Positions 1-37,240 of a DNA stretch of 37,240 nucleotides are shown here, piece after piece (positions within the stretch are counted from its first letter, which is position 1; each line of letters opens with the position of its first letter). Origin of the DNA: Solidesulfovibrio sp. (lineage in GTDB: Bacteria; Desulfobacterota; Desulfovibrionia; Desulfovibrionales; Desulfovibrionaceae); contig NZ_JBCFBA010000032.1 in assembly GCF_038562415.1 (NCBI RefSeq), positions 1 to 37,240 of the forward strand, read 5' to 3'. Both the position numbers and the translations under genes were made by a program. The notes below the pieces were generated by a model. It was given only the letters and a program-made list of their open reading frames with translations. It made no database searches and was not told the DNA's origin.

Positions 1-75
1 GTTGTCCGTTTCCATGACCTGCCGGTGGTCCTTGGGTCGGCCGTGGATGTTTGGTTGGTGAGGAGAACCGGGGTA

Positions 76-140
76 GGAAACCCATTTTTCAAAAATGGGG
101 TTTCCTCCCCCGGACCCCCACCTTCCCCAAAAACTTTTAT
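76..140 (+). repeat. T/A-rich hairpin repeat, type R2, left copy
   Basis: A hairpin with arms GGAAACCCATTTTT and AAAAATGGGGTTTCC (one bulged G, one-base loop) is followed by a C-rich tail and then CCCCAAAAACTTTT. The same block recurs in opposite orientation at 37112-37180, so it is a dispersed repeat. The shape resembles an intrinsic terminator, and the A and T runs on either side could serve both strands. Bases 1-75 to its left hold nothing I can recognise; they may be the edge of a neighbouring gene or spacer. Confidence 0.7.
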
Positions 141-181
141 CGGTGTGGATGGCTCCTCAACGGTCTCCCTTATCGGGGGCA

Positions 182-215
182 CGGCCGGGACGGCGGTCTT
201 TCGCCGTCCCGGCCG
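182..215. terminator. Strong GC hairpin downstream of the acyl-CoA dehydrogenase
   Basis: A perfect 14-bp stem (182-195 with 202-215) closes a six-base loop, GTCTTT. It lies about 75 bases beyond the stop codon of the minus-strand acyl-CoA dehydrogenase gene, where a 3' end is expected. No clear U-tract follows on either strand, so termination is an inference; it could instead be a 3'-stabilising structure or part of the neighbouring repeat cluster. Confidence 0.4.
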
Positions 216-223
216 CGCCCCCC

Positions 224-280
224 GGCAAGGGGTCCGGGGGGGATTATCCCCCCCGGCGGGGTTCGGGGCAGCGCCCCGAT
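224..280 (-). repeat. GC-palindromic intergenic repeat, copy 1 (double hairpin)
   Basis: The core at 234-256 is CCGGGGGGG, spacer ATTAT, CCCCCCCGG. A second hairpin, CGGGGC-AGC-GCCCCG, follows at 264-278. The flank GGTCC left of the core sets the orientation as reverse relative to the copy at 37012. It sits just beyond the 3' end of the acyl-CoA dehydrogenase gene. One of nine copies in the window. Confidence 0.8.
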
Positions 281-288
281 CTTCTCTC

Positions 289-2337
289 CTAAAGCGGGTA
301 ATCGAGCGCTTCCGGGATCATCACTTGCGTGAGCGCCGCTCCGGCCCGTTCGCGGGCGGCGCCGGCGCCGGCGAGCGAGGCGTCCACGGCGGCGCGCAGG
401 CCGGCGAAGGCCGCGAGGTCCGCGCCTTCGGGGGCGTAGCCGTAGACCAGGGTCGCGCAGGCGCGCGCCGCCTCGCCGGCGGCCTTGGCGGCCTGGACCT
501 TGGCCAGGTCGCTGAAAAAGGCCACGTAGCCGGGAAGCCCTTCGGCCACGACCGGGTTTTCCGGGCCCTTGGCCGAAAGCTCCAGCACGTCGAGGATGAA
601 CAGCCGGCTGGCCAGGAGCGGACACAGGGCGTCGGCCAGGGGGAAGGTCACGGCTTGCCGGTTGCCGTGGTAGAGCTTCTTGCCGTCGGCGTCCTTGCCG
701 GCTTCCAGGAAGCGCAGGCTGGCCTGCCACAGCTTGAGGCCGGCGGCCACGGAAGCGGCGCCGGTCTCGGGGTTGGTGGCGGCCACGCGCTCCATCTCCG
801 CGATATAATTGTCGAGGTAGGCGGCGAAGATGTCGCTGGCCATGGTGATGGACAGCTGGCGGCGCTGCACGCACTCGGGGCCTTCGTAGGTGGCTTCGAG
901 CTGGCTGTCGTTCCACTTGTGAAACAGGAATCCGGGGCAGTCCTCGGTGATGCCGTAGCCGCCCATCATGGCCACGGCCTCGCGCATGACCGTGGCGCCA
1001 TGGCCGGTGTTCCAGAGCTTGCAGGCCGGGCACAGCACGCCGGCCTCGGCTTCGAGGGCCTGGTAGACGACCACGGGGTCGGCGCCCAGGGCGTCGAAAC
1101 GGGCGGCGTCGCGGCCGGCTTCGGGGGTGAAAAGCAGATTGACGTATTCGATGGCCTGGGGCTCGACCTTGCGAAGGGCCATGAGCTGGGCGCGCATGCC
1201 CGAGACGCCGGCCGCGGCCAGGGCTTTTTCCTTGCGCTTCTCGGTGGGGTCGAGATGGTCGAACAGGCGCGCCGTGGCGAACCCCAGCGACGCCCCGGCC
1301 TCGCCGGCCGCCCAGACCTCGGCCAGGCGGATGGGCGCGTCCTGCTTCTGCTGCAGGCCCAGTTCGTACTTGGGCGTGCCCTCGGCGCAGGCGTCGCCGC
1401 CCCGGAAGCGGCCGCGCTGGTAGCGGATGACCGGCTCCACGGCGGAGAGCAGCTTGGCCGTGGTCATCAGCGCTACGGGCACGCGGGTGCGGTGGAACAC
1501 GGCGGCGATGATCTCGGAGTGGGTGTAGTTGGGGACGATACAGCCGTCTTTGACCGTGTAGCCGCCGATGATGCGGCTGGCCGGCACCTTCAGGCTGAAG
1601 ACCGGATCGCGGGTGGAGGAAAGCTGGTGCACCATCTTAAGGGTCGGCGCGCCCCGGTCGAAAAGGCCGGGATCGGTTTCTTCGAGGATGACCATGCAGG
1701 AGGACTTGATGCGCGCGTCGGCGGTGTCCACGGCGGCGGTGGCGAAGTTGGCGAAGTCCATGCCGGTGATGAAGCGGCCGCGCTTGTCGACTTGCAGCAT
1801 GGGCTCCTGCCCTTCCTCCCAGGAGTCGATGCGCACCTTGCCGACGAGCACGCCGGTGTCCACGCCGACGTAGGGCAGGGGTTCGGTGAGCGCGAAGGCG
1901 CCGCGCCAGGGCTCCTTGCCCGGGGCCGGGGCGCACAGGCTCATGTAGTGGTCGCGCTGTTCGGTGGTGCCGCGCTCGTGGATGGGGGAAAGGGCCAGGT
2001 TGCTGGCCAGGGAGCAGGTGGCGGCGCCGGCGTCGACCCAGGAAAGTTCGAAGGCGACCAGGGCCAGGGCCATGTTCTTGGGGCCCTCGAGGAAGCCGCC
2101 CTGGTGGGGATCGAGGAAGACGGCGGTGATGCCGGCCTCGTCGAAGGCGGTCAGGAGCTGTTTTTTCTGTTCGGTCCATTCGTGGGAATGGCGCGCGCCC
2201 TCGGCCACCAGACGGGCGACCAGTCCCCGGGCCACGGAACGGGCGGACTGGACAGCCATTTGCAGGTCGAAGCGGTCGGCGAAGCGCCACATGATTTGCC
2301 GGACGTCATCGCCCGGGAGTGTGCGAAGCGTTTCCAT
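289..2337 (-). CDS. Large acyl-CoA dehydrogenase family protein
   Basis: This 682-residue protein is a flavin-dependent acyl-CoA dehydrogenase, expected to introduce the alpha-beta double bond into an acyl-CoA and pass electrons to an electron-transfer flavoprotein. Visible family marks are FALTEP in the N-terminal half, the glycine-rich MMGGYGITEDCPG, and EATYEGPE, whose second Glu (about residue 485) matches the catalytic base in the usual IYEGT motif. It is longer than classic 380-residue enzymes and resembles the large DmdC/FadE-like group with an added C-terminal domain. I start at 2337 rather than an ATG at 2394 because GAGG sits 8 bases upstream of 2337 and conserved sequence begins there. 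The substrate cannot be read from the sequence. It is alone on its strand, with a divergent promoter gap upstream. Confidence 0.88.
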   Translation of the reverse strand: METLRTLPGDDVRQIMWRFADRFDLQMAVQSARSVARGLVARLVAEGARHSHEWTEQKKQLLTAFDEAGITAVFLDPHQGGFLEGPKNMALALVAFELSWVDAGAATCSLASNLALSPIHERGTTEQRDHYMSLCAPAPGKEPWRGAFALTEPLPYVGVDTGVLVGKVRIDSWEEGQEPMLQVDKRGRFITGMDFANFATAAVDTADARIKSSCMVILEETDPGLFDRGAPTLKMVHQLSSTRDPVFSLKVPASRIIGGYTVKDGCIVPNYTHSEIIAAVFHRTRVPVALMTTAKLLSAVEPVIRYQRGRFRGGDACAEGTPKYELGLQQKQDAPIRLAEVWAAGEAGASLGFATARLFDHLDPTEKRKEKALAAAGVSGMRAQLMALRKVEPQAIEYVNLLFTPEAGRDAARFDALGADPVVVYQALEAEAGVLCPACKLWNTGHGATVMREAVAMMGGYGITEDCPGFLFHKWNDSQLEATYEGPECVQRRQLSITMASDIFAAYLDNYIAEMERVAATNPETGAASVAAGLKLWQASLRFLEAGKDADGKKLYHGNRQAVTFPLADALCPLLASRLFILDVLELSAKGPENPVVAEGLPGYVAFFSDLAKVQAAKAAGEAARACATLVYGYAPEGADLAAFAGLRAAVDASLAGAGAARERAGAALTQVMIPEALDYPL

Positions 2338-2393
2338 AGATTTCGCCTCATTCGAGGTTTGGACGCGCCGAGGCGCATGATGAGATGATATCA

Positions 2394-2415
2394 AAAGTAT
2401 GAAAGTATAAAGTAT
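2394..2415 (-). promoter_or_regulatory. Tandem AAAGTAT repeats upstream of acyl-CoA dehydrogenase
   Basis: Three copies of AAAGTAT lie in tandem at 2394-2400, 2402-2408 and 2409-2415, forming an AT-rich island in GC-rich DNA about 60-80 bases upstream of the dehydrogenase start. Read on the minus strand they give ATACTTT repeats, including TATACT, a good -10 match. They probably mark the promoter, perhaps with a repeated operator. No -35 box was assigned. Confidence 0.4.
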
Positions 2416-2456
2416 TCATTCCCGGGCGTCAATTGCCTCCCCCGACGCCGAGCGCC

Positions 2457-2482
2457 GGGCCGCGCCCGGCCGGGCGCGGCCC
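2457..2482. repeat. Perfect 26-base GC palindrome in a divergent promoter gap
   Basis: Bases 2457-2482 equal their own reverse complement (half-site GGGCCGCGCCCGG). The palindrome lies between the divergent acyl-CoA dehydrogenase and DUF342 genes. It could be a cruciform, a dyad operator or chance in GC-rich DNA; nothing ties it to a known regulator. Confidence 0.5.
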
Positions 2483-2586
2483 CGTGACCGAGGCCCGGCC
2501 GGGACTTGTGCAAACCCGGGGGGTTCGATACGAATCCCATCATGGGACATTAACAAGCAGGCAGCCCGATTAACCGGCGAAACCGC

Positions 2587-3699
2587 ATGGCGTACCTCCT
2601 CAAATACCATTTCGATCCGGACTACGAACGGCGCCGGCTGCGTCCCAAAAGCCGCGAGGACGGGTCCGTGGACCAGTTCGACCTGGGCTACGCCCAGAAC
2701 GTGGTGGCCGGCCAACTCATCGCCGAATGGGAGGAGCTGCCGCCGGACGAAGCGCCGGCTGACGGCGACATCGTCTCCGAGGACCTGGCCTTTCCCCACG
2801 GCGAGGGCTGCCGGGTCGACCCGTCCAACCCCAGGCGGCTGCTCGCCGCGGTCAACGGCCACGTGGCCAGCGTCGACGGCAGCATCCTCGTGCGCGAGAC
2901 GCTGTCGGTGGGGCGCGACATCGATTTCCACACCGGCAACATCGTGGCCGTGGGCGACGTGCTCATCGGCGGCAACGTCCGGTCGGGCTTTCTGGTCATG
3001 GGCAGGAGCGTGACCGTCCGGGGCACGGTGGAAGGGGCCAAGATCCGGGCCATGGCCGGCGTGTCCTGCCAGGCCGGCATCCAGGGCGGCGGCCGGGCCA
3101 CGGTGCGGGCCGGCAAGAGCATCCGGGCCAAGTACTGCGAGAACGCGGTGCTCCACGCCGGGCAGAACATCCTCATCGACGGCGCGAGCATGCATTGCCG
3201 GCTGTTCGCCGGGGAGAAGCTGGCGGTCAAGGGCCGGCTGGCCGGCGGCGAGGCCTACTGCGGCGAGGCGGTCTACGTGGGCGAGCAGCTCGGCGGCGGC
3301 GGCCAGAGCCAGACGCGGCTGCTTCTGGGCTACGACCCCGAGCGCATCCACCAGGACCAGCACGTCAAGGCCCGGGTGCGCGAGGTGCTCCTGGAGATCG
3401 AGGCCTGCAAGGTGGACATGGGCCGGGGCGACGCCCGGGCCGAGGCCTGCGGGCAGGAGTTGCCGCGCCTGCTGGCGGCCCTGGAGTCGTGCAAGGCGCA
3501 GTTGGCCCGGCTGTGGTCGAGCCCGGCGGCCATGCGGCGGTTTTCCGCCTGCCGGGTGATCGTGCCGGGGCGGGTCGGGGCCAACGTCGAGGTCGGCATC
3601 GGCGAGGCCGTCCTGGCCGTGCCCGAGGGCACCCGGGACGTGGTCTTCCGCTACGCCGACGGCGAAATCCTCATGGAGCATCCGGCCCTGCGCAAGTGA
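2587..3699 (+). CDS. FapA-like (DUF342) beta-solenoid protein
   Basis: This 370-residue protein matches the FapA/DUF342 pattern. Residues about 95-235 are a run of short strands with repeating G and V (for example VAVGDVLIGGNV, VMGRSVTVRGTVEG, VRAGKSIRAKYCENAVLHAGQNI), the signature of the right-handed beta-solenoid. A helical, probably coiled stretch follows at about 245-320, then a small C-terminal domain (VPGRVGANVEVGIGEAVLAVPEG). Family members are usually 450 residues or more, so this is a short version. DUF342 proteins are linked to polar flagellum assembly in Vibrio, but no flagellar gene lies nearby and there is no signal peptide or membrane segment, so the role is open. It converges with the cyclic-nucleotide-binding gene, with only three bases between the stops. 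Confidence 0.8.
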   Translation: MAYLLKYHFDPDYERRRLRPKSREDGSVDQFDLGYAQNVVAGQLIAEWEELPPDEAPADGDIVSEDLAFPHGEGCRVDPSNPRRLLAAVNGHVASVDGSILVRETLSVGRDIDFHTGNIVAVGDVLIGGNVRSGFLVMGRSVTVRGTVEGAKIRAMAGVSCQAGIQGGGRATVRAGKSIRAKYCENAVLHAGQNILIDGASMHCRLFAGEKLAVKGRLAGGEAYCGEAVYVGEQLGGGGQSQTRLLLGYDPERIHQDQHVKARVREVLLEIEACKVDMGRGDARAEACGQELPRLLAALESCKAQLARLWSSPAAMRRFSACRVIVPGRVGANVEVGIGEAVLAVPEGTRDVVFRYADGEILMEHPALRK

Positions 3700-3702
3700 G
3701 CC

Positions 3703-4230
3703 CTACCCCCGGCCCTGGCCCCGGCGGCTGAGCACCAGGGCCAGGGCCGTGGTCAGCTTGACGATCTCGGTGTTGTTTTTGCGCACCACCTTGGCCAGCC
3801 GCTTGGCCAGCACCGTCACCAGGCGCACGCCGATCTCCGGCCGGGCGGCCAGAAAGGCGAAAAACCGGTCGCGGTCGATGCGCAGAAACCGGCAGTCCGT
3901 CAGGCAGGTCACGCTGGCCGAACGGATGTCGCGGTCAAGCAGCGCCATCTCGCCGAAAAAGGGGCTCTGGGCATCGGACAGTTCGGCCAGGGTCTTGCCC
4001 CCGGCCTCGGCGGCGAGCGCCGGCACGGCCACCCCCTTGAGCACCATGGACTTGCGCACCCGCACCCTGCCCGAAACCAGCAGGAACATGTCGTCGCCGG
4101 GCTCGCCCTCGACAATCACGTCGCGCCCGGCCGCCAGCCCCACCTCGTCGAAGGACGGCCGCACGGCATCGATCTCCTCGGGGGAAAGCCCCGCGAACAG
4201 CTCGGCCCGGCGCCAGGACGCGTCGCTCAT
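3703..4230 (-). CDS. Stand-alone cyclic-nucleotide-binding domain protein
   Basis: A 175-residue protein made of one Crp-like cNMP-binding domain. Visible marks are LFAGLSPEEIDAV at the start, the GEPGDDMFLLVSGRVRV beta-roll, and the phosphate-binding cassette FFGEMALLDRDIRSASV, with the Glu and Arg that contact the ribose and phosphate of cyclic nucleotides. The remaining C-terminal helix (about 135-170) is too short for the winged-helix domain of Crp regulators, so it is not a Crp transcription factor. Its ATG overlaps the stop of the potassium channel by four bases (ATGA), indicating translational coupling and suggesting a detached ligand sensor for that channel. Whether the ligand is cAMP, cGMP or neither is unknown. 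Confidence 0.85.
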   Translation of the reverse strand: MSDASWRRAELFAGLSPEEIDAVRPSFDEVGLAAGRDVIVEGEPGDDMFLLVSGRVRVRKSMVLKGVAVPALAAEAGGKTLAELSDAQSPFFGEMALLDRDIRSASVTCLTDCRFLRIDRDRFFAFLAARPEIGVRLVTVLAKRLAKVVRKNNTEIVKLTTALALVLSRRGQGRG

Positions 4231-5417
4231 AGCCCGCCTCCCGGGCCGCCGGGCGCGGCCTCGGGCAGGGCGCCCAGGCGCAGCACGATCATCCCGTCAT
4301 AGCCGGCCAGGTCCACGGCGTCGCCGGGATTGGCCACCACGCGCGGCCCCTGGCTGCCGATGCGCCCCTCCTGGCCATAGGCAGCGAAAAGCTCCAAAAT
4401 GAAGCTGTCCAGGGCCGAATCCGCGTCCAACAGGTCCTTTATGGCGATGTCGCGGCGCAGCCGGAACACGGCCACCGGCAGTTCGCCCCCGCCGGCCAGG
4501 GATTTCGCCACCAGTTGCGACCAGCGCGCCCCCCGCTCCTCGCCCGCAAAGGCCCGCACCGCCATGCCCCGATGGCCGGCAACGCCAAGCAGGCCCTCCA
4601 CGAAATGCCACAGGGCCGGATGCTCGCCGAGCGTCCCCAGCGCCCGGCCGGCCAGCTCGCCGCGCACCACGGTCACGTCCACCCCGGCCCGGCTCAAGTG
4701 CTTGCGGTTGGTTTCGAGCAGGGCCTCGGCGTACAGCGGCACCTTCGGGGCCAGCCCCCGGAAGGTCAGGGCGGCAAGCAGGGTCTGCTGGTCGGCGTCC
4801 TCGGGGGCCAGCCCGTCCTGGGACAGGATGTAGGCGGCCCGGGCCGTCCCGGGCGAGGCCCGGACCAGTGTCGGCTCCTGGGCCGGGTTGCCCCGGCAGA
4901 ATTCCAGGGCGTCGTCGAGGGAAAGATCGGCCGAAAGCCCGGCGAAGACTTCGGGATCGAGCGGCGCGACCAGGACCACGGCGGGTTTGCGCCCGTGCGG
5001 CGCGGCGGCGGCCAGGGCGCGCAACAGTTGCGGCGCCTGGGCGTTGTAGCCGAGCACGAGGCAATGTCCCGAGGTTCTCACTGGCATAAGCCCCTGCCGT
5101 TTACGGTTTTTGCGTTCGATGAGCACCGAGGCCAGATTACCGGTCAGGGTGGCCATGACGCCGACGCCGGCGGCCATGATGGCCATGGCCACCAGGCGCC
5201 CGGCCACGGTGGTGGGCACGACGTCGCCGTAGCCCACCGTGGACAGCGTGACCATGGCCAACCACAGGGCGTCGAAAAAATTCCTGTCGGGAGCGGATTG
5301 GAACTCGAAGACATCGAACGCGGCCGAGGCCGCGAGCAAAATGACCACCACCAGGGCCAGGGAAGTGGCCAGGGTCGAGCCCAGAAGCCCGCGCCACAGG
5401 CGCGCCGGCCCGTTCAT
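4227..5417 (-). CDS. Two-helix potassium channel with RCK domain
   Basis: A 396-residue inner-membrane channel. TM1 is about residues 11-30, the pore helix and selectivity filter TVGYGD are at 60-65, and TM2 is about 70-95. A cytoplasmic RCK/TrkA-N-like region follows from about 113 (GHCLVLGYNAQAPQLLRAL) with a second ligand-binding-like half to the C-terminus. This is the MthK-type architecture, in which four subunits form a K+ pore gated by RCK-bound ligands. The nucleotide-binding loop is GYNAQA rather than a clean GxGxxG, so the RCK ligand may not be NAD. The ATG at 5417 has GAAGG six bases upstream. It is the first gene of a two-gene operon with the cyclic-nucleotide-binding protein. Potassium selectivity rests on the filter sequence; gating is inferred. 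Confidence 0.87.
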   Translation of the reverse strand: MNGPARLWRGLLGSTLATSLALVVVILLAASAAFDVFEFQSAPDRNFFDALWLAMVTLSTVGYGDVVPTTVAGRLVAMAIMAAGVGVMATLTGNLASVLIERKNRKRQGLMPVRTSGHCLVLGYNAQAPQLLRALAAAAPHGRKPAVVLVAPLDPEVFAGLSADLSLDDALEFCRGNPAQEPTLVRASPGTARAAYILSQDGLAPEDADQQTLLAALTFRGLAPKVPLYAEALLETNRKHLSRAGVDVTVVRGELAGRALGTLGEHPALWHFVEGLLGVAGHRGMAVRAFAGEERGARWSQLVAKSLAGGGELPVAVFRLRRDIAIKDLLDADSALDSFILELFAAYGQEGRIGSQGPRVVANPGDAVDLAGYDGMIVLRLGALPEAAPGGPGGGL

Positions 5418-5562
5418 CCGCGCCTTCGCGCCGGACGTGGCCGTCCCCCGTGATCCTGTCGCGGCCGCCGGCCGCGCCCCCCTTGAACGCGCATGGAAAC
5501 TCTTGTAAGGTCAAAATGGCTTTTCGTCGATCATCCCGTATCCCCCTACCCCAGGAGCGCCC

Positions 5563-7776
5563 ATGTGGTTCGGACGCATTCTCCTCCTGACGGCCCTCGC
5601 GGCTTTCTCCGTGCTTTGGCCGGGCCTCGCCCCGGCGGCGGACATCGACACCTACGCCAAGGCCCATGACCGGCTCGTCGCCCAGGACGCCCGGGCCGGC
5701 GACGACGGGACCAGCGTCGCCGGCGACGAGACCCTCCGCCAGGGCGCCGTTTCCGTGACCGCGGGCGGGCGCGCCGTCACGCTGGGGCAGGGGCCGGGCT
5801 GGCTGTTCGGCCTGGCCACGCCGCTTGGCCAAGGCAAGACCCTGTACCGACTGGCCCTGGTCGCCCAGGACGGCAAGACCACCTTCGCCGCCGTGGACGC
5901 CCTGCCGTCCGGCCTGACGGCGGTGGCGGCCCGCCGGCAAGCCCCGGCCGTGGCCGCCGTGGACAGCCGGGAAGCGGCCCTGACGGCGCTCACCGACCGG
6001 CTGCTCGGCCACAGCCTGCAAGGCCGGCGGGTCTACGCGGCAAACGAGGCCGTCACCGACACGGCGACCGTCGCCCTGTGGCGCGGCGAAGTGACGCTTT
6101 CCGGCGGCCCGGGCTGGCTGTTCTTCGTGGACGACAAGCCCGGGGCCAACTGGGAGCATCCCTGCCGCTACGTGCTCGTGTCCCGGACCGGCGCCCTCGC
6201 GGTGGCCACGGCCACCATGCCGCCCAAGGACCTGTCGGGTTTCACGGAACTGACCACCCGGGCCGCGCCGGCAAGCAAGGCGGCCAACGGCGCGGCGGCC
6301 CCGACCATCTCCCCGCCGACGGCCAAGGCAGCCACCGACGCCAGCCACCGCTACGCCGTCATCATCTCCGGCGGGGCCGACCGGTACAGCAACTATACGC
6401 GCTACTGGAAGGACTGTTCCTTCTTTTTCACGACGCTCAAGGCCAACGGCTTCCTGCAGGACAACATCTACGTGCTGATCAGCGACGGCAAGGACCCGGC
6501 CGTGGACCAGTCCAACGGCACGAGCTCCTTGTGGGACCTCAACGACGACGGGATCGACGACACCCGCTACAGCGCGACCAAGGCGAACATCACGGCCGTG
6601 TTCGACGAACTGGCCGGGAAAATGACCAGCGAGGACATCCTCTACATCTTCACCACCGACCACGGCGGCAACAACGCCGACACCAACCCGGCGCCCTTCG
6701 CCAACAGCGACGTGGTCCTGTGGCTGTGGAACGACACCTCCATCACCAATGCCGCCTTCGCGGCCGAGGTGAACAAGGTCAAGGCCAAGGCCGTGGTGGG
6801 CATTTTCGAGCAGTGCTTTTCCGGGGGATTCGTGGAGGCGCTCAAGGGGCCCAACCGGGTGCTGCTGTCCGCCTCGCGCTGGTGGGAGCTGTCCTACGCC
6901 GCCGCCTCGGACGCCCTCGACTACGACGAATTCTCCTACTACGCGACCCAGGCCCTGGCCGACCCGACCAAGGGCGATTCCAACGGCGACGGCATCGTCA
7001 CCCTGGAGGAAGCCTATGCCTACGCCCTGGCCAAGGATTCCTACCAGTCCGAGACCCTGTCCGACAAAGGCGACAACGACGGCGAACACCCCAGCTACTA
7101 CAGCAATCCCTGGGACCTCGGCCGCAAGCTCGCCCTGACCGGCGCCTACCCGCAGGCCAAGGCCCCGACCTACGGCGGCTATTCCCAGTACGAGGTCGGC
7201 GACGCCTTCCCCGGCGGCGGCACGGCCAAGGGCTGGCAAGGCGCGGATACGTCCTGGACGCTGGCCCTGCCCTTCGCCTTCCCGATTAACGGCACGACCT
7301 ACGACACGGTCAACGTCGGCAGCAACGGCATGCTGTCCTTCGGCACGGCCGTGGCCAGCGGGCTCAACTCGGTGGACGGGCTCAAGGCGGCCGTGGCCGT
7401 GGCCCCGTACTGGGACCGGCTGACCACCACCACCGCGGGCGACGACGTGTCGGTGCTTTCGGACGCGACGGGGACGACCATCATCTGGAAGGCCCACACC
7501 TGGATCGACAACCGTCCGGTCAACACGGCGGCGCGGCTTTTCCCCAACGGAACCATCCGGTTGTATTACGGCACGGGCAACCAGAACACCTCGCGCACGG
7601 AGTACCGGGACAAGACCATCGGGCTTTCCCTGGGCGATGCGGCAAGCGACAAGTATCTGCTGGGGTTGCGCAACGGCGCGCCCGACCTGGGCAACGCCAG
7701 GACGCTGCTCATCCAGCCGGCGGCCATGGCCCCGCCCGCGATGGGGCTGCCCTGGGCCAGTTTGTTGCTGCAATAA
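5563..7776 (+). CDS. Secreted caspase-like (clan CD) cysteine peptidase
   Basis: A 737-residue exported protein. The N-terminus is a classic signal peptide with a likely cut after LAPAA (about residue 26). Two related segments follow, each with a GPGWLF motif (about 70-115 and 155-205), probably a duplicated domain. The peptidase region (about 260-520) carries FTTDHGG with His367 and GIFEQCFSGGF with Cys418, the His/Cys dyad layout of legumain/caspase-like peptidases. Acidic loops DLNDDGIDD and DSNGDGIVTLEE look like calcium-binding EF-hand motifs. The last 200 residues form a beta-rich domain (INGTTYDTVNVGSNGMLSF) typical of extracellular accessory modules. AGGAG lies seven bases before the ATG. 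The fold call is good; the substrate is unknown. It is monocistronic. Confidence 0.82.
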   Translation: MWFGRILLLTALAAFSVLWPGLAPAADIDTYAKAHDRLVAQDARAGDDGTSVAGDETLRQGAVSVTAGGRAVTLGQGPGWLFGLATPLGQGKTLYRLALVAQDGKTTFAAVDALPSGLTAVAARRQAPAVAAVDSREAALTALTDRLLGHSLQGRRVYAANEAVTDTATVALWRGEVTLSGGPGWLFFVDDKPGANWEHPCRYVLVSRTGALAVATATMPPKDLSGFTELTTRAAPASKAANGAAAPTISPPTAKAATDASHRYAVIISGGADRYSNYTRYWKDCSFFFTTLKANGFLQDNIYVLISDGKDPAVDQSNGTSSLWDLNDDGIDDTRYSATKANITAVFDELAGKMTSEDILYIFTTDHGGNNADTNPAPFANSDVVLWLWNDTSITNAAFAAEVNKVKAKAVVGIFEQCFSGGFVEALKGPNRVLLSASRWWELSYAAASDALDYDEFSYYATQALADPTKGDSNGDGIVTLEEAYAYALAKDSYQSETLSDKGDNDGEHPSYYSNPWDLGRKLALTGAYPQAKAPTYGGYSQYEVGDAFPGGGTAKGWQGADTSWTLALPFAFPINGTTYDTVNVGSNGMLSFGTAVASGLNSVDGLKAAVAVAPYWDRLTTTTAGDDVSVLSDATGTTIIWKAHTWIDNRPVNTAARLFPNGTIRLYYGTGNQNTSRTEYRDKTIGLSLGDAASDKYLLGLRNGAPDLGNARTLLIQPAAMAPPAMGLPWASLLLQ

Positions 7777-7795
7777 GGCGCGTCCTTCCTCCCTT

Positions 7796-7840
7796 CGAGG
7801 GGGTCCGGGGGGCATCATGCCCCCCGGCCGCCGGAGGCAT
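7796..7840 (-). repeat. GC-palindromic intergenic repeat, copy 2
   Basis: The core at 7805-7827 is CCGGGGGG, spacer CATCATG, CCCCCCGG. GGTCC lies to the left and GGCCGCCGGAGGC to the right, which is the reverse orientation. It occupies the gap after the caspase-like peptidase gene. Confidence 0.85.
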
Positions 7841-7870
7841 CGTCAGGCTCGCTTCACCAAAAGCATAAAT

Positions 7871-7904
7871 ATATGAACACATAACTGACGTTATGTGTTC
7901 ATAT
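7871..7904. repeat. AT-rich perfect inverted repeat between convergent genes
   Basis: Arms of 15 bases, ATATGAACACATAAC and GTTATGTGTTCATAT, pair perfectly around TGAC. It lies between two convergent genes, six bases from the minus-strand stop, so it may act as a bidirectional transcription end. There is no GC-rich stem or T-tract of a normal intrinsic terminator, and its AT-richness stands out. A protein-binding site or integration target is also possible. Confidence 0.6.
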
Positions 7905-7909
7905 CGGCA

Positions 7910-8680
7910 TCACGCCCGCAAATGGGCGCGCCAGGTGTCGACGATTTCCTTTTCGCGTCGGGCGGGTTCGCTTTGGGGGCAGATGCGGCAGGCTTCCTCG
8001 GCCGCCTCGGCGGCCTGCTTCATCCAGCCGCCCTCGCGCAGGCTGCGCGAGGCCATGATGTAGAGCATCTCCGGCGTGTTGCCGTAAATCCCCCGGATGA
8101 GCTCCCGGTAGCCCTGGACGAAGACCTCGCGCACCAGGTCGTTGCGCTTGAACAGGAACCGGGCCAGCCAGTGGTTTTCCTGCTGGTCGGCGAAAAACAG
8201 CGGAAACAGCTTGCGGCACTCGCCGAAAAGGAACCGGATGCGGCGAATCTCGCGCTGCATGCTCTCGGCGGTCTGCATGAGCAGCTGGAACAGTTCGCGG
8301 CTGATGATGAGGTCGGGCTCGGGCAGCTCGCGCTCCTGCATGGAACGGAACCACGGCGCGTAGTTCTGCTGCTGGTAGGCGTCCTCCTTGAGCTTCATGG
8401 ACTCGTGGAAGATGTAGCCGATGCACCAGTCCAGGAACTGGCCGACCAGGCTCGAACCGCCGCCCTCGCGAAAGAGGTGGTGGGCCGTGTCCTTTAAGCG
8501 CCACAGCAGGCCCTTGTTCATCTCCTCGCCGAGCAGGTCCTTGAGCTCCTCGAAGGCCATGGTGCCGGTGCGGTCGAATTCGCGAAACAGCTTCTCCAGC
8601 ACCTGCACGGCCAGGCAGTAGTCGCGCAGCAGATCGCGCATGAATTCGGCGCGTTTCTCGTCGAACCAGTTGCTGGCCAC
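7910..8680 (-). CDS. Uncharacterised protein coupled to the Lon-like protease
   Basis: A 256-residue soluble protein with no signal peptide or membrane span that I cannot assign to a family. It is mostly helical and charged, rich in Arg, Glu and aromatic residues (for example FREFDRTGTMAFEELKDLLGEEMNKG near residue 40). The C-terminus, QAAEAAEEACRICPQSEPARREKEIV, looks like the end of a TPR-like helix pair. I start at a GTG at 8680, two bases after the Lon-like stop, with AAGGGGG at ribosome-binding distance overlapping that stop. The in-frame ATG at 9169 lies deep inside the protease gene and is not credible. Close coupling suggests a partner, substrate or adaptor of the protease; this is inference. 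Confidence 0.75.
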   Translation of the reverse strand: MASNWFDEKRAEFMRDLLRDYCLAVQVLEKLFREFDRTGTMAFEELKDLLGEEMNKGLLWRLKDTAHHLFREGGGSSLVGQFLDWCIGYIFHESMKLKEDAYQQQNYAPWFRSMQERELPEPDLIISRELFQLLMQTAESMQREIRRIRFLFGECRKLFPLFFADQQENHWLARFLFKRNDLVREVFVQGYRELIRGIYGNTPEMLYIMASRSLREGGWMKQAAEAAEEACRICPQSEPARREKEIVDTWRAHLRA

Positions 8681-8682
8681 GC

Positions 8683-11103
8683 CTACCCCCTTCCCGGCTG
8701 CGGGCCGGGCAAGCCCGCCGGGGCGTACCGGGCCAGCCGGGCCAGGCGTTCGTCCACCAGGGCGTAGAGGGTCCCGGCCGGGAACTTGCCGTCCGGACCG
8801 CGCACGCCGGCCGGGATGCCGGTGAGGATCTCCATGGCCCCCTCGATGGTCGTGACCGGGAAGATGTGGAAGCGCCCCTCGGCCACGGCGGCCACGATGT
8901 CGTCGTCGAGCATGAGGTTGACCACGTTGTCGGCGGGCAGCAGCACCCCCTGCTCGCCGGTCAGGCCCCGGCGGCGGCAGACCGTGAAAAAGCCGCGAAT
9001 CTTCTCGTTTAAGCCCCCCACGGCCAAAATGGCCCCGGACTGGGACACGGCCCCGGTCATGGCGTAGCACAGCTTGATGGGCCGCTCGGCCAGGGCGGAG
9101 AGCAGGGCGGCCAGCTCGGCGCCCGAGGCCGAATCGCCCTCCACCTCGGCGTAGCTCTGCTCGAAGCACAGCGACCCAGTCATGACCAGCGCCTTGTCCT
9201 GGGCGAACCGGCCCAGGAGATAGCTTTTTAAGATCATCATGCCCTTGGTGTGGATGGGCCCGCCAAGCTCGGCCTCGCGTTCCAGGTCGAGGATGCCGCC
9301 GTGGCCCACGCCGACCGTGCAGGCGATCTGGTGGGGCAGCCCAAAGGCGTAGTCGCCGAACATGCGCACGGACAGGCCGTTGGCCCGGCCCACGGCCTCG
9401 CCGGCGGTGGGCACCTTGATCATCTCCCGGTCGTACTCCTCGAGGTATTCCTCCTCGTAGAGGTTGACCCGGAAATCGCGGGCCCGCCGGGCCCGTTCCA
9501 GATGGGCGGCGCCGACCAGTTCGGCGCCCTCCCCCCGGGCCAGGGCGGCGGCCTCGATCATGAGCTCCCGGGCCAGGGGGAGCTTCAGCGACAGCCGGGC
9601 CTGGTCCTCGGTCAGCAGCGAGGCGTATTCCACGAGGCCGGCCAGGGCGGCCCGGTCGAAGGGCGGCAGCTTCGCCTCGCGGATGACCGTGGCGGCCAGG
9701 GTCAGGTAGACCAGCACGTTTTCGGGCGTGCGCGGCATGGTCTCCTGGAGGTGGGCCTTGAGCTTGAAGAGCTTGCCGAAGCGTTCGTCGTTGTACAGCA
9801 GCAGTTCGTAGGCCTCGTCCGGCCCGACCAGCACCACCTTGAGGTCGAGCGGCACGGGTTCGGGCTCGATGGTGCGGGTGCGCAGGTGCTCGCCGCCCTC
9901 GGCCGGGTCCTCCACCCGTCCCAGGCCCGAGCGCAAGGCCCGCAACAGGCCTTCCCAGGCGCCGAGGTTGGCCGAGATGTCGTCCACGCGGATGATGAGG
10001 AAGCCGCCGTTGGCCCGGTGCAGCGAGCCGGCTTTTATGAGCGTGAAATCGGTATACAGCGCGCCCATCTCGGATTCGCGCTCGATGCAGCCCATGAGGT
10101 TGAAGTAGGTCGGGTGGTCCTCGATGACCACCGGGGCGCCGGAACGTTGGCCGTTGTCCACGAACAGGTTGGCTTCGTAGCGGTAGAAGATGTCCTCGGG
10201 ATAGGCGCCCTCGCCGTGGGCGGGGGGGGGCGGCGCGGCCTGGGCCGGCTGGGGCAGGAAGGCGTCGAGGTTGTCCAGGATGTCGGCGCGCATGGCGGCG
10301 AGATACCGGTCGATGGCCGGGCTGCCGGCGCGGAAATCGGCCAGGGCGGCCAGATGGGCGTCCACGACCTCGCCGGCCGTGGCCCGCTCCAGGTCTTTCT
10401 CCCGGTCGCGGTAGCCGCGCTCCTCCTTGGACAGCCGCCGCAGGGCCGTGCCCATCTCCTCCAGGAGCCGGTCGCCCTTGGCCTTGAGGGTCTTTTTCAG
10501 TTCCGGGTCCAGGCGCTCGAACTCCTCGTCGGACACGACCTTGCCCTCAAGCAGCGGATAGAGGGTGAAGCCGCCCTGGTCGTCGACGAACAGGCTGTAG
10601 CCCTCGCCGCGGGCCTTTTCCTCCATCTCGTCGAGCACGGTCTCGCGGTCGGCGTTGTAGCCGCGCATGAGCGTCTGCTTTTCGGTCTGGTAGGCCTCGC
10701 GTTCGAACCGGGCCGGGATCTCCTCGCGCATGTCGGCCACGGCCTTGGCCAGGGCGGCCTTGAAGCCCTTGCCCTGCCCGGCCGGCAGCGACACGGCCCG
10801 GGGCCGGTCGGGGTCGTCGAAATTGTGGACATAGAGCCAGTCCGGCGGGGTCTGGCCCCGGGCGGCGGCCGGATCGAGGAAACGGCGGGCGAAATGGGTG
10901 CGGCCCATGGAGGGCTCGCCGGCGAGGTACACGTGGTGCTCGCGGCCGCCGATGGACAGGGCCAGGCTCAGGGCGGCGTGGGCCCGGGGCTGGGTCCTGG
11001 CCAGGGCGCCGGGGTCGTCGGCAATGTCCCGGCTGTCGGCATAGGGCAGGGAGGCCGGGTCGCAGGCGGCGCGCAGGTCTTGGGGGCGAAGGGTGTTCGT
11101 CAT
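8683..11103 (-). CDS. Lon-like protease of the AAA_32 type
   Basis: An 806-residue cytoplasmic protease. The N-terminal AAA_32 ATPase region has a Walker A-like GEPSMGRT (62-69) with Arg in place of the usual Lys, a change I believe is common in this subfamily and which may weaken ATP use. A long charged helical insert follows (about 120-285), then the sensor/ATPase core with INLFVDN-like and VIEDHPTYFNLMG motifs. The C-terminal Lon proteolytic domain has the Ser-Lys dyad: Ser658 in EGDSASGAE and Lys701 in GGLNEKIRG. It differs from housekeeping Lon in lacking the LAN domain. I start at 11103 (MTNTLRPQDLRAA), since conserved sequence begins there; the Shine-Dalgarno is weak. The next gene begins two bases after its stop. 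Confidence 0.88.
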   Translation of the reverse strand: MTNTLRPQDLRAACDPASLPYADSRDIADDPGALARTQPRAHAALSLALSIGGREHHVYLAGEPSMGRTHFARRFLDPAAARGQTPPDWLYVHNFDDPDRPRAVSLPAGQGKGFKAALAKAVADMREEIPARFEREAYQTEKQTLMRGYNADRETVLDEMEEKARGEGYSLFVDDQGGFTLYPLLEGKVVSDEEFERLDPELKKTLKAKGDRLLEEMGTALRRLSKEERGYRDREKDLERATAGEVVDAHLAALADFRAGSPAIDRYLAAMRADILDNLDAFLPQPAQAAPPPPAHGEGAYPEDIFYRYEANLFVDNGQRSGAPVVIEDHPTYFNLMGCIERESEMGALYTDFTLIKAGSLHRANGGFLIIRVDDISANLGAWEGLLRALRSGLGRVEDPAEGGEHLRTRTIEPEPVPLDLKVVLVGPDEAYELLLYNDERFGKLFKLKAHLQETMPRTPENVLVYLTLAATVIREAKLPPFDRAALAGLVEYASLLTEDQARLSLKLPLARELMIEAAALARGEGAELVGAAHLERARRARDFRVNLYEEEYLEEYDREMIKVPTAGEAVGRANGLSVRMFGDYAFGLPHQIACTVGVGHGGILDLEREAELGGPIHTKGMMILKSYLLGRFAQDKALVMTGSLCFEQSYAEVEGDSASGAELAALLSALAERPIKLCYAMTGAVSQSGAILAVGGLNEKIRGFFTVCRRRGLTGEQGVLLPADNVVNLMLDDDIVAAVAEGRFHIFPVTTIEGAMEILTGIPAGVRGPDGKFPAGTLYALVDERLARLARYAPAGLPGPQPGRG

Positions 11104-11245
11104 GGATTCCGTCTGGGGAAGGGCGTTGGGGATGGTCGGCCGGGCGTCCCCGGCCTCGTCCACCAAGATACGAACGAATGGCCGCTTTGTCATCTCCGCC
11201 GGCCCCGGCTTTTCAGGCGGCCCGCATCCTGGTAGGGGGAGGACG

Positions 11246-12400
11246 ATGCAAACGGATCGCGGCAAGCCGGCCTTCCTGACCGGACTCGGCGGGTTTCGCG
11301 CCCTGGCCGCCCTGATCGTGCTGACCGGCCACGCCCTGTCCTGGATCGCGCCCCTGGCCACCTTTCCGGCGCCGCTTTGCGCGAGCCTCGCCCGGCTGAC
11401 GCAGCTGGGGCTGTCGGGTTTCTTCGTGCTGTCGGGCTTCGTGCTCTTTTATACCCACGCCCCGGGGCCGGGCCGGCCGCCCTTTCGCCCGGGCCGGTTC
11501 GCCCTGGCCCGGCTGGCCCGAGTCTATCCGGTCTACGGCCTGCTGGCCCTGGCCAGCTTGGCCGTGTTCCTGGTGCGCGAGCCCGAGGTCGTCTCCGCCC
11601 ATCCGGCAAGCCTGGTCGCCTGTCTGAGCCTGACCCAGACCTGGTTTTTCGCTCCGGCCACGCCGACGCTTTTCCCCATCGGCTGGGCCGTCAGCACGGA
11701 AGTGTTCTTCTACCTGGTTTTTCCGCTGTTGCGCCGGCCCATCGCCGCCTTGCCGTCGCGGCGGGCCGGGCTTTGGGCCGCGGCCGGCCTGCTCGCCGCG
11801 CCCCTTTTGGCGGATGCCTGGATCGCCCGGTCCTGGCCGGACCTGTTCGCCTGGGCTCTGGCGCGCCATCCGGGCTACGCCGTGGCCACCGCCGACCTGG
11901 CCGGGCTTTTTTTCCAGTGGCTGACCTACACCAACCCGTATCTGCGCGTCTTCGAGTTCCTGTGCGGCATGGCCACGGCCCGGCTGTTCCTGCTGGGGAC
12001 GCGCGGGCCGGCCTGGCTTGGCGTCGCGGCGGCGGCCGGGCTGGCCGGGCTTGTGGCGGCGCCCTTTCCCGGGGACTGGTTCTTCCTGTCGGTCGCGGCC
12101 AACAACGCCCTTTTCGCGCCGTTTTTGGCCGCCGCCTGCCTGGGGTTGGCGGCGCGGGCGCCGGCGCCGGCCGCCTGGCGGTCCGTCAATGCCCTGGCCG
12201 GGGCCAGCCTGTCGGTCTACCTGCTCCAGCCCTTCACCCTGGAACCCTGGGCGGCCTTGCCCGAGCTTTTCCCCGACTCCTGGCCCCTGGCCGCGGCCGG
12301 CGGCATGGCCGCCACCGTCGCCGTCGGCCTGGCCCTGTCGCGCCGGGTGGAGGCGCCGGCCGCCCGGCGCATCCTGGCCTGGGGCAGGCCGAAAGGCTAA
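11246..12400 (+). CDS. Membrane acyltransferase, acyltransferase-3 family (OafA-like)
   Basis: A 384-residue polytopic membrane protein with about ten hydrophobic segments. Family marks are the N-terminal GLGGFRALAALIVLTGHAL with its conserved Arg and His, GLSGFFVLSGFVLFY, the FALARLARVYPVYGLLAL helix and IGWAVSTEVFFYLVFPLL. These enzymes move acetyl or other acyl groups from the cytoplasm onto extracytoplasmic sugars such as O-antigen, peptidoglycan or exopolysaccharide. The acceptor cannot be deduced. The start at 11246 has GGGGGAGG directly upstream; an earlier in-frame ATG at 11093 would add a non-hydrophobic, low-complexity extension inside the Lon-like promoter region. It converges with sfsA, and the two stop codons overlap. 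Confidence 0.85.
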   Translation: MQTDRGKPAFLTGLGGFRALAALIVLTGHALSWIAPLATFPAPLCASLARLTQLGLSGFFVLSGFVLFYTHAPGPGRPPFRPGRFALARLARVYPVYGLLALASLAVFLVREPEVVSAHPASLVACLSLTQTWFFAPATPTLFPIGWAVSTEVFFYLVFPLLRRPIAALPSRRAGLWAAAGLLAAPLLADAWIARSWPDLFAWALARHPGYAVATADLAGLFFQWLTYTNPYLRVFEFLCGMATARLFLLGTRGPAWLGVAAAAGLAGLVAAPFPGDWFFLSVAANNALFAPFLAAACLGLAARAPAPAAWRSVNALAGASLSVYLLQPFTLEPWAALPELFPDSWPLAAAGGMAATVAVGLALSRRVEAPAARRILAWGRPKG

Positions 12401-13137
12401 TAGCGCCGGGCCAGGGGCAGGCGTTCCCCGAGGGTGATCCCGCCCGGCGAGGCCTCGGCCCGGTAGGCCAGGACCGCGACGCCCGCGGCCACGGCCTCGG
12501 CGAACAGCCGGGCATAGTCCGGATCGACGACCGCCGCCGGGGCGAAACAGCCGCCGTCCGGGCGCTGGACGCAGAAAAAAAGCGCCGCCCGGTGGACGCC
12601 CTCCCGGGCCAGGCGCGTGAGCTCGACCAGGTGCTTGCAGCCGCGCGCGGTTGCCGCGTCCGGAAAGGCGGCCGCGCCGTCCTCGACCATGGTGACGTTC
12701 TTGCATTCGACGAAGCATTCCCCGGCCGGGCCGGACAGGGCGAAATCCAGCCGGCCGCCGGCGAAGGCCGGTTCGGGCCGGAGGGTGTCGTAGCCGGCCA
12801 GGTCGGGAAAGGCCCCGGCCCCGAAGGCCCGGCGAAAGAGCCTATTGGGCGTGAGCGTGTTGACGCCGACCCAGAAATCGCCCCGAAAATCCGGCAGCCG
12901 GACCATCTCCAGGGTGTGGGCCAGCTTGCGGGCGGGATTGTCGGACACGGACAGCCCGACCAGGCGCCCCGGGCGCAGGAGCCCGAGCATGGAGCCGGTG
13001 TTGTTGGCGTGGGCGGTAAACGGGCCGGCCTCCCCGTCCACGTCGACGAGGAAGCGCAGCCGGCGGCGCACGAAACGGGCCATAACGAGCGGCCCGGCCA
13101 GGGGAAGCGTCACAGGGGCAGCCGACCGGGGAGCCAT
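12397..13137 (-). CDS. sfsA: SfsA family DNA/RNA nuclease
   Basis: A 246-residue protein matching SfsA (sugar fermentation stimulation protein) along its length. Visible features are an N-terminal OB-like part (ARFVRRRLRFLVDV, AHANNTGSMLGLL) and a C-terminal nuclease-like part with GRLDFALSG, FVECKNVTMVEDG and FPDAATARGCKHLVEL, which carry the Asp, Glu and Lys of a PD-(D/E)XK-type site. SfsA was first seen as a maltose-metabolism effector in E. coli and is now annotated as a nucleic-acid nuclease; the physiological role is unclear. AAAGG lies seven bases before the ATG at 13137; an internal ATG (MARFVRR) is an alternative. It shares stop-codon bases with the convergent acyltransferase gene. 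Confidence 0.9.
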   Translation of the reverse strand: MAPRSAAPVTLPLAGPLVMARFVRRRLRFLVDVDGEAGPFTAHANNTGSMLGLLRPGRLVGLSVSDNPARKLAHTLEMVRLPDFRGDFWVGVNTLTPNRLFRRAFGAGAFPDLAGYDTLRPEPAFAGGRLDFALSGPAGECFVECKNVTMVEDGAAAFPDAATARGCKHLVELTRLAREGVHRAALFFCVQRPDGGCFAPAAVVDPDYARLFAEAVAAGVAVLAYRAEASPGGITLGERLPLARRY

Positions 13138-13226
13138 GATTTACCTTTGGCGCGTTCCGCGCTATGCTGGATGACGGCCGTGTGACCACGGCCGTCCGTC
13201 AAACCCCAACGCAAGGATTCCGGGCC

Positions 13227-14402
13227 ATGCGCACCGCCCTTCGTATGCGTCTCGTCGCCCCCTCGGCAACCCTCGGCATGGCCGCCAAGGCCGCCGACCT
13301 GCGCCGCCAGGGCAAGGCCATCCTCGACCTCTCGGCCGGCGAACCCGACTTCAACACGCCCCAACACATCAAGGACGCCGCCAAAAAGGCCATCGACGAC
13401 AACTTCACCCGCTACACCCCGGTGCCGGGCATCCACACCCTGCGCGAAGCCGTCACCGGCTATTACAAGAAGCTCTACGGCGTGCCCGCCCCCAAGGAGG
13501 CGGTCATCGCCACCAACGGCGGCAAGCAGGCCCTCTACACCCTTTTCCTGGCCCTGCTCAACCCCGGCGAGGAAGTCCTGGTACCGGCGCCCTACTGGGT
13601 GAGCTACCCGGACATGGTCCGCCTGGCCGGGGCCACGCCCGTGCCCGTGCCGAGCTCGCCCGAGTCGGGCTTCCTGGTCGGCGTCGAGGACCTGGAGCGG
13701 GCGGCCACCCCGGCGACCCGGGCGCTGATCCTCAATTCGCCCTCCAACCCCACCGGCGCCCACTACACGGCCAAGGCCCTGGACGCCATCATGGACTGGG
13801 CCGTTTCCCGCGACATCGTCATCGTCTCCGACGAGATCTACGACCGCCTGGTCTACGAGCCGGCCACGCCCGCCTCCATGGCCGGCTGCTTCGCCCTGCA
13901 CCCCGACCACGTGGCCGTGGTCGGCGGCCTGTCGAAAAGCTTCGCCATGACCGGCTGGCGCGTGGGCTACGCCCTGGCCCACCCGAGCCTGATCCGGGCC
14001 ATGTCCACCCTGCAAAGCCAGTCCACCTCCAACATCTGTTCCATCGCCCAGAAGGCGGCCATCGCCGCCCTGACCGGCCCCCTTGACTGCGTGGAGGACA
14101 TGCGCCAGGCCTTCAAGCGCCGCCGCGACCTGGCCCTTTCCATCATCGCCACCTGGAAGCGGGCCGTATGCCCCACGCCCGACGGCGCCTTCTACCTCTT
14201 CCCCTGCCTGTCGGACTACTACACGTCGGCCGTGCCCAATTCCACGGCGCTCTCCGAAGCGCTGCTGACCGAAGCCGGCGTGGCCACCGTGCCGGGCGTG
14301 GCTTTCGGCGAGGACCGCTGCCTGCGCTTTTCCTACGCCACCGACGACGCCACCCTGGAAAAGGCGCTCACCGCCATCGGCGATTTCCTGGGCAGGCTGT
14401 AA
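13227..14402 (+). CDS. Class I pyridoxal-phosphate aminotransferase (aspartate type)
   Basis: A 391-residue fold-type I aminotransferase resembling bacterial class Ib aspartate aminotransferases. Marks are DLSAGEPDFNTP near the start, the YTPVPGIHTLREAV region, NSPSNPTG with the cofactor-binding Asn, VSDEIYDRLVYE with the Asp that holds the pyridine nitrogen, and GLSKSFAMTGWRVGY with Schiff-base Lys237. The likely reaction is transamination between aspartate and 2-oxoglutarate; other amino donors cannot be excluded. I start at 13227 (MRTALRMR) because AAGGA precedes it; an ATG at 13164 would overlap the sfsA promoter. The sensor kinase gene starts 28 bases after its stop, so it may be first in a three-gene operon. 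Confidence 0.9.
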   Translation: MRTALRMRLVAPSATLGMAAKAADLRRQGKAILDLSAGEPDFNTPQHIKDAAKKAIDDNFTRYTPVPGIHTLREAVTGYYKKLYGVPAPKEAVIATNGGKQALYTLFLALLNPGEEVLVPAPYWVSYPDMVRLAGATPVPVPSSPESGFLVGVEDLERAATPATRALILNSPSNPTGAHYTAKALDAIMDWAVSRDIVIVSDEIYDRLVYEPATPASMAGCFALHPDHVAVVGGLSKSFAMTGWRVGYALAHPSLIRAMSTLQSQSTSNICSIAQKAAIAALTGPLDCVEDMRQAFKRRRDLALSIIATWKRAVCPTPDGAFYLFPCLSDYYTSAVPNSTALSEALLTEAGVATVPGVAFGEDRCLRFSYATDDATLEKALTAIGDFLGRL

Positions 14403-14430
14403 GGCTCGATCGGGGGCCGGGGAACGAGGC

Positions 14431-15879
14431 GTGAAAAGGTCCGACCGCTCGGACGGAGCGCAATACCTGGGGCTGGTCAAGTTCCTGTCCTGGAGTTCCC
14501 TGGCCCTGATCCTTTTGGTCAACCTGTTCCTGTCGATTTTCCTGTCCAACTACGCCCGGCAGGACGTGCTGACCAAGCAGAAGGAATTCGCCCTGCTTCT
14601 GGCCGAGAACCTCAACCACCAGATCTACCAGCGCTTCACCCTGCCCACGGTCATCGGCTTCGGCCGGGTGGAGCTGTCCCAGCCGGCCCAGTACGACCGG
14701 CTGGAAAAGACGGTGCTCTCCACCATCCACAGCTTCCACGTCAGCGAAGTGCGCATCTACGACTTCGACAAGCGGGTGTCGTTTTCCACGGACAAGGAAC
14801 TGGTGGGCCAGACGGGCTACGCCGGCACGGCCATCCTCGAAGCCCTGGAACAGGGCACGTCGAGCTTCCAGGTGTTCAGCCGCACGGGCATGTTCGGCGG
14901 CATTTTCGACTTCAACCCCAAGCCAGGGGCGGTGACGCTGCGCACCATCTACCCCCTGCGCACCGAACGGTCGTTGGTGCCGGGCAACCCGCAAGGCTTC
15001 ATCATGGGGGTGCTCGAATTCACCCAGGACATCACCGACGACTACCAGAAGGTCGTGGATTTCCAGCGCATCATCATCGCCACCACCCTTGGCTCGTCGC
15101 TCGTGCTCTTTTTGATCCTGCGCGTGATCATCAGCCGGGCCGGGCGCATCAACGCCCAGCGCATCGCCGAGCGCGAACAGCTCGAACGCGAGCTCCAGCA
15201 GCAGGAAAAGCTGGCCGGCATGGGCCGCATGGTGGCCGGCATCGCCCACGAGATCCGAAACCCCCTGGGCATCATCCGCTCCACGGCCGAACTCCTGCTC
15301 AAGCGCAACAAGGAGACCGACGGCGCCAACGCCAAGCTGCTCGCGGCCATTTTCGACGAATCCAAGCGCCTGTCCAAGGTGGTGGGCGATTTCCTGGACT
15401 ACGCCCGGCCCAAGGCCCCGCGCCAGGACACGGTGGACCTGGCCGTCATCTGCGACCAGGCCCTGACCTTCCTGGAACAGAAATGCGAGGACCTGGGCGT
15501 GGCCGTTTCGCGCGACTACGCCCAGGGGCTGCTCGTTCGCGGCGACAAGGACCTCCTGTACCGCGCCGTCTACAACATCGTCTCCAACGCCCTGGACGCC
15601 CTGGCCGAGGACAAGGACAAGGCCCGCCCGCCGTCCCTCGCCGTGGCCGCCACGGCCGGCAAGGAGGCCGTGGTCCTTTCCGTCACCGACTCCGGCCCGG
15701 GTTTTTGCCCGGAAAACAGGCATCGGCTGCTGGATCCCTTTTTCACCACGAAAGACGCCGGCACGGGCCTGGGCCTGGCCATCGTGCGCAACATCCTGGA
15801 AAGCCACGGCGCGTCCCTGGCCCTGGAAAACGCCCCGGAGGGCGGCGCCCGCGTGGTCATGACCTTTCCGCCGGCCTAG
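14431..15879 (+). CDS. Membrane sensor histidine kinase
   Basis: A 482-residue inner-membrane kinase with a GTG start. TM1 is about residues 20-40, a periplasmic sensing domain spans about 41-210, and TM2 is about 212-232. A coiled linker follows, then HisKA with GIAHEIRNPLGIIR (phospho-acceptor His273) and the HATPase domain with NIVSNALDALAED, DSGPGF and GTGLGLAIV boxes. This layout is typical of kinases paired with sigma-54 activators (AtoS/ZraS style). Its partner begins 26 bases downstream. The periplasmic domain is not one I can assign to a ligand. Confidence 0.92.
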   Translation: MKRSDRSDGAQYLGLVKFLSWSSLALILLVNLFLSIFLSNYARQDVLTKQKEFALLLAENLNHQIYQRFTLPTVIGFGRVELSQPAQYDRLEKTVLSTIHSFHVSEVRIYDFDKRVSFSTDKELVGQTGYAGTAILEALEQGTSSFQVFSRTGMFGGIFDFNPKPGAVTLRTIYPLRTERSLVPGNPQGFIMGVLEFTQDITDDYQKVVDFQRIIIATTLGSSLVLFLILRVIISRAGRINAQRIAEREQLERELQQQEKLAGMGRMVAGIAHEIRNPLGIIRSTAELLLKRNKETDGANAKLLAAIFDESKRLSKVVGDFLDYARPKAPRQDTVDLAVICDQALTFLEQKCEDLGVAVSRDYAQGLLVRGDKDLLYRAVYNIVSNALDALAEDKDKARPPSLAVAATAGKEAVVLSVTDSGPGFCPENRHRLLDPFFTTKDAGTGLGLAIVRNILESHGASLALENAPEGGARVVMTFPPA

Positions 15880-15905
15880 TCCTTAATCCCATTCCCGGAC
15901 ACGCC

Positions 15906-17279
15906 ATGCCAAGCCAAATACTCATCCTCGACGACGAAAAAAACTACCTGCTCATCCTCGAAGCCATGCTCGGGGACGCCGGCTACGCCATCACCGCCCT
16001 GGACGACCCGGAAACGGGCCTGGCCTACCTCGACGAATCCGAAGTGGACGTGGTCATCACGGACATGAAGATGCCCAAGGTCACGGGCCAGCAGGTGCTC
16101 GAACACGTCAAGCGCAACTACCCCTACATCCCGGTCATCATCATGACCGCGTTTGGCAGCATCGAGGGCGCGGTCGAGGCCATGCGCATCGGCGCCTTCG
16201 ACTACATCGCCAAGCCCTTCGCCAACGACGAACTGCTTTTGACCGTGGAAAAGGCCAGCCGCTTCGCCGCCGCCCAGCGCGAGAACATGCTGCTGCGCCA
16301 GTCCCTCAAGGACCGCTTCTCCTCGGAGAACATCATCGGCCGGGGCAAGGCCATGCAGCGGGTGCTGGAGATGGTGGGCAAGGCCGCGCCCACCAAGTCC
16401 ACGGTGCTCATTACCGGCGAGTCCGGCACGGGCAAGGAGCTGCTGGCCAAGGCCATCCACTACGCCTCGCCGCGCAAGGACGCGCCGTTTATCTCCGTCA
16501 ACTGCATGGCCCTGGCCTCGGGGGTGCTCGAATCGGAACTGTTCGGCCACGAGAAGGGGTCTTTCACCGGCGCGGTGGCCCGCAAGCGCGGCCGCTTCGA
16601 AATGGCCCACGGCGGCACCATCTTCCTCGACGAAATCGGCGAGCTGTCCCAGGAGATCCAGGTGAAGCTGTTGCGCGTGCTCCAGGAACGCAAGTTCGAG
16701 CGCGTGGGCGGGGCCGACCCCATCGAGGTGGACATCCGCATCCTGGCCGCCACCAACCGCAACCTGGCCGAGGCCGTCTCCGCCGGCACGTTCCGCGAGG
16801 ACCTCTACTACCGCCTCAACGTGGTCCATATCGAAACGCCGCCCCTTCGCGAACGCCGCGAAGACATCCCCATACTCGCCGCCCACTTCCTGGAGCGCTA
16901 CGCCGGGGAAAACGGCAAGACCTTCAAGGGCTTTTCCCCCGAGGCCATGGACTACCTCACGGCCTACGAATGGCCGGGCAACGTGCGCCAGCTGCAAAAC
17001 GTGGTGGAGCGTTGCGTGGTGCTGGCCAGCACCGACGTGGTGGAGGTGGAGGACCTGCCAAGCGAGATCCGCGACGAGGAAAGCCAGTACAAATCCGCCG
17101 TGGACCTGCTGCCGGTCACCATCAACCTCAACGAAACCCTGGAGAAGATCGAGGCGGCGCTGATTCGCCGGGCGCTCGCCCGCACCAACCTCGTCCAGGT
17201 CAAGGCGGCCGAGATGCTCGGCATCTCCAAAAGCCTGCTGCAATACAAGCTCAAGAAGTACAAGCTGACCGGGCACTGA
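15906..17279 (+). CDS. NtrC-family sigma-54-dependent response regulator
   Basis: A 457-residue transcription activator. The receiver domain (1-120) has ILDDEKN, phospho-acceptor Asp53 in VVITDMKMP, and IIMTAFGS with the signalling Thr. The AAA+ domain (about 140-375) has Walker A GESGTGKE, the sigma-54 contact loop as GSFTGA (the standard is GAFTGA), and Walker [13 protein letters not shown]. The C-terminal Fis-type helix-turn-helix includes [25 protein letters not shown]. It should be phosphorylated by the upstream kinase and open sigma-54 promoters. Ser for Ala in the GAFTGA loop occurs in some functional members. A small hairpin (CCGGGC-ACTGA-GCCCGG, 17269-17285) spans the stop codon and may help end the transcript. 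Confidence 0.93.
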
Positions 17280-17439
17280 GCCCGGCGGCGCAAATCCCCT
17301 CCGGAATCCAGATCGCGCCGTCCGCGTCCCCGAGCGGCCTGGCCCGGCCTTCCAGGCAGCGGATGCCGGCGGCGCAGCAGGCCAGGGCGTCCAGGCCGTC
17401 CTCGCGCGGCGCGCCGCCTTGCAGGCGCAGCGCCGCCAT
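17251..17439 (-). CDS. Possible 62-residue small protein after the diguanylate cyclase
   Basis: A short reading frame beginning MAALRLQGGAPREDGLDALA, with a paired Cys (LACCAAGIRC) and GAIWIPEGICAAG. I cannot assign a family. The case for it is translational: the ATG lies ten bases after the stop of the GGDEF gene and is preceded by GGGGGAGG, one of the strongest ribosome binding sites in the window. Its 3' end overlaps the opposite-strand end of the NtrC-type regulator by 29 bases. It fills an otherwise empty 170-base gap. It could still be chance coding in GC-rich DNA. Confidence 0.45.
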   Translation of the reverse strand: MAALRLQGGAPREDGLDALACCAAGIRCLEGRARPLGDADGAIWIPEGICAAGLSARSACTS

Positions 17440-17448
17440 CGCCTCCCC

Positions 17449-19053
17449 CTACCGCCGCGTTTCGACCACCACCTGGTCGCGTCCGGCGGCCTTGGCCCTA
17501 TAGAGCGCCTTGTCCGCCCGGGCCAGCATGTCCTCCAGGGCGCTCTCGCCGTACTCCACCGCTTCACGGACCTCGGCCACGCCGAAGCTCGCCGTCACCG
17601 GCAAAAACACGTCGTCGACACGGCAGGGCTCGCGGACCAGGGCGCCCCGGATGCGCTCGGCCAGTTCCGCCGCCTGGGCCGTGTCGGCTCCGGTCAGCAG
17701 CACCGCGAATTCCTCGCCGCCATACCGCGCCACCAGGTCGGACTTGCGCACGCAACCCAGGAGCACCCGGCCCAGGTGGGCCAGGACCCGGTCGCCGGCG
17801 CTGTGGCCGTGGACATCGTTGACGTCCTTGAAATGGTCCACGTCGATCATGAGGCAGGCGAAGGGCTTGTCGGCCCGGGCGGCGGCCTCGAGCAGCTTCG
17901 TGCCGCCCGAGAACAGGAACCGGCGGTTGTACAGCCCCGTCAGCGCGTCCATGACGCTGATCCGCTCGGTCTCCTCGATATGGCCGCGCATCTCGTCGGC
18001 CATCTGGCAAAACGCGTCGAGCAGTTCCCGGATCTCGATCGGCACATCCTTGGGGAATTCCAGCGGGCACTCTTCCCTGTAGCGGGTGGCCCGCAGCGTC
18101 CGGGCATAGGCGGCCAGGGCCAGCAGGGGCCGCTCCAGGTTGCGGGAAAGCCGCAACACCAGCGGCGTCACCACGGCCAGCGTGCACAGCGCCGCCAGCA
18201 AAAACCACCAGGACTGCCGGTGGTAGCCGGCCAGCACGTCGGAAACGGCCACCTGGCTGAAAAGCCGCCAGCCGTCGTCACCAAGGGGCATGGTCGCCCC
18301 CAGCCAGGTTTCCCCGTCTCCGGAGCGCAACAGCGAGCCCGTCTCGCCCGTCTCCAGAAGCGCCGCGGGCGCCTTGGCCTGTCCGAGCCCGCCCCCGGCC
18401 GCCACGGCGGAGGACGGGGCAAGGATGCGTCCCTGACCGTCGCAAAGCAGCACCTCCCCGCCCGGGGCGGCCTTGGCCCCAAGCAGCCACCGGTCCAGGG
18501 AGGAAAGCACCACGATGATGGCGATGGCTCCGCCGAACCCGCCGTCCGCCGCCTGGATGGGCGTGACGAACAGGCAGATGGGCTGGCCCGAGGCCCGGCC
18601 CGCGGGGACGGAGGTCAGGGAGGGTTTCCCGGCCTGGGCTTGCTGGAAATACGGCCTGTCCCCGACATAGATGCCCGGCTCGGCGGAGACGGACCCTGTG
18701 ATATGGCCTTGGGCGGAGACGTAAATCACATCGGAAACAAAGGGGTGGGTGTCCTGGTAGTAATGCAATACCGACAGCATCGCCGGGACATCCCCCTGCC
18801 GCACGACATCGATGCCGGCCAGGAACCGGGCATCGTCAAAGCGCTCCCCCATCCAGGAACGCATGACATTGCCTTCCTGTCGCAAGCTGGAGACGATTTG
18901 GCGCAAGGCCCCGTCCAAGACCTGCTCGCGCTGAAAAAGAAAGAAGAAGGACGTGACCAGGATGAAGGGCAATGCAACCAGCAGCAACGTGTAGAAGCGC
19001 AGCTTTCCCTTGAGGGTCTCGAGACCCCAGATATGGTTGAACGTGGCCAGCAT
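17449..19053 (-). CDS. Membrane diguanylate cyclase with periplasmic Cache-like sensor
   Basis: A 534-residue protein predicted to make cyclic di-GMP. TM1 is about residues 19-41, a long periplasmic double-Cache-like domain spans about 42-285 (GIYVGDRPYFQQAQAGKPSL is a typical Cache motif), and TM2 is about 287-308. A HAMP-like linker leads to a GGDEF domain whose active-site loop is GGEEF at 445-449, an accepted active variant. The Arg and Asp of an I-site (RKSD, five residues before GGEEF) are present, so feedback inhibition by c-di-GMP is likely. The sensor probably binds a small extracellular molecule, not identified. It is followed by a possible 62-residue gene. Confidence 0.92.
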   Translation of the reverse strand: MLATFNHIWGLETLKGKLRFYTLLLVALPFILVTSFFFLFQREQVLDGALRQIVSSLRQEGNVMRSWMGERFDDARFLAGIDVVRQGDVPAMLSVLHYYQDTHPFVSDVIYVSAQGHITGSVSAEPGIYVGDRPYFQQAQAGKPSLTSVPAGRASGQPICLFVTPIQAADGGFGGAIAIIVVLSSLDRWLLGAKAAPGGEVLLCDGQGRILAPSSAVAAGGGLGQAKAPAALLETGETGSLLRSGDGETWLGATMPLGDDGWRLFSQVAVSDVLAGYHRQSWWFLLAALCTLAVVTPLVLRLSRNLERPLLALAAYARTLRATRYREECPLEFPKDVPIEIRELLDAFCQMADEMRGHIEETERISVMDALTGLYNRRFLFSGGTKLLEAAARADKPFACLMIDVDHFKDVNDVHGHSAGDRVLAHLGRVLLGCVRKSDLVARYGGEEFAVLLTGADTAQAAELAERIRGALVREPCRVDDVFLPVTASFGVAEVREAVEYGESALEDMLARADKALYRAKAAGRDQVVVETRR

Positions 19054-19165
19054 ACCCGGGCTTGTGTGCGGACCGGACGCAAAAACAACCCGCGTGACCG
19101 CTGTTTGTCATTTTGCAGAAACTATCCGAAACCGCCCAGCGAGACAACGCCAACCTTGCCGGCCG

Positions 19166-19203
19166 TGTGAAAAACAGCCTCCGCCCCATGGCTTGGGCGG
19201 CTG
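19166..19203 (-). terminator. Terminator-like hairpin upstream of the diguanylate cyclase
   Basis: On the minus strand CAGCC and GCCC pair with GGGC and GGCTG (19199-19203/19175-19179 and 19095-style inner stem at 19195-19198/19183-19186, with a three-base bulge), followed directly by TTTTTC. This is the shape of an intrinsic terminator. It reads toward the GGDEF gene about 115 bases ahead of its ATG, with no minus-strand gene upstream for it to end. It could be an attenuator in the leader, or it could block antisense transcription from the helicase gene. A weak promoter (TTGTCT, 17 bases, TAGTTT) lies between it and the gene. Confidence 0.4.
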
Positions 19204-19309
19204 CCGGCCTCCTAGCCGAATGACCAGGCGATGGCAATACGGCGGAGCGGCCTTCTTGCGCAAAGCGGCGTTTTGGCCGATGACGGTTGCGACCGCGCCC
19301 GATACGACC

Positions 19310-22261
19310 ATGTCCGCCCCCGAAAAAAAACGCCCCGGGACACCGCCGTCCCCAGACCGGGCCGCACCCGACGCGCCCGAAGGCGGCGACGTGGCCGAGT
19401 ACGTGTCCGCCCTGCTGGCCTCCGCCCGTCTGGGGCCGCAGGTCGTCCACCATCGCGTCCTGCCGGCCGCGCCGGCCGCCTTCGCCGATCCGGCCCGGCC
19501 CTTTCCCCGCCACCTGACCGGGCTGCTGGCCGGGCGCGGCATCGACAAACTCTACGCCCACCAGGCCATGGCCACGGACGTCAGCCGCGCCGGCCGCCAC
19601 GTGGCCGTGGCCACGCCCACGGCCAGCGGCAAGACCCTGACCTACCTGCTGCCGGTGCTGGAGGAGATCGCCAGAAACCCCGATTCCCGGGCGCTGTTCC
19701 TTTTTCCCCTCAAGGCCCTGGCCCAGGACCAGAAAAAGGCCATCGAGGAGCTCACGGCCGCCCTGCCGGCCTCGAGCCGCCCCCGGGCGGCCATCTACGA
19801 CGGCGACACCAGCCCGCACTTTCGGCGCAAGATCCGCGAAAACCCGCCCCACATCCTGATTACCAACCCCGAGATGCTCCACCTGGCCCTGCTGCCCGGC
19901 CACGAGTCCTGGAGCACGCTGTTCGCCGGCCTGTCCCACGTGGTCGTCGACGAGATGCACACCTACCGGGGGGTGATGGGCTCGCACATGGCCCACGTCT
20001 TCCGGCGGCTGTCGCGGGTGTGCGGCCGCTACGGGGCGCGCCCGGCCTTCATCTTCTGCTCGGCCACCATCGGCAACCCCGGCGAGCTGGCCGAAAGCCT
20101 CACCGGCCTGCCGGTGACCACGGTCACGCAATCCGGCGCGCCCACCGCCCCGCGCCATTTCCTGTTCGTCAACCCCGAGCAGTCGGCTTCGACCACGGCC
20201 GTCATGCTCCTGGCCGCCGCCTTGAAACGCGGCCTGCGCACCATCGTCTACACCCAGTCCCGCAAGATGACCGAGCTCATAAGCCTCTGGATCGCCGAGC
20301 GGGCCGGGCCGTACGCCTCGCGGGTCTCGGCCTACCGCTCCGGCTTTCTGCCCGAGGAGCGCCGGGCCATCGAGGCGGACATGGCCTCGGGGAAACTGCT
20401 CGCCGTGGTCTCCACCTCGGCCCTGGAACTGGGCATCGACATCGGGGGCCTGGACCTGTGCCTTCTGTGCGGCTATCCCGGCTCGGTCATGTCGGCCTGG
20501 CAGCGCGGCGGCCGGGTGGGGCGGGCCCTTCGCGAATCGGCCGTGATCCTCATCGCCGGCGAGGACGCCCTGGACCAGTACTTCATGCGCCACCCGGCCG
20601 ATTTCTTCGACCGGCCGCCCGAATCGGCCGTGATCAACCCCGACAACCCGGCCATCGCCGCCAGGCACCTGGAGTGCGCCGCCGCCGAGCTGCCCCTGAC
20701 CGACGCCGAGCCCCTTTTTTCCACCCCGGCCATGGCCCGGGAGATCGCCAAGCTGGAAGCAAAGGGGCTGCTTTTGCGCGACAAGGACGGCCGGCGCGTC
20801 TTCGCCGCCCGCAAGCGGCCGCAGCGCGACGTCAACCTGCGCGGCACGGGCGGCCAGTTTTCCATCGAAACGCCAGGCGGCGCCGTCATCGGCCAGATCG
20901 ACGAGATGCGCGCCTGCCGCGAGACCCACCCCGGCGCGGTCTACATCCACCGGGGCGTGTCCTACCTGGTCGAAAGCCTGGACCTCCCCGAGCGCCGCGT
21001 CCGCGTCGTCCCGGCCAAGGCCGACTACCACACCCGGGCCCGGGGCCAGAAAACCACCGAGATCCTCGAAGTGCTCGGTCAGACGTCGGTCTCCGGCGTG
21101 CCGGTCTTCCTGGGCCGGCTCAAGGTCACCGAGACCGTCACCGGCTACGAGCGCCGGGCCAACCGGGGCGGCCAGCTCCTGTCCATCGTGCCCCTCGATC
21201 TGCCGCCCATGGTCTTCGAGACCGAGGGGCTGTGGTGGGTCATTCCCCAGGACGTGCAAAACGAGCTCGACCGCCGGCTTTTTCACTTCATGGGCGCCAT
21301 CCACGCCATGGAGCACGCCATGATCGGCATCCTGCCGCTGCTCGTGCTCACCGACCGCAACGATCTGGGCGGCATCTCCACGCCCCTGCACCCCCAGGTG
21401 GGCCGGGCCTGCGTGTTCGTCTACGACGGCGCGCCCGGGGGTGTGGGGCTCTCGCGCCTGGCCTTTTCCCGGGCCGCCGAGGCCCTGGAACGAACGCTGG
21501 CCGCCGTGGCCGGCTGCCCCTGCGAAACGGGCTGCCCCTCCTGCGTCCACTCCCCCAAATGCGGCTCCGGCAACCGGCCCATCGACAAGGTCGCCGCCCG
21601 CTTCCTCCTGGAGGCCCTCGTGTCCGGAAAATTTCCCGAACAAGACGATTGCCGCCCCGAGTGCCAGGCCCAGACGCCGCCGGAGACGGCCGCAACCGGC
21701 GCAGGCAGGGCCAAACCCGCCCCGCCCGGCCGTTTCGGCGTCCTGGACGTGGAGACCCGCCGGGCGGCGGCCGAGGTCGGCGGCTGGGGCAACGCCCACA
21801 AGATGGGCGTGTCCGTGGCCGTGCTCTATGATTCAAGCCTGGACGACTACGTCGTCTACCGCCAGGAGGAATTGCCGGCCCTGTACGAGGCCCTTGCCCG
21901 CCTGGACCTCGTGGTGGGATTTAACATCAACCGCTTCGACTACAAGGTCCTGGCCGGGGCCGCGCCCTTCGACCATCGCGCCCTGCCCACCCTGGACATC
22001 CTGGAAAAGGTCCACGCCCGCCTGGGCTACCGCCTGTCCCTGGACGGCCTGGCCAAGGCCACCCTCGGCACGCCCAAATCGGCCACGGGCCTCGACGCCC
22101 TGGCCTGGTGGAAGGAAGGGCGCCTGGGCGAAATCATCACGTATTGCAAGAAAGACGTGGAGGTCACCCGCGACCTCTACCTCTTCGGCCGCGACAACGG
22201 CTATCTGCTGTTCGCCAACAAGGCCGGCAAGACCGTGCGCCTGCCCGTGGAGTGGGTGTAG
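19310..22261 (+). CDS. DUF1998 superfamily 2 helicase fused to a DnaQ-like exonuclease (MrfA-MrfB-like)
   Basis: A 983-residue protein. The helicase half has ATPTASGKT (Lys108), DEMH at 214-217 as the DEAH-type box, STSALELGIDIGG and a QRGGRVGR arginine-finger motif, followed by a DUF1998 region with a four-Cys cluster (CPCETGCPSCVHSPKC, from about 736) that should bind metal. The last 180 residues are a DnaQ-fold 3'-5' exonuclease: LDVET (Asp813, Glu815), NINRFDYK (Asp877) and YCKKDVEVT (Asp949). In Bacillus subtilis these two activities are separate adjacent proteins, MrfA (YprA) and MrfB (YprB), which repair mitomycin C damage; here they form one chain. The start is uncertain: ATG 19310 or 19280, neither with a strong Shine-Dalgarno. 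Confidence 0.88.
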   Translation: MSAPEKKRPGTPPSPDRAAPDAPEGGDVAEYVSALLASARLGPQVVHHRVLPAAPAAFADPARPFPRHLTGLLAGRGIDKLYAHQAMATDVSRAGRHVAVATPTASGKTLTYLLPVLEEIARNPDSRALFLFPLKALAQDQKKAIEELTAALPASSRPRAAIYDGDTSPHFRRKIRENPPHILITNPEMLHLALLPGHESWSTLFAGLSHVVVDEMHTYRGVMGSHMAHVFRRLSRVCGRYGARPAFIFCSATIGNPGELAESLTGLPVTTVTQSGAPTAPRHFLFVNPEQSASTTAVMLLAAALKRGLRTIVYTQSRKMTELISLWIAERAGPYASRVSAYRSGFLPEERRAIEADMASGKLLAVVSTSALELGIDIGGLDLCLLCGYPGSVMSAWQRGGRVGRALRESAVILIAGEDALDQYFMRHPADFFDRPPESAVINPDNPAIAARHLECAAAELPLTDAEPLFSTPAMAREIAKLEAKGLLLRDKDGRRVFAARKRPQRDVNLRGTGGQFSIETPGGAVIGQIDEMRACRETHPGAVYIHRGVSYLVESLDLPERRVRVVPAKADYHTRARGQKTTEILEVLGQTSVSGVPVFLGRLKVTETVTGYERRANRGGQLLSIVPLDLPPMVFETEGLWWVIPQDVQNELDRRLFHFMGAIHAMEHAMIGILPLLVLTDRNDLGGISTPLHPQVGRACVFVYDGAPGGVGLSRLAFSRAAEALERTLAAVAGCPCETGCPSCVHSPKCGSGNRPIDKVAARFLLEALVSGKFPEQDDCRPECQAQTPPETAATGAGRAKPAPPGRFGVLDVETRRAAAEVGGWGNAHKMGVSVAVLYDSSLDDYVVYRQEELPALYEALARLDLVVGFNINRFDYKVLAGAAPFDHRALPTLDILEKVHARLGYRLSLDGLAKATLGTPKSATGLDALAWWKEGRLGEIITYCKKDVEVTRDLYLFGRDNGYLLFANKAGKTVRLPVEWV

Positions 22262-22270
22262 GCAGAGGGA

Positions 22271-22330
22271 AGATGCTCCGGCGGCCAGGAGGGGATGATC
22301 CCCTCCTGGACCTCCCCGACGGGGGGAGGG
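22271..22330 (+). repeat. GC-palindromic intergenic repeat, copy 3
   Basis: The core at 22285-22309 is CCAGGAGGGG, spacer ATGAT, CCCCTCCTGG, preceded by GCTCCGGCGG and followed by a small CCTCCCC/GGGGAGG hairpin. Forward orientation. It lies between the helicase stop and the ABC ATPase start. The stem differs from the CCGGGGGG type, but both arms changed together, so pairing is kept. Confidence 0.85.
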
Positions 22331-22408
22331 GGCGGCGAAAGAGTTTTTCCCGGGCGAAAAGGTGTGGTAGGGGAAGGGCATGCAACCTGAAGCCGGCGGA
22401 GACGTCGC

Positions 22409-23167
22409 GTGCTGACCATCGAAGGCCTGTCGAAAACCTACGCCGCCAACGGCCACGCCCCGGCCTGCGCCCTGGCCGAGGTGAGCTTTGCCGTGCCGCG
22501 CGGCGGTTTCGTCTCGCTGCTGGGGCCGTCGGGCTGCGGCAAGTCCACGCTGCTGCTGTGCGCCAGCGGCCTGCTCGCCCCGACCGCCGGCCGGGTGACC
22601 GTCAGCGGCCGGGCCGTCACCGGGCCGCCGCCGGAAATGGCGCTCATTTTCCAAAACGCCGCCGCCTCGCTGTTCCCCTGGCTCACCGTGGCCGGCAACA
22701 TCCGCTTCGTGCTGCGTCGCAAACCCGGCAGCCCCACGGACAAGGCGGATACCGCCGCCAAGGCCCTGGCCGAGGTGGGCCTGTCCGCCTTCGCCGACCA
22801 TTACCCCTGGCAGCTTTCCGGCGGCATGCAGCAACGCGCCGCCCTGGCCCGGGGCCTGGCCTACGGCGCGGACGTGCTGCTCCTCGACGAGCCCTTCGCC
22901 TCCGTGGACGCCCAAACCCGCGAGGACCTGGAGGACCTGCTGGCCCGGGTGGCCGCCGAACAGGGAAAAACGGTGCTGTTCGTCACCCACGACATCGACG
23001 AGGCCGTCTACCTCTCCGACACCGTGGTGGTGCTGACCCCGCCCCCGGCCCGAGTGGCCGCCACCCTCGCCATCGACCTGCCCCGCCCGCGCGACCAGGT
23101 CGCCACGCGCGAGGACCGGCGCTTCCTCGACGCCCGCAAAGCCATCCACGCGTTGCTGCGCCGATGA
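22409..23167 (+). CDS. ABC importer ATPase (nitrate/sulfonate/taurine family)
   Basis: A 252-residue nucleotide-binding subunit of an importer of the SsuB/TauB/NrtD group. Walker A is GPSGCGKST, the Q-loop is LIFQNAAASLFPW, the signature is LSGGMQQRAALARGL, Walker B is VLLLDEPFASVD, and the H-loop is FVTHDIDEA. The start is a GTG with GGAG about eight bases upstream. Two permeases and a binding protein follow on the same strand, giving a complete transporter. The 203-base gap to the first permease is packed with palindromic repeats, unusual inside an operon. The substrate cannot be told from the ATPase. Confidence 0.92.
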   Translation: MLTIEGLSKTYAANGHAPACALAEVSFAVPRGGFVSLLGPSGCGKSTLLLCASGLLAPTAGRVTVSGRAVTGPPPEMALIFQNAAASLFPWLTVAGNIRFVLRRKPGSPTDKADTAAKALAEVGLSAFADHYPWQLSGGMQQRAALARGLAYGADVLLLDEPFASVDAQTREDLEDLLARVAAEQGKTVLFVTHDIDEAVYLSDTVVVLTPPPARVAATLAIDLPRPRDQVATREDRRFLDARKAIHALLRR

Positions 23168-23171
23168 AGAA

Positions 23172-23270
23172 TTGGGAGGAGCTTCGCCCCTCCCAAACCC
23201 ACCCGACCAGGGCGCCGCCCTGGACCCGCCGGGGGGATAATCCCCCCGGACCCCTTACAGGGGGGAAACT
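23172..23270 (+). repeat. GC-palindromic repeat cluster, copy 4 (three hairpins)
   Basis: Three hairpins in a row directly after the ABC ATPase stop: TTGGGAGG/CCTCCCAA (23172-23196), CCAGGGC-GCC-GCCCTGG (23207-23223), and the standard core CCGGGGGG-ATAAT-CCCCCCGG (23229-23249) followed by GGACCCC. Forward orientation. Within the operon they could act as a processing or partial termination site that lowers expression of the downstream permeases. Confidence 0.8.
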
Positions 23271-23352
23271 GAGCAACCGATCCGCCGACATGCAGGCAAT
23301 GCAAAGAGTAATGACGCCGCCAACCCCATCGCCCTGCCCTCTCCCCCCCCAT

Positions 23353-23430
23353 CCAGGGGGTCCGGGGGGGATGATCCCCCCCGGTGGGGTCCAGGGGCAA
23401 CGCCCCTGGCCGCCGGAGGCACTCTCCGGC
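23353..23430 (-). repeat. GC-palindromic repeat cluster, copy 5, overlapping a permease 5' end
   Basis: The core at 23362-23384 is CCGGGGGGG-ATGAT-CCCCCCCGG, followed by CCAGGGGC-AAC-GCCCCTGG (23391-23409) and GCCGGAG/CTCCGGC (23412-23430). Reverse orientation, head to head with copy 4. The ATG in the core spacer is in frame with permease 1, so the repeat supplies its likely start and first 16-20 codons. Confidence 0.82.
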
Positions 23431-24165
23431 TATCTCCTCCTCGGACTTCTCCTCCTTGGCTGGGAAGCGGCGGCGCGCGCGGGCTGGATCGGGCCGGATC
23501 TGCTGCCGCCGGCCTCGGCCGTGACCGGGGAATTGTGGCGCCTGGCCGTGTCGGGCGAGTTGTGGCGCCAGGGCGGGGCGACGCTTGGCCGGGTGCTGGC
23601 GGGATTCGTCGTGGGCGGCGGGCTGGGCGCGGCCTTGGGCTTTGGCTGCGGCGTGTATCCGGGCCTTGGCCGGGCGGTCGGGGTCACGGCGGAATTTCTG
23701 CGCCCCATGCCGTCGGTGGCGCTCATTCCCATCGGCATCCTGTTTCTCGGCATCGGTTTCGGGCTGTGTGTGGCCATCGCCGCCTTTGCCTGCGCCTGGC
23801 CGGCCTATGTGGCCGCCTTGGCCGGGGCCGGGGCGGCCGGGCCGGAGCTTCGCGACACGGCCCGGGTCTACGGCCTGTCCCCGGGGGAGGCCATCCGGCT
23901 GGTGCGGCTGCCGGCCGCCCTGCCGCAGGTGCTTTCCGGGCTTCGGGTTGCGCTTTCCGTGGCCGTGGCCGTGACCGTGACCACGGAAATGGCCGCCTCG
24001 CCCAGCGGCCTGGGCTCGTTCATCCTGGAATGCGCGCTGGCCCGGCGGCCCGAGGGCATGTACGCCGGCATCGCCGCCGTGGGGCTGCTGGGCTTTGGCG
24101 TCAACGCCTGTTTCCTGGCCCTGCGCGGCCGGCTGCTGCGCTGGCTGCCGCGAAGGGGGCGCTAG
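23371..24165 (+). CDS. ABC importer permease 1 (SsuC/TauC-like)
   Basis: An inner-membrane permease of the binding-protein-dependent type, 264 residues from this start. Hydrophobic segments include LSGYLLLGLLLLGW, LAGFVVGGGLGAALGFGCG, LFLGIGFGLCVAIAAFACAW and GIAAVGLLGFGVNACFLAL. The EAA cytoplasmic loop that contacts the ATPase is about ELRDTARVYGLSPGEAIRLVRLPAALP. The start is doubtful: repeat DNA forms the 5' end. ATG 23371, inside the repeat core, gives normal family length and has AGGGGG ten bases upstream; in-frame ATGs at 23290, 23299 and 23311 would add 20-27 low-complexity residues. Its stop is one base before the ATG of permease 2. Confidence 0.85.
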   Translation: MIPPGGVQGQRPWPPEALSGYLLLGLLLLGWEAAARAGWIGPDLLPPASAVTGELWRLAVSGELWRQGGATLGRVLAGFVVGGGLGAALGFGCGVYPGLGRAVGVTAEFLRPMPSVALIPIGILFLGIGFGLCVAIAAFACAWPAYVAALAGAGAAGPELRDTARVYGLSPGEAIRLVRLPAALPQVLSGLRVALSVAVAVTVTTEMAASPSGLGSFILECALARRPEGMYAGIAAVGLLGFGVNACFLALRGRLLRWLPRRGR

Positions 24166-24166
24166 C

Positions 24167-24934
24167 ATGGCCCGGCGCTTTTCCGGCCTCCTTGTGGCCT
24201 TGGGCCTGGCCGTGGCCTGGGAGGCGGTATCCCGGGCCAAGCTCGTCTCGCCGCTGTATTTCCCGCCCGTGACGGTCATTGCCGCCACTTTCGCCAAGCT
24301 GACGGTTTCGGGGCTGCTGCCGGCCCAGGCCGGGCTGACCCTCGGCCGGGCCCTGGCCGGGCTGGCCCTGGCCACGGGCTGCGCCGTGCCCTTGGGGCTG
24401 GCCATGGGCGTCTCGCGACGGATGCGCGGCCTGCTGTCGCCGCTGGTGGAGGTTTTGCGGCCGGTGCCGCCGCCGGCCATCATCCCGGCGGCCATGCTGT
24501 TTCTGGGCATCGGCGAGGCCATGAAGGTATTCGTGGTCTTTTTCGCCTGCGTTTTCCCCATCCTGGTCAGCACGGCCGACGGGGCGCGGGCGGTGCCGCC
24601 GCTGTTTCGGCTCACGGCCGCCGCCTACGGCGTGTCGCGCCTGGACACCCTGGCCCGGGTGCTGCTGCCGGCCGCCGGACCGAGCGTGGCCGCCGGGTTG
24701 CGCACGGCTTTGCCCATGGGGCTGATCGTGGCCGTGCTGTCCGAGATGATCGGGGCCACCAGCGGCCTGGGGCACTACATCCTGCGCATGCAGCGCACCT
24801 TCGCCATCCCGGAGATGTACGCCGGGGTGCTTGCCCTGGGGCTTTTGGGCCTGGGGCTCAACGCGGCCGCCCAGTGGGGGCTTTCGAAGCTTTCGCCCTG
24901 GCGCAAACCCCCCGGGGACGGTATGGGGGAATAG
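24167..24934 (+). CDS. ABC importer permease 2 (SsuC/TauC-like)
   Basis: A 255-residue permease, a paralogue of permease 1. It has a first membrane helix at FSGLLVALGLAVAWEAVS, several later spans, and an EAA loop around FRLTAAAYGVSRLDTLARVLLPAAGPSVAAGL. It begins one base after the previous stop, with AAGGGGG as ribosome binding site, so it is translationally coupled. Members of this family usually work as homodimers; two different permeases in one operon suggest a heterodimeric channel. The binding-protein gene follows after 42 bases. Confidence 0.92.
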   Translation: MARRFSGLLVALGLAVAWEAVSRAKLVSPLYFPPVTVIAATFAKLTVSGLLPAQAGLTLGRALAGLALATGCAVPLGLAMGVSRRMRGLLSPLVEVLRPVPPPAIIPAAMLFLGIGEAMKVFVVFFACVFPILVSTADGARAVPPLFRLTAAAYGVSRLDTLARVLLPAAGPSVAAGLRTALPMGLIVAVLSEMIGATSGLGHYILRMQRTFAIPEMYAGVLALGLLGLGLNAAAQWGLSKLSPWRKPPGDGMGE

Positions 24935-24976
24935 GCCGGATCGCCGGCCCCGCCACCCGCAGCCAAGGAGACCGCC

Positions 24977-25918
24977 ATGCGCCTCGCCGCCCTCGCCCTG
25001 CTCTGCGTCCTTTGCCTGGCCGCCCCGGCCCGGGCCGCCGACCCCGCTTCCGTCACCGTGGGCTACATCCCGGTGGGCGACTGCCTGCAACTCTACGTGG
25101 CCGAGGCCGAAGGCTCTTTCGCGGCCGAGGGCCTGGCCGTCAAAGGCCTGGCCATGAAGGGCGGCGCGGTCATCGCCCCGGCCGTGGAAGGCGGCGAGGT
25201 CGCCATCGGCTGGTCCAACACCGTGTCCATCATCCTGGCCCACGGCCGGGGCTTCGATTTCGCCTTCCTGGCCCCCGGCGCCGAGGGCAAGGCCGGCACC
25301 AACGACGTCCACGCCCTGCTCGTGCCGGCCGCTTCGCCGGTCGCTTCCGTCAAGGACCTGGCCGGCAAGACCGTGGCCATCAATACGCTCGGCAACATCA
25401 ACGAGGCGGCCATGCGCGCCCTGGCCGAGAAGGCGGGGCTGGCCCCGGAGGCGGTCCGGCTGGTGGAAGTGCCCTTCCCGGACATGGCCACCGCCCTGGC
25501 CAAGGGCTCGGTGGACGCGGCCCTGACCCTGGAGCCTTTCGTCACCGACGCCGTCTCGCGCGGCGCGGCCCGCATCCTCGACCCCTCGCCCCACGCCGCC
25601 TTCGGCGACCCCTACCTCATCGGCGCCTGGTTCGCCAAAAAGTCCTGGATCGACAGCCATCCCCGGGAGGCGGCCGCCTTCGCCCGGGCCGTGGCCAAGG
25701 CGTCGGCCTTCATTGCCGCCCACCCGGAAAAGGCCCGGGAGATCCTGGCCGCGCGCACCCGGCTTTCGCCGGAACTGGCCACGAAAATCGCCCTGCCGCG
25801 TTTCCCCGAGGCCCTGGACCCGGCCGCCCTGCAAGGCGTGATCGACGTCTGCGCCCGCTTCGGGCTCATCGCCGAGCCCTTCCCGGCGGCCGGGCTCCTG
25901 GCCGTTCCCGGGCATTGA
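24977..25918 (+). CDS. Periplasmic substrate-binding protein (SsuA/TauA/THI5-like)
   Basis: A 313-residue exported solute-binding protein. The N-terminus MRLAALALLCVLCLAAPARA is a signal peptide with a likely cut after ARA. The mature chain starts VTVGYIPVGDCLQLYVAEAEG and contains KDLAGKTVAINTLGNINE and GSVDAALTLEPFV, typical of the NMT1/SsuA group that binds sulfonates, nitrate or thiamine precursors. No lipobox is needed. AAGGAG lies six bases before the ATG. As the last gene of the operon it should deliver substrate to the two permeases. The sequence does not decide the substrate, and no metabolic gene beside it helps. Confidence 0.9.
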   Translation: MRLAALALLCVLCLAAPARAADPASVTVGYIPVGDCLQLYVAEAEGSFAAEGLAVKGLAMKGGAVIAPAVEGGEVAIGWSNTVSIILAHGRGFDFAFLAPGAEGKAGTNDVHALLVPAASPVASVKDLAGKTVAINTLGNINEAAMRALAEKAGLAPEAVRLVEVPFPDMATALAKGSVDAALTLEPFVTDAVSRGAARILDPSPHAAFGDPYLIGAWFAKKSWIDSHPREAAAFARAVAKASAFIAAHPEKAREILAARTRLSPELATKIALPRFPEALDPAALQGVIDVCARFGLIAEPFPAAGLLAVPGH

Positions 25919-26280
25919 CGCCGGCGCGACCGGCCTTATTTTCCCATTTCGGGGAAAGCGTCGCGCGGCCTGTCCGGCGGCGCGCCGCATACGAACGTTG
26001 CGCTGAAAAAACGTTTTGTCATGGACCGTCGCGTCCCCCTTCCGACGAATCGTCGCCACGACGTGCGCTCGACCATAGATACGACGTTTCACCCCCTGCA
26101 CAGCTTGCCAAAAGCGGCGAAACGTCTTTCCCGGCCCATCCGGCAACATACATCCTTCATGCGGGAATAATTTACATTTTCCGAAAGTACGCTCCTTATT
26201 TTATTTTTCGCTTTACGGTGCCCCATTTTGTCACTATGAAAAAACCCCCCTCAAATAGATACCGTTATTCGGAGTAGACC
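25919..26280 (+). other. 362-base regulatory gap before glutamate synthase
   Basis: No gene is seen on either strand. The second half is markedly AT-rich, as expected for a promoter. It holds a 10-base palindrome AAAACGTTTT (26008-26017) and an inverted pair GACGTTTC (26083-26090) / GAAACGTC (26119-26126), all sharing ACGTTT, which may be operator sites. A sigma-70-like promoter is listed separately. No riboswitch fold was recognised. Confidence 0.5.
26212..26240 (+). promoter_or_regulatory. Predicted sigma-70 promoter of the glutamate synthase operon
   Basis: TTTACG (26212-26217), a 17-base spacer and TATGAA (26235-26240) match the -35/-10 pattern at four of six positions each, about 40 bases before the first ATG. 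The leader would be short, with CGGAG as ribosome binding site. Confidence 0.45.
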
Positions 26281-27411
26281 ATGTGCCGCTTATTCGCCCT
26301 CAGCAGCCGGGACCCCGTGTCCCCCATGCGCGCCATCGAGGCGCTCAACGTCATGAAGGAAGGGCACGACGGCTCCGGCGTCGGCCTGTTTCTCCATGAC
26401 CTGGGCGGCCCTTTCGCGGAAACGAAGGACGCGCCGATCCTCTCCGGCATCTTCACCGAGGACGGCCTCAAGCGCCTGGACGCCTTCATGGACGAACGAG
26501 GCTTCGTGACCAAGGCCACCCTGGTGCTCGATCCCCGCACCAAGACCCCGGAGGGCACCCCCATCCGCGGCGTCTACATGGCCCGGGCCTACGAGATCCC
26601 GGCCGACCTCAAGGCCGCCTCCAAGGCCGAGCGCGAGTTGACCTACATGGCCATCCGCGTGGCCCTGCGCCTTACGGGCGAGGAACGCGACGACATCCGC
26701 GTCTTCTCCTTCTGGCCCGACACCATCATGGTCAAGGAAGTCGGCGACCCCCTGACCGTGGCCGAATACCTGGGACTGGACCGGCCCGAGCTTTTCGCCC
26801 GGCGCATCCTGGCCCAGGGCCGCCAGAACACCAACTACGCCATCAATCTCTACGCCTGCCATCCGTTTTTCCTGCAAGGCGTGTGCACCATGACCAACGG
26901 CGAGAACACGGCCTTCATTCCCATCAAGGAATACCTGCTCTCGCGCGGGTTCGCCGGCTACATGGGCTACCAGTCCGATTCCGAGGTCTTCGCCCACATC
27001 ATGCATTTCACCTTGAGTCGCCTGGGCCTTGGCATCGAATACTACAAGCACGTCATCACGCCGCTTTCCGACACCGAGATGGAAGGCCATCCCGACCGGG
27101 CGCTGCTCGGGCGCATCAAGCAGACCTGCCGCAAGCTCATCATCGACGGCCCCAACTGCGTCATCGGCTGCCTGCCCGAGGGCACCATGTTCATGGTCCA
27201 GGACCGCAAGAAGCTGCGGCCGGGCGTGGTCGGCGGCCATGACGGCATCTTCGCCTTCTCCTCGGAAATCTGCGGCCTGGACGCGGCCATACCCGACCGC
27301 GACCCCCGCGCCGACGTGCAACCCATGCACCTGGACACGGCCATCGTGCGCCCCGAATGCCAAGAGGTCACCTTATGCAATCAACTGCAGTCATTACCCC
27401 GTCCACACTAA
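26281..27411 (+). CDS. Glutamate synthase glutaminase subunit (class II amidotransferase, GltB1-like)
   Basis: A 376-residue class II glutamine amidotransferase domain, the part of glutamate synthase that releases ammonia from glutamine. Met1 is followed by Cys2, the N-terminal nucleophile after Met removal. Family marks include DGSGVGLFLHD, LAQGRQNTNYAINLYACHPF, CTMTNGENTAF, GYQSDSEVF and PEGTMFMVQDRKKLRPG. In most bacteria this domain is the N-terminus of one 1,500-residue GltB; here it is a separate gene, as in archaea and some deltaproteobacteria. The stop overlaps the next gene by 37 bases, implying coupled translation and equal amounts. Confidence is high for the domain and its role in the operon. 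Confidence 0.92.
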   Translation: MCRLFALSSRDPVSPMRAIEALNVMKEGHDGSGVGLFLHDLGGPFAETKDAPILSGIFTEDGLKRLDAFMDERGFVTKATLVLDPRTKTPEGTPIRGVYMARAYEIPADLKAASKAERELTYMAIRVALRLTGEERDDIRVFSFWPDTIMVKEVGDPLTVAEYLGLDRPELFARRILAQGRQNTNYAINLYACHPFFLQGVCTMTNGENTAFIPIKEYLLSRGFAGYMGYQSDSEVFAHIMHFTLSRLGLGIEYYKHVITPLSDTEMEGHPDRALLGRIKQTCRKLIIDGPNCVIGCLPEGTMFMVQDRKKLRPGVVGGHDGIFAFSSEICGLDAAIPDRDPRADVQPMHLDTAIVRPECQEVTLCNQLQSLPRPH

Positions 27412-29009
27412 GCGTCGTCGATCTCCCCTGGCAGGTCGAGTGGAACAAGGACACCTGCACCCTGTGCGGGCGCTGCACCTCCGTGTGCCCGGTGAGTGCC
27501 ATCGAGCTCGGGGTCTTCCGCAAGCGTAGCGTCGAGGCGACCATCGCCCTGCAGAAAAAGCCGACCAACAGCTACTCGATCTACTACGGCATCCGCCAGC
27601 GCACCGACCCGGCCTACCGCTGCATCGGCTGCGGCATGTGCAACATGGTCTGCCCCAATAACGCCATCGCCCCCAGGCTGCGCCCGGAAGCCACCACGCT
27701 CAAGTTCCACAACAACCGCGGCGGCGCGGCCCGTACCCGTGGCGGGCGGCGCAACGATACCGGCAGCCTGCTCGACCAGATCAAGTTCATCCGCATTTCC
27801 ATGCTCACCGACCCGGCCCTGGACGCCGGGCGCCACGAGTTCGAGCTGCGCACGCTTTTAGGCCGCGTGCTGCCCCCCGAGGACGGCCTGGCCGCCCTGG
27901 CCGACAACGCCTGGGTGCCGGCGGTGCGCGAGATCTATCCGCTGATGATCGGCTCCATGTCCTTTGGCGCGCTTTCCCCCAACATGTGGGAAGGCCTGGT
28001 CATGGGCGTGTCCTACTTGAACGAGGAACTGGGCATGCCGGTGCGCATGTGCACGGGCGAGGGCGGCTGTCCGCCCAGGCTCCTGCGCTCGCGCTTCCTC
28101 AAGTACATGGTGCTGCAGATCGCCTCGGGCTATTTCGGCTGGGACGAGATCATCAAGGCCCTGCCCGATATGAAGGAAGACCCCTGCGCCATCGAGATCA
28201 AGTACGGCCAGGGGGCCAAGCCCGGCGACGGCGGGCTCCTCATGTGGTACAAGGTCAACAAGCTCATCGCCGCCATCCGCGGCGTGCCCCAGGGCGTGTC
28301 CCTGCCGAGCCCGCCCACCCACCAGACCCAGTACTCCATCGAGGAGTCCGTGGCCAAGATGATCCAGTCCATGTCCATGGCCTGGGGATTCCGCGTGCCG
28401 GTCTACCCGAAGATCTCCGGCACCACGACCTCCACGGCCGTGCTCAACAACCTCGTGCGCAACCCCTACGCGGCCGGCCTGGCCATCGACGGCGAGGACG
28501 GCGGCACCGGGGCGGCCTACAACGTGTCCATGAACCACATGGGCCATCCCATCGCCACCAACCTGCGCGACTGCTACGAGAACCTGTGCATCGCCGGCAA
28601 GCAGAACGAGATTCCGCTCATTGCCGGCGGCGGCATCGGCAAGAACGGCAACCTGGCCGCCAACGCCGCCGCCCTGATCATGCTCGGGGCCAGCGCCGTG
28701 CAGTCCGGCAAATACATCATGCAGGCCGCGGCCGGCTGCCTCGGTTCGGAGCACGACCGCTGCAACGTCTGCAACATCGGCGTGTGCCCCAAGGGCATCA
28801 CCTCCCAGGATCCGCGCCTCTACCGCCGCCTGGACCCCGAACTCGTGGCCGAACGCCTGGTGGACGTGTTTTTGTCCTTCGATACGGAGCTGCGCAAGAT
28901 CGTCGCGCCGCTGGGTCGCTCCACGTCGCTGCCCGTCGGCATGTCCGACGCCCTGGGCATCGGCGACTACCACGCGGCAAACCGCCTCAAGATCAAGTAC
29001 GTGGTCTAG
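27375..29009 (+). CDS. gltB: Glutamate synthase central/FMN domain with N-terminal ferredoxin motifs (GltB2-like)
   Basis: A 544-residue protein that converts 2-oxoglutarate and ammonia to glutamate. The N-terminus has two 4Fe-4S motifs, CTLCGRCTSVCP and CIGCGMCNMVCP, an extra electron-entry module absent from standard GltB. The barrel follows with PLMIGSMSFGALS, GEGGCPPRLL, IEIKYGQGAKPGDGG, the FMN-binding DGEDGGTGAA, and the 3Fe-4S loop CNVCNIGVCPKGI near the end. The start at 27375 (MQSTAV) has AAGAGGT at good distance and lies inside the upstream gene. The next subunit begins 40 bases downstream. The arrangement is the archaeal type of split glutamate synthase. Confidence 0.93.
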   Translation: MQSTAVITPSTLSVVDLPWQVEWNKDTCTLCGRCTSVCPVSAIELGVFRKRSVEATIALQKKPTNSYSIYYGIRQRTDPAYRCIGCGMCNMVCPNNAIAPRLRPEATTLKFHNNRGGAARTRGGRRNDTGSLLDQIKFIRISMLTDPALDAGRHEFELRTLLGRVLPPEDGLAALADNAWVPAVREIYPLMIGSMSFGALSPNMWEGLVMGVSYLNEELGMPVRMCTGEGGCPPRLLRSRFLKYMVLQIASGYFGWDEIIKALPDMKEDPCAIEIKYGQGAKPGDGGLLMWYKVNKLIAAIRGVPQGVSLPSPPTHQTQYSIEESVAKMIQSMSMAWGFRVPVYPKISGTTTSTAVLNNLVRNPYAAGLAIDGEDGGTGAAYNVSMNHMGHPIATNLRDCYENLCIAGKQNEIPLIAGGGIGKNGNLAANAAALIMLGASAVQSGKYIMQAAAGCLGSEHDRCNVCNIGVCPKGITSQDPRLYRRLDPELVAERLVDVFLSFDTELRKIVAPLGRSTSLPVGMSDALGIGDYHAANRLKIKYVV

Positions 29010-29049
29010 GGCAACGACATCCACCGCACAAGCCAAGGCAGCAACCGAC

Positions 29050-31380
29050 ATGGAACAGCAATCCGTCACCATACACGGTTTTGAAAACGGCCACCGGGTC
29101 CAGTCCCGCATCCTGGAGGAACGCATCCAGCGGGCCGTGACCCAGGGCGCGCGCGCCCTGACCGTCGAGGCCTACGGCCAGCACGGCATCGGCGGCCGGC
29201 TTTTCCTCTCGCGAAAGGAACCCGTCACCGTGCGCATCACCGGTTCGCCCGGCCAGCGCACCGGCTCCATGGGCTTTCCCGGCACGAAAATCATCATCGA
29301 GGCCCCGACCTCCGACGACATCGGCTGGCTCAACGCCGGGGCCGAGATCGTCGTGCTCGGCAACGCCGGCAACGGCGCGGCCAACGCCATGGCCCAGGGC
29401 AAGGTCCTGGTCAGCGGCAACATCGGCGCGCGCGGCATGACCATGACCAAGCGCAACCCCAAGTACGACGCCCCGGAAATGTGGGTGCTGGGGTCGGTGG
29501 GCGACTACTTCGCCGAGTTCATGGCCGGCGGCACGGCCGTGGTCTGCGGCTTCGAGCCGCAAAACCCGGACAACGTGCTCGGCTACCGACCCTGCGTCGG
29601 CATGGTCGGCGGCCGCATCTTCTTCCGGGGGCCCCACAAGGGCTTCTCCCTGGCCGACGCCAAGCTCGAACCCATCGACGACGCGGCCTTCGCCTGGCTC
29701 ACCGACAACCTGCGCACCTACCTCGCCGCCATCGGCCGGCCGGAACTGTACGACACCCTGGCCGTGCGCGACGACTGGCAGTGCATCCTGGCCCGCAGCC
29801 CCTACGAGAAGACCGGCAAGAAGCGCCGGGCCATGCGCGAATTCCGCGCCGGTGTCTGGGACGCCGAGCTCGGCCGGGGCGGGCTCATCGGCGACCTCGA
29901 CGACAGCGACCGCTCGCCCATCGGGCTCATCGTCAATGGCGAGCTGCGCCGCTTCGTGCCGGTCTGGGAAAACAAGAAATACCTCTCGCCCTGCCAGGCC
30001 AGCTGCCCCACCGGCATCCCGGTGCAGCAGCGCTGGCAGCTCGTGCGCGACGGGCTCATGGACGAGGCCATGGACCTGGCCCTGGCCTACACGCCCTTCC
30101 CGGCCACGGTCTGCGGCTACCTCTGCCCCAACCTGTGCATGCAGGGCTGCACGCGCTCGGTGGGCAACCTGATGCCGCTGGACACGGCCCTGCTCGGCAA
30201 GGCCAATGCCAAGGCCGGCCGCATGCCCGCCCTGCCGCCCCTGTCGGGCAAGCGCGTGGCCGTCATCGGCGGCGGCCCGGCCGGCATGTCCATCGCCTGG
30301 CAGTTGCGCCTGGCCGGCCACGAGGCCGTGATCTACGACCTCGGGGACAAACTCGGCGGCAAGATCGCCGCCGCCATCCCCGCCACCCGCATTCCCAAGG
30401 ACGTCCTGGACGCCGAAATCGCGCGCGCCCAGGAGATCCTGCCCCATATCCAGCTCAAGGAAGCCCTGGGCAAGGACGCCTTCGCCCAGCTCGTGACCGA
30501 CTACGACTTCACGGTCCTGGCCGTCGGCGCCAACAAGCCGCGCCTGCTGCCCGTGCCCGGCAAGGAGCTGGCCCAGCCGGCCCTGACCTTCCTCAAGGCG
30601 GCCAAGAAGGGCACGGCCACGGTCGGCAAGCGGGTGGTCATCATCGGCGCCGGCAACGTCGGCTGCGACGTGGCCACGGAAGCGGCCCGCCTGGGCGCCG
30701 CATCCATCACGCTCATCGACATCCAGACGCCGGCCTCCTTCGGCAAGGAGCGCAAGGATGCCGAGGCCGTGGGCGCCCTCTTCAAGTGGCCCTGCTTCAC
30801 CAAGGAGATCACGGCCGAGGGCGTGACGCTCCAGTCGGGTGAGCTCCTTCCCGCCGACACGGTCATCCTGTCCGTGGGTGACGTGCCGGACCTGGAGTTT
30901 CTGGACGACACCATCGCCACGGAGCGCGGCCATGTGAAGGTCAGCGACATCTATCAGACCACGAACCCCAAAGTGTTCGCCATCGGCGACATCGTCAAAC
31001 CGGGTTTGCTGACCCAGGCCATCGGCATGGGCCGCGACGCGGCGAAAGCCATCATCGACATCTTCGCCGGCAAGCGTCCCTGCGAGGACACCCGCAAGAT
31101 GATCGACTACCGCCGGGCCAAGCTCGAATACTTCGACCCGCGCATCATGGAATTCAACGACTTGAACTCCTGCGCCAGCCAGTGTTCGTCCTGCGGCGCC
31201 TGCCGCGACTGCGGGCTTTGCGAGACGATCTGCCCCACCGGGGCGATTTCGCGCCAGGCCAAGGACGGTAAGGAGTTCGAGATGGTGTCCGACCCGGCCA
31301 AATGCATCGGCTGCGGCTTTTGCGCCAACGCCTGCCCCTGCGGCGTCTGGAGCCTGGTGGAGAACGCGCCGCTGGTATAG
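29050..31380 (+). CDS. Fusion of GltB3 (GXGXG) domain, NADPH-dependent glutamate synthase small subunit and ferredoxin
   Basis: A 776-residue three-part protein. Residues about 1-245 are the GXGXG beta-helix domain (GNAGNGAANAMAQGKVLVSGN, GARGMTMTKRN). About 310-690 form the GltA/GltD-like dehydrogenase: Fe-S cluster Cys in CQASCPTGIP and CGYLCPNLCMQGC, an FAD motif VAVIGGGPAGMS, an NAD(P) motif VVIIGAGNVGCD, and a second FAD motif FAIGDIVKPG. The C-terminus has two 4Fe-4S motifs (CSSCGACRDCGLCETICP and CIGCGFCANACPCG). It should take electrons from NAD(P)H or ferredoxin and pass them to the FMN subunit. GXGXG and GltA are usually separate chains. Together with the two upstream genes it completes the enzyme. 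Confidence 0.92.
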   Translation: MEQQSVTIHGFENGHRVQSRILEERIQRAVTQGARALTVEAYGQHGIGGRLFLSRKEPVTVRITGSPGQRTGSMGFPGTKIIIEAPTSDDIGWLNAGAEIVVLGNAGNGAANAMAQGKVLVSGNIGARGMTMTKRNPKYDAPEMWVLGSVGDYFAEFMAGGTAVVCGFEPQNPDNVLGYRPCVGMVGGRIFFRGPHKGFSLADAKLEPIDDAAFAWLTDNLRTYLAAIGRPELYDTLAVRDDWQCILARSPYEKTGKKRRAMREFRAGVWDAELGRGGLIGDLDDSDRSPIGLIVNGELRRFVPVWENKKYLSPCQASCPTGIPVQQRWQLVRDGLMDEAMDLALAYTPFPATVCGYLCPNLCMQGCTRSVGNLMPLDTALLGKANAKAGRMPALPPLSGKRVAVIGGGPAGMSIAWQLRLAGHEAVIYDLGDKLGGKIAAAIPATRIPKDVLDAEIARAQEILPHIQLKEALGKDAFAQLVTDYDFTVLAVGANKPRLLPVPGKELAQPALTFLKAAKKGTATVGKRVVIIGAGNVGCDVATEAARLGAASITLIDIQTPASFGKERKDAEAVGALFKWPCFTKEITAEGVTLQSGELLPADTVILSVGDVPDLEFLDDTIATERGHVKVSDIYQTTNPKVFAIGDIVKPGLLTQAIGMGRDAAKAIIDIFAGKRPCEDTRKMIDYRRAKLEYFDPRIMEFNDLNSCASQCSSCGACRDCGLCETICPTGAISRQAKDGKEFEMVSDPAKCIGCGFCANACPCGVWSLVENAPLV

Positions 31381-31395
31381 TGTGTTTGTGGGGGA

Positions 31396-31440
31396 CGCCT
31401 TCGGCGACCAGGAGGGGCTCGCCCCTCCTGGTCCTCCCAT
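31396..31440 (+). repeat. GC-palindromic intergenic repeat, copy 6
   Basis: The core is a 12-base perfect stem, ACCAGGAGGGGC (31407-31418) with GCCCCTCCTGGT (31421-31432), and a two-base loop. GCCTTCGGCG precedes it. Forward orientation. It follows the glutamate synthase operon stop closely and could stabilise or end that transcript. A second copy in the same orientation lies beyond the next gene. Confidence 0.82.
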
Positions 31441-31453
31441 AAATAAATACGCA

Positions 31454-32098
31454 ATGCCCGCCGTTGCATCACGAGCCCTCCGCAGGAAACAAGCGGTCCA
31501 CGCCTGCCGCCGAGCCCTGTGTTGGACGTTTGGCATTCTGATCGCTTATTTCACGTACCAATACAACAGCTTTACGATTTTTGCTTATTTGCCGACCGGG
31601 GGCGATATCCTTCTGCCCTTGACCCTCACATTCCTTATCCTCGCCACGCTGCTCTATGTCATTTACATCGCCATCCGCTATCTGAAAACTCCATATGCCC
31701 AGGCATTCCATCCACTGATTCTGTATTGTTCGGCCTACATCCTCTTCAACCCGGCGCAAGCCTTTGATCACGACCGCCATTCCGCATGCGCACGTTTCCA
31801 GAAACAACGGGAACAATTTGTGCATTCCTTTTGCGCAGGCGAAATACCTCTGCAAGCGGTGTATCCCAAAGTGTATGTTCCGCCAAAAGCTCTGCGCTAT
31901 ACGGCAGGTCTCTCGCACAATGTCTCCATCGACTGCCAGGACGACAGAATCATCGCCGCCTTTCCCCTTTGGGGCTATCTCGACCATAGCGAAGAACTGA
32001 TGTACCGCTCAGATGGTTCCCTTCCCGAGCCGCAATCACAAAGCGGCATTCAGGACTACGACAAAATAAAACAGAACTGGTACTATGTTGTTTATTAG
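31454..32098 (+). CDS. Hypothetical membrane protein of lower GC content
   Basis: A 214-residue protein I do not recognise. It has at least two strong membrane helices (about residues 22-43, ending in Tyr/Phe-rich sequence, and 50-75, ILLPLTLTFLILATLLYVIYIAIRYL) and possibly a third near 85-100. A soluble C-terminal part rich in Tyr, His and Gln follows (GLSHNVSIDCQDDRIIAAFPLWGYL, ending KQNWYYVVY). Base composition is visibly less GC-rich than all neighbours, and codons ending in A or T are common, suggesting recent acquisition. No good ribosome binding site precedes the ATG; an in-frame GTG at 31382 would read through the repeat. It is bracketed by repeat copies 6 and 7. Confidence 0.6.
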   Translation: MPAVASRALRRKQAVHACRRALCWTFGILIAYFTYQYNSFTIFAYLPTGGDILLPLTLTFLILATLLYVIYIAIRYLKTPYAQAFHPLILYCSAYILFNPAQAFDHDRHSACARFQKQREQFVHSFCAGEIPLQAVYPKVYVPPKALRYTAGLSHNVSIDCQDDRIIAAFPLWGYLDHSEELMYRSDGSLPEPQSQSGIQDYDKIKQNWYYVVY

Positions 32099-32139
32099 AA
32101 AACACTTTGCCGCAACAATGGCGCAAGGTCGACGGGCAC

Positions 32140-32186
32140 ACCCTCGGCGACCGAAAAAGTCGCGCCCCTCCTGGACCTCCCCCAAG
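32140..32186 (+). repeat. Degenerate GC repeat, copy 7
   Basis: The right half (GCGCCCCTCCTGGACCTCCCCC) and the left flank CCTCGGCGACC match the family, but the left stem arm is replaced by GAAAAAGTC, so the hairpin is broken. Forward orientation, the same as copy 6, about 700 bases away on the other side of the low-GC gene. Confidence 0.65.
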
Positions 32187-32232
32187 GGAAAAACAAACCG
32201 GGCCGTCTCGTTGGAGGCGGCCCGGTTTGTTT
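32186..32232 (-). terminator. Intrinsic terminator of the DsrE-like gene
   Basis: A 15-bp perfect stem (32191-32205 with 32218-32232) with a 12-base loop lies 18 bases beyond the minus-strand stop. Read on the minus strand it ends in GTTTGTTTTTCCC, giving the U-rich tail of a Rho-independent terminator. It could also stop plus-strand transcripts from the low-GC gene, with a weaker tail. Confidence 0.75.
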
Positions 32233-32250
32233 CATCAATACGGCAGGCTG

Positions 32251-32607
32251 TTAAAACGAAAAGACTTTGGCCTCTGCGGCGATGTCGATCATGTCCGGGG
32301 CGGTGCTGATCGCGAAGTTTGGCGGCAGGTCGTCCCCACTGATGAGCCGGGCCTCGGCGCAGGGCTTGCACACCAGAATCCGCACGCCCTTTTCCTGCAA
32401 GGCCCGGATCTGGTCGATCAAGGCGTCGCCGGTGGGAATGCGCACCTTCTCGGCCATGCTCAAGTTGCTCCAATACACCGCGTCGTCGAGCAGAAACACC
32501 GTGACCTCATGCCCCTTGTTGGCCGCGACCTTGGCCAGGAAAAAAGCCCGCACCGCCCGGACCGGATCCTCCGGGCCACGGGACAAGGCAAACAGAAATT
32601 TCGCCAT
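32251..32607 (-). CDS. DsrE-family small protein
   Basis: A 118-residue cytoplasmic protein with the DsrE/DsrF/TusD-like fold: MAKFLFALSRGPEDPVRAVRA at the start, HEVTVFLLDDAVYW in the second strand, and CKPCAEARLI, where the Cys pair lies near the position of the active Cys in sulfur-relay members. Such proteins move sulfur or bind small ligands, and sulfate reducers carry several. I start at 32607, with GAGGGGAG four bases upstream; in-frame codons further up have no support. It has its own terminator downstream and lies 116 bases from the beta-lactamase stop, so it may be separately transcribed. Confidence 0.82.
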   Translation of the reverse strand: MAKFLFALSRGPEDPVRAVRAFFLAKVAANKGHEVTVFLLDDAVYWSNLSMAEKVRIPTGDALIDQIRALQEKGVRILVCKPCAEARLISGDDLPPNFAISTAPDMIDIAAEAKVFSF

Positions 32608-32723
32608 CACTCCCCTCGTTCTCGTCTGGGTTGAGGACATTGTCGACCGCAACACAATGCAAACGACCGGCATGGAGGCAGCATAACGCGCAAACGCCGG
32701 CGATGGAAAGTCGCAACCCGCCT

Positions 32724-33620
32724 CTACTGCGACCCGTTCCACCCGGCCAGGACCAGCCGCGTCGCCGCCGCCAGCACCTCCCGCCGGGCCGGCGCGTTGC
32801 GTTGCGGCTGCGTGAAATAGACGGCCAGCACCAGCGGTGAACCTTGCGGCGGCCACAGGACGGCCACGTCGTTGGTCGTGCCGAAATCACCGCTGCCGGT
32901 CTTGTCGCCGACCGTCCAGCCCGGCGGCACCCCGGCCCGAATGCTGGCCCCACCCGTGGTGTTGCCCCGAAGCCAAGCCACGAGCAGGTCGCGCTTTTCG
33001 GGGGGGAGCGCGTCACCGAGCGTCAGGCGCGCCACCGTGCGGGCCATGGCCTCGGGTGTGGTGGTATCGCGGGGGTCGCCGGGAATGGCGCTGTTGAGTT
33101 CCGGCTCGATGCGGTCGAGGCGGAAGGTGGCGTCGCCCAGACGGCGGGCAAAGGCCGTCAGCGCACCGGGGCCGCCAAGCTCGGCCAAGAGCAGATTGGC
33201 GGCCGTGTTGTCGCTGGCCTGGATGGCGGTGGCGCACAGCCCGGCCACGTCCATGCCCTGGCCCAAGTGCTCCCTGGTGACCGGCGCCCAGGCGAGCAGG
33301 TCGCGCGCGCCGTAGGCGACGTGTCTGGCGAGCAGCCCCGGCTCGTCCCGGCTCTTGTCCAGGACGGCCGCCGCCAGCACCAGCTTGAACGTGCTGCACA
33401 GCGCAAAGCGCTCGCTACCCCGGTAGGCGAAGCCACGGCCGGTGGCCGGGTCGAGGACGGCCAGGCCGAGCCGCCCCCCGGCCCCGCGTTCCAGGGCCGC
33501 CAGCCGGGACCGCAACACCCTGTCGCCCCTCTGCCCGGCCCAGGCCGCCCCGGCCAGGCCGCACGCGACCACGGCCAGCAGCATCGGCAACAACCACCGC
33601 CACAACACCCGATACCGCAT
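32724..33620 (-). CDS. bla: Class A beta-lactamase (CTX-M/DES-like)
   Basis: A 298-residue exported serine beta-lactamase. The N-terminus is a signal peptide (cut about AWA-GQ; VVAC could instead act as a weak lipobox). All class A motifs are intact: CSTFK (Ser76, Lys79), SDN (136-138), the omega-loop EPELN with Glu172 and Asn176, and KTGSGDFGTTND (Lys240). The stretches IPGDPRDTTTP, GNTTGGASIRAG and YFTQPQRNA closely resemble CTX-M enzymes, and a Ser follows KTG as in that extended-spectrum group. DES-1 of Desulfovibrio desulfuricans is a known relative. The start at 33620 has GAGGGA upstream. It lies in an ordinary chromosomal setting with no mobile gene beside it. Confidence 0.93.
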   Translation of the reverse strand: MRYRVLWRWLLPMLLAVVACGLAGAAWAGQRGDRVLRSRLAALERGAGGRLGLAVLDPATGRGFAYRGSERFALCSTFKLVLAAAVLDKSRDEPGLLARHVAYGARDLLAWAPVTREHLGQGMDVAGLCATAIQASDNTAANLLLAELGGPGALTAFARRLGDATFRLDRIEPELNSAIPGDPRDTTTPEAMARTVARLTLGDALPPEKRDLLVAWLRGNTTGGASIRAGVPPGWTVGDKTGSGDFGTTNDVAVLWPPQGSPLVLAVYFTQPQRNAPARREVLAAATRLVLAGWNGSQ

Positions 33621-33669
33621 AGGTTCCCTCGCTGGGAAAGGCCGCAGTGCGGCCTGGTCGCCAACCCCC

Positions 33670-33720
33670 TGCGGGGAGGTCCAGGAGGGGGTCACCCCCT
33701 CCTGGCCGCCGGAGGCATCC
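33670..33720 (-). repeat. GC-palindromic intergenic repeat, copy 8
   Basis: The core at 33681-33705 is CCAGGAGGGGG-TCA-CCCCCTCCTGG, preceded by GGGGAGGT and followed by CCGCCGGAGGCATCC. Reverse orientation. It fills the gap between the phosphorylase stop and the beta-lactamase start, so it lies in or just upstream of the lactamase leader. Confidence 0.85.
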
Positions 33721-33732
33721 CACCCGGCCACC

Positions 33733-36303
33733 CTACGCCGCGGCCCAGCGGATGAGCCCCAACGAATGGGAGTCGAGCAGCAGCGGATGGTGGGGCAGGA
33801 TGCGCACCGTGAAGCCGAACCGGCCGGCCTCGGCGGGCTGGACCTCGCCCACGTAGACCGTCCAGCCGTCCTCCATGTTTTCCACCGGCCGCATGTTGAC
33901 CGTGTCGCGCTGGGCGAACTTGCCTTCGTAATCCAGCCGGCCGGCGTAGATCTGCACTTCCACGTCCTGGGGGCGGATGCCGTTTAAATGGACCTCGGCC
34001 CGTATCCGGATGGGGTCGCCCACGTGGACCTGCTCCGGCTCGTCCGAGCGGATGTTGCGGACATTGAGGTTGCCCCACTTGGTCATCATATCCATGCGCC
34101 AGGAAGCCAGATCCTTGGCCGCGACGCAATCGTCGCGGGTGAGCCGGTTGTAGTTCTCCAGAGCCGGCACGTAGGCGATGCGGGCATAGTCCTCCACCAT
34201 GCGGTGGGAGTTGTACAGGGGCGCCAGCTCGGCGATGGAATCCTTCATCTTGCGGATCCAGTTGCGCGGCAGGCTGCCGTGGTGGCCCCGGTCGTAGAAG
34301 GTCGGAATGATCTCGTTTTCGAGGATGTTGTAGAGGGTCTGGCTCTCCACGAAGTCCTGGTAGCCGCCGTCCTCGTACTCCTCGCCCTGGCCGATGGCCC
34401 AGCCCACGCTGTTGTCGGGCTTCCAGGCCTCGGCCCACCAGCCGTCCAGGGTGCTGTAGTTGAGCACGCCGTTGCACATGGCCTTCATGCCGCTGGTGCC
34501 GCAGGCCTCCAGCGGCCGCCGGGGCGTATTGAGCCAGACATCCACGCCCTGGACCAGGTAGCTGGCGATCTCCATGTCGTAGTCTTCCAGGAAGACCATG
34601 TTGAAGCGGCACTGCTGGCTGTTGCACATCTGGACCAGCTCCTGGATGATCCGCTTGCCCTCGTTGTCGTGGGGATGGGCCTTGCCGGCGAAGACGAACT
34701 GCACCGGATGGCCGGTGTCGCCCAGGATTTTGATCAGGCGCTCCCGGTCGGAAAGGAGCAGGTTGGCCCGCTTGTAGGTGGCGAAACGCCGGGCGAAACC
34801 GATGGTCAGCGTCTGGGGATCGAGGACTTCCTCGGCGGCTTGCAGTTCCTTGCGCTTGGCGCCCCGGGCCAGGAGCTGTTCCCGAAGGCGTTCGCGCACG
34901 AAGCCCACCAGCCGCTCGCGCAGCCGCTCGTGGGTGCGCCACAGCTCGGCGTCGGAAATGAGGTGCGTCTGGGCGAACACCCGGCCCGTATCCGGGTCCT
35001 CCCGCCAGTTGGCCCCGAAGTAGCGGTCATAGAGCGCGGCCATGTCCTGGGACACCCAGGTCGGCACGTGCACGCCGTTGGTGATGGCGCCGATGGGCAC
35101 GTCCTCCACCGGGTACTGGTTCCAGACCCGGTTCCACATCCCGCGCGAGACCACGCCGTGAAGCTTGGACACGCCGTTGTTGAAGCGCGAGAGCTTGAGC
35201 GCCAAAACCGGCATGCAGAAATGCTCGGAATCGTTGCGCGGGTCTTCCCGGCCCAGGGCCAGCAGGACCTTGAAGGCCAGGCCCAGGCGCTTGGCGTAGT
35301 CCTCGAAATAGGCCTGGATGAGGTCCGGCGGGAAACGGTCGTTGCCGGCCGGCACCGGGGTGTGGGTGGTGAAGATGGAGCTCGAGGCCACGAGTTCCAT
35401 GGCCGCCTCGAAGGACAGCTTGTGCTTGTCCATGAAGTTGGCGATGCGCTCCAGGCCGGCGAAGGCCGAATGGCCCTCGTTCATGTGGATGACCTTGGGC
35501 TTGAGCGAGAGCGCCTCCAGGGCGCGGATGCCGCCGATGCCGAGCAGGTATTCCTGGCGCACCCGGGTTTCCAGGTCGCCGCCGTAGAGGCGGTTGGTCA
35601 ACTGGCGCGAGGCGGGCTGATTTTCGGCCACGTTGGTGTCCAGGAGGTACAGGGACACCCGGCCCACCTGCGCCTTCCAGATCTGGGCATGGACGCGCTC
35701 GCCGCGCAGGTCGACGTAGATGAGGATGTGCTCGCCCGCGGCGTCGCGGCACAGCGACAGCGGCATCTGCTCGAAGTCGTAGATGGGGTAGCGCTCCTGC
35801 TGCCAGCCGTCGGCCGTGAGGTACTGGCGGAAATAGCCCTGCTGGTAGCACAGCCCGATGCCGACCAGGGGCACGCACAGGTCGCTGGCCGATTTGAGGT
35901 GGTCGCCGGCCAGGATGCCCAGGCCCCCGGAATAGATGGGCAGGCAGGCGCTGATGCCGTATTCCAGGCTGAAATAGGCCACCACGGGCTGGCCGTCGCG
36001 GTCGGGGAAGGGGATGGAGGTGGTTTTGCGGGACAGATAGGTCTGGAGCGTCTGGCGCAGGTCGTTCACCCGCTCCACGAAAAACTCGTCGTCGGCCAGG
36101 CTCTCCAGCGTCTTTTGCGGCAACCGGTTCAGGAAACCCACGGGGTTGCCCGCGCAATCCCGCCACAATTTGCGGTCGACCTGGGCGAAAAGCGAGGCAA
36201 TGTCGTCGTTCCACGAAAAAAGCAGGTTGTAGGCCAGATCCCAGAGCGAATGGAGTTTGGCCGGCAATTTCGGCACCACGCTGTAGACGCGTAACGGCTG
36301 CAT
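33733..36303 (-). CDS. glgP: Alpha-glucan (glycogen) phosphorylase
   Basis: An 856-residue enzyme that splits alpha-1,4 glucan with phosphate to give glucose-1-phosphate. It belongs to the Thermotoga/archaeal-type short phosphorylases rather than the E. coli type: YFSLEYGISACLPIYSGGLGILAGDHLKSASDLC near 110-140, HMNEGHSAF, THTPVPAGNDRF, FARRFATYKRANLL and GTSGMKAMCNG, with the pyridoxal-phosphate Lys at about 607. The start at 36303 (MQPLRVYSVV) has AAGGGG upstream; the ATG at 36432 adds unrelated sequence. No glycogen synthase or branching enzyme gene is within the window. The beta-lactamase gene follows after a repeat. Confidence 0.93.
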   Translation of the reverse strand: MQPLRVYSVVPKLPAKLHSLWDLAYNLLFSWNDDIASLFAQVDRKLWRDCAGNPVGFLNRLPQKTLESLADDEFFVERVNDLRQTLQTYLSRKTTSIPFPDRDGQPVVAYFSLEYGISACLPIYSGGLGILAGDHLKSASDLCVPLVGIGLCYQQGYFRQYLTADGWQQERYPIYDFEQMPLSLCRDAAGEHILIYVDLRGERVHAQIWKAQVGRVSLYLLDTNVAENQPASRQLTNRLYGGDLETRVRQEYLLGIGGIRALEALSLKPKVIHMNEGHSAFAGLERIANFMDKHKLSFEAAMELVASSSIFTTHTPVPAGNDRFPPDLIQAYFEDYAKRLGLAFKVLLALGREDPRNDSEHFCMPVLALKLSRFNNGVSKLHGVVSRGMWNRVWNQYPVEDVPIGAITNGVHVPTWVSQDMAALYDRYFGANWREDPDTGRVFAQTHLISDAELWRTHERLRERLVGFVRERLREQLLARGAKRKELQAAEEVLDPQTLTIGFARRFATYKRANLLLSDRERLIKILGDTGHPVQFVFAGKAHPHDNEGKRIIQELVQMCNSQQCRFNMVFLEDYDMEIASYLVQGVDVWLNTPRRPLEACGTSGMKAMCNGVLNYSTLDGWWAEAWKPDNSVGWAIGQGEEYEDGGYQDFVESQTLYNILENEIIPTFYDRGHHGSLPRNWIRKMKDSIAELAPLYNSHRMVEDYARIAYVPALENYNRLTRDDCVAAKDLASWRMDMMTKWGNLNVRNIRSDEPEQVHVGDPIRIRAEVHLNGIRPQDVEVQIYAGRLDYEGKFAQRDTVNMRPVENMEDGWTVYVGEVQPAEAGRFGFTVRILPHHPLLLDSHSLGLIRWAAA

Positions 36304-36468
36304 AGCTTCCCCTTTTATCGGCCACGCCGTCACGACGCGAAACGCCGCGCAGTCCGTGCCTTCCTGGCATCTATCCACAAGCCCCCGCAAATGGCAAGAC
36401 CGGCCCCGAAACGTCACGACCATGACACCCAAGTGAGAACTTCCGCGATTTCAGCATGTTAAATCTTG

Positions 36469-36496
36469 TTTACAAAATCAACGGATACGGTAGGTT
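36469..36496 (+). promoter_or_regulatory. Possible promoter of dut
   Basis: TTTACA, a 16-base spacer and TAGGTT lie in a short AT-rich patch about 34 bases upstream of the dUTPase ATG. The -35 match is good and the -10 weak. The 226-base gap also holds the phosphorylase promoter, which I could not place. Confidence 0.3.
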
Positions 36497-36529
36497 AACC
36501 CCCCTATCGCCACCCCGGAGGTATTGCCC

Positions 36530-36994
36530 ATGACCGCGCCGACCAGCATCCTACGCCTCAAGTTCCTCCGGGAATCGAGCCGCGACAACCCGCCCACGGT
36601 CGCCACCCCCGGCTCGGCCGGCCTGGACCTGCGCGCCGACATCGAGGCCGAGACGCTTACCATCGCCCCCGGGGCGCGCGCCGCCGTGCCGACCGGCATC
36701 GCCATCGAGATCGAAACACCCGGCCTGGCCGGCTTCGTCTATTCCCGCTCGGGCCTGGGGGCCAAGCACGGCCTGACCGTGGCCCAGGGCGTGGGCGTCA
36801 TCGACCCGGACTACCGGGGCGAAATCATCGTCTGGCTGCTCAACACGTCCACCGAGCCCAAGACCATCGCCCGCCACGAACGCATCGCCCAGCTCATCCT
36901 GGCCCCCATCGCGCGCCCCATCGTCACGCCCGTGGACGACCTCGGCGACACCCACCGCGGCGACGGCGGCTTCGGGCATAGCGGCAGGGTGTAG
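36530..36994 (+). CDS. dut: Deoxyuridine triphosphate nucleotidohydrolase (dUTPase)
   Basis: A 154-residue trimeric dUTPase that hydrolyses dUTP to dUMP and pyrophosphate, keeping uracil out of DNA and supplying dUMP for thymidylate. All five motifs are visible: GSAGLDLRAD, SRSGLGAKHG, GVGVIDPDYRGEI (with the catalytic Asp), RIAQLILAP and RGDGGFGHSGRV, which corresponds to the usual RGxGGFGSTG C-terminal arm. GGAGGT precedes the ATG at 36530 by eight bases, so I prefer it to the TTG at 36524. It stands alone, followed by repeat DNA. Confidence 0.95.
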   Translation: MTAPTSILRLKFLRESSRDNPPTVATPGSAGLDLRADIEAETLTIAPGARAAVPTGIAIEIETPGLAGFVYSRSGLGAKHGLTVAQGVGVIDPDYRGEIIVWLLNTSTEPKTIARHERIAQLILAPIARPIVTPVDDLGDTHRGDGGFGHSGRV

Positions 36995-37011
36995 AGTAAG
37001 AAGAAGAGGAA

Positions 37012-37064
37012 GATGCCTCCGGCGGCCGGGGGGCATGATGCCCCCCGGACCCCCCCAAAGGGGG
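37012..37064 (+). repeat. GC-palindromic intergenic repeat, copy 9
   Basis: GATGCCTCCGGCGG precedes the core at 37026-37048 (CCGGGGGG-CATGATG-CCCCCCGG), and ACCCCCCCAAAGGGGG follows. This copy shows the fullest form of the family and defines forward orientation. It lies about 20 bases beyond the dUTPase stop. Confidence 0.88.
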
Positions 37065-37111
37065 AAAGGGCTTCGCGTCGCATACGGGAAAACGGCAACT
37101 CTCCGTTTCAA

Positions 37112-37180
37112 CCCTTAAAAAGTTTTTGGGGAGGGTGGGGGTCCGGGGGAGGGAACCCCTTTTTTCAAAAAGGGGTTTCC
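37112..37180 (-). repeat. T/A-rich hairpin repeat, type R2, right copy
   Basis: AAAAAGTTTTTGGGGAGGG, a G-rich linker and a hairpin GGAACCCCTTTTT/AAAAAGGGGTTTCC form the inverted copy of 76-140. The stem here is better paired than in the left copy. The last 60 bases of the window hold nothing further that I recognise. Confidence 0.75.
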
Positions 37181-37240
37181 GCCCCCCGCCATGCCAACCC
37201 CACGGTGGGTGGGTTTTTGGGAACGGGTTGACCGCGCAAA

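What the first reader, a model, noticed from the sequence alone, without database searches (positions are those of the whole stretch)
224..37064. Nine-copy GC-palindromic repeat family with paired changes in the stem
Copies at 224, 7796, 22271, 23172, 23353, 31396, 32140, 33670 and 37012 share a core of G-run, usually an ATNAT spacer, and C-run, with asymmetric flanks (GCCTCCGGCGGCC on one side, GGACCYCCCC on the other). There are two stem types, CCGGGGGG and CCAGGAGGGG; in each copy both arms match, so changes are compensatory and the folded form appears to be under selection. They sit only between genes or at gene edges. This resembles REP/RAYT-type elements or small MITEs, with mobilising enzyme and function unknown.
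Basis: seen in the sequence. Interest (0 to 1): 0.72.

Follow-up and report, generated by a model that had tools for sequence, protein, structure and literature searches.

The report
Gene-end repeats encoding a DNA triple helix
A sulfate-reducing bacterium and its relatives carry many short repeats beside genes, mostly just past gene ends, whose sequence pattern fits a hairpin with a matching third strand (a DNA triple helix), and this unit is often swapped for other versions while its place stays the same.

Summary
The repeat family is real and genome-wide: 181 exact copies of a 13-nt flank against 5 of the reversed pattern, and hits in all 14 genomes searched of the genus (Solidesulfovibrio). 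Matched stem arms are confirmed (99.1% of cells paired, 7 of 10 pairs with double changes), though window copy 32140 has a broken stem. Arm A faces tail T or A, as G.G-C, A.A-T and T.A-T triplets of a purine-motif (class I) intrastrand DNA triplex would give. Elements are oriented: the flank faces a stop codon in 32 of 41, and none of 41 lies between divergent genes. Some orthologous sites keep an element while stem plus tail is replaced as a block. A REP-associated transposase as mover is not supported. The kind is known (PIT/BoxC/TM elements, PMC4666352); this class I, gene-end family looks like a new variant. Best mechanism: a structural DNA barrier beside genes whose cassettes spread by copying at stalled forks. 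The fold rests on sequence statistics; the function is inferred.

The parts
224..256 (-). Copy 224: hairpin 234-256 with mirror G-run (third strand) 229-232; no 13-mer flank; next to another hairpin 257-276
7796..7838 (-). Copy 7796: third-strand G-run 7799-7803, hairpin 7805-7827, 13-mer 7826-7838 (stem type CCGGGGGGCA)
22274..22317 (+). Copy 22271: altered flank 22274-22286, hairpin 22285-22309 (CCAGGAGGGGA), tail 22310-22317; class I triplex motif found by scan on the - strand
23172..23257 (+). Composite of three hairpin modules 23172-23196, 23207-23223, 23229-23249 with tails; no 13-mer
23353..23420 (-). Composite: third strand 23356-23360 with hairpin 23362-23384, third strand 23386-23389 with hairpin 23391-23409, 13-mer 23408-23420
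31396..31438 (+). Copy 31396: flank variant GCCTTCGGCGACC 31397-31409, hairpin 31406-31433; class I motif on the - strand
32134..32181 (+). Broken copy: flank variant and left arm damaged, right arm and tail kept
   Evidence: (D18)
33672..33716 (-). Copy 33670: third strand GGGGAGG 33673-33679, hairpin 33681-33705, 13-mer 33704-33716
37015..37056 (+). Copy 37012: 13-mer 37015-37027, hairpin 37026-37048, tail from 37049; follows the gene call 36530-36994
70..138 (-). Second, longer hairpin family (AT-rich apex) that also shows a mirror G-tract
   Evidence: (I1)
37118..37186 (+). Second, longer hairpin family, other copy in the window
   Evidence: (I1)

Best explanation
It is a lineage-specific family of potential intrastrand-triplex DNA repeats. 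Reading away from the nearest gene an element has a purine-rich leader, the constant 13-mer GCCTCCGGCGGCC, a hairpin (purine arm R, short loop, pyrimidine arm Y), GG, then a tail that is the mirror of Y. On the opposite strand this reads R'-TCC-R-loop-Y, the layout of a class I purine-motif triplex in which R' folds back antiparallel onto R. SHOWN by sequence statistics: the hairpin, the arm-to-tail rule, the orientation beside genes (mostly stop codons), and block replacement of stem plus tail at kept sites. INFERRED: when the strand is single or underwound it folds into this structure and is a barrier to polymerases just past a gene end, limiting run-through between neighbours; replication forks that stall there copy the cassette of another element through the shared 13-mer (template switching or conversion), so that sites persist while cassettes are exchanged.
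For: Arm-tail rule: with one tail per distinct arm (40 arms) arm A faces A/T in 37 of 45 and arm G faces C in 203 of 216, 0.920 in all against 0.742 and 0.625 when slid by one and at most 0.762 in 5000 shuffles; the 12 distinct arms from three other genera alone give 0.948 against 0.684. T and A are both used opposite arm A (23 and 14 of 45), which the purine motif allows and the pyrimidine motif does not. A triplex scan found 46 class I and 8 class II motifs in 813,814 own bases, none in first-order Markov surrogates. Orientation: the flank faces a stop in 32 of 41 elements, 0 of 41 lie between divergent genes though 78 of 322 gaps are divergent. Cassette swap: the same first six arm letters in 31 of 38 same-site pairs within clades but 15 of 155 between clades, 114 of 953 for other sites and clades, 28 of 111 for other sites of the same genome. 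In the literature related motifs fold as triplexes in vitro and block DNA polymerase in vitro (PMC4666352 passages).
Against: No folding or activity was measured here. The E. coli relatives showed no promoter or terminator activity, and in vivo footprinting did not support a stable triplex (PMC4666352 passages). 8 of 45 arm-A and 13 of 216 arm-G cells break the rule; arm C cells follow none. 9 of 41 elements face a start codon, not a stop. Related copies share ancestry, so arms are not fully independent; by my reading of the list about 12 arm patterns differ in where their A residues stand. The longer hairpin family gave no signal in a rigid register. Presence at orthologous sites ranges from 12 of 13 to 0 of 8 relatives.
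Confidence: 0.5

Rival explanations
1. RNA-level 3'-end element: the mRNA hairpin just past the stop codon ends transcription or blocks 3'-5' decay, without a U-tract; leader, flank and tail bind proteins or pair in RNA.
For: Flank 6-71 nt past the stop in 31 of 32 stop-facing copies, none between divergent genes; relatives without the element often show a U-tract hairpin terminator at that place.
Against: No U-tract follows the hairpin. At L010:10969 own, G002, G011 and G013 keep a terminator-like hairpin further downstream. Purine-motif triplexes are said not to form in RNA (PMC4666352 passage), and the sense-strand pyrimidine motif does not explain tail A opposite arm A (14 of 45). 9 of 41 copies face starts.
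Confidence: 0.27
2. REP-like mobile element moved by a single-strand transposase (RAYT or other) that reads hairpin and foot.
For: Hundreds of copies, palindromic, intergenic, often inverted pairs; apparent gain between stop and old terminator at L010:10969 in the own clade.
Against: No RAYT over cut-off in 23 copy-rich genomes; G012, a one-contig genome with 121 flanks, had no candidate at all in that search; no GTAG/CGTC tag; kept sites across species with changed cassettes.
Confidence: 0.1
3. Protein-binding DNA site (for example for a topoisomerase or nucleoid protein) whose symmetry makes the mirror tail.
For: Constant 13-mer and placement past gene ends, as known for some REP sites that bind gyrase (recalled).
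Against: The arm and tail letters vary widely while their relation is kept, unlike a fixed binding site.
Confidence: 0.08
4. G-quadruplex element.
For: One type reads GGGAGGGTCCGGGAGGGG on one strand.
Against: Types such as AGAGAGGGGC, AGGAAGGGGC and AAAGGGGC keep the mirror rule without regular G-runs; a quadruplex needs no complementary Y arm.
Confidence: 0.05

Closest known systems
PIT / BoxC / TM_ECO intrastrand triplex motifs (PMC4666352: outline and abstract, results sections 14-16 and passages read; the earlier Hoyne and Maher papers only through it)
   Same: Three G/C-rich segments on one strand, hairpin plus reverse-Hoogsteen third strand with GGC, AAT and TAT triads, short loops, many intergenic copies, sometimes in inverted pairs
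   Different: TM_ECO is class II (Y-R-RH) with one near-fixed sequence and lies more often upstream of ORFs; this family is class I (RH-R-Y), has dozens of stem versions, a constant 13-mer on the Y side, and faces stop codons. Desulfovibrio is not in that paper's main text
REP / BIME / REPIN elements with RAYT (PMC3733652: abstract and section 5 read)
   Same: Short palindromic intergenic repeats with complementary stem variants, singles and inverted dimers
   Different: No GTAG or CGTC tag, no RAYT in step with copy number, a mirror third segment
Intrinsic terminators
   Same: G/C-rich hairpin shortly past a stop codon
   Different: No U-tract, constant unpaired flank, mirror tail

Membership tests
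Potential intrastrand triplex (PIT/TM) elements | Three stretches on one strand able to form GGC/AAT/TAT triads over at least 6-7 triplets with short loops | tested here: met
   46 class I motifs of at least 6 triplets in 813,814 own bases, 0 in surrogates; arm-tail rule over 40 arms. Not every element passes the scan
Potential intrastrand triplex (PIT/TM) elements | Physical triplex folding in vitro | not testable with these tools
   No tool here computes or measures triplexes; folds hairpins only
TM_ECO subfamily | Class II order and the pattern CCCTCNCCC...GGGNGAGGG...GGGNGAGGG (PMC4666352) | tested here: not met
   Order is class I and the letters differ
REP (GTAG/CGTC superfamilies) | Unpaired GTAG or CGTC tag at one end of the hairpin | tested here: not met
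   43-copy alignment shows GCCTCCGGCGG and ACCNCCCC flanks
REP (GTAG/CGTC superfamilies) | RAYT gene flanked by the repeats | tested here: not met
   No RAYT match in own genome, none over cut-off in 23 copy-rich genomes; CGTC REPs are themselves said to lack a dedicated transposase (PMC3733652 abstract)
MITE | Terminal inverted repeats matching a transposase-bearing element, target duplication | not tested
   Only one apparent gain site was read by eye, flanks too diverged
Intrinsic terminator | U-tract right after the hairpin | tested here: not met
   Tails are C-rich; in 20001-37240 the scan lists 23172-23196, on the - strand, but none of the other core hairpins of the family
Rfam families | Match over gathering score | tested here: not met
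   0 matches in the window; other loci not searched

The most novel reading that the evidence does not exclude
A genome-wide class of gene-end DNA elements whose three-strand fold is kept by evolution: natural covariation between a Watson-Crick stem and a reverse-Hoogsteen third strand across several genera, working as an oriented structural barrier to polymerases, with cassettes exchanged among fixed sites by copying at stalled forks.
Probability: 0.33. Interest if true: 0.85.

Novelty: new variant of a known kind. Interest (0 to 1): 0.62.

Why it matters
Whether intrastrand DNA triplexes do anything in living bacteria is open: the E. coli motif folds in vitro, but in vivo footprinting did not support a stable triplex and no terminator activity was seen (PMC4666352 passages). 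A family with many copies per genome, dozens of stem versions that keep a triplet rule, a fixed gene orientation and fast cassette exchange gives comparative evidence that a near-invariant motif cannot give, and makes the question testable with oligonucleotides, Term-seq and polymerase-arrest assays.

Tried and rejected
RAYT as mover: not supported for this family. A downstream G-run as partner of the tail: no clear covariation (4.80 of 7 against 4.64, sd 0.11). Antiparallel arm-tail pairing: 0.726 against 0.875 parallel. Known RNA family: none over threshold in the window. Plasmids and phages (one 71-nt copy each) and viral contigs (one exact pattern): no match. One array hairpin pattern was found in 2 of 198 genomes of the phylum (one stem type only, so this says little of other types). 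The longer hairpin family gave no signal in a rigid register (0.553 against 0.549); with a free linker it did (0.917 against 0.846, 0 of 5000 shuffles), after I dropped 4 of 28 rows: three unrelated hairpins and one member of the first family. Literature searches listed no description of this family that I recognised; only open-licence papers are held, I looked into two papers, and most listed ones were seen as titles and abstract starts. In one search two of eleven sites were unusable: 23391 was anchored at a wrong place and 7805 had no orthologue among the fetched loci. One search was a script error, repaired.
Full report
What is there. The window is a whole contig (G000:C32) of a 5.07-Mb genome. 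In element orientation a copy reads GCCTCCGGCGG-CC-R-loop-Y-GG-A-tail, where R is a purine-rich arm and Y its reverse complement. Eight of the nine window sites hold an intact hairpin; 32140 is a broken copy. The sites 23172 and 23353 are composites of several hairpin modules.

Genome-wide. The 13-mer GCCTCCGGCGGCC occurs 181 times in the genome against 5 for the reversed pattern, 117 to 363 times in the eight genomes of the genus in that draw (own included), patchily in other genera of the family, and 0 to 4 times per genome in the other families of the order (150 genomes). In Solidesulfovibrio stretches 115 of 122 exact 13-mers with at least 60 nt to follow have a stem; of the seven others one lies in a gene call and the rest look decayed or masked. 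In three other genera 27 of 60 have one (13 of 20 in g10, 3 of 17 in g8, 11 of 23 in g9); the others there mostly look like genes or another repeat.

Paired changes. On the 43-copy alignment 99.1% of cells pair and 7 of 10 pairs show changes on both sides. That alignment was selected for good stems. Paired changes in stems can also come from template switching (PMC8794818, seen only as a listing with the start of its abstract), so they do not by themselves prove selection.

The third strand. Listing arm against tail showed that the tail spells the parallel complement of R: AGGAGGGG with ACCTCCCC, GGGAGGGGA with ACCCTCCCC, AGAGAGGGGC with ACTCTCCC, AGGAAGGGGC with ACCATCCC, AAAGGGGC with AAACCCC, AGGGGAGGC with ACCCCTCC. 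With one tail per distinct arm (40 arms) and a fixed register, arm A faces tail A or T in 37 of 45 cells and arm G faces C in 203 of 216; 0.920 overall, 0.742 and 0.625 when slid by one, at most 0.762 in 5000 shuffles. An earlier test with a freer register gave the same answer for 74 distinct arm-tail combinations and for 12 arms of other genera alone (0.948 against 0.684). Seen from the other strand the element is R'-TCC-R-loop-Y with R' the mirror of R, the class I intrastrand triplex layout described in PMC4666352. The use of both A and T opposite arm A fits the antiparallel purine motif and not the pyrimidine motif. Arm C positions follow no rule. The arms are related by descent; reading the list I count about 12 patterns of A positions, most with a matching tail. 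A scan found 46 class I and 8 class II motifs of at least 6 triplets in 813,814 own bases and none in first-order Markov surrogates, a weak null; 6 and 2 of these were in the 400,000 bases picked by position. The longer hairpin family at 70-138 and 37118-37186 follows the mirror rule only when the linker is left free.

Placement. With my own gene caller 47 own elements divide into 32 whose flank faces a stop codon, 9 facing a start codon, 5 at stretch edges and 1 inside a gene call; 0 of 41 lie between divergent genes although 78 of 322 gaps of 60 nt or more are divergent, which by my arithmetic has a chance near 1 in 100,000 if copies fell on gaps at random. The flank lies 6 to 71 nt past the stop in 31 of 32; the other copy overlaps a gene call. 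Stretches picked by position held few elements (6 own, 4 in relatives): 5 facing stops, 3 facing starts, 1 inside a gene call, 1 at an edge, so the ratio rests mainly on stretches picked for hits, not for context. The start-facing ones lie before genes that look real from their protein sequence (no family search run). The leader before the flank is purine-rich, 0.80 (47 copies) against 0.48 after 605 other stops.

Orthologous sites. Nine own element sites could be compared with 5 to 13 relatives each, plus the site after 36994. Presence varies: 12 of 13 relatives at L010:9715 (one, G001, doubtful), 10 of 12 at L014:4900, 6 of 7 at 22276, 6 of 12 at L014:9678, 3 of 5 at L010:8453, 3 of 9 at 33681, 2 of 13 at L010:10969, 2 of 12 at 31396, 0 of 8 at L014:9834; a few of the misses are decayed, variant or cut by a contig end. 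Where an element is kept, stem and tail differ as a block: at L010:9715 the arms include GGGGGGCA, GGGGGGG, GGGAGGGGG, AGGGGGAAACTTTT, GGGGGCC, AAAGGG and AAAGGGC, most with a matching tail. Among perfect stems the first six arm letters agree in 31 of 38 same-site pairs within clades, 15 of 155 between clades, 114 of 953 for different sites and clades, and 28 of 111 for different sites of one genome. I set the clades by eye before the tree; a one-gene tree agrees (G007 not in it), and by coding identity the sharing is 10 of 13 at 92% or more, 19 of 28 at 88-92%, 17 of 152 below. So some sites outlive their cassettes, and the cassettes of one genome resemble each other more than those of different sites and clades do: concerted replacement. 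Where relatives lack the element, a U-tract hairpin terminator often stands at that place; at L010:10969 own, G002, G011 and G013 have the element (decayed in G002) between the stop and a similar hairpin.

Mover. One Y1 transposase gene was found in the own genome; the hairpin beside it has no other copy closer than 3 mismatches, and I read the protein as IS200-like from memory. None of 23 genomes with 40 or more flanks has a RAYT over the cut-off (3 have weak matches), while the 14 genomes over the cut-off have 0 to 8 flanks; G147 with 38 flanks has five matches below the cut-off. No hits in plasmids, phages or viral contigs for the few queries used.

Reading. What is shown is a sequence rule, an orientation and an evolutionary pattern. 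That the strand folds into a triplex, that it stalls polymerases, and that stalling drives cassette exchange are inferences; they are supported by the in vitro behaviour of the E. coli relatives as told in PMC4666352 and weakened by the negative in vivo results told there. Contig ends cluster at the elements: 11 of 150 model hits lie within 400 nt of a contig start (about 0.6 expected by my arithmetic), and 6 of the 11 contigs whose length I know end within about 250 nt of a hit. This may reflect sequencing failure at the structures but has other possible causes.

Noticed in passing
window 31391-32181: Two damaged element copies 743 bp apart flank a gene call (31589-32098) with low third-position G+C; most relatives show one element-like sequence or a terminator-like hairpin there, as if cargo had entered at an element.
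   Followed up: partly
window 70-138 and 37118-37186: A second, longer hairpin repeat with AT-rich apex and a TTTTT-purine lead, also before the next gene in many relatives.
   Followed up: partly
own-genome contig ends; L009, L019, G013 (L059): Contig ends cluster at elements, and long G or N runs stand in gaps with elements (L009, L019) or at one element (L059): the structures may stop sequencing polymerases.
   Followed up: partly
window 26220-26280: About 60 nt right before the gene call at 26281 are nearly the same in the relatives aligned, while the rest of the gap is diverged; a regulatory leader or short peptide is possible.
   Followed up: no
L012:4411, L017:8719, L030:5446 and other start-facing copies: In 9 of 41 elements the reversed flank, which contains GGAGG, stands before a start codon (5-38 nt in 8 of 9) and might serve as a ribosome-binding site.
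   Followed up: partly
L219, L220, L226, L227, L230, L237, L239: Genomes of g9 carry a different repeat beginning GCCTCCGGCGGCCAAGGACGGCAGCC after the same 13-mer.
   Followed up: no
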